A stretch of DNA of 64,000 bases, from the NCBI RefSeq assembly GCF_019599145.1, contig NZ_CP080647.1, positions 992,001-1,056,000 of the forward strand. Direction: 5' to 3'. The notes beneath the pieces were generated by a model. That model had not been told where the DNA came from, searched no databases, and saw nothing but the letters and a program-made list of their open reading frames with translations. Below are positions 1-64,000 of the stretch, one piece after another. A program made the translations under genes and the position numbers. Each line of letters begins with the position of its first letter. Within the stretch, counting starts at the first letter, position 1. Source of the stretch: Streptomyces akebiae. Lineage in GTDB: Bacteria > Actinomycetota > Actinomycetes > Streptomycetales > Streptomycetaceae.

Positions 1-562
1 CAGCGCCTGGTTCAGGCAGGTCCAGACCGGACAGATCTCCGCCTGGGTAGGCCCCCAGTGGGGCGACGCCATGCTGCGCAGCAACGCACCGGGCACCAAG
101 GGGAAGTGGCGGGTCGCTCCCCTGCCGCAGTGGACTCGGGGGGACAACGCCTCCGCCAACTGGGGCGGATCGTCCACCGCCATCCTCCAGGGCACCCGCC
201 ACCCGCGTGAGGCGCTGCGGTTCGCGCACTGGGTCAACACCGATCCCGAGGCCGTGGACCTGAACATCTCGGTCGGCTACGGCTGGCCCGCCGCCGCCGG
301 CGTCTTCCGCGGATCGGCACTCGACAAGCCCGACCCGTTCTTCGGCGGCCAGCGGTACAACGACGTGTTCACCGCGTCCGACCGGGCCATCGACACCTCC
401 TGGAAGTGGTCCCCCACCACGGACGCCGACTTCGCCCAGTTCGGAGACGCCTTCGGTGCGGCCATGGCCGGAGGCGGTTCCCTCGCCGCGACGCTGGCCG
501 GCGCGCAGAAGAACACCGTGGACAACCTGCTGGCCAAGGGCCTCAAGGCGAGGAGCGCGTGA
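1..562 (+). CDS. Sugar ABC transporter solute-binding protein, C-terminal part
   Basis: The reading frame is open from the window edge to a TGA at 560-562, so only the last 186 residues are seen and the start lies outside. The sequence looks like the C-terminal lobe of a family 1 carbohydrate-binding lipoprotein: a GPQWGDAM stretch, then KGKWRVAPLPQW and a WGGSS segment of the kind that lines the sugar cleft in this family. The stop overlaps the ATG of the first permease (TGATG), so the three genes to 2468 form one operon. The family delivers mono- or oligosaccharides to the membrane permeases. The exact sugar cannot be read from the sequence. Confidence 0.88.
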   Translation, partial: SAWFRQVQTGQISAWVGPQWGDAMLRSNAPGTKGKWRVAPLPQWTRGDNASANWGGSSTAILQGTRHPREALRFAHWVNTDPEAVDLNISVGYGWPAAAGVFRGSALDKPDPFFGGQRYNDVFTASDRAIDTSWKWSPTTDADFAQFGDAFGAAMAGGGSLAATLAGAQKNTVDNLLAKGLKARSA

Positions 563-1542
563 TGGGCACCGCGATCAGCCGGACGAAGAACCGGACGAAG
601 AACCGAGCGGAGAAACGGACGGAGAAACGGACACCGGGCGGCCGGCGCTCCGCTCGCCCGGACCGGGCGGCCTGGACGTTCCTCCTCCCCTTCGTCGCCC
701 TCTTCCTGTTCACCTTCGTCCTCCCGCTCGGCTACGCCGTCTACCAGAGCATGCTCAAGCCGGTCCGCTCCGGTCCGCTGGGCCTGGGTCCGGCCACCGT
801 CGGCTTCGCCGGGCTGGACAACTACTCCCTCGCCCTGCAGCAGTCGGCCTTCCTGGAGAGCTTCGCGCGGGTGCTGCTCTTCGGCGTCGTGCAGATCCCC
901 GTGATGCTGCTGCTGGCCACCGCGCTGGCACTGGCCCTCGACACGCTCTCCCACCGCTGGGCGGGCGTCCTGCGAGCCGCCTACTTCCTGCCGTACGGCG
1001 TCCCCGGCGTCATCGCCTCGATCCTCTGGGGCTTCTTGTACGTACCGGGCGTCAGCCCGGTCGTCGACCTGCTCGGCAGGGTCGGCCTCGCGCCCGACTT
1101 CCTCGGCTACGACAACGTGCTGTGGTCCATCGCCAACATCGTGATCTGGGAGTTCGCCGGCTACAACATGCTGGTGATCGTCGCCCAGCTCAAGGCGATC
1201 CCGCAGGAGCTCTACGAGGCCGCGCGCATCGACGGGGCCGGTGCGTGGCAGACGGCGATCCGGATCAAGCTCCCCCTGGCCCGGCCCGCCCTCGTCCTCA
1301 CCGGTGTCTTCTCCATCATCGGCACGCTGCAGCTCTTCGCCGAGCCGCTCGTCATCAAGCCGCTGACCTCGTCGGTCACCAGTTCGTACACACCGAACCT
1401 GAGCGCCTACAACGAGGCGTTCGCCAACAACAACATCTACCTCGCCGCGGCCGAGTCGGTGATCCTCGCCCTCGTCGCGAGCGTGCTGTCGTTCGGCTTC
1501 CTCAGCCTGGTGAACCGCGGGAAGGGAAGGGATGCACGGTGA
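562..1542 (+). CDS. Carbohydrate ABC transporter permease (MalF/UgpA type)
   Basis: This 326-residue membrane protein opens with a Lys/Arg/Thr-rich cytoplasmic tail and has about six hydrophobic segments. The EAARIDGAGAWQTAIRIKLP stretch is the EAA loop that contacts the ATPase. The ATG at 562 overlaps the stop of the binding protein, which decides the start over upstream in-frame codons. It pairs with the next permease. No ATP-binding subunit is encoded here; streptomycete importers of this class commonly share a distant MsiK-type ATPase (known for the family, not shown here). Confidence 0.93.
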   Translation: MGTAISRTKNRTKNRAEKRTEKRTPGGRRSARPDRAAWTFLLPFVALFLFTFVLPLGYAVYQSMLKPVRSGPLGLGPATVGFAGLDNYSLALQQSAFLESFARVLLFGVVQIPVMLLLATALALALDTLSHRWAGVLRAAYFLPYGVPGVIASILWGFLYVPGVSPVVDLLGRVGLAPDFLGYDNVLWSIANIVIWEFAGYNMLVIVAQLKAIPQELYEAARIDGAGAWQTAIRIKLPLARPALVLTGVFSIIGTLQLFAEPLVIKPLTSSVTSSYTPNLSAYNEAFANNNIYLAAAESVILALVASVLSFGFLSLVNRGKGRDAR

Positions 1543-2468
1543 GCGTGTCCACACCCGACGTCAGGAAGCCGACCGCCGCCGCTCGGGCTCCACGGGCCGC
1601 CACGGGACGTCGGGCCGGCAAGCCGCGCCGTGGCGTGAGGCCCTCGCGGATCCTGCTCGTCGCGCTGCTGACCGTCGCGGCGCTCTACTTCCTGCTGCCC
1701 GTCTACTGGCTGCTGGTGGCCTCCACCAAGAGCGGTGCCGACCTCTTCGGCAGTTTCGGCCTGTGGTTCTCCGACCCGCAGTGGCCGCACAACCTGTCCC
1801 AGGTCTTCTCCTACGACGACGGCGTGTTCTGGAGCTGGACGTGGAACAGCTTCCTGTACGCGGGGGTCGGCGGCGCGCTGGCGACCCTGCTCGCGTGCGC
1901 CGCCGGGTACGCCCTTGCCGTGTACCGCTTCCGCGGACGGGAGACGGTCTTCAGGGTGGTGCTCGCCGGTGTGCTGCTGCCCAGCACCGCGCTCGCCCTC
2001 CCCTTGTACCTGCTGTTCAGCAAGGTGGGTCTGGCCAACACCTACTGGGCCGTGCTGATCCCCAGCGTGGTCAGTCCGTTCGGCGTGTATCTGTGCCGTA
2101 TCTACGCCGAGGCGGCGGTGCCCGTCGAGATGCTGGAGGCCGCACGCGTCGACGGCGCCGGCGATTGGCGGATCTTCGGCACCCTGGTGCTGCGCACGAT
2201 GACGCCCGCGCTGGTGACCGTCTTCCTCTTCCAGTTCATCGGCATCTGGAACAACTACTTCCTGCCGCTGGTCATGCTCTCCGACGACCGCAAGTACCCG
2301 ATCACCCTGGGCCTGACGACCTGGCAGTCGGCGGCCGACCGCAATCCCGAGCTCTACCAGCTCACGATCGGCGGCGCGTTCCTGTCGATCCTCCCGCTGG
2401 CCGCCGCGATGCTCGTCCTCCAGCGCTACTGGCGTTCCGGCCTGACCCAGGGCAGCGTCAAGGGCTGA
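1539..2468 (+). CDS. Carbohydrate ABC transporter permease (MalG/UgpE type)
   Basis: The protein has 309 residues if translation starts at the GTG at 1539, which overlaps the previous stop as GTGA. A second GTG follows at 1545. A basic N-terminal tail leads into six predicted membrane helices, and the EAA loop reads EAARVDGAGDWRIFGTLVL. The family forms a heterodimeric channel with the upstream permease. The operon ends at a GC-rich hairpin just after the stop. Substrate is unknown; the neighbouring glycosidases suggest a plant or microbial glycan fragment. Confidence 0.92.
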   Translation: MSVSTPDVRKPTAAARAPRAATGRRAGKPRRGVRPSRILLVALLTVAALYFLLPVYWLLVASTKSGADLFGSFGLWFSDPQWPHNLSQVFSYDDGVFWSWTWNSFLYAGVGGALATLLACAAGYALAVYRFRGRETVFRVVLAGVLLPSTALALPLYLLFSKVGLANTYWAVLIPSVVSPFGVYLCRIYAEAAVPVEMLEAARVDGAGDWRIFGTLVLRTMTPALVTVFLFQFIGIWNNYFLPLVMLSDDRKYPITLGLTTWQSAADRNPELYQLTIGGAFLSILPLAAAMLVLQRYWRSGLTQGSVKG

Positions 2469-2470
2469 GC

Positions 2471-2499
2471 GAGGGGAGGGGCGGCCCGCCCCTCCCCTC
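2471..2499. terminator. GC-rich hairpin between convergent genes
   Basis: The arms GAGGGGAGGGGCGG and CCGCCCCTCCCCTC are exact complements with almost no spacer, so the innermost pairs must open to form the loop. It lies between the converging permease and GH2 genes and probably terminates both. No U-tract follows, as is common in actinomycetes. Confidence 0.7.
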
Positions 2500-2535
2500 C
2501 ACGCGACCGTGGCCGACGACCGCGTCCGCGGAAGG

Positions 2536-4584
2536 TCACCTGCCCCTGGGATCGACGGCCTTCCGGAACGCGTCGTACACGAGCTTGGGCCGCTCCTCGG
2601 CGAAGGTGAGCAGCCCCATGACGGAGATGCCGTTGTAGTCCTGGTTGTATCCGGCCCGCTGTTTGTAGTCCTTGAGTACCCAGTAGGTGAATCCGGCGAC
2701 GAACTCGCTGCGCGCGGCCACCTGGTCCCAGTGCGCGGTGAAGCTCGCCGCCTGCCACTCCTCCGTACCCTGCGTGGTGGCGGGGCCGTGGGTGCCGGCC
2801 ACGGACCAGGTGCCGTTCTCGGTGATCAGGATCGGCTTGTCGGGATGCTTCGCGTGCACCGCGTCCAGCGTGGGGCCGAGGTCGGCGTCCTTGCCGTAGA
2901 AGTAGCCGAAGTACTCGTTGAACCCGATCACGTCGGCGAGGTCGAACGCGGGGTCGTTGCTCGTGTTGGACGCCCAGGTCACAGGGCGGGCGGTGAGGTC
3001 GACGGCCTTCACGGCGGCCTTCAGGTCGGCGAGCCAGGCCCGGTAGACGGGGGCGCCGTCGGGGTCGATCTCCGACTCGTTCTGGAGGCCCCACAGGATC
3101 ACCGAGGGGTGGTTGTGCTGGTTCCACGCCATGGTCAGGGCCAGGGCGCGGGCGAGGCCGTAGCGCTCGGTCTGGAGCTTTTCCTGCGGGGTGTTGAGCC
3201 ACATGGTGTCGATGTCGTCCATCACCAGCATGCCGTGCTCGTCCGCCCAGTCGTAGACGTACGGGTGGCGGTTGTAGACGCAGTTGCGGATGAAGTTGGC
3301 ACCCACTGCCGTGATGTGGCCCAGTTCCCGGTCGTACTCGGCCGGTGTCATCGCCCTGCCGTGCGCGGCCGTCTCCTCGTGCCAGTTGAGGCCCTTGAGG
3401 AACAGCGGCTTGCCGTTCAGCCGCAACTGAGCGTCGGCGACGGTCAGTTCGCGTACGCCGTAGGTGGTGGACAGCGTGTCCACCCGTGGGCCCGTGGTTC
3501 TCCCGGCGGTCAGGGTGGCGCGGGCGGTGAGCGTGTGCGGCGCGGCCGGGCTCCAGCGCGGCGCGCCGGGTATACGGACCACGACCCGTACGACGCCCGC
3601 CGACCGGGCGGCGATGCGGGCCGCGACGACGGCGGGCCGGGCGCCGCTCCCCCGGCCGGGATCCAGGGTGAGCCGGCCGTCGAAGTCGGAGGTGCCGTGG
3701 TTCTCGACGACCGCGCGTGCCTCCAGGCGCCCGTTCGCGGCGGACACGAGCAGTTTGGTGACGGTGACCTGCGGGACCGCCTCGATCCACGCCGACCGGG
3801 TCAGACCCGCGTAGGGCCAGTAGTCCACCGGCTTGTACGGCAGTTCGTGGTCGTCGGTGACCGGCCGCGGAGTGGCGGCCGTGTAGTCGGTGTAGCTCGC
3901 CCGGCGGAAGACCCGCACGGCGATCGTCTGACGGGTCCCCGGCCGGAGGGCGCCGGCCGCCGGAAGCGCGAAGGGGGAGTTGGCGCCCTCGTGCTTGCCG
4001 AGGTGCTTGCCGTCGAGCCAGACCTCGGCGCTGTAGCCGGCCGCCAGGAAGGCGACGCGTACGTGCCGGGCACGCCAGGACGCGGGCACGTCGACGGTGG
4101 TGCGGTACCAGGCGTAGCCGTCGGCGAACGCCGTGCCCTGGCCGAAGGGGGCGGTCTGCGAGCCGAATCCGGGGGTGTCCAGCAGGTCCCAGGCCGCCGG
4201 GACGTCGATGAGGTCCCAGGCCCGGTCGTCGTGGCGCGGGGACTGCCAGCCCTCGTCGAGCCCCTGGTCGGCGGGGTCGAAGCGGAAGCGCCACCGCTTG
4301 TCCAGGGACAGGTAGTCGCGCGTGGGCTCGTGCGTGCGCCAGCCGTCGAAGGCGGGGAGCACCGTGCCGTACTGGAAGACGACGTTGGTGCCGCCGACCT
4401 CGCGCACATGGGTGCCGGAGGGTTCCGTGACGGGGTGAGTGTCGAGAACCGGGCCGTTCGCGGCGGCCGCGGCAGCGCCGTCCGCCGCTCGCGCCGTCTC
4501 CGGCCAGGCCGGCAGGGCGACGACCGCGGCAGCGCCGAGTGCCGTGACGACGGTGCGCCGGGACGGGTGGATGGATTCGGTCAT
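2536..4584 (-). CDS. Secreted glycoside hydrolase family 2 (beta-galactosidase/beta-glucuronidase type)
   Basis: This is a 682-residue protein. The ATG at 4584 is chosen because it gives a twin-arginine leader (SRRTVVTALG, then a hydrophobic stretch and an Ala-rich cleavage region) and a GGAG ribosome site precedes it; an upstream in-frame start would bury the leader. Order: sugar-binding jelly-roll domain (about 60-240), immunoglobulin-like domain (about 240-370), TIM barrel (about 375-680). The acid/base Glu is in LWGLQNESE (about residue 504) and the nucleophile in ILITENGTW (about 589). GH2 enzymes hydrolyse beta-linked galactose, glucuronate or mannose. Its placement between two sugar importers fits extracellular oligosaccharide trimming. 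Exact specificity is not readable. Confidence 0.92.
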   Translation of the reverse strand: MTESIHPSRRTVVTALGAAAVVALPAWPETARAADGAAAAAANGPVLDTHPVTEPSGTHVREVGGTNVVFQYGTVLPAFDGWRTHEPTRDYLSLDKRWRFRFDPADQGLDEGWQSPRHDDRAWDLIDVPAAWDLLDTPGFGSQTAPFGQGTAFADGYAWYRTTVDVPASWRARHVRVAFLAAGYSAEVWLDGKHLGKHEGANSPFALPAAGALRPGTRQTIAVRVFRRASYTDYTAATPRPVTDDHELPYKPVDYWPYAGLTRSAWIEAVPQVTVTKLLVSAANGRLEARAVVENHGTSDFDGRLTLDPGRGSGARPAVVAARIAARSAGVVRVVVRIPGAPRWSPAAPHTLTARATLTAGRTTGPRVDTLSTTYGVRELTVADAQLRLNGKPLFLKGLNWHEETAAHGRAMTPAEYDRELGHITAVGANFIRNCVYNRHPYVYDWADEHGMLVMDDIDTMWLNTPQEKLQTERYGLARALALTMAWNQHNHPSVILWGLQNESEIDPDGAPVYRAWLADLKAAVKAVDLTARPVTWASNTSNDPAFDLADVIGFNEYFGYFYGKDADLGPTLDAVHAKHPDKPILITENGTWSVAGTHGPATTQGTEEWQAASFTAHWDQVAARSEFVAGFTYWVLKDYKQRAGYNQDYNGISVMGLLTFAEERPKLVYDAFRKAVDPRGR

Positions 4585-4661
4585 GACAGGCGGCTCCTCG
4601 ATGCGCATACGTGTTCGTCCGCCCCACAGCCTGGACAACCCCGTCACCCTCGTCAAGGATT

Positions 4662-4678
4662 ATTCATAAATAATGAAT
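4662..4678. promoter_or_regulatory. AT-rich inverted repeat in a divergent promoter region
   Basis: ATTCAT, a 5-bp AAATA spacer and ATGAAT form a 17-bp inverted repeat in an AT-rich island between the divergent GH2 (start 4584) and cellulase-like (start 4743) genes. Its position suggests an operator or promoter element controlling one or both genes. Inference only. Confidence 0.45.
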
Positions 4679-4742
4679 TGAGCTAGCGTGATGCCGTCGA
4701 GCCGCCGACGGCGTCCTACCGCACACGAAGACGGGTGACCTC

Positions 4743-6032
4743 ATGACCACCGCACCGCAACAAGCGACCACGAGCGAGACCACGGGCCGACTCGCCATCA
4801 CCCTGTGGGACTTCAGCTGGTACACACAGGCAGGACCCGGCGAGCCCTTCGCCGACCTCGACCGCGCCTTCGCCGAGACCGTGGACCGGGGCTTCAACAC
4901 CGTGCGCGTCTGCGCCATGCCCTTCCTGCTGTTCTCCGGCCGCGTCCCCGATCCGGAGTCCATCGAGGTCCGCGGCCTGGGCGAGGAGTTCGGGCAGCGC
5001 ACCCGCTGGTACGACGTGCGCGGCGGCTATCCGCTGGACGGCCGCCGACGGCTCGTCGAGCTGTTCGAGGCCGCCGCCCGCCACGGCTGCAGGGTGATCG
5101 TGTCCTCCTGGGAGTACCAGCAGTCCCCCAGCTTCGCCGACACCGACGCCTGGCACCGCGCCCTGGCCGAGGTGCCCGGCCCGGACCGCGCGGAGGCGGT
5201 GGCCGAAGCCCTCGCCGACCTCCTCGACTTCCTCACCGAGCGCGGGCTGGCCGACCACGTCGCCTACGTCGAGGTGCACAACGAGGTCGACAACTGCTCC
5301 CTGGTACCGCGCGACGGCGCCACCCACTACGCCTATCTGCGCGGCCCGCTCGACCGTGCCGTGAAGCTGCTGCGGGCCCGCCACCCCGGCATCCCCGTCA
5401 CCTACTCGCTGGGCGAGCCCTGGCCGAGCGAGATCGACGACCTGCCGGAGGGGGCGCAGATCGCGCACTTCCACTTCTACGTCTACGGCGTGCTCGGCGC
5501 GCTCTACGAGGCGGTCGGACTCGGGCACGGCACCGAGGCGGCACCCGAGACGGCCACCTGGCCCACCCCCGAACTGGCCGCCATGCTGCGCCCCGACGCG
5601 CCCGCCTTCGCCGACTACCAGCCGGACGAACCCTGGCGACTGGCCGCCACCGGAATCCCGCGCGAACTGTTCTACGCACACGACTGGGTCGACCCCGACC
5701 GCTGGGACCTGTGGCTCTACGAGAACTATCCGGCCCACCGGCAGGCCATGCGGGACACGCTGGCCGGATGGGTCGATTCCGTCGCCGACTTCGCCCGTCA
5801 CCGTGGCATCCCCGCCGTCCTCGGCGAAGGCGTCGTGGGCTACACCCCGCTGCTGACACGCTTCGAGGAGGACGCCGTCGGCAAGGACGTCGCCGAGTTC
5901 GTCGTCGACCGCTGCCTCGCCGCGGGCTTCCAGGGCGTCGTCCTGACCTCCAACGCGGCCCCGCACCACCCCATGTGGCACACCGACCGGGACTGGATGC
6001 GGCGGGTCAACGCCCGTATCACCGCGGCCTGA
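4743..6032 (+). CDS. Cytoplasmic cellulase-like glycoside hydrolase (clan GH-A fold)
   Basis: This 429-residue protein has no signal peptide, so it probably acts on imported oligosaccharides. It begins with an ITLWDFSW strand typical of TIM-barrel glycosidases. EVHNEVDN supplies the Asn-Glu acid/base pair at the end of strand 4, and AVLGEGVVGY carries a Glu where the nucleophile of strand 7 is expected. The sequence resembles the 'cellulase-like' family often found beside sugar ABC operons in Streptomyces; no member I know of pins down the substrate. The gene is divergent from the GH2 gene and shares its AT-rich control region. Confidence 0.82.
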   Translation: MTTAPQQATTSETTGRLAITLWDFSWYTQAGPGEPFADLDRAFAETVDRGFNTVRVCAMPFLLFSGRVPDPESIEVRGLGEEFGQRTRWYDVRGGYPLDGRRRLVELFEAAARHGCRVIVSSWEYQQSPSFADTDAWHRALAEVPGPDRAEAVAEALADLLDFLTERGLADHVAYVEVHNEVDNCSLVPRDGATHYAYLRGPLDRAVKLLRARHPGIPVTYSLGEPWPSEIDDLPEGAQIAHFHFYVYGVLGALYEAVGLGHGTEAAPETATWPTPELAAMLRPDAPAFADYQPDEPWRLAATGIPRELFYAHDWVDPDRWDLWLYENYPAHRQAMRDTLAGWVDSVADFARHRGIPAVLGEGVVGYTPLLTRFEEDAVGKDVAEFVVDRCLAAGFQGVVLTSNAAPHHPMWHTDRDWMRRVNARITAA

Positions 6033-6037
6033 TCACG

Positions 6038-6055
6038 CCCCGGCGGCGGCCGGGG
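6038..6055 (+). terminator. Weak GC hairpin after the cellulase-like gene
   Basis: CCCCGG and CCGGGG pair around a 6-base loop a few bases past the stop codon at 6032. The stem is short and no T-run follows, so this is a tentative terminator. Confidence 0.4.
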
Positions 6056-6059
6056 ACGC

Positions 6060-6645
6060 CGGTGGTCCCACGACGCGCGAGATGACCGGACCCCGCGCCG
6101 GAACCGGTACCCGCCTGGCAGGCCGCCCGTCGACCACGAGGACGGCCTGCACGGTCGGCCATGGAGCGGGGGAATCCGTCGAGGTCGGCGTTCGGGTACT
6201 GCCGGATGGGCTTCAGACCCGTCGGCGGGGTGACATCCGTACGGACCGGCCGGCCGTTGGTGGCGGCCTGCTGTTCCCCGGTGGACAGCCGCCGGTCGAG
6301 TGGAGCTTGGCCGCGGCAGGGTTCTTGGCCTGCTTCAGGATCGCGGCCCGCTGCCCCCAGGACATGAAGGGCGTGGCCCCGCCGGGCAGCACCCACTTGA
6401 CGGGCCCGGTGGCCAGGGGCCGCGCCGGAGCCGCCCCACACCGATCGCCTTCCGCCCGCTGGTCACGGCCTCCCTGGGCGGGCACCTGCCGCGGGCGAAC
6501 TGCGGGTCCTGGGCGGCCAGTCGAGCCGGCCACCGAACCGACCGCCGCCGGGCCGTACAGGAAGCCGAAGGCGCTCACCTGCACGGCGACCCAGGCACCA
6601 CGCGGGTCCTCCAGCCGTCCTCGACCCACCGTACCGATCACGAGG
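6060..6645 (-). pseudogene. Decayed solute-binding-protein-like gene
   Basis: No intact gene fits here, but several reverse-strand frames carry protein-like segments in the right order. DPRGAWVAVQVSAFGFLYG lies near 6550-6610. GATPFMSWGQRAAILKQA and KNPAAAKL lie near 6310-6390. After a frame change near 6300 come GEQQAATNGRPVRTDV, GLKPIRQYPNADLDGFP and MADRA. This order (a D-x-x-G-x-W core, then an AAKL helix and an RTDV/PNADLDG tail) recalls iron-type extracellular solute-binding proteins. At least two frameshifts and no start codon make it a remnant. The family call is tentative. Confidence 0.5.
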
Positions 6646-6680
6646 GGACGGGCAGGGACATGCGCTCCGCCTGGCCAACA

Positions 6681-6714
6681 CGGAGAGCGGGCGTGGACAC
6701 ACGCCCGCTCTCCG
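6681..6714 (-). terminator. 15-bp stem terminator of the first sialidase-like gene
   Basis: CGGAGAGCGGGCGTG and CACGCCCGCTCTCCG pair perfectly around a GACA loop just beyond the stop of the reverse-strand gene ending at 6731. It is a strong intrinsic-type hairpin. Confidence 0.8.
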
Positions 6715-6730
6715 CACCATCCGCGGCCAC

Positions 6731-8791
6731 TCAGTTGATGCGGACGATCTTCCAGAGCTGGTCGTCGAGGTCCAGGGCGTTCCACTGCACGACTGCCGCG
6801 CCGTTGCTGGTGGAGGACTGGGCGACGGCGGCGTTGAAGCCACTGCCCACGTTCTTGAGTGCGTAGTAGCCGTTGCCCGCGTCGGTGAGGGTCCACTTCT
6901 GCGAGTTGGCGGCGGACGGCGTGTTCTGGACGACGGCGGCTCCGGCGGTGGTGGAGCCGTTACGGATGTCCAGGTTCAGGTTGCTGTTGGCGTTCCTGAT
7001 GGTCCAGGCTCCGCCGCCGGCGGACTGGAAGGTGAACAGCTGGCAGAGACAGGCCGAGTTCTGCCACTGCTGGGCCGCCGTGTCGGTGGCGGTCGAACCC
7101 TGCGGGATGTCCAGGTACCTCCCGCTGTTCTTGTTGACGAGGACGTACTGCCCGGTGCCCAGCGGCGGCAGGGCGGTCTGGGTGAGGTTCCAGCGCTGGC
7201 AGGCGCAGCTGGTGCCGCTCCACTGGACGGCGGCGGTGCCGACCGCGGTGGAGGCACTCGGGATCTCCAGGTGCTTGCCGGTCACCCGGTTGGTGATGGT
7301 GTACCCGCCGGCCTGGTGCGGGGCGACGGCCCACTCGTGGTCCAGGGTGCCGTTGTCGTCCCACTGGAGGATCTTGGCGCCGTTGGCCGTGGACTGGTTC
7401 TCCACGCCCAGGACCTTGCCGCTGGCGACGTTGAAGATCTTGAAGTAGCCCGAACTCTGCTGCACGAAGCGCCACTGCTGGTCGGTGGCGTTGTCGGCGT
7501 TCTGCTGGGTGGCGTTCGTGCCGTTGGTGGTGGAGCCGCCCGCGATGCTCAGCATGAGGCTGGAGCCCGCGTTCGACATGGTGTAGGTGGCACCGTCCGA
7601 GATGCCGCCGCCCAGGTCGATGGTGCTGTAGGTGACGGGGTTGGAGAGGTTGCCGCCTCCGTTGCCGCCGCTGAGCACGAGCAGGCTGTGGCCGTCGGAC
7701 AGGGGCACCATGCCGCGGCTGTATCCGTTGGCGACGTTGGAGCGGATGCGCGTCCAGGTGTTCGCGGCGCCGTTCTGCGTGTTGAGGAACAGGTCGCTGG
7801 TGCTGTAGGCGCCGACGACGAGCGTGCCGTTCGGACCGCCGGTGGGCAGCCACGTGATGTACGGGGTGCTGGTGGGGACCGCGCCGTCCGTCGATCGCAG
7901 GGGAATGCCCGTGACGGAGTCGAAGGCCTCCGGGTCGGCGGAGATCTTGTAGTAGACGGCGAAGTTGCCCGAGGGCGAGCCGCCGTACTCGTACGTCATG
8001 ACGTAGTTGCCGTTGGGCAGTTTCGCGACGGTGGCCATGCCCGGGCGCTGGCTGTAGGTGGGCATCGCCACGTCGTCCACGACCGGGCCCCAGTTGCGGA
8101 GGTCCGTGGTGACCTGGTGGACGAGCTTCTGGCCGTGGTCGGGGTCGCGCTGGTCGGAGTAGTAGACGATCAGCTTGCCGTTGGCGTGGAGGAAGAACGG
8201 CTCCCACACGGGAGTGTTGCCATTGCCGTTCTGGTCGAATGCCTGGCCGCCGGTGGCGATGTTGCTGACGAAGCTCCAGGTCTGTCCGCGGTCGGTGCTG
8301 GCATAGACATCGATCTTGATGGCCGAGCGGTCGGCGGGTACGGAAGCCCCGGCGGCGAGGATGGTTCCCGCGGGGAAGCCGCCCACCGCCGTGGGCAGCT
8401 CGTAGAGCTCGGGCTGCCAGCGCATGCCCCAGCCGTTCTGGGTGTCGGCGACCTCGGAGATCTTCGTCCAGGAGCTGCCGTTGTTCGTACTGCGGTAGAT
8501 GGGGAAGACCGGCGTGCCGGAGGTGTACTGCTCGAACGTCGCGAGGAGGGTGCCGTTGGCGGAGCCGTTGTGCTGCATCCGCATGGCCCGCGGGTAGAGC
8601 GACCCGGGCGAGGGCGCACCGGACGGCGGGGTGTACATCGTCTGCGAGGGGCGGGCCAGGGCATCCGCGCGGCCGGCGGGCATGACCATGGCCACCGCCG
8701 CGACGAGCAGGACGAAAGCCAGGGACAGGAAGAAGACGGGACGGGAACGCGGAGCGGCGCCAGGTCTGGCGCCTGTCTGCGCAGGGGACAT
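6731..8791 (-). CDS. Secreted sialidase-fold (Asp-box) protein with C-terminal ricin-type lectin repeats, copy 1
   Basis: This is a 686-residue protein. The ATG at 8791 is chosen because it gives a basic N-terminus plus hydrophobic signal peptide ending near ADA, with GGGAG upstream. Residues about 40-400 form a beta-propeller with Asp-box-like turns (STNNGSSWTKI, STDRGQTWSFV). Residues about 405-686 form two ricin beta-trefoil modules with repeated QxW motifs (DQQWRF, CQRWNL, SQKWTL, DQLWKI). Asp-box propellers include GH33 sialidases and GH93 exo-arabinanases. The GH42/GH2 context favours a plant-glycan enzyme over a true sialidase, but this is inference. A paralogue sits at 16332-18389. 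Confidence 0.88.
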   Translation of the reverse strand: MSPAQTGARPGAAPRSRPVFFLSLAFVLLVAAVAMVMPAGRADALARPSQTMYTPPSGAPSPGSLYPRAMRMQHNGSANGTLLATFEQYTSGTPVFPIYRSTNNGSSWTKISEVADTQNGWGMRWQPELYELPTAVGGFPAGTILAAGASVPADRSAIKIDVYASTDRGQTWSFVSNIATGGQAFDQNGNGNTPVWEPFFLHANGKLIVYYSDQRDPDHGQKLVHQVTTDLRNWGPVVDDVAMPTYSQRPGMATVAKLPNGNYVMTYEYGGSPSGNFAVYYKISADPEAFDSVTGIPLRSTDGAVPTSTPYITWLPTGGPNGTLVVGAYSTSDLFLNTQNGAANTWTRIRSNVANGYSRGMVPLSDGHSLLVLSGGNGGGNLSNPVTYSTIDLGGGISDGATYTMSNAGSSLMLSIAGGSTTNGTNATQQNADNATDQQWRFVQQSSGYFKIFNVASGKVLGVENQSTANGAKILQWDDNGTLDHEWAVAPHQAGGYTITNRVTGKHLEIPSASTAVGTAAVQWSGTSCACQRWNLTQTALPPLGTGQYVLVNKNSGRYLDIPQGSTATDTAAQQWQNSACLCQLFTFQSAGGGAWTIRNANSNLNLDIRNGSTTAGAAVVQNTPSAANSQKWTLTDAGNGYYALKNVGSGFNAAVAQSSTSNGAAVVQWNALDLDDQLWKIVRIN

Positions 8792-9007
8792 TGCGGCTCC
8801 CAGGGGAAGGTGTGTTGCGGTGTCCGCCGCCGGCTCGGAACGGCTCAGGGTGACGCGGCGGAGTTCGTTGGGCGCGTGGCCCGGCGGACAGCCGGGCGAC
8901 ACTGCCGGGCGCGGGCGCGCGAGCGCGGGGGTGGCGCGGCGCGACAAGCGCGAAACGGTGGAGGTGGAGCGCCCGGGCGTGTGGGTGCGCCGGAGCAGTG
9001 GCACGGG

Positions 9008-9059
9008 CGGGGTGGATCAGGGGGAGGGCGGGGCGGGGTGGATCAGGGGGAGGGCGGGG
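9008..9059. repeat. Perfect 26-bp tandem duplication across the lacI stop codon
   Basis: Bases 9008-9033 and 9034-9059 are identical; the unit begins CGGGGTGGATCAGGGGGAGG. The second copy contains the end of the LacI reading frame and its stop, so the duplication places a second untranslated copy directly downstream. It looks like a recent slippage event. Confidence 0.85.
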
Positions 9060-10080
9060 GTGCGGTGGAACCGCGGACGATCAGTTCGACGGGTGGGTCG
9101 ATCGTCGGCGGCAGTTCGGTGTCGGGCTTTTCCATGGCGTGCACAAGAAGCTGGATCCCATGGTGCGACGCGGCTTCGAAGGGCTGGCGGACGGTGGTCA
9201 GGGGCGGTGAGACGTAGGCGAAGACGGGGTTGCCGTCGAAGCCGACCACGCTGACGTCCTCCGGCACACGGCGGCCGTTTTCCCGCAGACCGTGGATGAG
9301 TCCGATGGCCATCTCGTCGCCCGCGGCGAACACCGCGGTGACCGATCGGTCCGAGGCCAGGCCGAGGCCCGCGGCGTACCCGGAGGCAGCCGACCAGTCG
9401 CCGTTCAGCACGGGCGGTTCGTGCGCGCCCCGATCCGCCAGCGCCGCCTGCCATCCCTCGATGCGGTCCTTGGTGGCGTACCACCGGCGCGGTCCGGCGA
9501 GGTGATGGACGGTCGAATGTCCCAGGTCCAGCAGGTGTTCGGTGGCCGCACGGGCCAGCTGATGGGCGCCCACGCCGACGGTCAGTGTCCGGGTGGCGGT
9601 GAAGGCGGGTGGCGCTCCGACGAAGAGGACCGGTACGTCGACACCGAGCGGGACCTCTCCTTCGACGATGGGTACGGAGACGACGATGCCGTCGACTCCC
9701 TGCTCCAGGAGTGACTCCAGCGCGCCGGCGATGCTGCGCGGGTCGCCGTCGGGGGTGTTGACCACGCGCAGCGCGTAACCGGCGTCCCGTACGGCCTGTT
9801 CGATGCCCACCAGCAGGGAGGCGGTTCCGTACCCGGCTGTTGCCAGGGCGACCACACCGATGGACCGGGTACGGCCGGAGGCCAGTGCCCTGGCCGCGTG
9901 GTTCAGCCGGTAGCCGAGTTCCTCGGCGGCCGCCAGGACACGCCGGCGGGACTCCTCGGAGACATACGGTTCGTCGTTGAGGACCCGGGAGACCGTCTTG
10001 CGCGAGACACCGGCCAGCCTGGCCACGTCCTCACTACGCGGCGCGGAGGAGCCGACACCCCGCTCCACCCCTGCTGTCAT
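9043..10080 (-). CDS. LacI-family transcriptional regulator
   Basis: This 345-residue regulator has an N-terminal helix-turn-helix (VARLAGVSRKTVSRVLNDE) and hinge helix (LNHAARALASGRT), then a periplasmic-binding-protein-like effector domain (about 75-335). The family usually represses sugar genes until an oligosaccharide binds. It is divergent from the binding-protein operon starting at 10588, and tandem perfect palindromes lie about 50 bp upstream of its start, which suggests autoregulation and control of the importer. Its C-terminal segment (YVSPPLTTVRQPFEAAS onward) recurs as a broken copy at 15893-16110. Confidence 0.93.
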   Translation of the reverse strand: MTAGVERGVGSSAPRSEDVARLAGVSRKTVSRVLNDEPYVSEESRRRVLAAAEELGYRLNHAARALASGRTRSIGVVALATAGYGTASLLVGIEQAVRDAGYALRVVNTPDGDPRSIAGALESLLEQGVDGIVVSVPIVEGEVPLGVDVPVLFVGAPPAFTATRTLTVGVGAHQLARAATEHLLDLGHSTVHHLAGPRRWYATKDRIEGWQAALADRGAHEPPVLNGDWSAASGYAAGLGLASDRSVTAVFAAGDEMAIGLIHGLRENGRRVPEDVSVVGFDGNPVFAYVSPPLTTVRQPFEAASHHGIQLLVHAMEKPDTELPPTIDPPVELIVRGSTAPPPSP

Positions 10081-10129
10081 GAAGTCTCCTCATGGCCGTG
10101 TGTTCGCCATCGAACGAGGTCAATTGAAT

Positions 10130-10154
10130 GACCGCGCGGTCTGACCGCGCGGTC
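10130..10154. promoter_or_regulatory. Two tandem perfect palindromes, probable LacI operator
   Basis: GACCGCGCGGTC occurs at 10130-10141 and 10143-10154, separated by one T; each is its own reverse complement, and together they form a near-perfect larger palindrome. CG-centred palindromes next to a lacI gene are the usual operators of this family. The binding protein is inferred. Confidence 0.7.
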
Positions 10155-10166
10155 AATGTCTACGCA

Positions 10167-10180
10167 TCCACCGATCGCAC
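10167..10180 (+). repeat. 14-bp direct repeat, copy 1
   Basis: TCCACCGATCGCAC lies 12 bp past the tandem palindromes and recurs exactly at 10468-10481. Looser relatives are near 18474 (GCGTCCATCGGTCAC) and 20751 (CCACCGATCGCGAC). It is a candidate second operator type in the glycan locus. Confidence 0.5.
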
Positions 10181-10467
10181 GTCAAGGGTTTTCGCAACGC
10201 CACTTGCCTCCGACGCGAGCGGACGTCGGGGCCCGCAGCCGGGCGGAGGGGTTGCCGCAGGCGCTCCCAGGAAACGCGCCCGCCCTTCATCACCGCAGTT
10301 CAAGAGGCGTTCTCTCGCTTCGGAACGACGCGACGGCCAGCCGGGGCGGTCCCGCCCGTCGGCTCCGACTGCCCGCATACCGGGCCCCGATCGGACCTGT
10401 ATCCCGCGCAAATCGCCGGACGCGGCATCTTGACATCCAGTACACGGAGCGTTCACGCTTCCTGGCG

Positions 10468-10481
10468 TCCACCGATCGCAC
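10468..10481 (+). repeat. 14-bp direct repeat, copy 2
   Basis: This is an exact second copy of TCCACCGATCGCAC, 301 bp from the first and about 107 bp upstream of the binding-protein start. It is followed by a further CGATCG (TTGTTCGATCGTG), so it lies in the likely promoter zone of the importer operon. Confidence 0.5.
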
Positions 10482-10587
10482 TTGTTCGATCGTGTTTGGT
10501 TCTGATCGCTCAGCGGCTGTCTCTCCGCCTCCCCTCTTCCGGCTGACGCGCCACGCCTGGGTACCGCCAGCCCTGTCAGGAGTCAAA

Positions 10588-11898
10588 ATGCACCATTCAT
10601 CCCTTGGTCGGCCCATGCCTGGCACCAGCCGCCGCACCGTGCTCCGCGGGCTTGGCGGAACCGCGCTACTGGGGGCCGGCATCCCCCTGCTGAGTGCCTG
10701 CGCCGACAGTTCCGAGTCGTCGGGCACCAAGACGGTCACCGTGGGCTCCAACGCGTCCGACGCCGTCCCGAAGAAGGGGTACGCCGACGTCTACGCGGCC
10801 TTCACGAAGCAGTCCGGGATCGCCGTCGACATCAACACCAAGGACCACAACACCTTCCAGGAGCAGATCAACACCTATCTGCAAGGCACCCCGGACGACG
10901 TGTTCCAGTGGTTCGCCGGCTATCGGATGCAGTTCTTCGCGGCCAAGGGGCTCGCCTCCCCGATCGACGACGTGTGGAAGACGATCGGCGGTAACTTCCC
11001 TTCGGCGATGCACGACCTGAGCAAGGGGCAGGACGGCAAGTACTACCTGGTACCCCTCACCACGTCCCCGTGGGCGGTCTTCTACCGCAAGAGTGTCTTC
11101 CAGCAGTACGGCTACGAGGTCCCCACCACGTGGGACGCGTACCTCGCCCTGTGCAAGCGGATGAAGAAGGACGGCCTCGTCCCGATCGCGTACGGCGACA
11201 AGGACGCCTGGCCGGCGATGGGCTCCTTCGACCAGATCAACTTCCGCCTCAACGGCTACGACTTCCATGTCGAGCTGATGGCGGGCAGGGCCTCGTGGAC
11301 CGACGCGAAGGTCCGCAAGGTCTTCGACACCTGGGCCGAGACCCTCCCCTACCACCAGGAGGGCGCGGTCGGCCGTACCTGGCAGGACGCGGCCCAGACT
11401 CTGGTGGCGAAGAAGGCCGGCATGTATATGCTCGGCATGTTCGTGGCCCAGCAGTTCACCGACAAGGCGGACCTGGACGACCTCGACTTCTTCGCCTTCC
11501 CCGAGATAGACCCGGCCTACGGCCAGGACACCGTGGAGGCACCGACCGACGGCATCATGCTCAGCAAGAAGCCCAAGAACCACGCCGGTTCCGTCAAGCT
11601 GCTCGAATTCCTGGGCACGCCACAGGCCGAGGAGATCTACCTCAAGGCCGACCCGAGCCTTATCGCCGCCTCCACGAAAGCCGACACCTCCGGCTACAGC
11701 GCCCTTCAGAAGAAGGGCTACGACATGATCGCGCAGGCGAAGCACCTCACCCAGTTCATGGACCGGGACAGTCGGCCCGACTTCACCTCCACGGTGATGC
11801 AGCCCGCACTCCAGAAGTTCATCCGCGACCCCAAGGGCATCGACAGCCTGCTGTCCTCGATCGAGCGCCAGAAGAAGACGATCTTCGCGTCCGGCTGA
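10588..11898 (+). CDS. Sugar ABC transporter solute-binding lipoprotein
   Basis: This is a 436-residue protein. The ATG at 10588 is preceded by AGGAG. The N-terminus has a twin-arginine motif (SRRTVLRGLGG) and a lipobox (LLSAC), so it is probably a Tat-exported lipoprotein. Family 1 features include DDVFQWFAGYRM and TTSPWAVFYRKS in the cleft region. It heads an operon with two permeases and a GH42 enzyme and is divergent from lacI, so the ligand is probably a galactose-containing oligosaccharide (inference from GH42). Confidence 0.93.
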   Translation: MHHSSLGRPMPGTSRRTVLRGLGGTALLGAGIPLLSACADSSESSGTKTVTVGSNASDAVPKKGYADVYAAFTKQSGIAVDINTKDHNTFQEQINTYLQGTPDDVFQWFAGYRMQFFAAKGLASPIDDVWKTIGGNFPSAMHDLSKGQDGKYYLVPLTTSPWAVFYRKSVFQQYGYEVPTTWDAYLALCKRMKKDGLVPIAYGDKDAWPAMGSFDQINFRLNGYDFHVELMAGRASWTDAKVRKVFDTWAETLPYHQEGAVGRTWQDAAQTLVAKKAGMYMLGMFVAQQFTDKADLDDLDFFAFPEIDPAYGQDTVEAPTDGIMLSKKPKNHAGSVKLLEFLGTPQAEEIYLKADPSLIAASTKADTSGYSALQKKGYDMIAQAKHLTQFMDRDSRPDFTSTVMQPALQKFIRDPKGIDSLLSSIERQKKTIFASG

Positions 11899-11920
11899 GC
11901 CCGACCCCCTTCTGAAGCGG

Positions 11921-12916
11921 ATGAACACCGACACCATGAGCTCCGACACGACCACGAAGATCCCGGAGGCGGCCGCGGCGCCGCCTCCGGGCGCCGCGAC
12001 GCCGAAGAGGCGGGTTCCGCAGGGCCACCAGCGCCTGCTGACCCGCCGCGACCGGATCGCGCTCGGCCTGATGGCCGGCCTGCCGACGATCCTGCACGTG
12101 GCACTGGTCTGGGTCACCGCCCTGGCCTCCATCGCCCTCGCCTTCACCACCTGGGACGGCATCGGCTTCGACTCGATCCAGTGGGTCGGACTCCGGAACT
12201 TCGAGGAACTCTTCGAGCAGAACCCGCAGTTCTGGCCCGCCGTCGAGCACAACGTCATCTGGTTCGTCGTCCTGATCGCGCTCCCCACGCCGCTCGGCCT
12301 GTTCCTCGCCGTGCAGCTGGACAAGAACATCCGGTTCAGCCGGGTCTACCAGACGGCGTTCTTCCTGCCGGTCGTGCTGTCGATGGCAGTCATCGGGTTC
12401 GTCTGGCAGCTGGTCTACAACCCGGACACGGGCCTGATCAACAGCATCATCGGCGCCAACGAGCCCGGCCGCTACATCGACTGGATCGGCGACCCGGACC
12501 TCAACCTCTGGGCCATCCTCATCGCCGCCTCCTGGCGCCACACCGGCTACATGATGATCCTCTACCTGGCCGGCCTGAAGGGCGTCGACCCCTCCCTGCG
12601 CGAGGCCTCCGCCCTGGACGGCGCCAACGAGTGGCAGACGTTCAAGAACGTCATCTTCCCGACCCTGCGGCCGACCAACACCGTCGTGCTGGTCGTCACC
12701 ATCATCGAGGCCCTGCGCGCCTTCGACCTCGTCTACGTCTTCAACAAGGGCGCCGAGGGCACCGAACTGCTCTCCATCCTCGTCACCAACAACATCATCG
12801 GAGAGTCCAGCCGGATCGGCTACGGATCGGCCATCGCCGTCGTCCTCCTGGTCATCTCCCTCGCCGTGATCATCCCCTACCTGGTGGCCACCTTCCGGAA
12901 GGAGCGGCGCGCATGA
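11921..12916 (+). CDS. Carbohydrate ABC transporter permease (MalF/UgpA type)
   Basis: This 331-residue protein has a Pro/Ala-rich cytoplasmic N-terminus and about six membrane helices. Its EAA loop reads REASALDGANEWQTFKNVIF. It lies 22 bp after the binding protein, and its stop overlaps the next permease start (ATGA). An alternative ATG at 11936 would shorten it by five residues. Confidence 0.93.
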   Translation: MNTDTMSSDTTTKIPEAAAAPPPGAATPKRRVPQGHQRLLTRRDRIALGLMAGLPTILHVALVWVTALASIALAFTTWDGIGFDSIQWVGLRNFEELFEQNPQFWPAVEHNVIWFVVLIALPTPLGLFLAVQLDKNIRFSRVYQTAFFLPVVLSMAVIGFVWQLVYNPDTGLINSIIGANEPGRYIDWIGDPDLNLWAILIAASWRHTGYMMILYLAGLKGVDPSLREASALDGANEWQTFKNVIFPTLRPTNTVVLVVTIIEALRAFDLVYVFNKGAEGTELLSILVTNNIIGESSRIGYGSAIAVVLLVISLAVIIPYLVATFRKERRA

Positions 12917-13797
12917 GCTCCACCGTCATGACCAAGGTCCGTACGCCCGTCCGGCCCGCCCGGATCCTGCTGCACGTCTTCCTCGCGGGCGCCGCGCCGG
13001 CGTGGCTCGCGCCGCTGCTCTGGGCGCTGTACTCGGCCATGCGGTCGTACGCGGAGACCAGCGAGAAGGGCTATGTGTCCTGGCCCGACAAGCTGAGCTT
13101 CGACAACTTCACGAATGCCTTCACGCAGTCGGACATGGGGCACTACTTCGTCAACACGGTGATCATCGCCGTGCCGGCGGTGCTGGTGACGCTGTTCCTG
13201 TCGTCGATGGTCGCCTTCTACGTCAGCCGCTTCGACTTCCGCCTCAACCTCGCCCTGCTGCTGGTCTTCACCGCCGGCAACCTGCTCCCGCAGCAGGTCG
13301 TCATCACCCCGCTGTACCGCCTGTACCTGCTCATCGACCTGCCCGGCATCACGATGAGCGGCAAGCTCTACGACTCCGCGCTCGGCCTGGTGTTGATCCA
13401 CGTGGCCTTCCAGTCCGGCTTCTGCGCCTTCGTGCTCAGCAACTACATGCGCTCGCTCCCGCACGAACTGACCGAGGCCGCGCTCGTCGACGGCGCCTCG
13501 GTGTGGCGGCAGTACTGGCAGATCGTGCTCCCGCTGTGCCGCCCGGCCATGGCGGCCCTGGCCACTCTGCTCTCCATCTGGATCTACAACGACTTCTTCT
13601 GGGCCCTGGTCCTGATCTCCACCGGAGAGAACATGCCGATCACCTCGGCCCTGAACAACCTCACCGGGGCGTACTTCACCGACCCGAACCTGGTCGCGGC
13701 AGGCGCCCTGCTCACCGCGATCCCGACGCTGATCGTCTACTTCGTGCTGCAGCGGCAGTTCGTCAGCGGCCTCACGCTGGGCGCCAACAAGGGCTGA
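12913..13797 (+). CDS. Carbohydrate ABC transporter permease (MalG/UgpE type)
   Basis: This 294-residue partner permease has its ATG at 12913 overlapping the previous stop. It has six predicted helices, and the EAA loop is TEAALVDGASVWRQYWQIVL. The pair forms the membrane pore of the importer; the ATPase is again not encoded nearby. Confidence 0.92.
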   Translation: MSSTVMTKVRTPVRPARILLHVFLAGAAPAWLAPLLWALYSAMRSYAETSEKGYVSWPDKLSFDNFTNAFTQSDMGHYFVNTVIIAVPAVLVTLFLSSMVAFYVSRFDFRLNLALLLVFTAGNLLPQQVVITPLYRLYLLIDLPGITMSGKLYDSALGLVLIHVAFQSGFCAFVLSNYMRSLPHELTEAALVDGASVWRQYWQIVLPLCRPAMAALATLLSIWIYNDFFWALVLISTGENMPITSALNNLTGAYFTDPNLVAAGALLTAIPTLIVYFVLQRQFVSGLTLGANKG

Positions 13798-13844
13798 CAC
13801 ACCCCCACTTGCCCCTCCCCTACACCCCTCCCGGAGCATCACCA

Positions 13845-15860
13845 GTGAGTACCGCACGCCGTCTTCGCACACCTGGAATCGCCTACGGAGGTGACTACAA
13901 CCCCGAACAGTGGCCCGAGGAGGTCTGGGCCGAGGACATGCGCCTGATGCGCGAGGCCGGGGTGACCATGGTCAGCGTCGGCATCTTCTCCTGGGCGCTG
14001 CTCGAACCGTCCGAGGGCGTCTACGACTTCGCCCGCATGGACAAGATCCTCGACCTGCTCCAGGCCAACGGTATCGCCGCCGACCTGGCCACCCCCACGG
14101 CGGCCCCGCCGGCCTGGTTCTTCGTCGAGCACCCGGAAGCCCTGCCGGTCGACAAGGACGGCCGCCGACTGACGTACGGCAGCCGCCAGACCTTCTGCCC
14201 GTCCAGCCCCGCCTACCGCCGAGCGGCGCTGCGGATCACCGAAGCCCTCGCCGAGCGCTACGCCACCCACCCGGCCGTCGCCATGTGGCACGTCCACAAC
14301 GAGTACGGCTGCCACAACGACGCCTGCTACTGCGACACCAGCGCCGCCGCCTTCCGCGCCTGGCTGCGCGCCCGATACGACAATGATCTGGACACCCTCA
14401 ACCACGCCTGGGGCACCACCTTCTGGAGCCAGTGGTACTACTCGTGGGACCAGATCCTGCCGCCCCGCACCACCCCGGCTCCCCCGAACCCCACCCAGCG
14501 GCTCGACTGGCGCCGTTTCTGCTCCGACGAACTGCTCTCCCTGTGCACCGCCGAACGCGAGGTACTGCGGCGGGCCGCTCCGGACACCCCCGCGACCACC
14601 AACTTCCTGGTCCTGCGCACCATCGACGCTCTCGACTACTGGCGCTGGGCACCCGAACTGGACGTCCTCTCCAACGACCACTACCTACTGTCCGACGACC
14701 GGGAGCCCGAGGTCGACATCGCCCTCCACGGCGACCTGATGCGTTCGCTCGCGGGCGGCCCGTGGTTCCTCATGGAGCACTCGACCGGAGCCGTCAACTG
14801 GCAGCCCGTCAACCGTGCCAAGCTCCCCGGGGAAATGCGCCGCAACGCGCTCGCGCACGTGGCCCACGGCGCCGACGGCATCGCGTTCTTCCAGTGGCGG
14901 GCGGCCAGGGCGGGCGCCGAGCAGTGGCACTCGGCGATGCTCCCGCACGCCGGCACCGACAGCCAGATCTGGCGTGACGTCGTCCAACTCGGCGCCGACC
15001 TGCGGACGTTGGCCGAGGTGCGGGACTCCACCAGCACGGCACAGGTGGCGATCGTGTGGGACTGGAACGCCCGCTGGGCACTGGAACTCCCCTCCCAGCC
15101 GAGCGGCGAACTGCGCTACCAGGACCTGGTACGGGACTGGTACACCCCCCTGTGGCGGGCCGGGGTCGCCGTCGACTTCGTACACCCCGACGATCCCGGA
15201 CTCGACCGCTACAAACTCGTCCTGGCACCCTCGCTGTACCTGGTCACGGAAGCGGCCGCGGCGAACCTCACCCGGTTCACCGAACGCGGGGGCACTCTTG
15301 CCGTCGGCTTCCACAGTGGCATGGTCGACGAGAACTGCCATGTGTACCCGGGCGGTTACCCCGGCGCCTTCCGCGATGTCCTCGGCGTGGTCACCGACGA
15401 GCTCTTCCCCCTGCTGCCGGGCGAGACGACCGGCCTGACCGGCGACGTGCCTCCGGCCGCCACCGCCGACCTGTGGTCGGAACGCGTCCGGCTCGCCGGC
15501 GCACAGGCCGTCGTCTCCCACGCCGACGGCCCACTGGCCGGCCACCCCGCCGTCACCCGCCACCGGCACGGCGACGGCACCGCCTGGTATCTGGCCACCC
15601 GCCCCGACCAGGGCACGCTCGCCGCCCTGCTCGACCGCATCCGTCAGGACGCCGGCGTCACACCGGAGCAGGACGCACCCGCAGGGGTCGAGGTCGTCCG
15701 GCGCCGGGGCGCGGAGGCCGACTATCTGTTCCTCATCGACCACACCGGAAAGGGTGCCGAAGTGCTCAGCGAAGGCGTCGAACTCCTCAGCGGCTCGCCG
15801 GTCTCCGGCGCTGTCAGGGTTCCACCGGGAGGCGTCGCCGTCATCCGCGAGCCACGCTGA
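13845..15860 (+). CDS. Glycoside hydrolase family 42 beta-galactosidase
   Basis: This is a 671-residue protein starting at GTG 13845, 47 bp after the permease, with no signal peptide. It opens with the GH42 signature YGGDYNPEQWPEEVW. The acid/base Glu is in HNEYGC (about residue 153), and the nucleophile is in LMEHSTGAVNWQP (about residue 311). Cysteines in FCPSS and CHNDACYCD match the zinc cluster of many GH42 enzymes. The family hydrolyses beta-galactosides, often galacto-oligosaccharides released from plant galactans. Being last in an importer operon implies intracellular hydrolysis of the imported sugar. Confidence 0.94.
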   Translation: MSTARRLRTPGIAYGGDYNPEQWPEEVWAEDMRLMREAGVTMVSVGIFSWALLEPSEGVYDFARMDKILDLLQANGIAADLATPTAAPPAWFFVEHPEALPVDKDGRRLTYGSRQTFCPSSPAYRRAALRITEALAERYATHPAVAMWHVHNEYGCHNDACYCDTSAAAFRAWLRARYDNDLDTLNHAWGTTFWSQWYYSWDQILPPRTTPAPPNPTQRLDWRRFCSDELLSLCTAEREVLRRAAPDTPATTNFLVLRTIDALDYWRWAPELDVLSNDHYLLSDDREPEVDIALHGDLMRSLAGGPWFLMEHSTGAVNWQPVNRAKLPGEMRRNALAHVAHGADGIAFFQWRAARAGAEQWHSAMLPHAGTDSQIWRDVVQLGADLRTLAEVRDSTSTAQVAIVWDWNARWALELPSQPSGELRYQDLVRDWYTPLWRAGVAVDFVHPDDPGLDRYKLVLAPSLYLVTEAAAANLTRFTERGGTLAVGFHSGMVDENCHVYPGGYPGAFRDVLGVVTDELFPLLPGETTGLTGDVPPAATADLWSERVRLAGAQAVVSHADGPLAGHPAVTRHRHGDGTAWYLATRPDQGTLAALLDRIRQDAGVTPEQDAPAGVEVVRRRGAEADYLFLIDHTGKGAEVLSEGVELLSGSPVSGAVRVPPGGVAVIREPR

Positions 15861-15892
15861 CCCAGAGCGCGGTTCCTGGGCCGCCGATGTCG

Positions 15893-16110
15893 CGGGAGCC
15901 CGACTTCGGCGAGGGCCCGGTGCACCGCGTCTCCGCCTACGTCTCCCCGCCCCCTGGCCACCGTCCGCCGGCCCTTCGAAGCCGCATCACGCCAAGAAAT
16001 CCAGCTTCTTGTGCACGCCGTCGAGAAGCCCGACACCGAACCGCCACCGGCGAACGACCCACCCGCCCACATCATCGTCCGCGGTTCCACCGCGCCCCCG
16101 CCCTCCCTCT
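15893..16110 (+). pseudogene. Duplicated 3' fragment of a LacI-family regulator gene
   Basis: VSAYVSPP in one frame is followed, after a one-base shift near 15953, by LATVRRPFEAASRQEIQLL, VHAVEKPDTEPPP and IIVRGSTAPPPS. These match the last 60 residues or so of the LacI protein encoded at 9043-10080. The DNA-binding domain and most of the effector domain are missing, so it cannot function. Like the intact lacI, it lies directly upstream of a sialidase-like gene, which shows that both were copied together. Confidence 0.82.
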
Positions 16111-16331
16111 GCCCCCCCCCACATTCCACTGCCCCGCGGGCCCCTCCGCCGGGGCGCCTTCCCCGCCCCAGCAGTGCCGTGCTCGTCCCACCCTCAGGTA
16201 CAGCGCCCTGCGGCGCCCCGGGTTGCTCCCCGGGCTACGCGCCCAACGAACTCCGCCGCGCCGATCCGGATCTGTACCAGGACGGCGGACGCCGAAACAC
16301 CCTTCCTTCCCTTCCCGCTCGGGAGCCGCAC

Positions 16332-18389
16332 ATGTCCTTCGTACAGCCAGGTGCCAGACCCGGCGCCCCGTCACGTCCCCCGCTCGCCTCTTTCCTGTTC
16401 CTCCTGCTCGCCCTTGTCATGGCTGCGGCGACACTGGTCCTGCCCGCCGCGGGCAGAGTGGACGCCCTCTCCCGCCCCGCCCAGACCCTGTACACCCCGC
16501 CGCCGGACGCGCCCGCCCCCGGCTCGCTGTACCCGCGAGCCCTGCGTCTGCAGCACAACGGCTCGGCCAACGGAACCATCCTCGCCACCTTCGAGCAGTG
16601 GACCAACAGCAAGCCGGTCTTCCCCATCTATCGCAGCACCGACAACGGCACCTCCTGGACGAAGATCTCCGAGGTCGCCGACACCCAGAACGGCTGGGGC
16701 ATGCGCTGGGAGCCCGAGTTGTTCGAACTGCCCAGGGCCATGGGCGGCTTCCCCGCCGGGACCATCCTGGCCGCGGGTGACTCCGTCCCCGCCGACCGCG
16801 CGGCCACCAAGATCGACCTGTACGCCAGCACCGACCGAGGGCAGACCTGGACCTTCGTCAGCAACATCGCCACCGGCGGACGGGCGATATCCAGCAACGG
16901 CTACACCCCTGTCTGGGAGCCCTACTTCCTGGTGTCCGGTGACAAACTCATCGTCTACTACTCCGACCAGCGCGACACCGCCCACGGCCAGGAGATCGTC
17001 CACCAGGTCTCCACGGACCTGCGCACCTGGGGCCCGGTCGTCGACGACGTGTCGATGCCCACCTACGCGGACCGGCCGGGCATGCCGGTGGTCACCCGGC
17101 TGCCCAACGGCAACTACGTGATGGTCCACGAGTACTGCAACGCCCCCGAGGGCAGGTGCTCCGTCTACTACAAGATCTCCTCGGACCCCGAGGCGTTCGG
17201 CTCCGTCACCGGCCGGGTGCTGCGGGCGACCGACGGCACCATCCCCAGCGGGGCACCCTTCGTCACCTGGCTGCCCACCGGCGGCCCGAACGGCACGCTC
17301 GCCGTCAGCGGCGACACCGAGGAAGACCTGTTCCTCAACACCCAGAACGGTGACCCGAGCGCCTGGACCCGTATCCGCGCCAACGTCCCCCGCGGCTACA
17401 GCCGGGGCCTGCTCCCCCTGACCGACGGACACAGCCTGATGGTGTTCACCGGAGGCCGCAACGGCGTGAGCACCCTCAACCCCATCCAGTACAGCACGAT
17501 CGATCTGGGCGGCGGGATCTCCGACGGCGCCACCTACACCGCCTCCAACGCGGGCAGCGACCTGAACCTCACGATCGCGGGCGGCTCCACCACCAACGGC
17601 ACCCCCGCCACCCAGCAGACCCCGACCACCTCCACCAACCAGCAGTGGCGCTTCGCCCGGCAGCCCTCCGGCTACTTCAAGATCTTCAACGTCGCCGGCG
17701 GCAAGGTCCTCGGCGTCCAGAACCAGTCCACCGCCAACGGCGCCACCATCCTTCAGTGGGACGACAACGGCACCCTCGACCACGAATGGGCCGTCGCCCC
17801 CCACCCCGCCGGCGGCTACACCGTCACCAACCGCGTGACCGGCAAACTGCTCGAAGTACCGGGCGCCTCCACCACCACCGGCACCACCGTCGCCCAGTGG
17901 AGCAGCACCGACTGCGCCTGCCAGCGCTGGAACCTCACCCAGACCGCCCTGCCGCCGCTGGGCACCGGGCAGTACGTCCTCGTCAACAAGAACAGCGGAA
18001 GGTACCTCGACATCCCGGCCGGCTCCACCGCCACCAACACCGCCGCCCAGCAGTGGCGCAACTCCGCCTGTGCCTGCCAGCTGTTCACCTTCCAGTCCGC
18101 CGGCGGCGGCGCCTGGAGCATCAAGAACGTCACCAGCAACCTCAACCTCGACATCCGCAGCTCCTCCAGCACCGCCGGAGCGGCCGTCGTCCAGAACACG
18201 CCCTCCGGCGCCGACTCCCAGAAGTGGACCCTCATCGACGCCGGCAACGGCTACTACCGACTCCGGAACGTGAACAGCACCCTCGTCGCGGGCGTCGCCC
18301 AGTCCTCCACCGCCGACGGCGCAGCCATCGTCCAGTGGAGCAGCCTCAGCCTCGACGACCAGCTCTGGAAGATCGTCCGCATCAACTGA
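16332..18389 (+). CDS. Secreted sialidase-fold (Asp-box) protein with ricin-type lectin repeats, copy 2
   Basis: This 685-residue paralogue of the 6731-8791 product is clearly homologous over its whole length, with long identical runs such as KISEVADTQNGWGMRW. The ATG at 16332 gives a signal peptide (hydrophobic run, then AAGRVDA). A propeller (about 40-400) is followed by two ricin trefoil modules (QxW motifs NQQWRF, CQRWNL, SQKWTL, DQLWKI). About 90 bp upstream, both copies share a conserved untranslated stretch (GCGCCCAACGAACTCCGCCG), evidence that more than the coding region was duplicated. Substrate as for copy 1: uncertain, a plant or host glycan. Confidence 0.88.
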   Translation: MSFVQPGARPGAPSRPPLASFLFLLLALVMAAATLVLPAAGRVDALSRPAQTLYTPPPDAPAPGSLYPRALRLQHNGSANGTILATFEQWTNSKPVFPIYRSTDNGTSWTKISEVADTQNGWGMRWEPELFELPRAMGGFPAGTILAAGDSVPADRAATKIDLYASTDRGQTWTFVSNIATGGRAISSNGYTPVWEPYFLVSGDKLIVYYSDQRDTAHGQEIVHQVSTDLRTWGPVVDDVSMPTYADRPGMPVVTRLPNGNYVMVHEYCNAPEGRCSVYYKISSDPEAFGSVTGRVLRATDGTIPSGAPFVTWLPTGGPNGTLAVSGDTEEDLFLNTQNGDPSAWTRIRANVPRGYSRGLLPLTDGHSLMVFTGGRNGVSTLNPIQYSTIDLGGGISDGATYTASNAGSDLNLTIAGGSTTNGTPATQQTPTTSTNQQWRFARQPSGYFKIFNVAGGKVLGVQNQSTANGATILQWDDNGTLDHEWAVAPHPAGGYTVTNRVTGKLLEVPGASTTTGTTVAQWSSTDCACQRWNLTQTALPPLGTGQYVLVNKNSGRYLDIPAGSTATNTAAQQWRNSACACQLFTFQSAGGGAWSIKNVTSNLNLDIRSSSSTAGAAVVQNTPSGADSQKWTLIDAGNGYYRLRNVNSTLVAGVAQSSTADGAAIVQWSSLSLDDQLWKIVRIN

Positions 18390-18556
18390 CCTGACGCGAG
18401 GGCAGGGGGCGGCACCCCGCCGACCGGGCTCGACGACCAAGCCCACGAGCCCGGCCATCCCTGATCCGTACGCGTCCATCGGTCACAGCCGTGCTCCCGC
18501 CACGGCCGTCGGCGTAGCGCGGTGCCAAGAAGACCTTCTACTCCACCTCCACGGAA

Positions 18557-20695
18557 ATGAGTTCTGCGATGACCGGTTCCCCCACTCGCCGACAGGTGCT
18601 GACAGCGACGGCTGGAGGAGTGGCGGCCTCGATGGTCGGGGTTGCGACTCCCGGTGCCGCGTCCGCCGCCGTGACGTACACGGCGCCGAATCCGCGTGTG
18701 TGGATCCACCTCAACAACGGGTGGCGATTCATCAGACAGGACGTCACAGGTGCGCAGGCAACCGGGTTCGACGACTCCGGATGGACGTCCGTCAACACGC
18801 CCCACACCTGGAACGCCGTCGACGGCGCGGACGGCGGCAACAACTACTACCGCGGAGTGGGCTGGTACCGCCGTCACTACACCGTGCCGTCCGAACTGGC
18901 GGGCAAGCGGCTGTACCTGCAGTTCGCCGGGGTCAACCAGGTCGCCGACGTCTGGGTCAACGGCACGTACCTCGGGCAGCACAGGGGCGGGTACTCCCGC
19001 TTCAGGTTCGACACCACCGCCGCGCTCGTCCCGGGACAGGACAACGTGATCGCGGTGAAGGTGACCAACGCCCGCGACACCAACATCGCCCCGGTGGGCG
19101 CGGACTACACCTTCCAGGGCGGTATCTACCGCAACGTGAGTCTGTGGGCCGTCGACGACCTCCATGTGCGGATGACGGACTACGCGGGCCCCGGAATCTA
19201 CCTCCGGCAGAGCAACGTGACCGCGGCGTCGGCCACGGTGACCGTCACGACGAAGCTGTGGAACGACAGCGGTACCACCAGATCGGTGGTCGTCCGCACC
19301 GTCATCGCCGACAAGAGCGGGACCGTCGTCGCGGAGGCCGGCAGCGCCGCGCAGACCGTCCCCGCGGCCACCGGAGCGGAGATCCGGCAGACCGTCCGCA
19401 TCGACAACCCGCGCCTGTGGAACGGACTGGCGGATCCCTACCTCCACGACGCCAGCGTCGAGATCCATGACGTCACCGGGGGCGGGGACCGGATCGCGGA
19501 CGTGGTGACCGAACGTCTGGGCCTTCGCTCCCTCGCCGTCGACGCCGACACCGGCTTCCACCTCAACGGCAGCCACCTCCACCTGCACGGCGTCAACCTG
19601 CACCAGGACCGGGCCGTCAAGGGCTGGGCGATATCCGACGCCGATCACACACAGGACCTCGACCTCATCCGGGAGATCGGCGCCAACGCCGTCCGGATGG
19701 CGCACTACCAGCACGACCAGAAGGACTACAACCTCGCGGACGAACGCGGGCTGCTCCTGTGGGCGGAGATCCCGCTGGTCGACATCGTCACCGATTCGGC
19801 CGCCTTCACCACCAGCACCCAGAACCAGCTGCGGGAACTGATCCGGCAGAACTACAACCACCCGTCGATCGCCTTCTGGGGCATCGGCAACGAACTCCTC
19901 GACTACAACGGCGCCGCCACGAACAAGCTCCTCGCGTCACTCGCCGGCATCATCGAAGCCGAGGACCCCGACCGCCTCTCCACCTACGCGGTGCGCGGTG
20001 AGGACCCCGACAACGCCCAGGCAGGGCTGCACACGCGGACCACGGGCTTCAACAAGTACTACGGCTGGTACTACGGCTCCAAGGACGGCGACCTCGGAGC
20101 GTGGGCCGACAACCTGCACGCGACCTCCCCGTCCCGCAGGATCGCCATGTCCGAGTACGGCGTCGGTGCCAGCACCACCCAGCACGCCCTCAACCCGCCC
20201 AAGCCGGCTCCGGGCGGATCCTGGCACCCCGAGGAGTACCAGTCGCTGTTCCACGAAGCGGCCTGGAAGCAGTTGGCGAGCCGCCCGTACATCTGGGGCA
20301 CGTTCGTCTGGGCCATGTTCGACTTCGCCTCCGACGGCCGCAACGAAGGGGACCGGCCCGGAATCAACGACAAGGGCCTGGTCACCCGCGACCGGCAGAC
20401 CCGCAAGGACGCCTTCTACTGGTACAAGGCCAACTGGGCCGACACTCCCACCCTCCACATCACCAGCCGCCGCTGGACCCAGCGCACCGACGCCACCACC
20501 GAACTCAAGGTCTACTCCAACGCGGGCCAGGTCACCGCCACCCTCAACGGCACCTCCCTGGGCACCCGGAGCAGCACCGACCACATCTTCAGATGGCCCA
20601 GCATCACCTTGAGGCCCGGGCAGAACACCGTGACCGTCACCGCGACGATCAACGGCTCCACCTACACCGACAGCGTCAACTGGACTCTCAGTTGA
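18557..20695 (+). CDS. Secreted glycoside hydrolase family 2 (beta-galactosidase type)
   Basis: This 712-residue protein has a Tat-like leader (TRRQVLTATAGG, then AASAA). GH2 domain order is present: jelly roll (about 45-210; DDSGWTSVNTPHTWN and YYRGVGWYRR are hallmarks), immunoglobulin-like domain (about 215-330), TIM barrel (about 330-620), and a small beta-rich C-terminal domain resembling DUF4982. Acid/base: WGIGNELLD (Glu about 446). Nucleophile: AMSEYGVG (Glu about 533). It is not a close copy of the GH2 at 2536. It probably acts outside the cell on beta-galactosides. An alternative ATG lies four codons in. Confidence 0.92.
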   Translation: MSSAMTGSPTRRQVLTATAGGVAASMVGVATPGAASAAVTYTAPNPRVWIHLNNGWRFIRQDVTGAQATGFDDSGWTSVNTPHTWNAVDGADGGNNYYRGVGWYRRHYTVPSELAGKRLYLQFAGVNQVADVWVNGTYLGQHRGGYSRFRFDTTAALVPGQDNVIAVKVTNARDTNIAPVGADYTFQGGIYRNVSLWAVDDLHVRMTDYAGPGIYLRQSNVTAASATVTVTTKLWNDSGTTRSVVVRTVIADKSGTVVAEAGSAAQTVPAATGAEIRQTVRIDNPRLWNGLADPYLHDASVEIHDVTGGGDRIADVVTERLGLRSLAVDADTGFHLNGSHLHLHGVNLHQDRAVKGWAISDADHTQDLDLIREIGANAVRMAHYQHDQKDYNLADERGLLLWAEIPLVDIVTDSAAFTTSTQNQLRELIRQNYNHPSIAFWGIGNELLDYNGAATNKLLASLAGIIEAEDPDRLSTYAVRGEDPDNAQAGLHTRTTGFNKYYGWYYGSKDGDLGAWADNLHATSPSRRIAMSEYGVGASTTQHALNPPKPAPGGSWHPEEYQSLFHEAAWKQLASRPYIWGTFVWAMFDFASDGRNEGDRPGINDKGLVTRDRQTRKDAFYWYKANWADTPTLHITSRRWTQRTDATTELKVYSNAGQVTATLNGTSLGTRSSTDHIFRWPSITLRPGQNTVTVTATINGSTYTDSVNWTLS

Positions 20696-20872
20696 CAACA
20701 TCCGCTGGGTATCCCTTCCATCCGCGCCTGCTCCACCTGCTCCTATTCCGCCACCGATCGCGACTTACCCACGCCCCCTCTCCCTAAGTGTATGCACTAT
20801 GGTGCTCCTACTGGGAGAGAGTCGCCTGCCGGAGGAAACATGACACCGCCAGTGTGGCCGGTCAGTGGCCGA

Positions 20873-21490
20873 TCAGTGGGGATCACCCGGAGTGCTGGAG
20901 CCGGCCAGCCACTTCGCGCCCTCTGCGTAGAGGCGCTGCACGACCTCGCCCGTGAGGCCCGGCAGCCCGGTCTTCACCGTGAAGCCGGCCTTCGTCTGGA
21001 GGTAGCCCAGATGGCGGTACCCCACCGGGAAGCGGCCCAACAGTTGCGGGTCCAGGCTCAGCGTCGCGGACGGATCGACCACGTCGAGACGGTCCTTCTC
21101 GTAGATCGGCTGCCGACGGACGATCTTCCATGCGCCCTCGTGGCGCGTGCAGAAGTCGTAGAAGCGTCCCGTGCAGACGACGTCGACCTCCACTCCGTCG
21201 ATCTCGGACCGCTGATTGATGGTCATCTTGGTCTGGGCCATGGCTCGGTCGCCGATGACGTCAGAGGTGTGGCCGCCGAGGAAGTGGAGAATGCTGACGC
21301 CGTTGTCGAAGGCCTCCCGGCTGATCGCGATGAAGTCCGTCGCCGGGCCCTGGAACCAGGTGGCCGTCATCCAGCCGTCGACGGGATGCCACACGGTGGC
21401 GAACCGCTCCCAGTCCCCGGCGTCACGCCACAGTGCCCAGTCCTCGACGAGCTGACGCAGCTCGCTCCTGTCCGTCTCGATTGTCGGCAT
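20873..21490 (-). CDS. SnoaL/NTF2-like protein, aromatic-catabolism associated
   Basis: The protein has 205 residues from the ATG at 21490. ELRQLVEDWALWRDAGDWE and FATVWHPVDGWMTATW are typical of the NTF2-like cone fold shared with ring-hydroxylating dioxygenase small subunits. Such proteins serve as isomerases, hydratases or oxygenase subunits, so the reaction cannot be assigned. It lies next to the hydroxyquinol genes (22081-25369) and is divergent from a truncated LysR gene, suggesting it was once controlled by that regulator. Confidence 0.75.
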   Translation of the reverse strand: MPTIETDRSELRQLVEDWALWRDAGDWERFATVWHPVDGWMTATWFQGPATDFIAISREAFDNGVSILHFLGGHTSDVIGDRAMAQTKMTINQRSEIDGVEVDVVCTGRFYDFCTRHEGAWKIVRRQPIYEKDRLDVVDPSATLSLDPQLLGRFPVGYRHLGYLQTKAGFTVKTGLPGLTGEVVQRLYAEGAKWLAGSSTPGDPH

Positions 21491-21689
21491 GCGAAACCTC
21501 GGTCCTGTCGCTAAAGGAATTGAATCAGGTCGGCGAAGACGGTTTGGAAGGCGTCGAAGAAGCCTGCCGACGACCGGATACGGGACGGCATCGACCTGGC
21601 TCTGCCGATACCCAGGACGGTAATACCGCGCCGACGATCCATCGAATGGAAATACCGCATGCGATACATGGGCGAGGTGAATATCAGGC

Positions 21690-22043
21690 GTGAGTTTCCA
21701 CATTCGATCGACGAGCGCCGCGACCGGCCTGCACCGGGTCGACCTCAATCTGCTCCCGCTGCTCGCAGCCCTCCTCGAGCACCGCAGTGTCACCCGCGCC
21801 GCCGGGGCGGTCGGACTGACCCGGCCGGCCATGAGCAACGCCCTCCAGCGACTGCGGCGCACACTTGGCGACGAGCTGCTTGTCCGGGTCGGCCGCCACT
21901 ACGTCCTCACCGAGCGCGCGGGCGCGCTGGTCGGACCGGTCAACCTGATCCTGGAGACCGCCACCCATCACGTACTCGCGCCTCCGACGTTCGATCCCGC
22001 GACGTCGGACCGCACCTTCCGCATCGCCGCGACCAGCGCCTAG
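21690..22043 (+). pseudogene. Truncated LysR-family regulator
   Basis: The open frame of 117 residues starts at GTG 21690. It holds a complete LysR helix-turn-helix (HRSVTRAAGAVGLTRPAMSN, ALQRLRRTLGDELLVR) and the linker helix, then stops at the first strand of the effector domain (DRTFRIAATSA). Family members run about 300 residues, and only 37 bp separate this stop from the next gene's end, so the effector domain has been deleted. A free DNA-binding half could still bind DNA, but it most likely is a remnant. Confidence 0.82.
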
Positions 22044-22044
22044 A

Positions 22045-22076
22045 ACGGGCCGTCGCCGCTGCCGGCGGCGGCCCGT
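22045..22076. terminator. Bulged GC hairpin between convergent genes
   Basis: ACGGGCC and GCCGC (with a GTC bulge) pair with GCGGC and GGCCCGT around a 5-base loop. It sits between the LysR remnant and the end of the FAD monooxygenase gene and could terminate both. Confidence 0.6.
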
Positions 22077-22080
22077 CGGC

Positions 22081-23301
22081 TCATCCGGCCGCCGGTGCTT
22101 CCCGCAGGGACAGCTCGGCGTCGTGCCCGTAGATCCAGCCGTTGTGGGCGAAAGGGTCCGCGCTCGAGAACGAGGCGTCCCTGGCCTGCTGAGCGGGACC
22201 GTCGGGCAAGTGGTTGCTCTCCGCCCTGCCCCGGCTCATCTGCTGTACCCGGGTGGCGCGCGGGCGACGTATGTCCTCGTACCGACGCAGCGCGGCGGAG
22301 GGGTCTTCCGGCTGGTCCGCGAGGCAGCCCGCGATGACGGCGGCGTCCTCCATCGCCTGTGCCGCGCCCTGGGCGAAGAAGGGGAACATCGGGTGCGCCG
22401 CGTCGCCGAGCAAGGCGACCGGTCCGTTCGCCCAGCGGGGTATCGGGTCACGGTCGAGCAGCGCCCACCGTCCGGTGCGGTCCGCGGCCGCGAGGAGGGC
22501 TCGCAGGTCGTCGGACCAGTCGGCGAACTCGGCGCGCAGGTCCTCGATCCGCCCCTCTGCCGACCAGGATTCCGTCGTCCAGTCGTACGCCGGCCCGAAC
22601 GCGACGATGTTGATCTGTCCGCCCGCGGAGATCGGATAGTGGACCAGGTGGCGGTCGGGGCCGAGCCACAGCGTCTGGACCGGACGGCGCGCGAACTCGG
22701 GTGCTCTCGCGGCCGGTACCAGGCACCGCCAGGCACAGATGCCCGAGAATCGGGGTGGGCCCGCCTCGGCCACGTACTGCCCGACCGTGGTGTGGACGCC
22801 GTCGGCACCGACGACCACGTCGGCGAACTCCCGTGCGCCGTCGGTGAACGTCAGCTCCACACCCTCGTCCAGCCGGCGCAGGCCGGCGAGCCTGGACCCG
22901 AGCCGCAGCGACGCCTCGGGGACCGCTGCCCGGACCGCGGCGAGCAGATCGGCGCGGTGGGCGACGTAGCTCTGCTCGCCGAAGCGCCGTTCGCATTCCT
23001 CGCCGAGGTTCTGGGAGAACAGCACGCGCCCGTCCTCCCAGCGCCGGAACTCCCAGCCGACCCGCAGTGGCACCGCGCGCTCGCGGAAGCGGTCCAGCTG
23101 ACCGAGGCCGCGCAGCAGCCGCACGGCGTTCGGGGAGACGACGAGACCGGCACCGACCTCGGTGAGGGCGGGCGCCTGCTCGTACACGGTCGCCTCGATC
23201 CCGGCCCGGTGCAGGAAGGCCGCGGTGGCGAGTCCGCCGATTCCGCCGCCGACCACGACGACGCGCGGGGCGGGCGTCCGTCTTTTCTCCTGGCTGGTCA
23301 T
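22081..23301 (-). CDS. FAD-dependent aromatic monooxygenase (salicylate/resorcinol hydroxylase type)
   Basis: This 406-residue flavoprotein has a Rossmann GxGxxG near the N-terminus ([15 protein letters not shown]), a DG-containing motif ([11 protein letters not shown]) and the FAD-ribityl motif [19 protein letters not shown] of single-component para-hydroxybenzoate-hydroxylase-like enzymes. It uses NAD(P)H and O2 to add OH to a phenol. Its start overlaps the stop of the intradiol dioxygenase gene (ATGA), third in an operon with maleylacetate reductase. The neighbours make formation of hydroxyquinol, from resorcinol or a related diphenol, the likely step (inference). Confidence 0.88.
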
Positions 23302-24209
23302 TCACCGGCTCCTGTCGTGTCCGCGGGTGCGAGGACGATGTCGAAGCGGACACTCGACCAGGACCGGTCCCCGAGATCGCGCCCGTCGGGAGTGGGTGTG
23401 TCCGCGGGGTGCTCCACGAAGTCGTGGATGAGCGAGTCCTTGACCCCGAACACGGAGTCCCTGTCGAGGAGTTCGTCACCGCGGACGAAGATGTGGGTGA
23501 TCAGGGTTCGCTTGCCTTCGGCGCGGACGTCGAAGTGCAGGTGCGAGGCGCGCATGGGGGAACGGCCCACCGCGGCGAGCAGCTCGCCGACCGGGCCGTC
23601 GTGCGGAATCGGGTACGGGGTCGGAGTGATCGCCCAGAACCGGTAGGTGCCGTTCTCGTCGCTGAACAGATGGCCGCGCGCCGCGGTGCGGTCGTCGTCG
23701 TACTGCACGTCGTAGAAGCCGTCCTCGTCGGCCTCCCACACCTCCATGCGGGCCCCCGGCACCGGTTTCCCGTCGGTGCCGACGACCGTGCCCTCGACCC
23801 AGCACGGCTGCCCGGCGGCACCGAACGACATGTCCCCGCCCAGCGGGATCTCGGGGGAGCCCTCGACGAAGAAGGGGCCGAGGACCGTCGCCTCGGTCGC
23901 GTTCGCGTACGCCTCGTTGTTGATCGCGATCGTCTGCATGGACGCTCCGAGGACGTCCGACAGCAGGATGAACTCCTGCCGCTTGCCGTCGGTGATGTGC
24001 CCGGCCGCGGTGAGGAACCGGATCGCCTCGTCCCACTCCGCCTCGGTCAGGCGCACCTCGCGCAGAAAGGCGTGCAGGTGCCGGGTCAGGGCCTGCGTCA
24101 GCTGCTTCAGCCGCGGGTCCTCGGCGGTCTCGAACGAGGCCACGACCTTGTCCTCCAGGGCCTGCTCGCGTGCGTACTGCTCCGTGGTCACCTTGTTCCG
24201 CTCGTTCAC
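23298..24209 (-). CDS. Intradiol ring-cleavage dioxygenase, probable hydroxyquinol 1,2-dioxygenase
   Basis: The protein has 303 residues from the GTG at 24209, which follows a strong GAGGAGGAG ribosome site and overlaps the upstream stop. The N-terminal helical dimerisation domain (about 1-100) precedes the catalytic beta-sandwich. The iron ligands expected in the family are visible: Tyr in GTYRFWAI, Tyr in TPYPIPHDG, and two His in ASHLHFDV. The family opens hydroxyquinol or catechol between the hydroxyls; adjacency to maleylacetate reductase points to hydroxyquinol giving maleylacetate. Confidence 0.9.
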
Positions 24210-25369
24210 TGTCGGCTCTCCTCCTCGTCGCTCGCCGGACGCGGGTCCGCGCCCCGCCATGCCGCACGCAGCAGCCGCTGGACGTCCGCGGCCGTCACCG
24301 GCCGCGGATTGCCGTCCGGCACCACGTCCAGAACCGCCTGCACGGCGTTGTCCACCTCGGCCTCCGTGACGCCGTAGTCGCGCAGCGCCTTGGGCGCGTC
24401 CACGTCACGCCGGAGCCGTTCCAGCCCCTCGATGGCCGAACCGGCACCGAAGGCGGCCGCGATCCGCTGTTCGGCCTCCGGAGCGGCGGGTGCGTTGAAC
24501 GCCAGCACGTAGGGCAGCACCACCGCGTGGGTCTGGGCGTGCGGCAGGTCGAACATGCCGCCCAGGACATGGCAGATCTTGTGATGCAGCCCCGAACCCG
24601 CCGATGAGAAGGCCACCGCGGACAGGTACGTCCCGTACAGCGTCTGCTCGCGGCCCGGAAGGCCGGCCGGGTCGGCGACCACCGCGGGCAGTCCGGCCGC
24701 CAGCGCACGGATCCCCTCCCCCGCCAGCGCCTGGTCGACCGGATCCACGCGGGGGCCCCACATCGCGTCGACGCAGTGCGCCAGCGCGTTCAGCCCCGAC
24801 GCGACGCTCATCGGCACCGGCAAGGACACCGTCAGCGCCGCGTCGTACACGACGGAACGCGGCAGGACCCTGACGTCGACTCCGGTGGTCTTGCGTGCCT
24901 GCTCGGTCATTCCCCACACGCTCGTGGCCTCCGAACCCGCGTACGTGGTCGGAACGGCGACGATCGGCAGCCCACTGGTCAGCGCCACCGCCTTCGCCAA
25001 GCCGGTGGTGGAGCCACCACCGACGCTGAGCAGCAGATCCACCCCGTGTTCCGCCGCCACGGCGCGAGCCCGCTCGGCCACCTCGACGGGCACGTGCATC
25101 ACCACCTCGTCCCACCGCAGCACGACCGGCAGACCGGCGGTGACCGTCTGCGCCAGTTCGGCTTCGGCCGCCGCCGCGATCACCATCACCCGTGAGGCGC
25201 CGAGCCGCTCCACCTCGGCCCGTACCAGCGCCGCCGCCCCACCCGAGGCGAAACAGACCCGCTGGGTCAGGCTCTCGTGCTCAAAACGCAGCAGCGACCC
25301 GTTGTGTGGACTGGCTTGCGACTCGGCACCATGGCCACCGCCGCCCAGTGACGTCCCGGTCATGCGCAT
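24206..25369 (-). CDS. Maleylacetate reductase (iron-containing alcohol dehydrogenase family)
   Basis: This 387-residue enzyme has NAD(P)H-binding [14 protein letters not shown] and [11 protein letters not shown], with family His positions in HCVDAMWGP and [11 protein letters not shown] and in [13 protein letters not shown]. It reduces maleylacetate to 3-oxoadipate. It is first in the three-gene operon ending at 22081, and its stop overlaps the dioxygenase start. The N-terminus is about 25 residues longer than usual (Gly/Ser-rich before LLRFEHESL), so a later start is possible. A 17-bp palindrome lies in the divergent promoter region shared with the IclR gene. Confidence 0.9.
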
Positions 25370-25438
25370 GCTCGGACTCCCTTCGACTGTCGGACTGGGA
25401 GAGAGAGTCCGGCGCGGAACCCACGGCGGTCAGTACGA

Positions 25439-25455
25439 TGTCCGTTGAACGGACA
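25439..25455. promoter_or_regulatory. 17-bp palindrome in the MAR/IclR divergent region
   Basis: TGTCCGTTGAACGGACA is symmetric except for the central base. It lies 70 bp upstream of the maleylacetate reductase start and about 80 bp upstream of the IclR gene, a typical place for an IclR-family operator. Confidence 0.65.
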
Positions 25456-25532
25456 CCTTCCTGCCCGTCCTCCGCCGCCGACCGGAGAATGGCCGAGGCG
25501 GAAGGCCCGCCACGACGGCGAAAGGAACCGAC

Positions 25533-26279
25533 ACGGCCAACAGCACCGACCGCGGCCGCACGGTCACCTCCCGGGCCCTGGCGATCCTGGACGCGTTCAC
25601 ACAGGAACACCCGGAACTTCCCCTCGCCCAGATCTGCCGCCTCACCGGCCTCCGCCACGCCACCGCCCACCGGCTGGTCGGCGAACTGACGGCATGGGGC
25701 GCACTGGAACGCCTGCCGAGCGGCTCCTACGTCATCGGCCTGCGCCTGTGGGAGCTGGGGACGCTCAACCCACGGGGGTTGCCGCTGCGCGTCCGGGCCA
25801 TGCCCATCATGGAGGACCTGCACGCGGCCACTCGCCAGCACGTGCAACTGGCCGTCCTCGACGGCACCGACGCCCTCGTCGTCGAGAAGATCTCCGCGGC
25901 GGGAGCGGTCCCGGTGGTGTCCCAGGTCGGGGGACGGCTGCCTCTGCACGCGTCCGCCGTCGGCCAAGTGCTGCTGGCCCACGCCGGCGAGGACCTGTTC
26001 ACCGAGGTCGTACGGGACGGCCTCGCCCGCTTCACACCCAGGACCGTCACCGATCCGGCCACACTGCGTCTGACGCTGGCGGAGTGCCGACGGACCGGCG
26101 TCGCGGTCGTACGCGAAGAGATGAGCGGGGACGCCTATTCGGTGGCCGCGCCGATCACCGACACCAAAGGCCGCGCGGTCGCGGCCCTGTCCGTGGTGGG
26201 CGCCGACGCCCGAACACACCTGCTGGTACCGGCTGTCGTGCTGGCAGGCCGGGGCATTTCCCGGGGTCTCGGCGCCTGA
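25533..26279 (+). CDS. IclR-family regulator, apparently with an ACG start codon
   Basis: The frame encodes a complete 248-residue IclR protein only if read from ACG at 25533: winged helix-turn-helix (LAQICRLTGLRHATAHRLVG) followed by the effector domain (LHASAVGQVLLAH, SVAAPITDTKGR). From the upstream TGA at 25446 to 25533 there is no ATG, GTG or TTG in frame; the next TTG (25779) would remove the DNA-binding domain. GAAAGGA sits six bases before the ACG, and ACG GCC AAC looks like a mutated ATG GCC AAC. Either ACG is used inefficiently or the gene has lost its start. It is divergent from the hydroxyquinol operon and probably its regulator. Confidence 0.75.
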   Translation, partial: TANSTDRGRTVTSRALAILDAFTQEHPELPLAQICRLTGLRHATAHRLVGELTAWGALERLPSGSYVIGLRLWELGTLNPRGLPLRVRAMPIMEDLHAATRQHVQLAVLDGTDALVVEKISAAGAVPVVSQVGGRLPLHASAVGQVLLAHAGEDLFTEVVRDGLARFTPRTVTDPATLRLTLAECRRTGVAVVREEMSGDAYSVAAPITDTKGRAVAALSVVGADARTHLLVPAVVLAGRGISRGLGA

Positions 26280-26300
26280 GGCGCGGATTTCCTGCTCCCT

Positions 26301-26322
26301 GCTGCCCGAGACCAAGGGCAGC
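26301..26322. terminator. Short hairpin after the IclR gene
   Basis: GCTGCCC and GGGCAGC pair around an 8-base loop (GAGACCAA), 20 bp past the IclR stop and 19 bp past the end of the reverse-strand CoA-transferase remnant. Confidence 0.5.
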
Positions 26323-26340
26323 CCGCCGAGCCAGCCGGGA

Positions 26341-26559
26341 TCAAGGCACTGAGATGCGCCGGGCTTCCAGCATCCCCAGGCCCCACCCGTCGACACCGCA
26401 GTTGTTCGACACGACGCGCAGATCGGTGGTGCCCTGGGCGTGCAGGGCCTGGATGAGTACGGAGGGTACGCCGCAGAGGCCGAAGCCTCCGACGGCCAGT
26501 GAGGCCCCGTCGGGTATGACCACGACGGCTTCCGCGGCCGAGGTGACGACCTTGTTCAT
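26341..26559 (-). pseudogene. N-terminal fragment of a CoA-transferase subunit A
   Basis: This 72-residue frame starts at ATG 26559, which overlaps the stop of the acyl-CoA dehydrogenase remnant (TGATG). It matches the N-terminus of 3-oxoacid-type CoA-transferase subunit A (DGASLAVGGFGLCGVPSVLI, VVSNNCG) and resembles the intact paralogue at 29690-30466. It ends after MLEARRISVP, where full proteins continue for about 180 residues, so the rest and subunit B are gone. Confidence 0.85.
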
Positions 26560-27237
26560 CAGCGGGCTCCGTTCAGGTCGGCGAGGCCGGGTTCGCGGGC
26601 GATGAGCATGCGCTGGACCTCGCTGGTGCCCTCACCGATTTCGAGGATCTTCGCGTCGCGCCAGAAACGGGCGACGGTGTACTCGTTCATGAAGCCGTAG
26701 CCGCCGCGGATCTGGGTGGCGTCACGGGCGTTGTCCACGGCTGTTTCGGAGCTGTAGAGCTTGGCGAGCGCGGCTTCCTTCTTGACGCGCTCGCCGGCGA
26801 CCAGCTTCGAGGCGGCGTGATGCCAGGCCAGTCGGGCGGTGTGCCCGGCCCCGTTCGCCCAGCAGGTTCCGCGCCGGGACGCGGACGTCGGTGAAGGCCA
26901 GCTCCCGGGTGTCGGAGGCGTTCCGGCCCACCTTGGAGTACGGCGCGGCCACGGTCAGACCCGGGTTCCCGCGGGGACGATGATCGCGCTGGTCTCCTTG
27001 CGCCCGTCCGGCATGGTGCCGGTGGCCGCGGTCACGGTGATGAGCCCGGTGATGTCGGTGTCGGAGTTGGTGATGAAGCACTTGCTGCCGTTGATCACCC
27101 ACTCGTTCGTGGCCTCGTCCAGGCGGGCTGTCGTCCGGGAGGCTCCGGCGTCCGAGCCGCCGTCGGGCTCGGTGAGGCCGAACGCCCCGCAGCCGTTCGG
27201 CCTTCTGCTCCTGGGTGCCGAACAGCAGGGGTTCAGG
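26559..27237 (-). pseudogene. Decayed acyl-CoA dehydrogenase
   Basis: Segments in three frames join into one acyl-CoA dehydrogenase: LLFGTQEQKAERL (near 27200-27225); AFGLTEPDGGSDAGASRTTA and NEWVINGSKCFITNSD; a shift near 26960, then [20 protein letters not shown]; and a deletion near 26845, then [36 protein letters not shown] and [19 protein letters not shown]. The N-terminal domain and part of the C-terminal helical domain are missing. With the carboxylase and CoA-transferase scraps on either side it looks like a former leucine or branched-chain acyl-CoA operon. Confidence 0.85.
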
Positions 27238-27269
27238 CCGTCTGATGGATGGATGGGGAATGGGGTGAC

Positions 27270-27440
27270 GGGCGGCGTGACGACGGCGAGCGTCTCGTCC
27301 ATCGCCACGGTGGCAGCCACGCGCAGTTCGGCCACCACTCCGTCGAAGGGGGCGGTCAGGGCGTGCTCCATCCCGCTCGTCCAGTGCGGGCGGCTGACGA
27401 GCGGCACCAGGGCCACCATGACCTGAACCACGTACTGCAA
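27270..27440 (-). pseudogene. C-terminal scrap of an acyl-CoA carboxylase biotin-carrier domain
   Basis: Residues from about 27375 down to 27270 read MEHALTAPFDGVVAEL and VAMDETLAVVTP, the strand pattern that follows the biotinylated AMKM motif in acyl-CoA carboxylase alpha subunits. The biotin Lys itself and everything before it are missing. It is fused in frame to unrelated upstream bases and followed by the acyl-CoA dehydrogenase remnant. Confidence 0.65.
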
Positions 27441-27453
27441 TACGAGACGGCGT
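27438..27453 (+). promoter_or_regulatory. Regulon motif, site a (TauD oxygenase promoter)
   Basis: CAATACGAGACGGCGT matches the recurring consensus NAATRCGAGAYGGCRT. It lies 8 bp upstream of the -35 element of the TauD-type gene's promoter. Its last 15 bases equal those of site b at 34974. Confidence 0.7.
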
Positions 27454-27461
27454 CACGCACA

Positions 27462-27490
27462 TTGACTCGAATTCTGCCCTGGCCTATGGT
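27462..27490 (+). promoter_or_regulatory. Sigma-70-type promoter for the TauD-type oxygenase
   Basis: TTGACT and TATGGT are separated by 17 bp, close to the housekeeping consensus of actinomycetes. The start point would be near 27497, about 280 bp upstream of the oxygenase start, leaving a long leader with a small frame and a hairpin. Confidence 0.7.
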
Positions 27491-27520
27491 TGAGGCACTT
27501 CTCGAAAGGACGGGACCAGC

Positions 27521-27661
27521 ATGGAGACAGCCGCCCTGATCGGCGTTCTGCTCGTGTCATGCCCTGGCCGCCGGACCTACGACGAGCCGCTCAGCTACTT
27601 CCCGCCGCGGGAAGGACTGCGCCCCGGTACGGCCGCCGGCGAGCCTCAGACCCCGTTCTGA
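27521..27661 (+). CDS. Possible 46-residue leader peptide
   Basis: ATG at 27521 is preceded by GAAAGGA ten bases upstream and runs to TGA at 27659-27661. The peptide starts METAALIGVLLVSCPG and ends Pro-rich (GEPQTPF). I do not recognise it. It lies in the leader between promoter and oxygenase and is followed by a hairpin, so it may be a regulatory leader or the stump of a lost gene. Confidence 0.35.
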   Translation: METAALIGVLLVSCPGRRTYDEPLSYFPPREGLRPGTAAGEPQTPF

Positions 27662-27675
27662 GCAGTCCGAGCGCC

Positions 27676-27696
27676 GTTCGTCGCCGAGCGACGAAC
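27676..27696 (+). promoter_or_regulatory. Leader hairpin upstream of the TauD-type gene
   Basis: GTTCGTCGC and GCGACGAAC pair perfectly around a CGA loop, 14 bp past the small leader frame and 80 bp before the oxygenase start. It could attenuate transcription or stabilise the mRNA. No U-tract follows. Confidence 0.4.
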
Positions 27697-27775
27697 ACCC
27701 GCCGCACCGAAACCTTCGTCGTCCGTCGGGTCTTCGCCCACGGGCTTTCACTGCATTGTCGAGGAGCGCTTCATC

Positions 27776-28849
27776 ATGACCACTTCTGTCGGCCTCCAGC
27801 CGATCTCCGGACCATCCGCCTGGCGCGGCGACGAACTGTCGCGGTCCACCGAATGGATCTACGTGCTCAGCGATGCCGAGCGCGCTGAGCTGGAGGCACT
27901 GGGGCGGCGCTTCGTCGCCGAGAATCCCGACCTGCGCACCGTCACCGCCGCCGACTACCCGTTCGACGCATGCCGCGCACTCAACGAGGAGTGCGCGGCC
28001 CAGATGGACACCGGACGCGGCTTCGTCCTGGTGCGCGGCCTGCGCACCGAGGAGTACGGCGACGTCGTGGCCGCCGCCATCTTCTTCGTCATGGGCCTGC
28101 ACCTGGGCCAGCCGATCGGACAGAACCAGCGAGGGGACCTGGTCGACCATGTGATCGCCACCTCCAACAAGACGCTGTCCGACGAGGGGGCTCTGCCCTC
28201 CCGCGTACGGGACCGGCTGCCGTTCCACTCGGACAGCTCCGACGTCGTCGCCCTCATGTGCCTGCGCGGCGCCAAGGAGGGCGGAGCCTCCAGCCTGGTC
28301 AGCGGCACCACGATCTACAACGAGATGCTGCGCCGCCGGCCGGATCTCGCCCCGCGGCTCTTCGACACGTACCACTGGGACTGGCGGCGTCAGGACCCCG
28401 ACTCTCCGGAACTGACGTACACCTCTCCGATCATCGGCTACGTCGACGGAGTCTTCAGCACCTACGCGGGCAACTCGATGATCTTCAGCGCCCAGGAGTA
28501 CCCCGGTGTCCCGCAACTGACGCCCGACCAGGTCGCGGCCATCAACCTCTTCGACGAGATCTCGCAGGAGCCGGGCCTGCCGATCGACATGGATTTCCAG
28601 CCGGGGGACGTGCAGTGGCTGCTCAACTACGCCGCGCTGCACTCGCGCACCAGCTACGTCGACCACCCGCAGCCGGAGCGCCGTCGGCACCTGCTGCGTC
28701 TGTGGCTCAAGCGGGACGTCGGCCGCCCGCTGGCTCCCAAGTTCGGCAAGCACGTCGTCGAGTTGGGTGAGCCCACGACCCCGCTGGTGCCCGGCGGCCG
28801 GTTCCGTATCGCCGACGCGGTCACCGTCAACGACGACTGGGGCGTGTGA
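27776..28849 (+). CDS. TauD/TfdA-family Fe(II)/2-oxoglutarate-type oxygenase
   Basis: This 357-residue protein has the facial triad of the clavaminate-synthase-like fold: His and Asp in LPFHSDSSDVV and a distal His in AALHSRTSYVDHP, with a downstream Arg in RRRHLLRLWL for 2-oxoglutarate. The family hydroxylates or cleaves small substrates such as taurine or aryloxyacetates, with decarboxylation of 2-oxoglutarate. The exact substrate is unknown. It stands alone between the leader at 27521 and a terminator at 28867. Site a upstream ties it to the catabolic regulon. Confidence 0.87.
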   Translation: MTTSVGLQPISGPSAWRGDELSRSTEWIYVLSDAERAELEALGRRFVAENPDLRTVTAADYPFDACRALNEECAAQMDTGRGFVLVRGLRTEEYGDVVAAAIFFVMGLHLGQPIGQNQRGDLVDHVIATSNKTLSDEGALPSRVRDRLPFHSDSSDVVALMCLRGAKEGGASSLVSGTTIYNEMLRRRPDLAPRLFDTYHWDWRRQDPDSPELTYTSPIIGYVDGVFSTYAGNSMIFSAQEYPGVPQLTPDQVAAINLFDEISQEPGLPIDMDFQPGDVQWLLNYAALHSRTSYVDHPQPERRRHLLRLWLKRDVGRPLAPKFGKHVVELGEPTTPLVPGGRFRIADAVTVNDDWGV

Positions 28850-28866
28850 CACCAGGCAGTTCCCCA

Positions 28867-28900
28867 CCGCCGCAGCCATGCCGACGCATGGTTGCGGCGG
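28867..28900. terminator. 14-bp stem terminator between convergent genes
   Basis: CCGCCGCAGCCATG pairs with CATGGTTGCGGCGG (one G-U) around CCGACG and is followed by CTTTC. It serves the oxygenase gene and probably the opposing CoA-transferase genes. Confidence 0.8.
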
Positions 28901-29042
28901 CTTTCTGCCCGGGCGGGATCTCCCCATGCAGAAGCCCTTTCCACACGCCGAGGCCCTGGTACAGCGGCGCGCCCACGGGCAGCGCGCCGTCGTACCAGGG
29001 ACCAGGGTGCCGACACCGTCGACGACCTACTGTCCAGCGAGG

Positions 29043-29690
29043 TCAGCAGGCGACCTCCGGCGGGATGATCACCTTCGCCGCCGTCTTCTCGGCGATCTCC
29101 TCATGGGTGACACCGGGGGCGGTCTCGACGAGGACCAGTCCGCCGTCTGTCACGTCGAGGACAGCCAGGTCGGTGATGATCCGGTCGACGCAGGCCTTCC
29201 CGGTGAGCGGCAGGTCGCACTCCTGGACGATCTTCGGGCTGCCGTCCTTGGCGGTGTGCGTCATGGTGACGATCACCCGGCGGGCACCGTGGACGAGGTC
29301 CATGGCTCCGCCGATGCCGGTCACCATCCGGCCCGGGATCGCCCAGTTGGCGAGGTCGCCCAGTTCGGAGACCTGCATGGCACCGAGTACGGCGGTGTCG
29401 ATGTGGCCGCCGCGGATCATGCCGAAGGACAGCGCGGAGTCGAAGAACGCGGCGCCGGGCAGCACCGTGACGGTCTCCTTGCCCGCGTTGATCAGGTCGG
29501 GATCGACCTCGTCCTCGTAGGGGAAGGGGCCGGTGCCGAGAACGCCGTTCTCCGACTCCAGCACCACATGGACACCTTCGGGCAGGTGGTTCGGGATCAG
29601 GGTCGGCAGCCCGATGCCCAGATTGACGTACTCGCCGTCGCGCAGCTCACGGGCCGCGCGGGCGGCCATTTCGTCGCGTGTCCAAGCCAT
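29043..29690 (-). CDS. CoA-transferase subunit B (3-oxoadipate/3-oxoacid type)
   Basis: This 215-residue subunit has the catalytic Glu in [11 protein letters not shown] (S-E-N-G is the family signature) and [15 protein letters not shown] near the N-terminus. With subunit A it moves CoA from succinyl-CoA to a 3-oxoacid. The start ATG overlaps the stop of subunit A by one base. The maleylacetate reductase operon nearby makes 3-oxoadipate the likely acceptor (PcaJ role), but acetoacetate-type specificity cannot be excluded. No thiolase for the next step is in the window. Confidence 0.88.
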
Positions 29691-30466
29691 CAGGCCCGCA
29701 CCTCCCGGTCCCTGGGGACGGCTGTCAGCTTCTCGATCTTCTTGTCGGCAGCCTGCTCGGGGCTGAGGGCCACCACCCGCTGCACGAAGATGCCCGGCAG
29801 ATGGACCTGGTCCGGGTCGATGCCGCCCGGCTCGACCAGTTCCTCGACCTCGGCGATCGTGACGCGGCCGGCCATGGCCGCCAGCGGGTTGAAGTTACGG
29901 GCGGACTTGCTGAACACCAGGTTCCCGTGCCGGTCCCCCTTCGCCGCCCGCACCAGGGCGAAGTCGGTGGTGATCCCACGCTCCAGGACGTAGTCCCCGC
30001 CGGCGAACTCGCGGACCTCCTTCGGCGGTGAGGCGACGGCGATGCCGCCGTCACCGTCGTACCGCCACGGCAGGCCGCCGTCGGCGACCAGGGTTCCGAC
30101 GCCGGCCGGGGTGTAGAAGGCCGGTATGCCGCAGCCCCCGGCCCGCAGTCGCTCGGCGAGCGTGCCCTGGGGGATCAGCTCCAGCTCGATCTCACCGCCC
30201 AGGTACTGACGGGCGAACTCCTGGTTGCCGCCGATGTAGCTGCCGGTCACCCGCGCGATCCGGCCTGCGGCCAGGAGCACGGCGAGGCCGGAGTCCAGAG
30301 CGCCGCAGTTGTTCGAGAACACGTCCAGTCCTGTCACACCGGCGTCGTACAGGGCCTGGATCAAGATGTCGGGGACCCCGCTCAAACCGAAGCCGCCGAC
30401 GGTCAGGGAGGCCCCGTCAGGGACGTCCGCCACGGCTTCGGGGGCTGAGGCGATGACTTTGTCCAT
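29690..30466 (-). CDS. CoA-transferase subunit A (3-oxoadipate/3-oxoacid type)
   Basis: This is a 258-residue subunit. The ATG at 30466 is chosen because GGAGGAG precedes it at ideal spacing; an upstream GTG at 30478 would place that site inside the gene. [16 protein letters not shown] is the CoA-binding glycine-rich segment, and [20 protein letters not shown] is typical of the C-terminal half. It forms an alpha/beta pair with the next gene. A degraded relative is at 26341-26559. Confidence 0.88.
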
Positions 30467-30659
30467 CGACTCCTCCACTTCCTTTCAGGGCAGTCCGCGC
30501 CCCGGGTATGAGGTCGCGCACTGACGAACTCGGGTTCACCAGTGGCTCTGATGTATTGAGGTCATTCGGCCGTCTCGACGCGCTCGTCTTCTGATGGCCG
30601 GCGCACGGGGATGGACGGGCCGCCACGACCGGACGCTCCGCCATCGGCTACCGCCCGGG

Positions 30660-31820
30660 CTAGCCCGGTTCGGTCAAGAGCCTTCGGTACACGCGCGCGA
30701 AGGCCATCAGCTCCGTCAACGACAGGGAGTCCCGCCGGGTGTCGTCCGTGGCCGGCCTGGCCCTCGGGCCGAGGCGTACGGTGTCGACGCCGCGGGCGCG
30801 CAGGACGACGCCGTCGGTCGAGCCCGTCCATCCGGTGATCGGCGGCGGCTGCGTACCGAACTCGTCGAGCCAGGCCGCTCGGGCGGCCGTCACCACCGGG
30901 GCGTCGGCCGGCGTGGCCGCGGCGGACGCGACCGGCTCCGCCGCCACGTCGACCTCGCAGTCACGCAGTGCCGACACCGCGCACCGCGCGCGCAGCCGGT
31001 CGGTCAGCTCGGCCGCCAGCGCCTTCGGCTCAACCTGGTCACCGGTGACGACGTACAGATCGACCCGCAGCTGGGCCGGCAGCAGGTCCGGCTTGTCGGG
31101 CCAGCCCCCGCTGATCGCTCCGATTCCGCAGGCCCGGCCGGTCTGTCCCACCCTGGGATCGGCGGCCAGGTAGGCCGTGCGCCAGCGTGCCAGTTCGTCC
31201 ATGACGATGCCGACCTGGGCGACGACTCCCCCGGGTGGCGTGGCGGATTCCGCCACCATCGCGGCACCGGAACGTCCGGTCACCCGGACGGTCAGGTAGC
31301 ACGCGCCCGGCTCGTGCCACAGCAGCGTCGGCGGGCCGCACTTGGCCACGATGGCCGAGGGCGGCAGGGGGTAGGCGGCGGTGTACGCCTCCAGACCGGT
31401 GATCCCGCTCGTGCGGCGATGTGTCCCGGAGCCGGCGAGCAGGAGCCGCCCGGCACCCGCCTCGGCGAAGGCGACCAGAGCGGCGGCTGCCGGGCCCCGG
31501 GCGACCCCGAGGCCGAAGCCGGTCACCAGGTCGTCGTCCACGGTGAGCGGACCGACCGGCGCGGCGGTGCCCGTGACCAGCCGGTTGAACTCACCACCGT
31601 CGTCCAGCGACGTGTCGAGGTGGGAGTACAGCAGCGGCCCGCCTCCGTGGGCGGCGACCAGGCTGCCGCCCGCGGAGCCGTGCTCCAGCACCTGCCACTC
31701 GACGTGCGGCCACCGCTCGGCGCACCAGGCGCGTACCCGGTGGGCCGCCGTGCGCTCCCCGCCGCGTGGGGCGGGGAGCGCGTCGAGCAGGTGCAGGACG
31801 TCGAGCAACTGCTGTCTCAA
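30660..31820 (-). CDS. M20-family metallohydrolase (peptidase/deacylase)
   Basis: This is a 386-residue protein if it starts at the TTG at 31820, which overlaps the stop of the extradiol dioxygenase (TTGA); no better start is visible before the conserved domain. LLYSHLDTSLDDGGEF gives the His-x-Asp zinc motif, and TGSTDGVVLRARGVDTVRLG the C-terminal metal/substrate segment of M20 enzymes. The family cleaves peptide or N-acyl bonds (ArgE, DapE, N-acyl amino-acid hydrolases). Being last in the Rieske operon suggests it releases an aromatic ring from an amide conjugate or handles an amide intermediate (inference). Confidence 0.75.
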   Translation of the reverse strand: MRQQLLDVLHLLDALPAPRGGERTAAHRVRAWCAERWPHVEWQVLEHGSAGGSLVAAHGGGPLLYSHLDTSLDDGGEFNRLVTGTAAPVGPLTVDDDLVTGFGLGVARGPAAAALVAFAEAGAGRLLLAGSGTHRRTSGITGLEAYTAAYPLPPSAIVAKCGPPTLLWHEPGACYLTVRVTGRSGAAMVAESATPPGGVVAQVGIVMDELARWRTAYLAADPRVGQTGRACGIGAISGGWPDKPDLLPAQLRVDLYVVTGDQVEPKALAAELTDRLRARCAVSALRDCEVDVAAEPVASAAATPADAPVVTAARAAWLDEFGTQPPPITGWTGSTDGVVLRARGVDTVRLGPRARPATDDTRRDSLSLTELMAFARVYRRLLTEPG

Positions 31821-33028
31821 AAACGTCCCCAGTCGTCGGACGCCGGACGCCACACGTCGATGTTGCGCGGGTCGGCCGGCATCCTGCGGGGCCGGTGTGT
31901 CTCGTGCTCCTCCGGCGTGAACACCCGGTGCCGGTCGCACAGTTCGTAACGCGGACCGAAGCGGGTGTCGTGCATGTAGAACGCGATCGACGTCGACGCC
32001 GAGTGGTTGACGATGTCGGAGGCGATCGGCGCGCCCTTGTACAGCGCGCGGGCGCGCATCCGCATGACGTGGTCGAGGCTCTTCATCGCGAAGCACAGGT
32101 GTGCGACGTAGTGCTCGGTGTTCTTCTGGATCGCGAGGCTGTGGTGGTATCGGTCCTCGCCGCGGAAGAACGTGGTCGAGCCGACGACGTGGTCCGAGGG
32201 CATGAAGTTCAGGACGTTCTGATAGAAGTCCACCATCTCCTCGAACTTCGCGGTGGCGATGAACGGGTGCACCAGGTCGAGCGGCCGGATCTCCAGGTGC
32301 GGCGGCTCGGCATACTCCTGGAACTCGGTGAACAGCTCGACGACGAGGCCGTCGGGGTCCTTCACCGCGAAGCCGTTGTCGCACAGCGCCTTCTGCCGCT
32401 CCTGCAGTTCCAGTACCTCGAGGCCGGCGTCGAGCACCCTCTTGTGCAACTGTTCGAGGACCTCCTCGCTCTCCACGCTGTAGCCGACCGCGGTCGTCCA
32501 TCCGTCGGTGCGCTCGGGGGCGTGGATCAGCTCGATCGCGTGGTGCTCGATGTCGGAGCGCAGGTAGGCGTACTCGTCCGTGCGCTGCTCCAGCTGCAGC
32601 CCGACGTGGTATTCGAGGAAGTCGATGGTGGCCTGCATGTCCGGGACTTCGATCCGGGCGTACTCCATGCCGTACGGGCCGTGCGGGCGGGTGCTCACCG
32701 GCGGTGTCCTTCCTGCAGCGAGCGCGGGACGCTCGGCGAACTCGAACGAGGTGATGGCCTGTTGGGCGATGACCGGCCGCCAGCGCGTGTGCACGAAGGT
32801 CTCGTGGGACTCGCTGCCGAGATAGGCGAGGAGGTCGTCCTGACTGTCGAAGTCGACGGCCATGGTGTGGGTGAAGGTCTGGTCACGGGTGCTGATGTTC
32901 TCGCCGAGGACGAAGCCGCGCATGGACGGGTACCGGTCCGGGAAGGTACGCAGCTCGGCCAGCACGGACTCCCGTGTGGCCTCGTCGACTCCGTCGGCGA
33001 AACGGAAGGACAGGGTGTGTCGGATCAT
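31817..33028 (-). CDS. Extradiol ring-cleavage dioxygenase (VOC) with an N-terminal Dabb domain
   Basis: This 403-residue fusion has residues 1-97 resembling the dimeric alpha/beta-barrel (Dabb) domain (MIRHTLSFRFADGV, TFTHTMAVDFDSQDDLLAYL). Residues about 115-375 are two VOC modules of a type I extradiol dioxygenase. Metal ligands of the family are present: His in LVHPFIAT, His in HYVAHLCFAM, Glu in GPRYELCD. The enzyme would open a catechol next to its hydroxyls using Fe(II) or Mn(II) and O2. It lies 21 bp after the Rieske beta subunit and ahead of the M20 gene, one operon. The Dabb fusion is not the usual layout. Confidence 0.86.
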   Translation of the reverse strand: MIRHTLSFRFADGVDEATRESVLAELRTFPDRYPSMRGFVLGENISTRDQTFTHTMAVDFDSQDDLLAYLGSESHETFVHTRWRPVIAQQAITSFEFAERPALAAGRTPPVSTRPHGPYGMEYARIEVPDMQATIDFLEYHVGLQLEQRTDEYAYLRSDIEHHAIELIHAPERTDGWTTAVGYSVESEEVLEQLHKRVLDAGLEVLELQERQKALCDNGFAVKDPDGLVVELFTEFQEYAEPPHLEIRPLDLVHPFIATAKFEEMVDFYQNVLNFMPSDHVVGSTTFFRGEDRYHHSLAIQKNTEHYVAHLCFAMKSLDHVMRMRARALYKGAPIASDIVNHSASTSIAFYMHDTRFGPRYELCDRHRVFTPEEHETHRPRRMPADPRNIDVWRPASDDWGRF

Positions 33029-33049
33029 CGGATCGCCTTCCGTCGCCGG

Positions 33050-33577
33050 CTAGAGGATGAAGCTGAGCCGGGCGCCTGCCGCCAGCGACTCGTGGCCGAG
33101 GATCGAGCGCCGCAACCGGAAACGCAGTCCGTCCTCGGTCGGCACCAGCAGGTGGTCGTACCACCCGACATAGGCGTCGAAGTGACCGTCCCGGGCGCGG
33201 TGGACCACGAAGGACGCCGCCACCCGGAAGGAGTCCTCCGTGTCCGACTCGGACAGCCGCACGTTGGACACCAGCCGGTGCGTGCGTGAGTGGGGGTTCT
33301 CGGCGTGTGCCTTGCGGGACTTCAGGCGCTTGACCCGGGCCTTGAGCAGGTCCCAGTCGTCGTCGACGAACGATCCCGTCCGGTGCGGCGACCAGCCGGG
33401 ACGGTAGTCCGTGGTCGGGATCTCGTAGCGGGCGCCGTCCTCGAAGAGGGCCAGCCAGCTGTCGTAGTCCCAGTGGTCGAGGATGTCCGCCTCGGTGTAG
33501 AGGAAGTCCTCGACCTCCTGTCGGGTGACGGTGCGCCCGGCGCACAGCACCAGGCCGCTGTTGCTGATCGCGGTCAT
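33050..33577 (-). CDS. Aromatic-ring-hydroxylating dioxygenase beta subunit
   Basis: This 175-residue NTF2-like subunit (VEDFLYTEADILDHWDYDSW, RYEIPTTDYRPGW, HRLVSNVRLSE) is typical of small subunits that stabilise Rieske oxygenase hexamers. Its ATG overlaps the stop of the alpha subunit (ATGA), which fixes the partnership. Confidence 0.92.
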   Translation of the reverse strand: MTAISNSGLVLCAGRTVTRQEVEDFLYTEADILDHWDYDSWLALFEDGARYEIPTTDYRPGWSPHRTGSFVDDDWDLLKARVKRLKSRKAHAENPHSRTHRLVSNVRLSESDTEDSFRVAASFVVHRARDGHFDAYVGWYDHLLVPTEDGLRFRLRRSILGHESLAAGARLSFIL

Positions 33578-34926
33578 CGCACATCCCTCCCGACCAGGAA
33601 GGACGCCGGCCGCTCGCCGTGGATCTCAAGGCCGTCGTCGAGCCCGACGGCTTCGACCCATTGCCGCCAGAAGCCCCGCATCGCGCCTTCGTCGATCGAT
33701 CTGCCCTGGACACCCTTGACCTCATCGGCCATGCCGCGCGACATGTCGCTGTAGTCCAGCTCGGGCCGGGTGGTGCCGGCCGTGGCCTGGATGCCGCGCT
33801 GGACCGCCTCGTAGGCCTCGATGTCGTCCGGTGTGGCGAGCCCGCCCGGGCCGACGAAGCTGACGACCGTCTTCATGCGCAGGGCACGTGTGTCCGGGTC
33901 CTCGTCGCGCGGCACCAGCTGCCAGGCGCGTACGTCGGTCTGGTCGGGTGCCACCGGCTCCAGTTGCCGGATCGACAGGCCCTCGATGTCGAAGAGCAGG
34001 AGGTTGGGGAACACGAACAGGATGTGGCTCTCGTCGGCCACGTGGTGAGCTCGCTTCTCCCCCAGCCGCTGTGTCATCTCGGCGCGGTGGGCCTCGGTGC
34101 GGACCCGCTCGTCCTCGCCGAAGCGCGGTTCCCAGAGCATGCTGATGCGTCCGCCGTGCCCGGTCAGGACCAGGAGGCCGTGACCGTTGCCGAGGTTGTA
34201 GGCGTACTGGTTGTCGTCGGTGACGGCGTAGCCGCTCTCCCGCAGGTAGCCCACGAAGGTGTTGTGCGTCGGCGCGAAGTGGTAGCCGTCCATGGCGTTC
34301 TCGACGGCGAGCTTCCAGTTGCCGCGCACGCTGTAGAGCTGCGTGCCGGGCAGCGTGGTCATCCCGCCGAGATGTTGCTGCTCGATCATGGTCATGTAGT
34401 CGGCCGCGTCGCCGAGGTACTCGAGCAGCGGCGGGACGTCGGGGTCGAAGGAGACGAAGACGAACCCCTCGTGGGTCTCCAGGCGCGGCACGCCGCGCAG
34501 CCCCATCGACGCCCCGAACGCGTCACCCGATTCGTAGGCGCCGACATCGGGGATCGCGGCGAGCTCACCGTTGTTGCGGAACGTCCAGGCGTGGTAGAAG
34601 CACTGGAAAAGCCTGGTCGAGCCCTCGTTCTCACGGCACAGCACGGTGCCGCGGTGCGGACACGAGTTCAGGAACGCGTGGACCTCGCCGGCGCTGTCCC
34701 GGCAGAAGATCAGCGGTCGGCCGCCGAGGGTGCGGACCTTGAAGTCGTTGGGGTTGGGGATCTCGGTCTCATGCCCGAGGTAGAGCCAGGTGTGCATCCA
34801 CACCCAGCCGCGTTCCCGGGCAAAGATCTCCGCGTTGCGGTAGGCCTCGCGGTTGACCCGGAAGGTGAGCTGGTCCCAGTCCTCGACGATCATCGGCGCT
34901 GGGACGGTCCGGGGATTGCTTCCCAT
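33574..34926 (-). CDS. Rieske non-haem iron aromatic-ring dioxygenase alpha subunit
   Basis: This is a 450-residue protein. The ATG at 34926 is chosen with GAGAGG upstream; the frame is open further up but overlaps the promoter and operator. The Rieske motif is complete (SCPHRGTVLC and CFYHAWTF: Cys-x-His, Cys-x2-His). The mononuclear iron site is in AMDGYHFAPTHN (two His). Alpha subunits of this class dihydroxylate or monooxygenate an aromatic ring using electrons from ferredoxin. The divergent ferredoxin and reductase genes at 35115-36442 are the obvious electron donors. Sites b and c of the regulon motif flank the shared promoter region. Confidence 0.93.
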   Translation of the reverse strand: MGSNPRTVPAPMIVEDWDQLTFRVNREAYRNAEIFARERGWVWMHTWLYLGHETEIPNPNDFKVRTLGGRPLIFCRDSAGEVHAFLNSCPHRGTVLCRENEGSTRLFQCFYHAWTFRNNGELAAIPDVGAYESGDAFGASMGLRGVPRLETHEGFVFVSFDPDVPPLLEYLGDAADYMTMIEQQHLGGMTTLPGTQLYSVRGNWKLAVENAMDGYHFAPTHNTFVGYLRESGYAVTDDNQYAYNLGNGHGLLVLTGHGGRISMLWEPRFGEDERVRTEAHRAEMTQRLGEKRAHHVADESHILFVFPNLLLFDIEGLSIRQLEPVAPDQTDVRAWQLVPRDEDPDTRALRMKTVVSFVGPGGLATPDDIEAYEAVQRGIQATAGTTRPELDYSDMSRGMADEVKGVQGRSIDEGAMRGFWRQWVEAVGLDDGLEIHGERPASFLVGRDVR

Positions 34927-34973
34927 GGGGAGTTTGCCTCTCACAAGTCCCGACCCGAGCGGCGCCTCGTGAG

Positions 34974-34989
34974 ACGCCGTCTCGTATGT
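34974..34989 (-). promoter_or_regulatory. Regulon motif, site b (Rieske operon)
   Basis: The reverse strand reads ACATACGAGACGGCGT; its last 15 bases are identical to those of site a. It lies just downstream of the predicted promoter at 34996-35024, a roadblock position for repression. Confidence 0.72.
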
Positions 34990-34995
34990 CGCATC

Positions 34996-35024
34996 ACCCT
35001 CCCCCAGCGCGCCCACACTGTCAA
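34996..35024 (-). promoter_or_regulatory. Probable promoter of the Rieske operon
   Basis: The reverse strand has a perfect TTGACA (35024-35019), then 17 bp, then GAGGGT, a weak -10. The start would fall about 60 bp before the alpha-subunit ATG, inside or beside site b. Confidence 0.5.
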
Positions 35025-35088
35025 GCATTCACCGGACGGTTGACACCCGCACCCGGACGTGACCATCATCCTGTTCCACATTGAAATA

Positions 35089-35104
35089 CACCGTCTCGCA
35101 TTCT
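35089..35104 (-). promoter_or_regulatory. Regulon motif, site c (ferredoxin operon)
   Basis: The reverse strand reads GAATGCGAGACGGTGT, matching the consensus at most positions. It ends 10 bp before the ferredoxin GTG and so overlaps the start region of that divergent operon. Confidence 0.65.
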
Positions 35105-35114
35105 GTGCGACCGT

Positions 35115-35447
35115 GTGAAGGGCAACAAGCTCGTGCCGTACGTCATCACTCAGGCTTGCGTCGACGTCATGGACAAGTCCTGCATGGAGGAGTGCCCGGC
35201 CGACTGCATCTACGAGGGCGATCGGATGCTCTACATCCAGCCCGACGAATGCGTCGAGTGCGGGCGCTGTGAACCCGTCTGCCCGCAGATATCGATCTTC
35301 CACCACGAGGACCTGCCGGAGGAGAGCAAGCAGTTCGAGCGCGTCAACGCCGAGTTCTTCACCCTCGGCGCCGAACCGCTCGGGTCGCCCGGTGGGGCCC
35401 GCAAGGTCGGCCGGGTCGGTCACGACCACCCGGAGGTGGGCGCGTGA
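35115..35447 (+). CDS. 7-Fe-type (3Fe-4S/4Fe-4S) ferredoxin
   Basis: This 110-residue protein starts at GTG 35115; a second GTG at 35133, before [10 protein letters not shown], is also possible and matches the usual FdxA N-terminus better. Cysteine spacing is C-x7-C-x3-C-x3-C ([17 protein letters not shown]) and C-x2-C-x2-C-x3-C ([11 protein letters not shown]), as in FdxA ferredoxins. The C-terminal SPGGARKVG tail is also typical. It probably carries electrons to the divergent Rieske oxygenase. Its stop overlaps the reductase GTG (GTGA). Confidence 0.9.
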
Positions 35448-36442
35448 CCGGCGTAGTGACCACGGGCGCCTGCTCCGAGGTCACCGTCGACCTGCTCATC
35501 ATCGGCGCCGGCCCCACAGGGCTCTACGCCGCGTACTACGCCGGCTTCCGCGGCATGAGCGTCGCGGTCGCCGACGCCCTGCCCGCGGTGGGCGGCCAGA
35601 TCGCCGCGTTGTACCCGGAGAAGCTCATCTACGACGTGGCCGGCTTCCCCGCTGTCCGAGGTCAGGACCTGGTGGACCGGCTGGCCGAGCAGGCCTGGCG
35701 GTGGAACCCCACCTATCTGCTCGGGCACGGAGTCACCCAGCTCGACGACACGGACGGGGGCATCGTCGCCACCACCGACGCCGGCGCGCGGATCACCGCG
35801 GGGGCGGTGCTCGTCTGCGGCGGGATCGGCAACTTCATCCCCCGCGAGCTCCCGGTGGGCTCCGAGTACCTGGGCCGGGGGCTGCGGTACTTCGTACCGC
35901 GGTTGAACGAACTCTCCGGACAGGACGTCGTGGTGGTCGGCGGCGGTGACTCCGCGCTGGACTGGGCGCTGTCCCTGGAGCCGATCGCCTCGTCGGTGAC
36001 GCTGGTGCACCGGCGCACGCGGTTCCGGGCCCACGAGCGCAGCGTCGAGCAGGTGCACGCCTCCTCGGTGCGGGTGCTGACGCCGTACGAGGTCGAGAAG
36101 GTCTCCGGTGAAGGGGCCGTCTCGGAGGTCGTGGTCGCGTGCTCCGACGGCGACCGGGTCACCCTGCCCGCCCAGTCCGTCGTGGCCGCGCTCGGCTTTA
36201 TCGCCGACCTCGGCCCGATCGAGCGGTGGGGACTGGAGCTTCGCCGCAGACGCATCCTCGTCGACCGCACGATGCGCACCAACCGGGAGCGCGTCTTCGC
36301 GGCCGGCGACATCGCCGATCACGACGGCAAGGTCAGCCTCATCTCCATCGGCTTCGGCGAGGCGGCCCTGGCCGTCAACCACATCGCCACCCTGCTCGAT
36401 CCGGCACGCTCGATCACACCGGGGCACTCCTCGGACGCGTGA
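35444..36442 (+). CDS. FAD-dependent ferredoxin-NAD(P) reductase (thioredoxin-reductase-like)
   Basis: This 332-residue flavoprotein has an FAD GxGxxG ([18 protein letters not shown]), [20 protein letters not shown] typical of the bacterial FNR2 group, an NADPH motif ([15 protein letters not shown]) and a C-terminal FAD motif ([18 protein letters not shown]). No CxxC redox disulphide is present, which separates it from true thioredoxin reductases. It couples NAD(P)H to the adjacent ferredoxin for the Rieske enzyme. Start GTG 35444 overlaps the ferredoxin stop. Confidence 0.92.
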
Positions 36443-36466
36443 GGTCGCCGCGCCGGGCGGCGCGGT

Positions 36467-36507
36467 GAGCGTGAGCCTGACGGCGTCGACCCGGCAGGCT
36501 CACGCTC
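36467..36507 (+). terminator. 13-bp stem terminator after the reductase
   Basis: GAGCGTGAGCCTG and CAGGCTCACGCTC are perfect complements around a 15-base loop, 25 bp past the reductase stop. Confidence 0.75.
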
Positions 36508-36611
36508 ATCTCCACGACTGAGGTGCGGCGACAGGGTTCCGCTCGCCCCACGGCCCGTTGGACGCGCGTCCGCGCTCTTTCATCCACCTTGAAACGACCC
36601 TTACCATTGCT

Positions 36612-36627
36612 TCATTCAAGATGGCGT
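36612..36627 (+). promoter_or_regulatory. Regulon motif, site j (iclR promoter)
   Basis: TCATTCAAGATGGCGT is a weaker match to the consensus, 50 bp upstream of the second iclR gene. It suggests that this regulator controls itself. Confidence 0.45.
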
Positions 36628-36678
36628 TTCATTTGACGTTCATACCATTGACCGGGCACGGACAGGAGCGAGAATTCC

Positions 36679-37476
36679 ATGGCCACGAAGGCACAGGACG
36701 GCACCGGCGAGCAGGACGGTCCGGACAGGACCGCGCCCACGATCCAGACGGTGCAGCGTGCGGCCCTGATCCTCGGCTCGTTCACGGTCGGCAAGCCGCA
36801 CATGAGCCTCAACGAGATCACCGCGCGTCTCGGTGCGAGCAAGGCGACCGCGCACCGGTACACGAAGGCGCTGCGGGCTGCGAACCTGCTGCGGTACGAC
36901 GAGCGCACGTCGCTGTACTCCCTCGGGCCCCAGGTGCTGACGCTCGCCACGGCGGCGCGGGCCGGCCTTCCGATCGTCGCCGCCGCCGAGCCGTACATGG
37001 AGGAACTGGTCCGGCGCATCGACGAGACGATCGTGCTGTCGGTCTGGGACGGCGAGTCGGCGACCGTGGTGCGCTCGGTGGACAACACCGACCACATGGT
37101 GCGCATCAGCGTCCGGGTCGGCTCGCGACTGAACCTCACGGCCTCGGCACAGGGGCGTGTCTTCCTCGCGTTCCTGCCGCCGGAGCAGGTACCCACGCTG
37201 CCGCGCTCGGTACGCAAGTCGGCCGAACTCACCGAGGAGCTCGAGGCCATCCGCAAGCACGGACTGTCGGTCAACTCCCCCACCATCAACGGGGTGCGCA
37301 CCGTCGCGGCGCCGATCTTCGAGGGCGACAAGATCAGCGGGACACTCGCCATCGTCGGCACGACGGCGACCGTTCCCGACGACGTCCAGTCGCCGATGGC
37401 CCAGGCGCTGGTGGAGACCGCCCGCGCGCTGTCGCAGCGGCTGGGCACCTCGGAGGACGCGCCCAACGGCGGCTGA
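36679..37476 (+). CDS. IclR-family regulator, candidate master regulator of the aromatic cluster
   Basis: This 265-residue protein has a winged helix-turn-helix (MSLNEITARLGASKATAHRY) at about 40-60 and an IclR effector domain (ASAQGRVFLAFLP, NGVRTVAAPIFEGDKISG). Family members bind aromatic acids or central metabolites and act as repressors or activators. It sits in the middle of the catabolic genes as a single transcription unit between two terminators and carries a variant of the regulon motif in its own promoter. The link to that motif is inference. Confidence 0.9.
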   Translation: MATKAQDGTGEQDGPDRTAPTIQTVQRAALILGSFTVGKPHMSLNEITARLGASKATAHRYTKALRAANLLRYDERTSLYSLGPQVLTLATAARAGLPIVAAAEPYMEELVRRIDETIVLSVWDGESATVVRSVDNTDHMVRISVRVGSRLNLTASAQGRVFLAFLPPEQVPTLPRSVRKSAELTEELEAIRKHGLSVNSPTINGVRTVAAPIFEGDKISGTLAIVGTTATVPDDVQSPMAQALVETARALSQRLGTSEDAPNGG

Positions 37477-37496
37477 CCTGATTGCGGCGACACCGA

Positions 37497-37524
37497 AGGG
37501 CCCACCGCCTCGGCGGTGGGCCCT
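37497..37524. terminator. 13-bp stem bidirectional terminator
   Basis: AGGGCCCACCGCC and GGCGGTGGGCCCT pair perfectly around a TC spacer and are followed by CTTTCGTTCC. It separates the iclR gene from the converging cupin gene. Confidence 0.85.
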
Positions 37525-37620
37525 CTTTCGTTCCTGCGCGTGGGCGGTGGCATTCTTCCCCGTGAGCGGGGCGTCAGGTGAGTGGCGGACGCGCATGACC
37601 CAGCGCTCCCGGTCCGCCGT

Positions 37621-37977
37621 TCAGGGCAGCAGGTCGGCCCGCGGCGGAACGAAGAAGTCGATGTTCACGCAGGGGGCCTGAGTCGGCTCCACGTAGTGCT
37701 CGCTGCCACGGGGGACCAACAGGAACGATCCGGCACGCATGTCGTGTGCGACACCGTCCACGTAGTAGTTCGCGCGCCCCTCTGCGATATGGACCAGCTG
37801 GTCGAAGTCCTCGTGGCGGTGCGGGTTGAGGGTCATGCCGATCTCCAGCTCGTGGTGGCAGATCATCACCTCGTCCGTCGCGTAGACGCGCCGACGGACC
37901 CCCGGCCGTACCTGGGTCACCGGCATCTCGTCCCAGTTGACGACCGTGTGGAACAGGGCCGCGTTGCGTGTGCTCAC
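37621..37977 (-). CDS. Small cupin-fold protein
   Basis: This 118-residue single cupin has the metal-binding motif in LNPHRHEDFDQLVHIAEG (HxH, later acidic residue) and the second motif in GSFLLVPRGSEHYVEP. Such proteins range from dioxygenases to isomerases, so no reaction is assigned. The ATG overlaps the stop of the aldolase gene (ATGA). It is last in the four-gene operon that starts at 40816. Confidence 0.85.
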   Translation of the reverse strand: MSTRNAALFHTVVNWDEMPVTQVRPGVRRRVYATDEVMICHHELEIGMTLNPHRHEDFDQLVHIAEGRANYYVDGVAHDMRAGSFLLVPRGSEHYVEPTQAPCVNIDFFVPPRADLLP

Positions 37978-38747
37978 TGGTTCTCCTCTCCGGCGGCCGC
38001 CCGCAGGCCGGCCGCCAACATCTGCAGGTCCGAGCCGACGACCAGGTAGTCGGCGTCACCGAGTCCCAGGTCCGACGCGGCGTTCCGGCTCGGTGCCCAG
38101 CCGCCGAACGCCACTCCGGCGGCGCGGGCGGCGTCCCTCACCCGCTCCACGGCGGCACCCAGCACTGCCGGGTCCGCCGGCAGGCCGAGGTCGACCGCGA
38201 GGTCGGTGCTGCCGACGAAGCACACGTCGAGAGAGGCGACCAGGTCCGGCAGCGGATCCGTCCGCGCCGTCTCGATCTGCCCCACCAGTACCGGCGGGTC
38301 GTCCCGCTCGGCGCGCAGGAACCCGGCCAGCGGGGCCGCGCCGAACCGAGCGGCCCGGTTGGCCAGGCTGACGGACCGGCGGCCGGCCGGAGCGAACCGG
38401 GTCGCCCCCAGGAGTGCCTCGGTCTGGGCGAGGCGCGTGAGCATGGAGAGCTGGATCCCCGCCGCCCCGGCCTCCAGGAGCCGGTTGATGGCGGCGGCGT
38501 CCACCTCGGGCACGCGGACCAGGGCAGGCAGCCCGCACACGTCGGCGTGGCGCACCAGGCCGACGGCGTCCCGCTCGGTGAGGGTGGAGTGTTCGAGGTC
38601 GACGACCACGAACGCGTACCCGGCCGCCTCGGCCAGTTCCACCACGTCGGGCGAGGCCAGCTTGACGAACGTGCCGACGGCGGGTCGCCCCGCCGTCAGG
38701 GCCGTGCGCAGCCGGCGCCGCAGCAGATGGACGTCGCCGACGCTCAT
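37974..38747 (-). CDS. HpcH/HpaI-family aldolase
   Basis: The protein has 257 residues from the ATG at 38747 (GGAGGA upstream). The TIM-barrel signature is seen: VGTFVKLASPDVVELAEAAG, FVVVDLEHSTL, VLVGQIETARTDPLPDLV (metal Glu) and FVGSTDLAVDLGLP (metal Asp). The family cleaves 4-hydroxy-2-oxoacids to pyruvate and an aldehyde at the end of meta-cleavage pathways. Operon position after an FAH-type hydrolase fits this role. Confidence 0.87.
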   Translation of the reverse strand: MSVGDVHLLRRRLRTALTAGRPAVGTFVKLASPDVVELAEAAGYAFVVVDLEHSTLTERDAVGLVRHADVCGLPALVRVPEVDAAAINRLLEAGAAGIQLSMLTRLAQTEALLGATRFAPAGRRSVSLANRAARFGAAPLAGFLRAERDDPPVLVGQIETARTDPLPDLVASLDVCFVGSTDLAVDLGLPADPAVLGAAVERVRDAARAAGVAFGGWAPSRNAASDLGLGDADYLVVGSDLQMLAAGLRAAAGEENQ

Positions 38748-38776
38748 GGAGTCCTCCCGGGATGTGCGAGCGCGCG

Positions 38777-39940
38777 TCACGCCGGCTTCAGACCCCGCCA
38801 CGGCACGACGTCGACCTCCTCGCCGGCGTGCAGCACCACGGTGGGCTCCAGACGCGGCGCGACGATCGTGTTGCCGGCGGCGTCGGGCAGGGTGACCTCG
38901 TCGGTCCAGTCGACGACCGTGACGTCGGCCCGCCCGCCGACCTCCAGGCGCCCGTAGCCCTCGGCGTCGAGCCCGAGCAGCCGGGCCGGCGCGACGGTGG
39001 CCCGCCGGACGCACTCCTCCAGCGGCGCGCCGAGCGCGACCAGCTTGGAGATGCTGGTGAGCAGGTCGAACACCGGCCCGCGCCAGTTGCGGGCGCTGGT
39101 GTCGGAGCTGAGGACGTCGGGCAGGAATCCGTCGGCGATCGCCCGGCGTGCCACCTCGAAGCTGAGGTTGCTCTTGCCGTGGGCGGAGTCGAACAGGACG
39201 CCGCGCTCACGGGCGGCGTTGACAGCGGGCTGGACGTGGTCGCCGTCGAGGATGCCGTACGGCTTGCCGGTGTAGCAGTGCGCCACGATGTCGCCGGGGC
39301 GCAGATGGTCCAGGACGACGGGCAGCGGCTCCGAGGTCTCGCCGATGTGCAGCATCAGCGGCAGATCGGCCTGTTCGGCCAGTGCCACGGACTTCTTCAA
39401 CAGCGACTCCCAGTTCTCGCCGACGACGTCCTCGGAGAGACGGATCTTGAAGCCGCGGACGATGTCGGGGTGGGCCTCGGCGGTCGCGAGCGCGTCCTCG
39501 GGGACCAGGGTGTCGGGGTTCAGCAGCTCGCCGAACCTGAAGTCGATCAGGCCGAGCACCGAGACGTTGAGGAAGTTGACGATGCGCAGCGGGTTGGCCT
39601 CGACCACCAGCTTGCGGAAGGCCGCGAACGTCGAGGCGCCGGCCGTACCGGCATCCGCCGCGGCGACCACGCCGCGCCGCAGATGTGCCTCCTCGGCGGG
39701 GGCGCCGACGGCGGAGACGTACTGGAAGATGTGGGTGTGGCCCTCGACGAGGCCCGGCAGCACGGTCGAGCCGGTGACGTCGATCGTGCGGGCCGCGTTC
39801 GCTGACAGGCCCTCCCCGATCGCGGCGATGCGGTCACCGGTGACCGCCACGTCGAGCCGGGCGTGGGTGTCCGACGCCGGGTCGATGACGGTGCCGCCGG
39901 CCAGGACGAGGTCGTACGACGGCTGGGAGGAGATGGACAT
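38777..39940 (-). CDS. Metal-dependent amidohydrolase/deacetylase
   Basis: This 387-residue protein has the amidohydrolase TIM barrel. The HxH motif is in LPGLVEGHTHIF, a probable carboxylated Lys in GFKIRLSEDV, metal His in PLMLHIGET and IVAHCYTG, and the catalytic Asp in VLSSDTSARN. The C-terminal beta-sandwich reads GRLEVGGRADVTVVDW. It is closest in feel to the dihydroorotase-like 'amidohydrolase/deacetylase' group. A cyclic amide or acylated intermediate is a plausible substrate, but none is shown. Confidence 0.85.
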   Translation of the reverse strand: MSISSQPSYDLVLAGGTVIDPASDTHARLDVAVTGDRIAAIGEGLSANAARTIDVTGSTVLPGLVEGHTHIFQYVSAVGAPAEEAHLRRGVVAAADAGTAGASTFAAFRKLVVEANPLRIVNFLNVSVLGLIDFRFGELLNPDTLVPEDALATAEAHPDIVRGFKIRLSEDVVGENWESLLKKSVALAEQADLPLMLHIGETSEPLPVVLDHLRPGDIVAHCYTGKPYGILDGDHVQPAVNAARERGVLFDSAHGKSNLSFEVARRAIADGFLPDVLSSDTSARNWRGPVFDLLTSISKLVALGAPLEECVRRATVAPARLLGLDAEGYGRLEVGGRADVTVVDWTDEVTLPDAAGNTIVAPRLEPTVVLHAGEEVDVVPWRGLKPA

Positions 39941-39967
39941 CGAGGTGTGCTCCAGGGTGGGGAACGG

Positions 39968-40816
39968 TCAGCTGACCGGTTCGGTCGGCTGGGAGGCGTC
40001 CGTGGGACGCACGATGCGGGTGACGAGGGGCAGCACGCCGTCCACCTCGACGCGTACCTCGTCGCCGTCGGCGAGGAAGCACGCGCGGTCCTGGCCGGTG
40101 CCGGCCGGGGTTCCGGTGAGGACGATGTCGCCGGGTTCGAGCGCGGTGAACCACGACAGCCGGCTGAGCAGATCGGGAACCGGGAAGATCATCCCGTCGC
40201 TCGTGTCGTCCTGCACGAGCTCGCCGTTGACCCGGGTCCGTACGCGGATCGCGTCACGGTCGGCGAAATCCTCAGGAGTGCGGACCGACGGGCCGAGCGG
40301 TGTGAAGCCCGGGTGGCTCTTGGCGAGGGCGGGTGTGCCGGTGGCGCGCATGATGTCGCGGGCCGTCATGTCGTTGGCCGCGGTGACACCGGCGATCGCG
40401 GGCCAGACCTCGGACTCGGTCGCCCGGTACAGGCGGCGCCCGACGACCACCGCGATCTCGCCCTCGTAGTCGGGTTCCGTCACGGACTGCGGGATCACCA
40501 CCCGGGCACCGGGTGCCGGCACACCGGACGAGGCGGCCAGGTAGAGGATCGGCTGCTCGGGCAGTCCGCGTCCGGTGCGGGCCGCTTTCGACACGTAGTT
40601 GAGCCCGACGCCCCATACCGCGCGGGGGCGGCCCAGTGGGGCCACGAGCGTGGCCTCTTCGAGGGGGATGCGCCGACGTACCGCGCACGACGCCAGGCAC
40701 CGCAGCGAACCCTCCTGTTCGAGGACCGCTCCGACGTGCGGAAAAGCCGTGTCCAACAGGGCGACAGCCCCGTCCTCCAGTCGGCCCAGGCCGGCGTCCG
40801 TCGTCACTACTCGCAT
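39968..40816 (-). CDS. Fumarylacetoacetate hydrolase-family protein
   Basis: This is a 282-residue protein. ATG 40816 is preferred because GAAAG lies 9 bases upstream, whereas an ATG three codons earlier would have almost no spacing. WGVGLNYVSKAARTG, the acidic metal site EPDYEGEIAVVVG, TAANDMTARDIM and DIVLTGTPAGTG are hallmarks. Members hydrolyse C-C bonds, decarboxylate or hydrate products of extradiol ring cleavage. It heads the operon with the amidohydrolase, aldolase and cupin, and regulon site d lies immediately upstream. Confidence 0.9.
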   Translation of the reverse strand: MRVVTTDAGLGRLEDGAVALLDTAFPHVGAVLEQEGSLRCLASCAVRRRIPLEEATLVAPLGRPRAVWGVGLNYVSKAARTGRGLPEQPILYLAASSGVPAPGARVVIPQSVTEPDYEGEIAVVVGRRLYRATESEVWPAIAGVTAANDMTARDIMRATGTPALAKSHPGFTPLGPSVRTPEDFADRDAIRVRTRVNGELVQDDTSDGMIFPVPDLLSRLSWFTALEPGDIVLTGTPAGTGQDRACFLADGDEVRVEVDGVLPLVTRIVRPTDASQPTEPVS

Positions 40817-40829
40817 GGCGGGCATCTTT

Positions 40830-40845
40830 CAATGCGAGATGGCAT
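40830..40845 (+). promoter_or_regulatory. Regulon motif, site d (FAH operon)
   Basis: CAATGCGAGATGGCAT fits the consensus at all defined positions and lies 13 bp before the FAH-family start, where bound protein would block initiation or elongation. Confidence 0.7.
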
Positions 40846-40948
40846 CGTGTCAAGCGATACGGAGAGGCGGGTTCCGGGCAGGTCGGACACCTCGCCCCGG
40901 ACAGGAGCCGGGGCCGATGCGACGGCACAGCTGTTTACATATTGCAAG

Positions 40949-40964
40949 ATGCCATCTCTTATCC
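40949..40964 (-). promoter_or_regulatory. Regulon motif, site e (binding-protein promoter)
   Basis: The reverse strand reads GGATAAGAGATGGCAT, sharing GAGATGGCATC with site d. On the forward strand it overlaps a possible promoter, TTGCAA (40942) and TAGAGT (40967) with a 19-bp spacer, for the gene at 41072. Confidence 0.55.
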
Positions 40965-41071
40965 CGTAGAGTTGCGCCGCTCGACGCCGAGCGCGCCTCC
41001 GTGTCGACCGTCAGTCAGGTGGGCCGCGACAAAAGCGCCCACGCCCGGATCACGCCTGAAGTGAGTTGCCG

Positions 41072-42181
41072 ATGCGTCGTATCGCCATGGCCGTAGCCAC
41101 CACCACGCTCACCGTTCCGCTCACCGGCTGCGGCGGGCTCGACGCGACGGGGAACAGCGGCGACGCGAGCCCGACGAGAGGCGACGACATCACCGTGGGG
41201 CTGCTGTTGCCGGAGAAGTCGAACCCCCAGTACGAGCAGTTCCACTATCCGATCATCAAAGCGAAGGTCGAGTCCCTCACCAGCGGCAAGGGTCGGGTCG
41301 AGTACGCCAACGCCGAGGCCGACGCGGGCGAGCAGGCACGACAGCTGCAGCAGATGATCAACGACCACGTCGACGTGATCCTGCTCGACCCCGTCGACAC
41401 GCACGCCATCGCCGGCGGAGTGAGGAAGGCCAGGGAAGCCGGTATCGCGGTCATCGCGTACGACCGGTTGGCCGAGGGACCGATCGACGCGTACATCACC
41501 TTCGACAACGGGCTCGTCGGCGAGGCGCAGGGCCGCTCCCTGCTGCGGGCCCTGGGCGAGGACGGTGACGTCTCCGACCAGATCGTCATGATGAACGGCT
41601 CGCCCACCGACCCGAACGCCCAGCAGTTCAAGGCGGGCGCGCTCCTCGTGCTCGACGGGAAGGTGACGATCGCCAGGTCGTTCGACACCGAGGACTGGAA
41701 GCCGCAGAACGCCGAGAAGAACATGGCCGAGGCGATCGACGAACTCGGCCAGAACGACATCAAGGCCGTCTACGCCGCCAACGACGGCCTGGCGGGCGGC
41801 GTCGTCAAAGCGCTCAAGGCCGCGGGCGTCACCGACCTTCCGCCGATCACGGGTCAGGACGCCGAGCTCTCGGCGGTGCGGCGGATCGTCACCGGCGAGC
41901 AGTACATGAGCGTGTACAAGCCGTACGCGCAGGAAGCCGAGACCGCCGCGGAGATGGCCGTGGCGAAGGCCCTGAGCAGAGACATAGAGTTCGACGCCCT
42001 CACGGGCGACAGGGTCGACGGCCCCACCCGCAAGGGCATCCCCTCACATCTCGTGCCGGTGGTCGCCCTGACGAAGGACAACATCGCGGAGACGGTCATC
42101 AGGGACGGCATGTACGAACCGTCCGATATATGCACGCCCCGACTCGCCGCCGAGTGCACGGCGGCGGGCCTGACGAAGTAG
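41072..42181 (+). CDS. Orphan periplasmic-binding-type sugar/aromatic solute-binding lipoprotein (XylF-like)
   Basis: This 369-residue lipoprotein has a lipobox (PLTGCGG) after a short signal. A family 2 sugar-binding fold is shown by VGLLLPEKSNPQYEQF, VDVILLDPVD, GIAVIAYDRLAEG and YAANDGLAGGVVKALKA. It resembles D-xylose-binding XylF, yet no ABC ATPase or permease is adjacent. It may feed the distant BMP-type importer, feed another transporter, or sense a ligand. Regulon site e sits in its promoter region. The ATG is preferred over the TTG two codons upstream. Confidence 0.85.
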   Translation: MRRIAMAVATTTLTVPLTGCGGLDATGNSGDASPTRGDDITVGLLLPEKSNPQYEQFHYPIIKAKVESLTSGKGRVEYANAEADAGEQARQLQQMINDHVDVILLDPVDTHAIAGGVRKAREAGIAVIAYDRLAEGPIDAYITFDNGLVGEAQGRSLLRALGEDGDVSDQIVMMNGSPTDPNAQQFKAGALLVLDGKVTIARSFDTEDWKPQNAEKNMAEAIDELGQNDIKAVYAANDGLAGGVVKALKAAGVTDLPPITGQDAELSAVRRIVTGEQYMSVYKPYAQEAETAAEMAVAKALSRDIEFDALTGDRVDGPTRKGIPSHLVPVVALTKDNIAETVIRDGMYEPSDICTPRLAAECTAAGLTK

Positions 42182-42254
42182 GTCCTGAGGGGGGGTGTCT
42201 GCGGCCACTGCCCGACACTGGACACACGGTACCCATCAGCGCATTCTTGGGCAC

Positions 42255-42752
42255 ATGCCCAGATTCAGAACCTTCTGGCAGATAGCTGACGCACTGCCGG
42301 ACTCACGCCTCGTGCAGGCCCGCTGGACCCCCGCGCCGGACGGCATCCGCAGCGACCATCTGCTCCTCGCCCAGCACGCGCACCCCACGCTGCTGTGGGA
42401 CTTGGACGAGTTCTGCCGGCACCTGGCTCACTCGAACCTGTACGTGTTGCAGCCCGAGCTGGCGGCCACCCCGCCGGAGTTCCATGTCCAGTACGAGCGC
42501 GTGGACCCCGAGCGGCTACCCCTGCGCACCTTCGGCGTCAAGATCAGCCGGGACCGCAAGGACTACACGTTCTGCGTCCGCGCGGACATGATGTCGGCGG
42601 CCCTGGTCCGGGAGATCAACACGGAGTTCCTGCCGGTCCAGCAGGGCGCGCTGCGCATGAGGGGCAACGCCCCCGAGGCCGTGGAGCCGATGGACCCCGA
42701 GGCCCTCGGCGCGCTCTCCGGACAGCATCGGACGGTGTACTGGACCACCTGA
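42255..42752 (+). CDS. Hypothetical protein
   Basis: This 165-residue soluble protein starts MPRFRTFWQIADALPDSRLV. It has strong codon bias and no signal peptide or membrane helix. Acidic and aromatic residues are mixed, with FHVQYERVDPERLPLRTFG and KISRDRKDYTFCVRADMM in the middle. I do not recognise the family. No clear ribosome site precedes the ATG; an in-frame GTG 20 codons upstream has its purine tract touching the codon and is less likely. Confidence 0.6.
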   Translation: MPRFRTFWQIADALPDSRLVQARWTPAPDGIRSDHLLLAQHAHPTLLWDLDEFCRHLAHSNLYVLQPELAATPPEFHVQYERVDPERLPLRTFGVKISRDRKDYTFCVRADMMSAALVREINTEFLPVQQGALRMRGNAPEAVEPMDPEALGALSGQHRTVYWTT

Positions 42753-42885
42753 ACCGCCGACGCGCCGAACGCGCTCACCCGGCCACCGCATCACCGGCCT
42801 ACGGCGCCACACCCGTCTCTTTGATTTCGGTCTCATTGGGTTTGAGCCTAGACAATACGGGCATGCAGGCCCGAAGCTGTGCCGC

Positions 42886-42975
42886 ATGGACCGCTACCGG
42901 AATCACATATTCGACGACCTGCCGGACGGCGGGCTCGCGCTCCACTCGTCGCCCACCGGCCTGGTCGTCCGGTGA
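42886..42975 (+). CDS. Possible 29-residue leader peptide coupled to pnuC
   Basis: ATG 42886 opens a frame starting MDRYRNHIFDDLPDGG whose TGA (42973-42975) overlaps the GTG of the transporter (GTGA). Such tight coupling suggests that translating it sets transporter expression, or that it is the tail of a lost gene. It has no recognisable similarity. Confidence 0.35.
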   Translation: MDRYRNHIFDDLPDGGLALHSSPTGLVVR

Positions 42976-43637
42976 ACGGGCTGAACTCCGAGGCGTTCGT
43001 CCTGTTCGGCCAGCACATTCTGTGGTCGGACATGATCGGCAACATCCTCGGCCTGGCCGCCCTCGCCCTCGGCTGGCGCCGCTCCCTGTGGACCTGGCCG
43101 GTCCAGTTCCTGTCCGGCCTCATCCTCTTCGGGGCTTTCTTCGGCCATCTGACCGGCAGCGCCGGCAAGCAGGCCGTCGTCATGACTGTGGCCCTGTACG
43201 GCTGGTGGCGGTGGAACCGCGACAAGGGCCGGTCCGAACACGGCCAGATCACCCCGCGATTCGCCACCTGGCGCGAGCGGGCGGCGATGCTCGGCGCCGT
43301 CGCCGTCTGCACGGTCGCGGTGGCCCTGCTGTTCAAGGCCTACCCGACCCTGTCCTGGGACCCCTGGCCGGACGCCTACATCTTCGTCGGCACGGTGGTC
43401 GCGATGTACGCCCAGGCGCGCGGCATGGTCGAGTTCTGGATCGCCTGGCTGCTGGTCGACATGGTCGGCGTCCCGCTGACCTTCGCCAACGGCTACGCCT
43501 TCTCCGGCTTCGTCTACGTCATCTACGGGGCACTCGTCCTGTGGGGCATGCGCGACTGGTGGCTGCGCTCCCGCGGTGGACCGCGGCCCGCTCCGGAACT
43601 GCCCGGTGCGCACGCTTCCGAGGGAGCGTCGCGGTAA
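42972..43637 (+). CDS. pnuC: PnuC-family nicotinamide riboside/vitamin transporter
   Basis: This 221-residue membrane protein, start GTG 42972, has about seven hydrophobic segments. Family marks include WSDMIGNILGLAALALGWRR, LYGWWRWNRDKG and WIAWLLVDMVGVPLTF. PnuC proteins move nicotinamide riboside (PnuX/PnuT relatives move riboflavin or thiamine) by facilitated diffusion. A riboflavin role would suit the flavoenzyme-rich neighbourhood, but the ligand is not determinable here. A hairpin terminator follows at 43673. Confidence 0.85.
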   Translation: MNGLNSEAFVLFGQHILWSDMIGNILGLAALALGWRRSLWTWPVQFLSGLILFGAFFGHLTGSAGKQAVVMTVALYGWWRWNRDKGRSEHGQITPRFATWRERAAMLGAVAVCTVAVALLFKAYPTLSWDPWPDAYIFVGTVVAMYAQARGMVEFWIAWLLVDMVGVPLTFANGYAFSGFVYVIYGALVLWGMRDWWLRSRGGPRPAPELPGAHASEGASR

Positions 43638-43672
43638 CCGAGCAGCGCACGTCTCACACTGATTCACCTCTC

Positions 43673-43697
43673 ACGGCCCGCCCCACAGGCGGGCCGT
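43673..43697 (+). terminator. 10-bp stem terminator after pnuC
   Basis: ACGGCCCGCC and GGCGGGCCGT are perfect complements around CCACA, 35 bp after the transporter stop. Confidence 0.7.
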
Positions 43698-43768
43698 ACC
43701 GCGTTCCGGGACGACCGATGAAAGACCCTGACCGCCGTCGGCGGATGACGGCGATATCCGGGTGCAGC

Positions 43769-43784
43769 TATTGCGAGATGGCAT
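43769..43784 (+). promoter_or_regulatory. Regulon motif, site f1 (flavin reductase)
   Basis: TATTGCGAGATGGCAT lies directly upstream of the -35 element of the flavin reductase promoter and shares GCGAGATGGCAT with site d. Confidence 0.65.
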
Positions 43785-43785
43785 A

Positions 43786-43814
43786 TTGACATACGAGATG
43801 AGGCGTCTTAGCGT
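43786..43814 (+). promoter_or_regulatory. Flavin reductase promoter overlapping regulon site f2
   Basis: TTGACA and TAGCGT with a 17-bp spacer form a good promoter. A second motif copy, ACATACGAGATGAGGC at 43789-43804, lies inside it, so a regulator bound at f1 and f2 would occlude the polymerase. Confidence 0.68.
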
Positions 43815-43842
43815 CGGAGCAACCCTCAACAAAAGGCAAGAC

Positions 43843-43923
43843 ATGATGAGATGCGCCATTTTCCCGTCGGCCTCCCTGCCCGTTCCGGCGACGGACGCGG
43901 CCCCCGAGACGGCGGAGGTCTGA
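43843..43923 (+). CDS. Possible 26-residue leader peptide
   Basis: ATG 43843 follows AAAAGG at good spacing and encodes MMRCAIFPSASLPVPATDAA and six more residues. It stops at 43921-43923, one base before the flavin reductase ATG. Function unknown; the position suggests coupling. Confidence 0.4.
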   Translation: MMRCAIFPSASLPVPATDAAPETAEV

Positions 43924-43924
43924 C

Positions 43925-44485
43925 ATGACCATCCCTGCGAGGGATCAGGCCGGCACTCGAGGCCCTGTCACCGGCTACGACCCGCAGGCGTACCGCGACG
44001 GACTGTCCTCGATGGTCACGTCCGTGTGTGTGGTCACCGCCGAAGTGGACGGGACGCGGTACGGCTTCACCGCCAACTCGGTGACCAGCGTGTCGATGGA
44101 CCCGCCCCTGATGTCGGTCTGTCTGGCCGACACCGCCGACGTCCACTCCGCCTTCTGTCGAGCCGAGTCCGTGGCCGTCAACGTCCTGGCGGCCGACCAG
44201 TTCCAGGTGGCGCAGGCGTTCGCGACGCCCGGCGTCGACAGGTTCGCCACGGCGCACTTCAGTCCGGGTGAACTCGGTGCGCCCCTGCTCGACGGCGCCA
44301 CCCTGTCGCTCGAAGGTGCGGTGCACCAGCGCCTCGCGGCCGGCGACCACACGATCATCCTGATCGAGGTGGCCGGTGTGGTGGTCGGCGGAGGAGAGCC
44401 GCTCACCTACCAGGGACGCCGGTTCCACACGCTGAACCCGCTGCAGCCGGCCGCACCGCAGCCGACCGGGAAGAACCCGTCATGA
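43925..44485 (+). CDS. Flavin reductase (FMN/FAD:NADH oxidoreductase domain)
   Basis: This 186-residue protein has the flavin-reductase-like split-barrel: SSMVTSVCVVTAEVDGTRYG, FTANSVTSVSMDPPLMSVCL and HSAFCRAESVAVNVLAADQ. Such proteins supply reduced flavin to a two-component monooxygenase. No partner monooxygenase of that type is adjacent, and the FAD monooxygenase at 22081 is a self-contained class. Control by sites f1 and f2 places it in the aromatic regulon. Confidence 0.9.
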   Translation: MTIPARDQAGTRGPVTGYDPQAYRDGLSSMVTSVCVVTAEVDGTRYGFTANSVTSVSMDPPLMSVCLADTADVHSAFCRAESVAVNVLAADQFQVAQAFATPGVDRFATAHFSPGELGAPLLDGATLSLEGAVHQRLAAGDHTIILIEVAGVVVGGGEPLTYQGRRFHTLNPLQPAAPQPTGKNPS

Positions 44486-44559
44486 CCACCCGGGACGGGT
44501 TCGACACCGTCGACCGTCCCGGGCCCGTCGAAGACCTCACGACACGTTCGTCGACCTGA
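44482..44559 (+). CDS. Possible 25-residue micro-ORF coupled to the flavin reductase
   Basis: ATG 44482 overlaps the reductase stop (ATGA) and encodes MTTRDGFDTVDRPGPV and nine more residues. Its TGA at 44557 is the first three bases of the terminator stem. It may be the stump of a deleted downstream gene. Confidence 0.3.
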   Translation: MTTRDGFDTVDRPGPVEDLTTRSST

Positions 44560-44586
44560 CCCATGGGGCGACAGCCCCATGGGTCA
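44557..44586 (+). terminator. 13-bp stem terminator of the flavin reductase unit
   Basis: TGACCCATGGGGC and GCCCCATGGGTCA pair perfectly around a GACA loop. Confidence 0.82.
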
Positions 44587-44647
44587 CCGTCCTGCCGCGC
44601 GGCCGGGGGCGTCATGCTCACAGGCATCCCGGTGCGGCAAGACGAGA

Positions 44648-44679
44648 ACACCCCGTCCGCGCGAAGGCGGGCGGGGTGT
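44648..44679 (-). terminator. Hairpin downstream of the SnoaL-like gene
   Basis: ACACCCCGTCCGC pairs with GCGGGCGGGGTGT (one wobble) around a 6-base loop. It lies 55 bp beyond the reverse-strand gene ending at 44734. Confidence 0.65.
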
Positions 44680-44733
44680 CAGTGGTGCGGGCTTCCTGGT
44701 CAGGGCACCGGTTCGGGCGCTTCGGCCGGGGCG

Positions 44734-45129
44734 TCACGCGAGTTGCCGCTGCACCTCGCCGCTGTCCCAGTAGTCCGTTCGTCGTGTGATGAGACCGTCG
44801 GCGACGGTGAACACGAAGATCCCTCGGATGCGTACGGGCCGGTCGCCCGCCGAGCGTATACCGAACGTCATGACGTACGGCACCGCGGCCGACTCGCCGT
44901 CGACGAGGAAGCCCTCGGGCACGTAGCGCAGGTCGACGAATTCCTCCAGGAACCCGGTCAGCGCGGCACGGTACTCGGCGCGGCCCCTGCGGCTCCGCCC
45001 CATCGACGAGGTGTGGTCGTTGACGAAGTCCTCGGCCACGCAGGCGGCCACGGCGTCGGCGTCATGTGCGTTCAACGCCGCGAGGTATGCCTCGATCGCG
45101 GCGCGGGTTTCCTTCAGGACGAACCCCAC
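44734..45129 (-). CDS. SnoaL-like polyketide cyclase/NTF2 family protein
   Basis: The protein has 131 residues from GTG 45129, which overlaps the end of the VOC gene by 16 bases. AIEAYLAALNAHDADAVAAC, DFVNDHTSSMGRSRRGRAEY and PVRIRGIFVFTVADGLI match the SnoaL/ester-cyclase-like group. Members catalyse ring closures, hydrations or isomerisations, or bind small molecules. It is co-transcribed with the VOC protein, and the pair is outside the clear regulon sites. Confidence 0.8.
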   Translation of the reverse strand: MGFVLKETRAAIEAYLAALNAHDADAVAACVAEDFVNDHTSSMGRSRRGRAEYRAALTGFLEEFVDLRYVPEGFLVDGESAAVPYVMTFGIRSAGDRPVRIRGIFVFTVADGLITRRTDYWDSGEVQRQLA

Positions 45130-45566
45130 TTCTGCCGGACCGTGTCGAAGACACGCTGGTCGTGGGAGATCTCGACGACGTTGCCGTCGGGGTCCTTCAG
45201 AGCGCAGATGTAGCCGATGGGGTCGGGCATCTGCCGGGGCTCCCAGTGCAGGCAGCCCAGTTCGCGGGCCCTGTCCGCGAGCGCGTCGACGTCCCCGCGC
45301 TCCGGCACCTCGATGCCGATGTGCGCGAACGGGTGCAGCAGTCCCTGCTGGGTGCCCTTGTCCTTGTTGAACGACACCAGGACGAGCACGAACGGCGTCT
45401 CGGCCTGCTTGTCGTTCGAGAGCCAGACGCTCTCGCCGTCGGCGTCCTTGAACCGCTCGACGACGACCAGGGGAGTCAGCGAGGTGTAGAACTCGATCGC
45501 CTTGTCGAGATCGCCGGTCGGCAGCGCGACATGAGTCCAGCGGGCCGAGATGAGGCCGGTGGCCAC
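45114..45566 (-). CDS. VOC-family (glyoxalase/extradiol-like) protein
   Basis: The protein has 150 residues from GTG 45566, which follows GGAGGT. It holds a VOC repeat pair: WTHVALPTGDLDKAIEFYTS and FAHIGIEVPERGDVDALADR, ending GYICALKDPDGNVVEISHDQ. Candidate metal ligands are His in THVAL, His in FAHIGI and Glu in VVEISH. It could be a glyoxalase, an isomerase or a small dioxygenase. It is divergent from the aldo/keto reductase gene. Confidence 0.85.
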   Translation of the reverse strand: MATGLISARWTHVALPTGDLDKAIEFYTSLTPLVVVERFKDADGESVWLSNDKQAETPFVLVLVSFNKDKGTQQGLLHPFAHIGIEVPERGDVDALADRARELGCLHWEPRQMPDPIGYICALKDPDGNVVEISHDQRVFDTVRQKWGSS

Positions 45567-45753
45567 GGTACCTCCAGTGAGTGGTGCTGTTTTCCTCGAG
45601 CCTAGGTCTGCGCGCACCCGGAGGTCGATGTGCTGCGGACACAACGTCCGAGCCCGGAACGCTGACCCCGGGCGACATCGGTTCCGCGCCCGTCGCGGTG
45701 GGAGCCTGCGGCATGACGGCGACGGATGTCGCCGGCGAGGACGAGGAGAAGAC

Positions 45754-46788
45754 GTGCGCTACCGGATTCTGGGTGGGACGGGTATCGAGGTGAGCGAACT
45801 CTGCCTCGGGTCGATGATGTTCGGGGCCTGGGGCAACACCGACGAGGCGCAGTGCCGTCGCATCGTTTCGACGGCGCTGGACGCCGGGGTCAACGTCGTC
45901 GACACGGCCGACGTGTACGCCTTCGGCCAGTCGGAGGAGATACTCGGCCGCGCGCTGAAGGGACGCCGCGACGACGTCGTGGTCGTGTCGAAATTCCACA
46001 ACGAGATGCCCGGAAGGCCGCTCAACCGCAACCGGCACGGCAACTCCCGGCTCTGGATCAGGCGTGCCCTGGAGGACAGCCTGCGACGGCTGCGGACGGA
46101 CCACCTCGACGTGTACCTCGTCCACCGTCCCGATCCCCGGACCGACATCGAGGAGACACTCGGTGCGCTCAGCGACCTGGTGCGGGCGGGCAAGGTGCGG
46201 GCGATCGGGACCTCCAGCTTCCCGGCCGAGGAGATCGTGGAGTCCCAGTGGGCGGCCCGACGCGCCGGCCGCGAGCGGTTCACCGTGGAACAGCTGTCGT
46301 ACTCGGTGCTGGCCCGGCACGCTGAGGCCGCCGCGCTGCCCACCGCGCAGCGGCACCGTATGGGGGTCATGGTGTGGAGCCCGCTGAACGGCGGCTGGCT
46401 GACGGGCAAGTACCGGGCCGGCGCCGAACCGGCGCGGGACGCACGCGCGCGGACCCACGGCGACCATTTCGACTACGCCGACGAGCGGATACGCGAGCGC
46501 AAGCTGGCGGTCGTCGAGGAACTCGTGCGCCTCGCCGCGGACGAGGGCTGCACACTCGTCGAGCTGGCACTGCGGTTCGTACTCGCCCACCCCGGCGTCA
46601 CCTCGGCGCTCATGGGCCCGCGCACCCACGAGCAGCTCCTGACGCAGCTCACCGCGGTCGACCGGCCCCTGTCGGCAGAGGCGCTGGACCGGATCGACGA
46701 ACTCGTCGCTCCGGGCAGCGTGCTCAACCCGCGTGACGTCGGCCATACGCCTCCGGCGCTGGAGACCCCGGCGCTGCGCCGCCGCTGA
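45754..46788 (+). CDS. Aldo/keto reductase
   Basis: The protein has 344 residues from GTG 45754 (GAGGAGAAG upstream). The catalytic tetrad of the family is visible: Asp and Tyr in NVVDTADVYAFGQSEEILG, Lys in VVVVSKFHNE and His in VYLVHRPDPRTD. The NADPH-binding C-terminal part is GVTSALMGPRTHEQL. It probably reduces an aldehyde or ketone. It is a single-gene unit closed by an unusually long terminator. Confidence 0.9.
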   Translation: MRYRILGGTGIEVSELCLGSMMFGAWGNTDEAQCRRIVSTALDAGVNVVDTADVYAFGQSEEILGRALKGRRDDVVVVSKFHNEMPGRPLNRNRHGNSRLWIRRALEDSLRRLRTDHLDVYLVHRPDPRTDIEETLGALSDLVRAGKVRAIGTSSFPAEEIVESQWAARRAGRERFTVEQLSYSVLARHAEAAALPTAQRHRMGVMVWSPLNGGWLTGKYRAGAEPARDARARTHGDHFDYADERIRERKLAVVEELVRLAADEGCTLVELALRFVLAHPGVTSALMGPRTHEQLLTQLTAVDRPLSAEALDRIDELVAPGSVLNPRDVGHTPPALETPALRRR

Positions 46789-46822
46789 TCCCGGTGTGCC
46801 ACCGGTGGCGCACCGGTGCGCC

Positions 46823-46868
46823 ATGGCGGATGCCGGCCCCGCGTTGTCGCGGGGCCGGCATCCGCCAT
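46823..46868. terminator. Perfect 21-bp stem bidirectional terminator
   Basis: The arms at 46823-46843 and 46848-46868 are exact complements (ATGGCGGATGCCGGCCCC, then GCG) around a TTGT loop. It separates the aldo/keto reductase gene from the converging ABC permease operon. Confidence 0.88.
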
Positions 46869-46923
46869 CCGGTGCATCCGAGGGATCGGGTGCGTCCGGA
46901 GGGAATCGGTTCGGATCCTGCCG

Positions 46924-47838
46924 TCAGGTCGACCCGCGCTCGAAAGGCCGGCCCAGCGCCCCCGGTTCTCGGTGCTGGGTGGTGAACAGCAGCATGGCGA
47001 GGAGCGCGAGCAGATACGGGGCCGCGACGAGCAGTTGGGCGTTGAGGGTGACACCGAGCGCGGGGAGCGCCAGGCGCATCGCGTCGGAGAGGCCGAACAC
47101 CAGGCAGCCCAGCATGGTCCGACCCAGCCGCCAGGCCCCGAAGATCACCGCGGCGATGACGAGGTAGCCGCGTCCGGCGGTCATGTTCTGGTTGAACGAT
47201 CCGACCTCGCCGACCGCTAGGTACGCGCCGCCCAGGCCGGCCAGCGCGCCGCACCACAGCAGGGCCTGCCGACGGCGCGCGTTCACCTTGATGCCCGTGA
47301 CGTCGGCGGCCTGCGGGTTCTCCCCCACCGCCCGGAGTTCCAGGCCCCAGCGGCTGCGCTCCACCAACCACCAGGTCAGCGGCACCAGCAGAATCAGCAG
47401 GTAAGCGGGCCAGCGTTCGGAGAACAGGGGCTTGCCGATGAGCGGGATGTCCTGGAGCAGCGGGATCGACAGCACCCCGACCTGGTGCGAGGCGAACTGC
47501 TCGATCGTGATCAGGTAGCTCGTCAGTCCGAGCACCAGCGCGTTCAGCACGAGGCCGACGACGAAGGTGTTGATCTGGGCCCGGTGGGAGAGGTTGCCGT
47601 GCACGAAACCGACGACGAGGCCGGTCAGGACGCCGACCGCGAGGCCGACGGTGGCGCTGCCGGTCGCACTGGCGGTGGCGACCGAGGTGAACGCGGCGCT
47701 CAGCATCATCGCCTCGACGGAGATGTTCATCGCGCCGGCGCGCTGGGCCAGGTACTCACCGCAGGCGGCGAAGGCCAGCGGCACGGTCAGCCGGACACCG
47801 CTCGCGAGAATGGTCGTGGTGCTGTCCAGAACGCTCAC
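46924..47838 (-). CDS. BMP-type ABC transporter permease, second subunit
   Basis: The protein has 304 residues from GTG 47838, overlapping the preceding stop (GTGA). It has about eight hydrophobic segments. It has the branched-chain/nucleoside permease signature (AGAMNISVEAMMLSAAF, LELRAVGENPQAADVTGI, GRGYLVIAAVIFGAWR), as in the YufQ group of nucleoside importers. It is last in the four-gene importer operon starting at 51688. Confidence 0.9.
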   Translation of the reverse strand: MSVLDSTTTILASGVRLTVPLAFAACGEYLAQRAGAMNISVEAMMLSAAFTSVATASATGSATVGLAVGVLTGLVVGFVHGNLSHRAQINTFVVGLVLNALVLGLTSYLITIEQFASHQVGVLSIPLLQDIPLIGKPLFSERWPAYLLILLVPLTWWLVERSRWGLELRAVGENPQAADVTGIKVNARRRQALLWCGALAGLGGAYLAVGEVGSFNQNMTAGRGYLVIAAVIFGAWRLGRTMLGCLVFGLSDAMRLALPALGVTLNAQLLVAAPYLLALLAMLLFTTQHREPGALGRPFERGST

Positions 47839-49016
47839 GCGGCCACCTCCGTCTTGGTCGGGACAACGGAAACGGCGGACGCCGCCCGCAGTGTGGCGCC
47901 GCGACGCCCGTGGAAGAGGTCGACGAGGACGGGCGGTGCGACGAAGGCGAGGACGAGCAACGCCTTGACGATGTCGACGAGGTACGACGGAACGCCGGTG
48001 GCCGAGAGGAAATCGCCGCCCGCGCGCAGCACGGCGAACACGAACGACACCGGGACAGCGGCCAGGGGCCGGTTGCGGGCGACGAGCGCGACGAGCAGGC
48101 CGTCCCAGCCGACGTTGTCCGAGAGCCCGGCCTGCAGCCGGTTGGTGCTGACCGGGCTGGCCAGCAGCAGTCCTCCGGCCAGTCCCGCGAAAGCGCCGGA
48201 CAGCGCCAGGGTGAGACCGCCGAGGGCGGCCACCCTGACACCGGCGTGCTTGGCCGTGCGCGGGTTCAGACCGACCATGCGCACCTTGAAGCCCCACCGG
48301 CTGCGGCTCAGGAGCATGGCGACCGCGACCGCGGCGACGACCGCGAGGAACAGGCCCGTGTTGAGCTGCAGCGAGGGGTAGTGCCCGAAGCCGGCGAGCT
48401 GGGCGTTGGCCGGCAGGGCGTTGGACTGCGCGTCGGCGATGTCCCCGGCGCCCTGCACGCTCTCCTGCAGGACCCATGGCGTGCTGACCGCGAAGGTGAC
48501 GAGTTGGATGGCGAGGAACGTCATCAGCAGAGTGCTCACCGGGACGTTGACACCACGGAAGCGGAGCATCAGGGCGCTGAGCGCGGCCCAGGCGGCACCG
48601 CCGACCGCTGCGGCGCCCAGCACCACGACGACCAGCATCGGACCGGGCACGGCCAGGCGCAGCCCCACCCAGGCACCGGCCAGGCCGCCGATGAGCACCT
48701 GCCCCTCCTGTCCGATGTTGAACGTGCCGGCGGTCGCGCAGACGCACGCACCGACCGCGACCAGCAGCAGGGGCGCCGTGTTGAGCAGCGTCGTCGTCCA
48801 TCCGGTGGCGTTGGCGAGGGACCCGGTCCATATCGCGGTCAGCGAAGCGCTCGGCGAGGCACCGGTCAGCGTGAGCAGCAGCGCGGACACGCCGCCGGCG
48901 ACACCGATGAGCGCGAGTGTCAGGCCCGCCGTCATCCAGTCACGGCGCCCTGGCCGGAGCCGGGCGAGCAAGCGTCGGCCGGGGTCGTCCGGATCCGTCA
49001 GAGAGGCGGCACTCAT
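47835..49016 (-). CDS. BMP-type ABC transporter permease, first subunit
   Basis: This 393-residue protein has the YufP-like layout with a long N-terminus and about ten hydrophobic segments. Signature segments are AGTFNIGQEGQVLIGGLAGA and FKVRMVGLNPRTAKHAGV. Its start overlaps the ATPase stop. The pair forms the membrane channel for a nucleoside-, purine- or small-molecule-type ligand. Confidence 0.9.
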   Translation of the reverse strand: MSAASLTDPDDPGRRLLARLRPGRRDWMTAGLTLALIGVAGGVSALLLTLTGASPSASLTAIWTGSLANATGWTTTLLNTAPLLLVAVGACVCATAGTFNIGQEGQVLIGGLAGAWVGLRLAVPGPMLVVVVLGAAAVGGAAWAALSALMLRFRGVNVPVSTLLMTFLAIQLVTFAVSTPWVLQESVQGAGDIADAQSNALPANAQLAGFGHYPSLQLNTGLFLAVVAAVAVAMLLSRSRWGFKVRMVGLNPRTAKHAGVRVAALGGLTLALSGAFAGLAGGLLLASPVSTNRLQAGLSDNVGWDGLLVALVARNRPLAAVPVSFVFAVLRAGGDFLSATGVPSYLVDIVKALLVLAFVAPPVLVDLFHGRRGATLRAASAVSVVPTKTEVAA

Positions 49017-50566
49017 GCGGCCTCACCGCCGACCAGCATGCCGAGCCGTTCGGGGGTCGCCTCGGAGGCGGGGAGTGCTCCGGTGATCCGCCCGGACGAG
49101 ATCACCGCGATCCGACTCGCAAGGGCCATGACTTCCTCGAATTCGGTGGAGATGAGCAGCACGCCGACGCCCTCGTCGGCCGCTGCGCGCAGCCGGGCGT
49201 ACATGTCCTCGATGGCACCGATGTCGAGGCCGTGGGTGGGCTGTGCGGCCACCAGGACCCGGGTGTCACCGGACAGTTCCCGGGCGAGGACGACCCGCTG
49301 CTGGTTGCCGCCGGACAGGCTGCGCACGGGTGCGTCCAGCGACGGGGTGACGATGTTGAACTCGTCGGCGAGGCGGCGCGCCTCGGCGAGCATGGCGCTC
49401 CGCCTCAGCAGGAACCGGCCGCTGACCTTGCCGAGCGACTTCATCGTCAGGTTCTCGGCGACGCTCATGTCGAGGACGACGCCGCTGTGATGCCGGTCCT
49501 CCGGCACGATGCCGAGACCGGCCTTGCAGAGGGCTCCCGGCCGCGTCACGTCGACCCTGCTCCCGGTGACCTCGACGGTGCCCGCGGTCGGCGGGATCAA
49601 CCCTGCGAGGACATCGCCGAGGGTCGCCTGGCCGTTGCCCTCGACGCCGTAGAGGGCGACGATCTCGCCCGACTCCACGGTCAGGTCGACGTCCGCGAGG
49701 AGTCTGACCCCGCCTTGCTCGACGGTGAGTCCGGCGAGGCGGAGGACGGGCGGCTGCCCTTCGGGGCCACCGCCCCCCTCGGGCCTCCTGCCTGTCGGCA
49801 CCAGGCCGAGGGCGGCGGCCTCCTCCCCCAGGGACACGTCCCTGCCCACCATCTGCCGGGCGAGCAGCTGGGGAGTGGTCTCGGCGGTGACGGCCCGGAA
49901 GGCGACACTTCCCTTGCGCAGAACCGTCACCCGGTCGGTGGCCTGGGCGATCTCGGCGAGCTTGTGGCTGATGAGGATGACCGCGCGTCCCTCCTCCTGC
50001 ACCACCCGGCCGAGCACGGCGAACAACTCCTCCGACTCGACCTGGGTCAGCACCGAGGTGGGCTCGTCCAGGATCAGGATCTGAGGGTTGCGCCGCAGGC
50101 ACTTGACCACCTCGACCCGCTGCCGCTCACCGGCCGAGAGAGTCTCGACGGGTGCGTCGGGGTCGATGGGCAGCCCGTACCGCGCCGAGACCTCGGCGAT
50201 ATCGGCGCAGATGGCCTGCTTGTTCACCTTGCCGTGGTCGCCGAGCGCCACGTTCTCCCACACGGTCAACCCGTTGATGAGGCTGAAATGCTGGTGCACC
50301 ATGCCGATGCCCAGCTCGGCCGCTTCCTGCGGGCTGTCCAGCGCGACCTCCTCCCCGCACACCAGGACGGTGCCGGCATCGCGCCGGACCAGCCCGAGCA
50401 GGACCTTCATGAGGCTGGACTTGCCCGCCCCGTTCTCACCAAGGAGTCCGTGGATCTCGCCGGCGTCGACCCTGAGGTCGACGCCGGCGCAGGCCTTGAC
50501 GGATCCGTATGACTTCGTGATGCCGCGCAGCTCGAGAATCGGAACCGCTGAGGTCGTCGGTGTCAT
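49013..50566 (-). CDS. Duplicated ABC ATPase of a BMP-type importer
   Basis: This 517-residue protein has two nucleotide-binding domains. NBD1 has Walker A GENGAGKSSLMK, signature LSAGERQRVEV and Walker B ILILDEPT. NBD2 has the reduced P-loop GVEGNGQATLGD, signature LSGGNQQRVVLAREL and VLVAAQPTHGLD in place of a canonical Walker B, all usual for this family (RbsA/YufO type). It energises uptake through the two permeases below it in the operon. Confidence 0.92.
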   Translation of the reverse strand: MTPTTSAVPILELRGITKSYGSVKACAGVDLRVDAGEIHGLLGENGAGKSSLMKVLLGLVRRDAGTVLVCGEEVALDSPQEAAELGIGMVHQHFSLINGLTVWENVALGDHGKVNKQAICADIAEVSARYGLPIDPDAPVETLSAGERQRVEVVKCLRRNPQILILDEPTSVLTQVESEELFAVLGRVVQEEGRAVILISHKLAEIAQATDRVTVLRKGSVAFRAVTAETTPQLLARQMVGRDVSLGEEAAALGLVPTGRRPEGGGGPEGQPPVLRLAGLTVEQGGVRLLADVDLTVESGEIVALYGVEGNGQATLGDVLAGLIPPTAGTVEVTGSRVDVTRPGALCKAGLGIVPEDRHHSGVVLDMSVAENLTMKSLGKVSGRFLLRRSAMLAEARRLADEFNIVTPSLDAPVRSLSGGNQQRVVLARELSGDTRVLVAAQPTHGLDIGAIEDMYARLRAAADEGVGVLLISTEFEEVMALASRIAVISSGRITGALPASEATPERLGMLVGGEAA

Positions 50567-50596
50567 CGCTGATCTTTCCTCGTCGCTGTCGGCGCT

Positions 50597-51688
50597 TCAG
50601 CCGAGGCGCTCGACCTCGGCCGCCGGATCGATCTTGTCGGTGCCGATCTTCTTCATGAACCGGTCCAGCCGCTGCGCCTCGTCGCCCTCGGGACGGCAGA
50701 TCTTGACGGTCGGGTAGGGGTCGACGCCCAGCTTCCACACGCGCGTCGTGCCCATCTTGAGGTTGTCCTTGGCGAACTCCTCCAGCGCTGAGCGGAAGTA
50801 GTCACCCGGGCTGAAGATCACGGAGATGTCGTACTTCGGGCTGGTCGAGTCGCACCGGTCGGTGCCCGGCGTGAGCGTCAGCGCACCGCCCTCGTTCGCC
50901 ATCTGCGCGGCGGCGTCGGTCGCTCCGCCGAGGTAGGGGTAGATGACCTTGATCCCCTGGCTGATCTGTGCCTGGGTGGCTTCCTTGGCCTTGGCCGAGT
51001 CGTTGAAGTCGCCGGTGTAGGTGCTCGTCATGGTGGCCTTCGGGAGGACCTCCCGGATCCCCGCCAGGAACGCCTTGGCGGCGTTGACGCTGAAGTCGGC
51101 CTTGTTGCCGGTGATGAACCCGGCCTTGGTGTAGCCGGCCGCCTTCATCTTCAGGCCCGCGGCGTAGCCGGCGGCGAGCAGGGACTGGTTGGGGTCGTCG
51201 GCGGACAGCAGGACCCGGGGGTGGACGTCGGTGTCCGACGACGACGGCAGGTACCAGACCGTCTTGCTGCAGACCGGTTCCTCGGAGGCCGGGATCGCCG
51301 TCTTGAGCTCGCTCGCGCCGAGCGCGACCATGTCGACGTTCTGCTGGCACATCGCGCGGGCCGCGGTGAGCGCGTCGCTCGGCGGCACACTGCCGCGCTT
51401 GATGATCGTCCAGTCCTTCTCCTTCGCGAACGCCTCCGCCGAGTCGACGAAGCTCTGGTAGTAGCCGCGGTCGTTGATGTCGCCGGGGCTGAGGACACCG
51501 ACGACGACCTTGCCGTCACCGTTGACGTCGGGCTCCTTGAGGGCGGAGTCGCTGCCGCCGCCGTTCGCCGCAGGGGTCGCTTTGGACGCCGTCGCCGCGT
51601 TGTCGGCGCAGCCGGAGAGCACGAGGGCTCCCGCGAAAGCGAGGCCGGCCGCGGCCCGACGACGCCTGGGCATGCTTCTTGTGGTCAT
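50597..51688 (-). CDS. BMP-family ABC transporter substrate-binding lipoprotein
   Basis: The protein has 363 residues from the ATG at 51688. The signal has a basic start (PRRRRAAAG) and a lipobox (LSGC). The BMP fold marks are VVVGVLSPGDINDRGYYQSF, MVALGASELK and KAGFITGNKADFSVNAAKAF. Relatives bind nucleosides or purines; aromatic and amide ligands are also known. Heading the importer operon beside an amidohydrolase and near a PucR regulator suggests an N-containing heterocycle (inference). Confidence 0.9.
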   Translation of the reverse strand: MTTRSMPRRRRAAAGLAFAGALVLSGCADNAATASKATPAANGGGSDSALKEPDVNGDGKVVVGVLSPGDINDRGYYQSFVDSAEAFAKEKDWTIIKRGSVPPSDALTAARAMCQQNVDMVALGASELKTAIPASEEPVCSKTVWYLPSSSDTDVHPRVLLSADDPNQSLLAAGYAAGLKMKAAGYTKAGFITGNKADFSVNAAKAFLAGIREVLPKATMTSTYTGDFNDSAKAKEATQAQISQGIKVIYPYLGGATDAAAQMANEGGALTLTPGTDRCDSTSPKYDISVIFSPGDYFRSALEEFAKDNLKMGTTRVWKLGVDPYPTVKICRPEGDEAQRLDRFMKKIGTDKIDPAAEVERLG

Positions 51689-52438
51689 CTGTGTGCTTCC
51701 GTTCGCTCGGTGGCACCGCCTCTTCGGGGCGGTGATCACGTCGGGGGTGGCGGTCTGTCGGCGGGGCCGACGGCCCGGTCGAGTTCGGCGCAGGAGACAC
51801 GGTCCTCGTGGGAGAGGGGCTCCTCGCCCGTGGTGACGAACCACGGGATCCGCCCGGCCATTCGGACCCGGTTGGGGTCGACGCGGTCAGGAGCGGATGT
51901 GATCGAAAGATCGGTGGTGGTGCGGACGGCCTCCGAGGGCGCGATGAGCGCGTCCTGGAAGCAGGGATGGTGTTCGCCCCGGACTTCGCCCGTGCGCCCG
52001 CCACTCCATGGGGCGAGGCTGTCGGCCGACGACGGTGGGTCGACGTTCTGTGTGGGGCGCAGTCGCCGGTCGGCGATGGCCGTTTCACTGGCGCACAGTG
52101 GATGTGCGAGGGCCACCGCTCGATGTGATCGAGGGTCTCGCTGGTCGTGACGTTCGCTGTGAGAGCGTCGGTGTGCTCGGTGTCGAGCCAGGCGTCTTCG
52201 GCTGGGGGTGTCCGGCTGCCGGGCACCGGTGAACGACCGTGATCGACGGCGGCCCTCGCTGAACTGCGTGCAGCAGCCGTACGGCGCGGCGTCGACTCCT
52301 GTGTTGGAGGCGAGTGTGTCGGAGGCGAGCCTGGTAGGTCGTGCCGGCCGGGCCGGCGACCATCCCTCGTGACAGCGGGTCCTGTTTCCTCGCCGACGGA
52401 AGCCCTGACTTGTCGATGACGTTCAACGGCGGGTCTCC
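51689..52438. other. 750-bp gap with no recognisable gene
   Basis: Only short or low-complexity frames occur here. A reverse-strand frame at 51736-52116 (126 codons, with RVRMAGRIPWFVTTGEEPLS) has some protein-like composition but no family I recognise, and another at 52085-52426 begins MNVIDKSGLPSARKQD. Together they could be the debris of one lost gene between the amidohydrolase and the importer. No tRNA or clear terminator is seen. Confidence 0.5.
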
Positions 52439-53818
52439 TTACCGGTCGGCCGCCCGCTCCGTGGGCCAGGTGGGGCGGGGCGTGATGCCGGCGCGTCCGA
52501 GGAGGGCGGCGGATCGTTCGGCGGCGGCCGCGGCGACGGCCGCCAGGTCAACACCCGTCGGCCGCCGGTCACGGACGACCACGCGGCCGTCGACCAGCAC
52601 GTCACGGACGGTGCGCGAGACATGACCCCATACGAGCTGGCGGGCGAGGTCGCCCCGGGGGATCCAGGCGGGATCGTCGGCGTCGAGCACGACGATGTCG
52701 GCGGCCTTGCCCACCTCGATCGAGCCGATGCGGTCGCCGAGACCGATGGCCCGAGCGCCGTCGATCGTCGCCAGCGCGAACGCCTGCTCGGCGCGGACAG
52801 GGTCGGGCAGATCACGGTCGCGTTCGAGGGCGGCGAACAGGTAGGCGGCGAGGAGGACGTCCGGGCCGTCACCGGCGTTGTGCGCGTCGCAGCCCAGCGC
52901 CACCCGGCCGCCACGCCGCACCAGTTCGGCATGGCGGGATGCACGCGTGTACCCCTGGGCGAGACGCAGGTAGGCCCCCGGGCAGACGGCGACAGCGGTT
53001 CCGGTCTCGAGGATGGCGTCGACCTCCGCGTCGTCGAGCCACAGGGCGTGCCCCAGCAGCAGACGTGGGCCGAGCACCCCCAGCTCGCGGAAGTGGACCA
53101 CCGGCCGGCGCGCGCAGCGCAGGGCGTAAGCCTCGATGTCGGCGGGTCCCGGCGAGATGTGCCAGGTGAGTCCGACATCGAGCCGCTGGGCCAGGCTCGC
53201 CGCCCCGGCGAAGAGTTCGTCGCTCGCCAGGTCGTGGCCGACGAGCGTCACCCAGCCGGTGACCGGCCCGGTGGCCGGCAGGGACCTGACGATGTCCTCC
53301 TGCCGGGCGAGCACCTCGTCGGCGGGCGCGCCGAACGGCACGCCCTCGGCGTCCCAGCCCCAGCCGCCGACCCGCGCGCGGACACCTGCGGCGGCGAGCC
53401 CCGCGGCGACTCGTTCCGGGTAGGCCACCGTGCCCGGTTCCAGCACCGTGGTGACGCCCCGGGTCAGACAGTCGACCGCCGTGATGGTCGCGGCCAGTTC
53501 GTCGTCGTCACCGTCGGCGTGGGCGTGCAGCGGGACGATCCAGTCGAAGATCGACTCCTGCGAGCCGATGTCGTCCGGGATCGTGCTGCGCACGAGGGGG
53601 TCGACGGTGGTGTGCTGGTGGGCGTCGACCAGGCCCGGGATCACGACACAGCCCGACGCGTCGATCTCCCGCGCTCCCGGGAAGCGGGCGCGCAGGTCCG
53701 CGGCCGTGCCGAGTGCGGCGATGCCGTCCCCGGAGACCGCGACCGTCGTACCGGTGAGGACGCGCCGAGCGGGGTCCATCGTGACGACGTCGCCACCCAC
53801 GATCAGAAGGTCGGTCAT
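52439..53818 (-). CDS. Amidohydrolase (TrzN/AtzA-SsnA-like deaminase group)
   Basis: This 459-residue metal-dependent hydrolase has the HxH motif in PGLVDAHQHTTVDPLVR, metal His in LTWHISPGP, GHALWLDD (catalytic His) and the metal Asp in ALGCDAHNAGDG. Beta-sandwich ends are VGGDVVTMDPARRVL and KAADIVVLDADDPAW. The group deaminates or dechlorinates N-heterocycles such as guanine, 8-oxoguanine or s-triazines. Its ATG overlaps the stop of the truncated alcohol dehydrogenase fragment upstream, so it is translated from that transcript. Confidence 0.87.
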   Translation of the reverse strand: MTDLLIVGGDVVTMDPARRVLTGTTVAVSGDGIAALGTAADLRARFPGAREIDASGCVVIPGLVDAHQHTTVDPLVRSTIPDDIGSQESIFDWIVPLHAHADGDDDELAATITAVDCLTRGVTTVLEPGTVAYPERVAAGLAAAGVRARVGGWGWDAEGVPFGAPADEVLARQEDIVRSLPATGPVTGWVTLVGHDLASDELFAGAASLAQRLDVGLTWHISPGPADIEAYALRCARRPVVHFRELGVLGPRLLLGHALWLDDAEVDAILETGTAVAVCPGAYLRLAQGYTRASRHAELVRRGGRVALGCDAHNAGDGPDVLLAAYLFAALERDRDLPDPVRAEQAFALATIDGARAIGLGDRIGSIEVGKAADIVVLDADDPAWIPRGDLARQLVWGHVSRTVRDVLVDGRVVVRDRRPTGVDLAAVAAAAAERSAALLGRAGITPRPTWPTERAADR

Positions 53819-54120
53819 GGCTCGATCACGACCTTGCCGATCGTCTCGCGGGCGGCGAGCACGTCCCGGTCACCGGGGACGACCCAGCTGACCGCGGTCC
53901 CGGTCGCCACCACCGTCCCGGCGAAGTCCATGCCCGGCACGGGCGGAAGCCGGAAGCCGGGTACCCGGCCCGGCCCCATGCGCTGCGGCAGGTCCAGGCG
54001 GTTCAGCCCGCGGTGCACGACCTCGACGAGAACGTCGCGCGGTCCGCGGACCGGCTCGGGGAAACCCTGCGGGGACACGGCCTCGGGTCCGCCGAAATCT
54101 GTCTGCACCATGGCTCGCAC
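53815..54120 (-). pseudogene. Internally deleted medium-chain dehydrogenase (quinone oxidoreductase type)
   Basis: This 101-residue frame is in two parts. Residues 1 to about 86 are the GroES-like N-terminus of an MDR enzyme (MVQTDFGGPEAV, VLVEVVHRGLNRLDLPQR, VPGMDFAGTVVATG). The last 15 or so (AARETIGKVVIEP) equal the extreme C-terminus of the same family. About 220-240 residues carrying the cofactor site are missing, yet the junction keeps the frame and the stop still overlaps the amidohydrolase start. It is inactive as a dehydrogenase but may be kept as a translational lead-in. Confidence 0.82.
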
Positions 54121-54138
54121 CGCACTGCCTCCTCACCC

Positions 54139-54154
54139 TTGCCGTCTCGCATTG
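54139..54154 (-). promoter_or_regulatory. Regulon motif, site g1
   Basis: The reverse strand reads CAATGCGAGACGGCAA, a strong consensus match, 18 bp before the start of the MDR remnant and amidohydrolase unit. It is embedded in a CTCGCATTGCGAG inverted repeat. Confidence 0.68.
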
Positions 54155-54164
54155 CGAGGCGGTG

Positions 54165-54180
54165 GAACGTATTGCGAGGT
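54165..54180 (-). promoter_or_regulatory. Regulon motif half-site g2
   Basis: The reverse strand reads ACCTCGCAATACGTTC; CGCAATACG repeats the left half of the motif 10 bp from site g1, as if two dimers bound side by side. Confidence 0.45.
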
Positions 54181-54361
54181 ACTCTGCCCCCGCCGACGGG
54201 TGCTGTCAACGCTCCCGAGGAACATCTTGGTTTCATTGGTGTATCGCCCACTCAGATGGCTGACAGCCCAGGCCACCGCAGGTCGGCGAGGGTACGGAGG
54301 CGCGTGAGGGCCACCGTGTCGGAAGGCGTCACCGCGCCGCGCGACGGCGGCACATGGCGGC

Positions 54362-55561
54362 TCAGCCCCCGGTCGGCACCGGCTCGTCGTCGCCGTACAG
54401 CCGCTGGTCGTCAGCGGCGAGCAGGTCCAGGGCGGCCAGCGCCAGGTGCAGCTGCGCCGAGGCGGCGGGAATCAGGGGGTCGGTGCCCAGGAGACTCTTG
54501 ATCTGGCGCACCCGGTAACCCACCGAATTGCGGTGCAGATGGAGTTGCGCGGAGACGCTCTGCCTGCTGCCTCTCTCGGCCAGCCAGGCACGCAGTGTCG
54601 CCATCAGCTCCGGACGCTGCCGGATCGGCCCGAGGTGCGCCTCGGCGTAGGCCTCGACCTGCGCACGCGGGAGGGGCAGGAGTACCTGGACAACCCCGCA
54701 GTGGTCGAAGGTGAGCAGCGGGACCCTCCGGATCCGGGCAAGTCCGAGCAGCCTTTCGGCCTCGGTGAAGGACCGGGCCAGGCCCACGGTCGAGTCGGGG
54801 CGGGAACCGCTCGCCGCCATGACGTGGTCGGCGGAGTCGTCGCCGGTCATGAGGCGCAGCCGGTTCCGCAGCCGGTCGAGCACGGCCTCGTCGGGCACCA
54901 CGGTCCACGCGGTGCGCCCCTCCTGCCGCACAGGGTGCTCCAGCCAGGTGAGGGCAGTGGACCAGGCACGCGGGCGGGAGCCGCTGTAGTGCAGTACGGC
55001 ACCGGCCGGCGGTCGCCGCAGATCGATCCCCAGTCCCGCCGCCGCCGCGCACGCCGCGGGGCTCACCGTGCCTGACCGCAGGGCGGCGATGACGTCGGCC
55101 GGCGTGAGCTGCGTCGAGACCTCGGCGGACCCGCCCCCCGCGCGCACGGCGTCGATGAGCAGCGCGGTGACGGCGGCACCTGCCAGCGCCCGCACGCGTG
55201 GATCACCGGGACCCATGGTCAGCAGCACGCCGGCCACCGTCGTCCCCGCTCGCACGGGCAGCGCCGTGGCCCGCAGCCCGTCCAGCGTGTCGACGGCCGG
55301 TCCGCTCACGTCGGCGAGCACGCCGTCCGCCACCGCGGCCGGTACTCCCGTGCCGCCGTCGGTGGTCGCCAGCGGCGCGCCGTCAGCGGACAGCAGCCGC
55401 ACCTGTCGGCCGGTCGCCCGGCGAAGCGCGTGCAGGACGTCCGAGCGGGCGGCGCCGGCGAGCACGGCCTCGGTCAGCTCCCGCTCCAGCACGGCAGGTG
55501 AGGCTTCCGGCCCCGGTCCTTCCCGGGCCGGTTCCGACCGTGCCCCGGCGATGGTTCCCAT
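54362..55561 (-). CDS. PucR-family transcriptional regulator
   Basis: The protein has 399 residues from the ATG at 55561, 10 bp after the ALDH stop. Its N-terminal sensory segment (about 30-200) precedes a GGDEF-like linker and the C-terminal HTH_30 (QSVSAQLHLHRNSVGYRVRQ, IKSLLG). PucR proteins often switch purine or other nitrogen-compound catabolism on in response to pathway intermediates. Co-transcribed with ALDH, it may control the amidohydrolase/BMP-importer region or the ALDH unit itself. Confidence 0.86.
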   Translation of the reverse strand: MGTIAGARSEPAREGPGPEASPAVLERELTEAVLAGAARSDVLHALRRATGRQVRLLSADGAPLATTDGGTGVPAAVADGVLADVSGPAVDTLDGLRATALPVRAGTTVAGVLLTMGPGDPRVRALAGAAVTALLIDAVRAGGGSAEVSTQLTPADVIAALRSGTVSPAACAAAAGLGIDLRRPPAGAVLHYSGSRPRAWSTALTWLEHPVRQEGRTAWTVVPDEAVLDRLRNRLRLMTGDDSADHVMAASGSRPDSTVGLARSFTEAERLLGLARIRRVPLLTFDHCGVVQVLLPLPRAQVEAYAEAHLGPIRQRPELMATLRAWLAERGSRQSVSAQLHLHRNSVGYRVRQIKSLLGTDPLIPAASAQLHLALAALDLLAADDQRLYGDDEPVPTGG

Positions 55562-55571
55562 GGTGTCGGTC

Positions 55572-57020
55572 TCACCGGGCCAGCAGCCGGATGGCCACGC
55601 CCTTCTCCTGGGTGTACTCGCGCAGCGCCGCGTACCCGCCGCCCCGGCTGAAGCCACTGTCCTTCTGCATGTTGAAGGGGAAGCCGATGACTCCCGCGTC
55701 GTGGAACTGGTTGACCGCCACCTGCCCGGAGCGGACGTCCTTCGCCAGCCGCAACGCCCGGGAGATGTCGTTGGTCCAGATGCAGGCCAGCAGGCCGAAG
55801 TCCGTCGCGTTCATCAACCCGGTCGCCTCGGCGGTGTCGCGGAACGACTGCACGGCCAGCACAGGGCCGAACACCTCCTCCCGGGCGACGCGCATGCCCG
55901 CGTCCACCCGGTCGTACACGGTCGGCGGGACGAACCACCCGTCGCCGGTGGGCCTGCCACCGGTGACCAGCCGCGCCCCCTCGCGAGGCGCGTCCTCGAG
56001 GAAGCCGCTGACGCGCGCGAACTGCGCGGCACTGACCAGCGGCCCCATGTCCAGGTCGGCTTCCCAGGGCCCGGTCTTGACGTCGGCCATGCCGACGGCG
56101 ACCCGCTCCACGACCTCGTCGTGCACCGAGGCCTCCACGAGCAGCCGGGAACCGGCGTAGCAGTTCTGCCCCGCGTTCTCGGTGATCGAGGCGACGATCG
56201 CGGGGATCGCCGTGTCGAGGTCGGCGTCGGCGAAGACCACGTTCGGCGACTTGCCGCCGAGTTCCAGTTTCACCGGGACGAGGTTCTGTGCGGCGGCCGC
56301 CATGATCGCCCGCCCAGTGGCGGTGGAGCCGACGAAGCTGATGTGGTCGACACCCGGGTGGGTGGTGAGTGCGACGCCCGCCTCGGGGCCGAGCCCCGCG
56401 ACGACGTTGATCACGCCCGGCGGGAAGCCGGCACGGCGGGCGAGTTCTACGAGGGCGAACGGCGCCAGCGGCGCGATCTCGGACGGCTTGAGGACGACCG
56501 TGTTGCCCGCGGCGAGAGCCGGCGCGACGTTCGCGGCGGTGAGCACCGCGGGAACGTTCCACGGGATGACGACGGCGCACACGCCGTACGGCTCGTGCAC
56601 CGTGTAGCCCAGGTATTCGGGGCTGCGCGTCGGCAGCGTGACTCCGGTGAGCTTGTCGGCCGCGCCGGCGAAGTAGTCGACGATGCCGTGCGCGATGTAG
56701 ATGTTCGTCCGGCCCCCCGACAGGGGCTTGCCCACGTCCTGGGCCTCGACGGCCGCGAGGGCCTCGACCTCGGCGATGACGAGGTCGGCCCACCGCCTGA
56801 TGAGCGCTCCGCGCTCGCTCGGGTTGGTCGCCGCCCAGGCGGGGAAGGCGCGGCGCGCCGCGCCCACCGCGTCGTCGACGTCGGCCGCGCCCGCCCGGGC
56901 CACCTGGGTGATCACCTGCCGGGTCGCCGGATCGAGGACATCGAGGGTGTCGCCGTCGCGGGCCTCGACCCACTCGCCGTCGATGAAGTGCTGGGAAGAA
57001 GGGAAGTCAACAGCCGCCAT
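55572..57020 (-). CDS. NAD(P)-dependent aldehyde dehydrogenase
   Basis: This 482-residue enzyme has the full ALDH signature. NPWN-type VVIPWNVPAVLT and cofactor Lys in NTVVLKPSEIAP are present. FVGSTATGRAI follows, the general-base Glu is in KLELGGKSPN, and the catalytic Cys is in ENAGQNCYAGSRLLV. EVFGPVLAV and GFPFNMQKDSGFSR close the barrel. It oxidises an aldehyde to an acid. It is divergent from the alcohol dehydrogenase with 73 bp between them and regulon site h in the middle, so the two probably act in sequence (alcohol to aldehyde to acid). Confidence 0.94.
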   Translation of the reverse strand: MAAVDFPSSQHFIDGEWVEARDGDTLDVLDPATRQVITQVARAGAADVDDAVGAARRAFPAWAATNPSERGALIRRWADLVIAEVEALAAVEAQDVGKPLSGGRTNIYIAHGIVDYFAGAADKLTGVTLPTRSPEYLGYTVHEPYGVCAVVIPWNVPAVLTAANVAPALAAGNTVVLKPSEIAPLAPFALVELARRAGFPPGVINVVAGLGPEAGVALTTHPGVDHISFVGSTATGRAIMAAAAQNLVPVKLELGGKSPNVVFADADLDTAIPAIVASITENAGQNCYAGSRLLVEASVHDEVVERVAVGMADVKTGPWEADLDMGPLVSAAQFARVSGFLEDAPREGARLVTGGRPTGDGWFVPPTVYDRVDAGMRVAREEVFGPVLAVQSFRDTAEATGLMNATDFGLLACIWTNDISRALRLAKDVRSGQVAVNQFHDAGVIGFPFNMQKDSGFSRGGGYAALREYTQEKGVAIRLLAR

Positions 57021-57057
57021 GGGGGGAACCTTGACCGACCTTGTCCCACATGTCAAT

Positions 57058-57073
57058 ATGCGGTCTCGCTTTG
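57058..57073 (-). promoter_or_regulatory. Regulon motif, site h (ALDH/ADH divergent promoters)
   Basis: The reverse strand reads CAAAGCGAGACCGCAT, close to consensus. It sits between the ALDH start (57020) and the ADH start (57094) and can affect both. Confidence 0.58.
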
Positions 57074-57093
57074 TGATGCATAGAGGAGGCCCT

Positions 57094-58176
57094 GTGCGTG
57101 CCACCGCCGCTCTGCTGGAGCAGCCCGGACAGCCGTTCGTCCTGACCCAGGTGGAACTGGAGGACCCTCGCCCCGACGAGGTCCTCGTCCGTGTCGCCGC
57201 CGTCGGCATCTGCGGTACCGACCTCGAGTTCGCCACCTTCTTCCCCACGCCCGCGCTGCTCGGGCACGAAGGGTCGGGTGTCGTCGAGAAGGTCGGCGCG
57301 CACGTCACCTCCGTGCGTCCGGGCGACCACGTCGCCATGTCCTTCGCGTCGTGCGGCACGTGCGCGCTGTGCCGCACCGGCTCGCCCGCCTACTGCCGCG
57401 GCTTCGACGCGGTGAACTTCTCCGGCCGAAGGCCCGACGGCTCCACCGCGGTGACCCACGAGGGGCGGGAGGTCAATGCCCACTTCCTCGGCCAGTCGTC
57501 CTTCGCCAGTCACGTCGTCGCACCGGAGCGGGCGGTCGTCAGGATCGACCCGTCACTGGACCTGCTGCGGGCCGGCCCCTTCGGCTGCGGCTTCCAGACC
57601 GGAGCCGGTGGCGTGCTCAACGTGCTGCAGCCGCGTCCCGGCTCGTCGATCGCGGTGTTCGGGGCAGGGGCTGTCGGCGTGGCCGCCCTCATCGCCGCCG
57701 GGTTGAGCGGCTGCGACGTCGTCACCGCCGTCGACGTGAACCCGGCCAAGCTCGAGGCGGCCCGCGGCTTCGGAGCCACACACACCGTCGACTCCTCGGT
57801 CGGGAACACCGCCGAGCAGCTGGCGGCCCTCGTCCCCGAGGGGTTCGACTTCGTGATCGACACCACCGGGCGGGAGGACGTCCTGCGCACCGCCGTGGAG
57901 GCTCTCGGGCCGCTCGGTCGCGCCGGTGTCATCGGTATCGGCCCCAGCGAGTCGATGAGCTTCGAGTGGCGCAGCATCCTCAACGGGCGCACCGTCACCG
58001 GCATCATCGGCGGGTCCAGCCTGCCGCAGCTGTTCCTGCCGCAACTGCTCGACCTCAACGCCAAGGGCCGTTTCCCGGTGGAGAAGATGATCACCTACTT
58101 CCCGTTCGAGCAGATCAACGAGGCCGTCGCAGCGGTCCGGTCCGGTTCGGTCGGCAAAGCCGTGCTGGCCTTCTGA
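57094..58176 (+). CDS. Zinc-dependent alcohol dehydrogenase (MDR family)
   Basis: The protein has 360 residues. GTG 57094 is preferred over the ATG at 57076 because GAGGAGG lies between the two. Catalytic zinc ligands are in GICGTDLEF and LLGHEGSG; the structural zinc loop is SCGTCALCRTGSPAYC. The nucleotide fold is IAVFGAGAVGVAAL. It oxidises a primary or aryl alcohol and is followed 131 bp later by the P450 fusion. Confidence 0.93.
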   Translation: MRATAALLEQPGQPFVLTQVELEDPRPDEVLVRVAAVGICGTDLEFATFFPTPALLGHEGSGVVEKVGAHVTSVRPGDHVAMSFASCGTCALCRTGSPAYCRGFDAVNFSGRRPDGSTAVTHEGREVNAHFLGQSSFASHVVAPERAVVRIDPSLDLLRAGPFGCGFQTGAGGVLNVLQPRPGSSIAVFGAGAVGVAALIAAGLSGCDVVTAVDVNPAKLEAARGFGATHTVDSSVGNTAEQLAALVPEGFDFVIDTTGREDVLRTAVEALGPLGRAGVIGIGPSESMSFEWRSILNGRTVTGIIGGSSLPQLFLPQLLDLNAKGRFPVEKMITYFPFEQINEAVAAVRSGSVGKAVLAF

Positions 58177-58307
58177 GCATCGCCCACGGGACGTTGTCGC
58201 AGGCGGCGCGACACCTTAGGGTGGCCGACGCCGATGAGGCACCCGGCATCCGGTGGCGCGGCCGGACAACACCGCGCACAGGTCCGAGCACGTGGAGCGT
58301 GCCCACC

Positions 58308-60521
58308 ATGTCCGCCGACTTCGACATCGACATCGACTTCGATCACCACTCCGACGAGGCCAACGCCGACCCGGTCGCCTACTACGCGCGCTTCCGAGAG
58401 GCCTGCCCGGTAGGCCGCTCCGCGGCACACGGCGGCTTCCACTACACGACGCGATACGCCGACGTGGCCCGAATCGCCCGCGACGACGAGACGTTCTCCT
58501 CGGCCCGCAGCGACCACGGTGGTCAAGGAGTCGGCATCGTCATCCCCAAGGGACCCGGGCTGGAGCAGTACCCGATCGAGCTCGACCCGCCGAGTTCCAC
58601 CGCGTACCGGAAACTGATCAACCCGCTGCTGACCCCCGAGGCGGTCGAGCATCTGGTCCCCATGATCGAGCGCCACGCCGCCCGCGTCGTGGACGACTTC
58701 GTCGAGCTCGGTTCCTGCGACCTCGTCCGCGACCTCACCAATCCGCTGCCGGCCGCGGTGACCCTGGACTGGCTGGGTTTCCCCGAGGAGGACTGGGCCA
58801 GGCTGGCCGGGCCGATCCACGACATCTTCGCCGCCCCGGCCGGCAGCGAGCGCGCCGCGCGGGGGGCCGCAGGACTGGCCTACATGGACCGGCGGATCCG
58901 CGAGCTGATCGCCGAGCGCCGGTCCGAGCCGAGGTCCGACGGGGTCAGCACGCTGGTGGCCGGCCGGCGCGACGACGGCGGCGAGTTCGGCGAGGACGAA
59001 CTGGTGTCGGTGATCGGCCTGCTCATCGCCGGCGGCGTCGACACCACCACCTCCCTGACGGGATCGACCCTCGTCCACCTCGCTCGCCACCCCGAGCAGC
59101 GCCAGAAGCTGATCGAATCCCCCGGCCTGCTGGACACCGCGACCGAGGAGTTCCTCCGCGCGTTCGCCCCGTCGCAGTCGATGGCCCGCACGGTCACCCG
59201 GGACACGGAGGTCGGCGGCTGCCCGATGCACGCGGGCGACCGGGTGCTGATCCCATGGGTCGCCGCCAACCACGACCCCGCCGTGTTCCCCGACCCCGAG
59301 CAGGTACGACTGGACCGCGACGCCGGCCGGCACCTCAGTTTCGGGATCGGGTCGCACCGGTGCGTCGGCGCGCACCTCGCCCGGGCCATGTTCCGCGCGA
59401 TGATGACCCAGGTCCTGACCAGGCTGCCCGACTACCGGGTGATCGAGGAGGGGCTCGTTCCCTACCCGACACGCGGCAACCAGTCCGGCTGGGACGCGGT
59501 CCCGGCGGTCTTCACGCCCGGTGCCCGAGCGACCGCGGCGACCGGCTCGATCCGGGCGCTGACCACACCCACTCCGCTGCGGGTCACCGAGGTCCGCGCA
59601 GCGGCCGACGGCGTCGTCGCCGTCGACCTCGGCCTGCCGGACGGCGGCGAACTGCCCGGGTGGCGGCCCGGCGCGCACGTCGAGCTGCGTCTGCCCTCGG
59701 GCAGGCTGCGCCAGTACTCGCTGTGCGGCGACCCCGCCGACGCCACGACCTGGCGCATCGGCGTCCTTCACGAGCCGCAGGGCCGGGGCGGATCGGTCGA
59801 ACTCCATGAACTCGCCCGGCCCGGAGCCATCTTCTCGGTACGCGGACCGCGCAACCACTTCCCGCTGCTGCGGGCGCCGTCGTATCTGTTCATCGCCGGC
59901 GGCATCGGTGTCACACCGATCCTCGCCATGGTCCGCGAGGCCGCCGGACGCGGCACGCCCTTCACCGTCGTGTACGGCGGCCGCACCCGCTCGACGATGG
60001 CATTCGCAGACGAACTCGCCGCCATCGCCGGCGACGCGCTCACCCTGCTCCCACAGGACGAGGCCGGACTGCCGGATCTCCCCCGGCTGTTGGGCGGGCT
60101 GGCCCCGGACACCGCCGTCTACGCGTGCGGGCCGGCGCCGATGCTGGCGGCGGTCGAACAGGAATGCGCCCGACTGGACCTCACCGACCGGCTGCACCTG
60201 GAGCGCTTCGCCGACGGCGACGCCCCGGAGACCACGTTCGACGCCGCTGAGAACCGGGCCTTCGAGGTCCAGCTCGCGCGCACGGGAGTCACGCTCACCG
60301 TGCCGGCCGACCGCCGCCTCATCGAGGTCCTGCGCGATGCCGTCAGCGGTCTGTCCTACGACTGCGAGAAGGGATACTGCGGCGCCTGCGAGACGCGTGT
60401 CCTCGCCGGGACACCCGAACACCGCGACTCCGTGCTCAGCGACGAGGAACGTCTCGCCGGGCGCACGATGATGATCTGCGTCGGCCGCTGCCAGGGCGAT
60501 CGGCTCGTCATCGACCTCTGA
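58308..60521 (+). CDS. Self-sufficient cytochrome P450-reductase-ferredoxin fusion (CYP116B-like)
   Basis: This 737-residue single-chain monooxygenase has a P450 domain (about 1-400) with the I-helix motif LLIAGGVDTTTS, ExxR-type EFLRAF and haem loop SFGIGSHRCVGAHLA (Cys 352). Next comes a phthalate-dioxygenase-reductase-like FMN/NADH domain (about 415-645; QYSLCGDP, FIAGGIGVTPILAM, VYACGPAPML). Last is a plant-type 2Fe-2S domain (CEKGYCGAC plus MMICVGRC; Cys 686, 691, 694 and about 724). Such enzymes oxidise small aromatics and ethers from NAD(P)H without partners. It runs with the ADH and ALDH genes, which could process its products. Confidence 0.94.
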   Translation: MSADFDIDIDFDHHSDEANADPVAYYARFREACPVGRSAAHGGFHYTTRYADVARIARDDETFSSARSDHGGQGVGIVIPKGPGLEQYPIELDPPSSTAYRKLINPLLTPEAVEHLVPMIERHAARVVDDFVELGSCDLVRDLTNPLPAAVTLDWLGFPEEDWARLAGPIHDIFAAPAGSERAARGAAGLAYMDRRIRELIAERRSEPRSDGVSTLVAGRRDDGGEFGEDELVSVIGLLIAGGVDTTTSLTGSTLVHLARHPEQRQKLIESPGLLDTATEEFLRAFAPSQSMARTVTRDTEVGGCPMHAGDRVLIPWVAANHDPAVFPDPEQVRLDRDAGRHLSFGIGSHRCVGAHLARAMFRAMMTQVLTRLPDYRVIEEGLVPYPTRGNQSGWDAVPAVFTPGARATAATGSIRALTTPTPLRVTEVRAAADGVVAVDLGLPDGGELPGWRPGAHVELRLPSGRLRQYSLCGDPADATTWRIGVLHEPQGRGGSVELHELARPGAIFSVRGPRNHFPLLRAPSYLFIAGGIGVTPILAMVREAAGRGTPFTVVYGGRTRSTMAFADELAAIAGDALTLLPQDEAGLPDLPRLLGGLAPDTAVYACGPAPMLAAVEQECARLDLTDRLHLERFADGDAPETTFDAAENRAFEVQLARTGVTLTVPADRRLIEVLRDAVSGLSYDCEKGYCGACETRVLAGTPEHRDSVLSDEERLAGRTMMICVGRCQGDRLVIDL

Positions 60522-60613
60522 GAGCGGGCCGGGCGGGCGCGTCCACCGGCCGCCCGGGCCGACGATCACGTCGTACGCCACCACCGCCGCGCGCAGCGCC
60601 TCCAGGCACGACG

Positions 60614-60646
60614 ATGGGCCCCGTCCGAAGACCGGACGGGGCCCAT
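60614..60646 (+). terminator. 14-bp stem terminator after the P450 fusion
   Basis: ATGGGCCCCGTCCG and CGGACGGGGCCCAT pair perfectly around AAGAC and are followed by ACTCGTT. Confidence 0.85.
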
Positions 60647-60686
60647 ACTCGTTGCACCTCATCCCTTTTTCCGAGATGACGTATTG

Positions 60687-60702
60687 CAATACGAGACGCT
60701 TT
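60687..60702 (+). promoter_or_regulatory. Regulon motif, site i (acetamidase)
   Basis: CAATACGAGACGCTTT continues from a perfect GTATTGCAATAC palindrome (60681-60692), about 80 bp before the acetamidase/formamidase start. Confidence 0.68.
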
Positions 60703-60784
60703 TACCGTGCCGCCCCAGAGGTGAAACACCACGGCAACAGAGCGTTCCTAGCGTCGGGTCATCGCTTACAGAAGAAGGTGGGCC

Positions 60785-61927
60785 ATGACCGTGACCGACT
60801 CGCCCCTGCTCGACGTTGCCGCGACCGGCTTCCCGATCCTCCAGCCCCATCACGGAGTGATCGCCTCGACGACCTACGTCCCAGCCACGTCCGGGAACAC
60901 CCTGTGGGGTCGCCTTCCGTGCGAGGCGGACTCACCGTGCGCGGTCGTGCAACCGGGCTCCGTCATCACGGTCGACACGATCAGCCACGAGGGAGTTCTG
61001 GAGGACCAGGGCCGCAACCCGCGTGAGTTCTTCGGCCGTTACGGCGTCAGCGGCAGCCATGTGCTCGACGACGCCCAGCAGGTGGCGGACTCGGGCATGC
61101 CGCACGACTTCGACGACGACGGGCCGCACCTCGTCACCGGGCCGATCGCCGTGGCCGGCGCCCGGCCGGGCGATCTGCTCGCCGTGACCGTCCTCGACCT
61201 CACCCCGCGGGTCCCGTACGGCCTGGTCTCCGCACGCCACGGCTTCGGCGCACTCCCTGGCGAGATGCCGTCGCTGCCCGGCCCCGTGGTCACCTTCGCG
61301 ACGGCACATGTGGATCGCCACGGTGCGTGGGGGAGGATAGCCGTCGACCCGTCGGACTCCGCCCGCGGCTCACTGCGCTTCCCGCTACGGCCGTTCCTCG
61401 GCGTCATGGGCGTGGCGGTGCCCGGGGAAGAGCGACCGCACTCGGTCCCGCCGGGGCGCCACGGGGGCAACATCGATGTGTCCCTGCTGGGCGAGGGCGC
61501 CACGCTGTTCCTTCCAGTGCAGGTCGACGACGCGCTGGTCTACTTCGGAGATCCCCACTTCGCGCAGGGTGATGGCGAGGTCGCCCTGACAGCGTTCGAG
61601 GCGTCGCTGCGCGCCACCGTGAAGCTCGAAGTGGTACCGGGTGGTGCGGCGCTGCGCCCCGGCCACGGCCGCGTCGCCCCGTTCGCCGAGACGGACGACT
61701 ACCTCGTGCCGATCGGTCTGGACGAGGACCTGAACGAGGCGATGCGCGACTGCGTGCGTTGCGCGCTGGACCTGCTCGCGACCGACTACGGCATCGACCG
61801 CCACCTGGCGATGGCGTACCTCAGCGCGGCAGGCGACTTCGCCGTCTCCCAAGTCGTCGATGGCGTGAAGGGTGTTCACGGGAAGATCCGCAAGTCGGAC
61901 TTCCGCGAGGTCTGCCGACCGCGCTGA
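60785..61927 (+). CDS. Acetamidase/formamidase family amidase
   Basis: This 380-residue protein follows a GAAGGTGGG ribosome site. Family segments include GSVITVDTISHEGVLED, HLVTGPIAVAGARPGDLLAV, PGRHGGNIDVSLLGEGATLF and VYFGDPHFAQGDGEVALTAF. These enzymes release ammonia from formamide, acetamide or larger amides. With regulon site i upstream, it may clear an amide side product of the ring-degradation pathway (inference). Confidence 0.9.
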   Translation: MTVTDSPLLDVAATGFPILQPHHGVIASTTYVPATSGNTLWGRLPCEADSPCAVVQPGSVITVDTISHEGVLEDQGRNPREFFGRYGVSGSHVLDDAQQVADSGMPHDFDDDGPHLVTGPIAVAGARPGDLLAVTVLDLTPRVPYGLVSARHGFGALPGEMPSLPGPVVTFATAHVDRHGAWGRIAVDPSDSARGSLRFPLRPFLGVMGVAVPGEERPHSVPPGRHGGNIDVSLLGEGATLFLPVQVDDALVYFGDPHFAQGDGEVALTAFEASLRATVKLEVVPGGAALRPGHGRVAPFAETDDYLVPIGLDEDLNEAMRDCVRCALDLLATDYGIDRHLAMAYLSAAGDFAVSQVVDGVKGVHGKIRKSDFREVCRPR

Positions 61928-61981
61928 CCGGCAGGCTGCGCCGATGTCCGCCCCGCTATGGAAGGGCACCGGGGCAGCGGT

Positions 61982-62596
61982 TCAGGCCCACGAGCAGAGG
62001 GCCATGGGCCACACACACGCGGCGACCGCGGCCAGGATCTGGGCGCAGGCCGGGCCCAGGGACCGCACCGCCGCCCCGTACTCGCTCCCGTCCTGATCCC
62101 CGGATGCCACTGCGCACGCAGTCGCCAGTGCGGTCAGTGCGACGGAGCGATCATCAGCCCCACTGCGCAGAGACCGGACCGCGGCACCCCGTCGCTCCCC
62201 GCACAGGACGTCGTAGCGACGAGCCGACGCGGTCGGCAATGGCAACCGCCGCGGCCTGCGGACAAGGACGCCGTCAGTGATCAACCCGGCCGCGAGACGC
62301 TTGTGCGCGCCGGCACTCAGGATCATGACCCACTGCGATGCCGTACGCGGCCTGCGCGACGACTGGATCCGTGCGAGAACCTCGCCGAGTACGCGGTCAC
62401 GCGGCTGTGCGGCGCGGACGGCGACTATATGTCCGTCAACAGCGTGGATGCAGCCGTCCAGAGCCAGTTCCATCAGCATCGCACCGCTCAGGCCGAAGTC
62501 GAGACCAGTGCGATAGCCGGGAACACGCCCCTGTCCGTCCAGGTACACGGCCAGCATGAACTCGCCCGCAAGAGTCGTTCTGGAACCTGCCTTCAT
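61982..62596 (-). CDS. GPP34 (GOLPH3)-family protein
   Basis: The protein has 204 residues from the ATG at 62596 (GGGGAG upstream). TTLAGEFMLAVYLDGQGRVP and LDFGLSGAMLMELALDGCIH match the first helices of the GPP34 fold, followed by VLARIQSSRRPRTASQWV. In eukaryotes the fold binds phosphoinositides; actinomycetes carry many paralogues of unknown role. The C-terminus is hydrophobic and Ala-rich. It is not clearly part of the catabolic clusters. Confidence 0.8.
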   Translation of the reverse strand: MKAGSRTTLAGEFMLAVYLDGQGRVPGYRTGLDFGLSGAMLMELALDGCIHAVDGHIVAVRAAQPRDRVLGEVLARIQSSRRPRTASQWVMILSAGAHKRLAAGLITDGVLVRRPRRLPLPTASARRYDVLCGERRGAAVRSLRSGADDRSVALTALATACAVASGDQDGSEYGAAVRSLGPACAQILAAVAACVWPMALCSWA

Positions 62597-63189
62597 TCCC
62601 GATCTCCCCTTCGCGGCGCGTCGGCTTGGACTTCCGGATGCTTCCGAATCTGGCGTCGCCCCAGATCCCGGAGGGTCAGACACAGCACTATGGAGGTCAC
62701 ACACCATCTCGTCAATGCAAGACGCCGTCCCGGTATACAGAACGCTCCTGGAAACAGACTGCAGACCTTCACGCAGGAGTCGCCCCATGTGGTGAGACGG
62801 CTTCAGCACTTGATACAGGGCTGCACGCAGGAAACGCGGGGCGGCCCGTGGACGAACGCCGCACGCTTCCCGTCTCCCGACTCCGACCGCTGCGTAACGC
62901 CGAGTCCGACCCGTCCGAGGACCTCATCGGTCAAGACGTCCTTCGCAGGGAGGACATCGCCGTCCCGGAGGTCAGGGGTGGCGGGGACCCGACGTAGGGG
63001 GCGTCTGTGTTGGCGGGGGCAGGGGCGTCGCGGCGTCCACTGGGCGGGCACGGCCGCCCCGCCGCTCACGCCGTCCCGACGGCACGCAGGCGCGTGGGTG
63101 TCCGCGGTCTCGCGGGAGGGCTCTGTCGCGCCCCGCCCGGCCGGCCCTGCGGCCCGGCAACCGTCTGGAACGAAAGGACTCGCCTCAGC
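62597..63189. other. About 590 bp with no recognisable gene
   Basis: Frames here are short and GC-driven. A forward segment near 62870-62995 (LRNAESDPSEDLIGQDVLRR) looks faintly protein-like but has no start or family match. The region separates the GPP34 gene from the broken thioesterase. Confidence 0.5.
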
Positions 63190-63712
63190 ATGGTGACGAA
63201 CTCCGAGAGGTGGATCAGGCGTTACCACCCCGCGCCGGACGCCTCGACGCGCCTGGTCTGCTTCCCGCACGCCGGTGGCTCCGCCACCTACTACCACCCG
63301 GTCTCACGGGCCCTGCCCGGAGATCGACGTGGTGGCGGTGCAGTATCCGGGGCGTCAGGAGCGCCGCACGGAGCCCCTGGTGGACAGCATCGAGGAACTG
63401 GCCGACCTCATCGTCCCGGAGCTCGAACCCTGGCTCGACAGGCCGTTGACCTTCTTCGGGCCCAGCATGGGCGCGCCGCCGGCCTACGAGGTGGCCCTGC
63501 GGCTGGAGGCCAGGGGCACCACACTGCTCGGTCTCTTCGCCTCGCACACGGCCAAGGACACGACCTTCCGCTTCTTCGACGGCGGTCACTTCTATCTCAA
63601 CTCGCATGCCCCGGAGGTGCTTCGGGAGATCCGGCAGTTCGTCGCGGAGCGTGCGGCCGTTGCCTCGTGCCGGACCCAAGCCTCTCCCCCCATTGCTCTT
63701 GCCGGTTCTTAA
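63190..63712 (+). pseudogene. Frameshifted and shortened type II thioesterase
   Basis: ATG 63190 opens a typical GrsT-like N-terminus (RLVCFPHAGGSATYYHPVS). Near 63318 the frame breaks, and a second frame continues with EIDVVAVQYPGRQERRTEPL, TFFGPSMGAPPAYEVALRLE and FDGGHFYLNSHAPEVLREI. The nucleophile motif reads GPSMG rather than GHSMG. About 40-50 residues of the lid region and the C-terminal His are missing. Type II thioesterases edit polyketide or nonribosomal peptide lines; this copy is unlikely to work. Confidence 0.8.
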
Positions 63713-64000
63713 CACACTCCATGCAAACTCTTGGCGAAACTGCATTGTGGCGTGAGAGGCGATCGCCACCGAATTCCAGATAAGCCGGCCCGCTGTCCTG
63801 CGACGGCTCCGGGACAACCGATCCGACCAGGTGGCGTTTTGCGGTAAAAAAATACCAAGAAAAACGACACGGAATTTAAGTGCCGATCCCGAGGACACGA
63901 GTGCGGTTGGTATCGGTTCTCCGTAACGTCGGGCGTGACGACACCGAGGCCCTGCCCCACGGCTCGCAAGACATCCACCCTGTCCTGGCCCGTCGGCGCG
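63713..64000. other. AT-richer non-coding tail
   Basis: No gene is seen. Bases around 63836-63885 are much lower in GC than the rest of the window and hold a run of seven A (63846-63852) and AATTTAAG. This is the look of a promoter region or the edge of a transferred segment; the gene it serves would lie beyond the window. Confidence 0.45.

Follow-up and report, generated by a model that had tools for sequence, protein, structure and literature searches.

A predicted IclR-family operator at the promoters of a lumichrome-type catabolic cluster in Streptomyces akebiae and other actinobacteria

Several promoters in a stretch of the Streptomyces akebiae chromosome carry near-identical copies of a short DNA motif, raising the question of which protein acts on them and what the genes behind them have in common. 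The stretch analysed, here called the window, spans 64,000 nucleotides, and a first-pass annotation had read the motif as a 16-bp operator, with the consensus AATRCGAGAYGGCRT, of a dispersed aromatic-catabolism regulon. All the listed copies are present in the sequence, the one placed at 35089 being at 35088. Sites 27438 and 40830 match the 16-mer perfectly, 34974, 35088, 43769 and 54139 have one mismatch, 40949 and 57058 two, 60687 and 36612 three and 43789 four; the 15 bases said to be common to 27438 and 34974 are confirmed as ATACGAGACGGCGTC. When each main site was dropped in turn from the weight matrix before scoring (leave-one-out, LOO), nine of the 10 scored higher than anything in a 240-kb background from this genome. 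The LOO score of 43789 is equalled or beaten by 68 places in that background, and this copy is not a separate site but the partner box 20 bp on from 43769.

Loose matching to the consensus is by itself not discriminating, since up to two mismatches give 40 places genome-wide against 33 for a reversed control. At no more than one mismatch, AATRCGAGAYGGCRT occurs at nine places in the whole genome (10.55 Mb), six of them inside the window. The other three (963489, 6774998 and 6989610) fall within predicted ORFs, the first in one that by its look may be a transport permease, and were rejected as members of the regulon. A 21-bp palindrome built around the motif (see below) has nine distinct genome places at up to three mismatches (13 rows, some on both strands), of which six are in this cluster, against none for the control. 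As the strict sites of the window are confined to about 27-61 kb and the few elsewhere look like chance, the putative regulon forms a cluster and is not dispersed. The loose matches, together with three further window places outside the regulon that score at least 14 (21577, 62714 and 63861), could be taken to mean that chance enrichment, or some conserved core-promoter or repeat element, accounts for the motif. Against this stand the LOO scores above the 240-kb background, the strict palindrome counts, the variable position of the motif relative to TTGAC among promoters and the gene-by-gene conservation of its position across families, which together make such a reading highly improbable.

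The genes served by these promoters were at first thought to include some with no obvious biochemical link. Instead, they match the lumA-Y cluster of Nocardioides (Pimelobacter) simplex ATCC 6946. The enzymes of this strain break down lumichrome, which derives from vitamin B2, as was demonstrated in 2025 (PMC12746152). The supposed aromatic regulon is accordingly respecified as lumichrome-type. LumA-E and LumV-Y orthologues occur together in the window, as do a LumU-like P450 fusion and ADH/ALDH genes, and the two clusters further have in common LumN and transporter orthologues and the same IclR neighbor. The block 31817..36442 holds lumE, lumD and lumC on the minus strand and lumB and lumA on the plus strand (64-80% identity to P. 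simplex ORFs). It is followed by the IclR-family gene (36679..37476, plus; Pfam HTH_IclR and IclR_C) and, on the minus strand at 37621..40825, by lumY (cupin), lumX (HpcH/HpaI), lumW (amidohydrolase) and lumV (FAH), assigned by Pfam and 60-76% identity to P. simplex. A lumF-like gene (30675..31853, minus) is 56% identical to the P. simplex ORF adjoining lumE and has no match in a Pfam search. The BMP-type ABC importer (46924..51844, minus; lumOPQR-like by Pfam) has 50% and 55% identity to two P. simplex ORFs. Farther on lie an ALDH (55572-57020, minus; Pfam, 60% to P. simplex), an ADH (57094-58176, plus; 31% to P. simplex) and the P450-reductase-ferredoxin fusion (58308-60521, plus; Pfam, 57% to P. 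simplex).

Unlike the P. simplex cluster, the window adds a TauD/TfdA-family oxygenase (27776..28849, plus; Pfam TauD), another amidohydrolase (52439-53818, minus; Pfam), an acetamidase/formamidase family gene (60785..61927, plus; Pfam FmdA_AmdA), a CoA-transferase and an accessory group. The latter (41066..44485, plus; Pfam) comprises an XylF-like binding protein, an unknown protein of 185 aa, a PnuC-like transporter and a flavin reductase; the flavin reductase with PnuC was found in three of the 60 IclR-orthologue loci scanned (L071, L072 and L082). Judged by the expected size of the protein, there is no obvious ORF for the riboflavin monooxygenase RcaE beside the flavin reductase in these three loci or in the window. 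Next to the amidohydrolase is a truncated MDR dehydrogenase (53815-54120, minus; Pfam); one relative (G292) has an MDR protein of 343 aa.

The motif itself proved larger than proposed: the 16-mer forms one arm of a 23-bp pseudo-palindrome. Its consensus is AATRCGAGAYG-S-YRTCTCGYATT, and in many cases a second box lies at a distance of 20 bp. Hence the simple 16-bp site is superseded by 23-bp palindromes in 20-bp-spaced arrays. An inverted box at center 11 is seen in 21 of 37 Streptomyces-type arrays and 33 of 49 other arrays, and a direct box at +20 in 14/37 and 19/49, respectively. These are the top two offsets in both sets of loci; the third-ranked is an outward box at -11 in the non-Streptomyces set and an offset of -13 in the Streptomyces set. 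Operators of the IclR family are described as alternating boxes, with inward pairs separated by one or two bases and tandem centers 18-22 nt apart (PMC8222616), and the arrays have this layout. With the group 2 and three-box operators of that survey they have in common the alternating boxes, the one-base gap between inward-facing boxes and the 20-nt spacing of tandem elements. A second box, placed 20 bp on or facing outward from the opposite flank, often accompanies the palindrome and could let a dimer of dimers sit on one face of the DNA. The box RCGAGAYG differs at one or two positions from the published consensus boxes, RYGRAMC for group 1 and TGRAACA for group 2, and is missing from Table 1 of PMC8222616, the supplementary motif list of which (181 groups) may hold a prediction. 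The first-pass remark that no operator of this sequence had been described accordingly holds for that table and for text searches. A partly comparable entry is NdgR/LtbR (Table 1 motif KTYCRSMWYSYGRRM), with a half-site, SYGRRM, compatible with RCGAGA; NdgR/LtbR differ in belonging to amino-acid biosynthesis and in having a single palindrome type in the table.

The operators can be followed promoter by promoter. The one of the TauD-family gene (27439..27461, plus; AATACGAGACGGCGT, no mismatch, LOO 22.4) is visible as a footprint in seven aligned leaders (the window and six relatives) and is followed at 27462 by the start of a TTGACT-17-TATGGT element. That of the lumC (Rieske alpha) operon (34966..34988, minus; beginning CATACGAGACGGCGTCTC, LOO 19.3) includes site 34974, which falls inside the longest LumC ORF. 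Since similarity to the P. simplex ORF starts only near 34932, a start that fits the published 49-kDa size of LumC (PMC12746152), the site is probably upstream of the true lumC start. The lumB (ferredoxin) operon has its operator at 35080..35102 (minus; AATGCGAGACGGTGT, LOO 20.2) and the lumV (FAH) operon, transcribed from the minus strand, at 40831..40853 (plus; AATGCGAGATGGCAT, LOO 23.2). Upstream of the XylF-like gene is a near-perfect palindrome with one mismatch to the 21-bp form (40941..40963, minus; GATAAGAGATGGCATCTTGCAAT). The flavin reductase has a tandem operator (43770..43804, plus) of two boxes spaced by 20 bp, at 43770 (LOO 18.4) and 43790. The array before the MDR remnant and amidohydrolase genes (54131..54179, minus; 54139 with LOO 18.2) has an inverted partner at 54150 and a 12-nt direct repeat at 20-bp spacing. 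A single operator lies between the divergent, lumN/lumT-like ALDH and ADH genes (57050..57072, minus; LOO 14.4), and the acetamidase/formamidase gene has a tandem one (60668..60702, plus), its boxes at 60687 (LOO 15.4) and 60667 being 20 bp apart. The weaker copy noted before the IclR gene exists (36612..36627, plus; three mismatches, score 13.3) and is doubtful, as only 15 of 60 loci have a site scoring 14 or more upstream of this gene; the case for autoregulation is weak.

Is the same arrangement seen in other actinobacteria? A matrix trained on the window alone was scanned from 350 bp upstream to 50 bp inside gene starts at 60 loci, which were retrieved with the IclR protein, so that co-occurrence with this protein is built in. 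Sites were found near the starts of lumC (38 of 45 loci), lumB (28/31) and lumV (35/39), of the TauD gene (13/20) and the amidase (7/10), and of the XylF-like binding protein (2/2) and flavin reductase (3/3). None of 297 gene interiors carries a site, and the same matrix finds none at the starts of lumE (0/37) or AKR (0/15) genes. At ALDH starts, 14 of 14 scorable rows, including the window's own, score at least 14 (one more row was not scorable); they represent 13 distinct places, since locus L123 falls within the G435 stretch, and three barely pass at 14.1. P. simplex itself has sites at lumB/lumC, lumV and near lumH, and a marginal one at ALDH/Bmp. No nearby site occurs at P450 starts in six of six loci, at PnuC starts in three of three other loci, within 350 bp of the amidohydrolase start in four of four other loci or, as an own operator, at the BMP-type importer in nine of nine. 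Hence, where it lies downstream of ADH, the P450 fusion probably depends on the ADH promoter.

When LumE rather than the IclR protein was the query (394 genomes of the class, E <= 1e-90), two clusters besides the window's own were found independently, and both carry the IclR gene and the sites. In by-eye tallies of the Streptomyces set, at least five sites at 0-1 mismatch occur in seven of eight genomes with the IclR gene (six of seven without the window's own genome) and in two of 384 genomes without it; one genome, G009, has only two strict sites. No convincing site was credited to 12 of the 60 loci, which were left aside. Ten of these stay below 14 throughout, L110 reaches 14.7 at one site, and L117 has two sites (18.6 and 19.3) but no lum genes. 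Most of the 12 have few or no lum genes; L079 has several cluster genes and an IclR protein 91% identical, yet no site.

The positions of the sites at the same genes across actinobacteria and the co-location of the regulator gene point to the protein encoded at 36679-37476 as the likely regulator, in keeping with the original proposal of one IclR-type protein for many transcription units. It belongs to the IclR family by HTH_IclR (40.1 bits, cut-off 22) and IclR_C (89.8 bits, cut-off 24). Its top NCBIfam model is PcaR/PcaU/PobR (TIGR02431) at 99.4 bits, well short of the cut-off of 284.75 for membership, with BhcR next at 98.8. With the PcaR/PcaU/PobR regulators it has in common aromatic catabolism and an external third box; the operator sequence differs. 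Of the 15 residues in the recognition-helix segment, 13 and 12 are identical in the two orthologues whose retrieval did not use an IclR query. The 94% conservation of the helix across 47 non-Streptomyces loci was discarded as an argument, being largely built in by retrieval: the retrieval peptide KATAHRYT lies within the helix and is present in 46 of the 47.

Two other regulators in or beside the cluster might own the sites, namely a PucR-type protein (54362-55657), lying between two operator-bearing promoters, and the first IclR protein (about 25779-26213). We regard this as very unlikely: neither was found in the 60 loci, many on contigs too short to reach PucR, and of nine longer stretches, in all of which the orthologue of 36679-37476 was found, PucR was not found in six that keep the sites (G431, G432, G435, G133, G609 and G503; 20-80 kb). 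Moreover, the first IclR gene adjoins a different pathway (intradiol dioxygenase and Fe-ADH). An AraC-type direct repeat was also considered and rejected, there being no AraC-type HTH among 58 ORFs given to Pfam. The only AraC-related Pfam match is the AraC_binding cupin of lumY (37621-37977).

We therefore consider it likely, from the comparison of sequences, that the IclR-family protein 36679-37476 has this motif as its operator and controls a lumichrome-type catabolic regulon. The predicted regulon would comprise lumBA, lumCDE(F), lumVWXY, the ALDH unit, the ADH/P450-fusion unit, the amidohydrolase unit, the amidase and TauD and, in some strains, the flavin reductase/transporter unit. The protein would bind the sites and repress these genes until released by lumichrome or a pathway intermediate. 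Repression relieved by a pathway compound is favored on modest promoter evidence. A scripted search for a TTGAC-type promoter with a TAnnnT -10 element succeeded at three of 11 starts, and TTGAC is within 45 bp of five of nine sites (against a background of 0.095, or of 0.214 when low-GC windows are taken). Read by eye, the site is downstream of a TTGAC element at lumB, lumC, ADH and the MDR unit; at the flavin reductase the operator overlaps the -35 to -10 region of TTGACA-17-TAGCGT (43786/43809), all of which better fits occlusion than activation. Conversely, the same protein could bind these sites as an activator, in the manner of PcaU or PobR with their extra external box. The best NCBIfam relation, the extra boxes of the arrays, the TauD array directly upstream of a -35-like element and the poor -10-like elements at most starts would agree with this, and we rate it as unlikely without being far-fetched.

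Which compound the repressor would answer to is a further question. In the 224 kb surrounding the window, queries for the middle module (LumH, I, J, K/L and M) give nothing better than 30%; genome-wide, the LumH query gives only 30-35% matches and the K/L query none. Place 1118776, considered as a regulon site outside the window, was dropped, no P. simplex ORF having its best match there. Over the 224 kb and stretches from Streptomyces, Microtetraspora, Actinomadura and Blastococcus (the last two at most 20.8 kb each), the LumH-M queries give matches of 25-31% or none. Hence, the pathway may act on a substrate other than lumichrome. The Streptomyces-type regulon could serve another quinoxaline- or flavin-like compound, its pathway only partly common with lumichrome degradation; the TauD, amidohydrolase and amidase genes of those stretches and the want of a P450 fusion, ADH or ALDH match in the 60 kb of G503 would suit such a role. 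We hold this to be a sizeable possibility, somewhat short of even, as LumU-, LumN- and LumT-like genes, serving lumichrome methyl oxidation, accompany this operator in the window and in many relatives.

Under the preferred reading of a lumichrome-type regulon, the retention of upper and lower lum enzymes in the examined stretches where close relatives of the middle module are missing suggests a variant route. More tentatively, this could be a second lumichrome (flavin) breakdown route of Streptomyces and other actinobacteria, new to the literature, in which the TauD oxygenase, amidohydrolase and amidase replace the molybdenum/thiamin module of Nocardioides, the IclR regulator and operator staying fixed while recruiting genes. 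If so, the regulator would be a sensor of flavin breakdown toggling the removal of a signal. The vitamin B2 breakdown enzymes have been known only since 2025, and the main text of the lum cluster paper names neither regulator nor operator (PMC12746152); the present finding supplies a probable regulator, its operator and candidate target genes in a number of actinobacterial families. With the operator one can look for more pathway genes, including candidates for the variant middle route, and ask which compound is sensed. Lumichrome is described as a plant and quorum-sensing-mimic signal (PMC12746152), which makes a switch for its removal ecologically interesting.

Two of the additional high-scoring places in the window deserve mention. 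Site 62713 was rejected as a further promoter, since the amidase gene has no trailing site in three relatives (G179, G292 and G009). Place 21577 sits in a SnoaL-type ORF.

Pfam scans of the window reveal a Rieske dioxygenase together with a ferredoxin and a reductase, an extradiol-type enzyme that carries a Dabb domain, enzymes of the FAH, amidohydrolase, HpcH/HpaI and cupin types, an importer of the BMP type, an ALDH and a P450-reductase-ferredoxin fusion, among others; the ADH at 57094 was called from its sequence and its 54-93% relatives rather than from a Pfam scan of that frame. One of the loci compared below (L089) is the record of Pimelobacter simplex ATCC 6946, the strain that, as N. 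simplex ATCC 6946, is described in the text of PMC12746152 as carrying the lumichrome catabolic cluster lumA-Y. The window proteins match its ORFs at 80% (Rieske alpha), 71% (Rieske beta), 79% (extradiol enzyme), 65% (FAH), 75% (LumW-like) and 60% identity (ALDH), and the self-contained fusion (58308-60521, + strand) is 57% identical to the LumU-like ORF of that strain. The lum letters are given here by order, size, Pfam class and the text of PMC12746152, not its figure. Genes for an XylF-like binding protein, a PnuC-like transporter and a flavin reductase (41066-44485), seen in few Streptomyces loci only, adjoin the same operators and could serve riboflavin uptake or reduction.

All copies of the 16-bp element named in the first-pass annotation are present in the window sequence. 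With a matrix from which each site was omitted in turn, nine of the ten sites outscore all background positions in 12 stretches of 20 kb (240 kb in total) from the same genome, the one not above this background being 43789, the +20-bp partner box of the copy at 43769. Scanning the whole genome upheld the proposed enrichment in the window for the strict and palindromic forms of the motif and not for the loose one. Allowing one mismatch, AATRCGAGAYGGCRT occurs at nine places in 10.55 Mb, six inside the window and three outside it, all of the latter within predicted ORFs; allowing two, it occurs at 40 places versus 33 for the reversed control, so only the strict form discriminates. The 21-bp palindromic form with up to three mismatches is found at nine distinct places, six of them in the cluster, against none for the control.

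The IclR protein (gene 36679-37476), the proposed binder, retrieved 60 loci as query, from Streptomyces, Nocardioides, Pimelobacter, Actinomadura, Blastococcus, Microtetraspora, Micromonospora, Pseudonocardia, Rhodococcus and others. Sites were called where a window-trained matrix scored 14 or more in the interval that opens 350 bp before the estimated gene start and closes 50 bp within the gene. They recur at the starts of lumC (38 of 45 loci), lumB (28/31), lumV (35/39), TauD (13/20), ADH (5/5), amidase (7/10), flavin reductase (3/3) and XylF (2/2), and at that of the IclR gene itself in 15 of 60. All 14 scorable rows for the ALDH start reach 14, the window's own included and three of them at 14.1 (one further row was unscorable); they represent 13 distinct places, L123 lying within the G435 stretch. 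No site was called at the starts of lumE (0/37), AKR (0/15), Bmp (0/9), P450 (0/6), CoA-transferase (0/5), amidohydrolase 2 (0/4) or PnuC (0/3), and lumF has one in 1 of 33. The placement of the motif in promoters rather than coding regions is borne out, with none of 297 gene interiors in these loci holding a site under the same matrix and threshold. Ten of the 60 loci lack a site reaching 14; L110 (one weak site) and L117 (two sites but no lum genes) were grouped with these ten and likewise set aside. Few or no lum genes are present in most of the twelve, the clearest exception being L079. Five Microtetraspora IclR paralogues (L106-L109 and L111), 61-64% identical and with a similar recognition helix, have neither lum genes nor a site within the fetched locus. 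Two outward-facing half-sites are also seen at 62701-62727, upstream of a GPP34-domain ORF; three relatives have no site after the amidase gene.

The IclR gene is found at E <= 1e-40 in 8 of the 392 genomes of the Streptomyces set, and at least five sites at 0-1 mismatch occur in seven of these eight versus 2 of the 384 without it (tallied by eye from the table). Leaving out the window's own genome, the count is six of seven, the exception (G009) having two sites. Since the 60 loci had been retrieved with IclR, LumE was used as an alternative query; among 394 class genomes (E <= 1e-90) it gave two matches besides the window's genome, both with the IclR gene and sites. Of nine longer stretches (20-120 kb) that retain sites, six gave no match to PucR, the window protein at 54362-55657. 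The recognition-helix segment averages 94% identity versus 60% for the whole protein across 47 non-Streptomyces loci, a figure mostly built in because 46 of the 47 contain the retrieval peptide, which is located in the helix; in the two orthologues retrieved with LumE, whose aligned parts are 59% and 63% identical, 13 and 12 of the segment's 15 residues are kept. The motif represents a real, conserved operator system, and the IclR protein is probably its regulator, serving a newly known pathway. As far as literature searches reach, the operator sequence, regulator and regulon are new, while ordinary in kind: the words IclR, regulator, transcription and operator are absent from the main text of PMC12746152, regulators are named only as lumichrome targets in the text available of the commentary PMC12752717, no paper was found joining lumichrome with IclR or describing such a regulator, and six operator strings returned only papers unrelated by title and the start of the abstract.

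When the sites are aligned, an inverted copy becomes visible with its centre 11 bases into the 15-mer, and weaker ones appear at +20 (direct) and -12 (inverted). Sixteen non-Streptomyces loci supplied the 55 sites, chosen by the window's 15-mer matrix, from which the consensus AATRCGAGAYG-S-YRTCTCGYATT was built; the right arm of this consensus lies mostly beyond that 15-mer. In arrays chosen by the 11-mer AATRCGAGAYG alone, with further boxes allowed up to two mismatches of eight, the centre-11 inverted box (21/37 Streptomyces-type, 33/49 other arrays) and the direct +20 box (14/37 and 19/49) are the top two offsets in both sets. An outward-facing box at -11 occurs in 6/37 and 15/49, and is exceeded in the Streptomyces set by the inverted offset -13 (10/37). 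According to the IclR survey PMC8222616, regulators of this family use boxes that alternate in direction, pairs that face inward across a gap of 1-2, and tandem elements spaced by 18-22 nt, a layout of the same kind as that of the window's sites. The RCGAGAYG box is near the survey consensus yet differs from it, and no motif like it stands in Table 1 of that paper.

A scripted search found a TTGAC-type promoter pair at TauD and flavin reductase, where the site abuts or overlaps it, a poor pair at XylF and none at the remaining eight of the 11 starts. Inspection by eye places TTGAC elements ahead of the site at lumB, lumC, ADH and the MDR unit, and on either side of it at lumV and ALDH. Five of nine sites have a TTGAC no more than 45 bp away, compared with a fraction of 0.095 for background windows and 0.214 for low-GC windows. 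The favoured mode is repression by the IclR protein, lifted by a ligand, which we regard as fairly likely if the protein binds; going by the pathway, the ligand would probably be lumichrome or an intermediate. The DNA that separates the TauD gene from its operator contains a small ORF of 46 aa (27521-27661, + strand), whose start codon, gap-free length and C-terminal end are kept in seven aligned leaders.

The Nocardioides and Pimelobacter loci have high-identity relatives of LumH, I and J; relatives of K/L and M are present in the two longer Nocardioides/Pimelobacter stretches and in Dactylosporangium. In the stretches fetched from Streptomyces, Actinomadura, Blastococcus and Microtetraspora (at most 20.8 kb each for Actinomadura and Blastococcus), matches to LumH-M are at 25-31% or absent, which may point to a variant route. 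These stretches have various combinations of TauD, another amidohydrolase and an amidase, and at most loci the TauD and amidase genes follow the same operator. LumH-like matches in the window's own genome reach just 30-35% and lie far from the window; the K/L query gave no hit there, a negative that carries limited weight. Pathway variants may exist, as is suggested by the PMC12746152 authors themselves.

The segment 24206-27440 adjoins an intradiol-dioxygenase/Fe-ADH pathway and holds ORF fragments as well as the first IclR gene (about 25779-26213); one fragment resembles a CoA-transferase start, and the fragments suggest a segment in decay. The MDR dehydrogenase (53815-54120, - strand) retains about 100 residues, and the same place in the relative G292 holds a 343-aa gene (L161:10019-11050).
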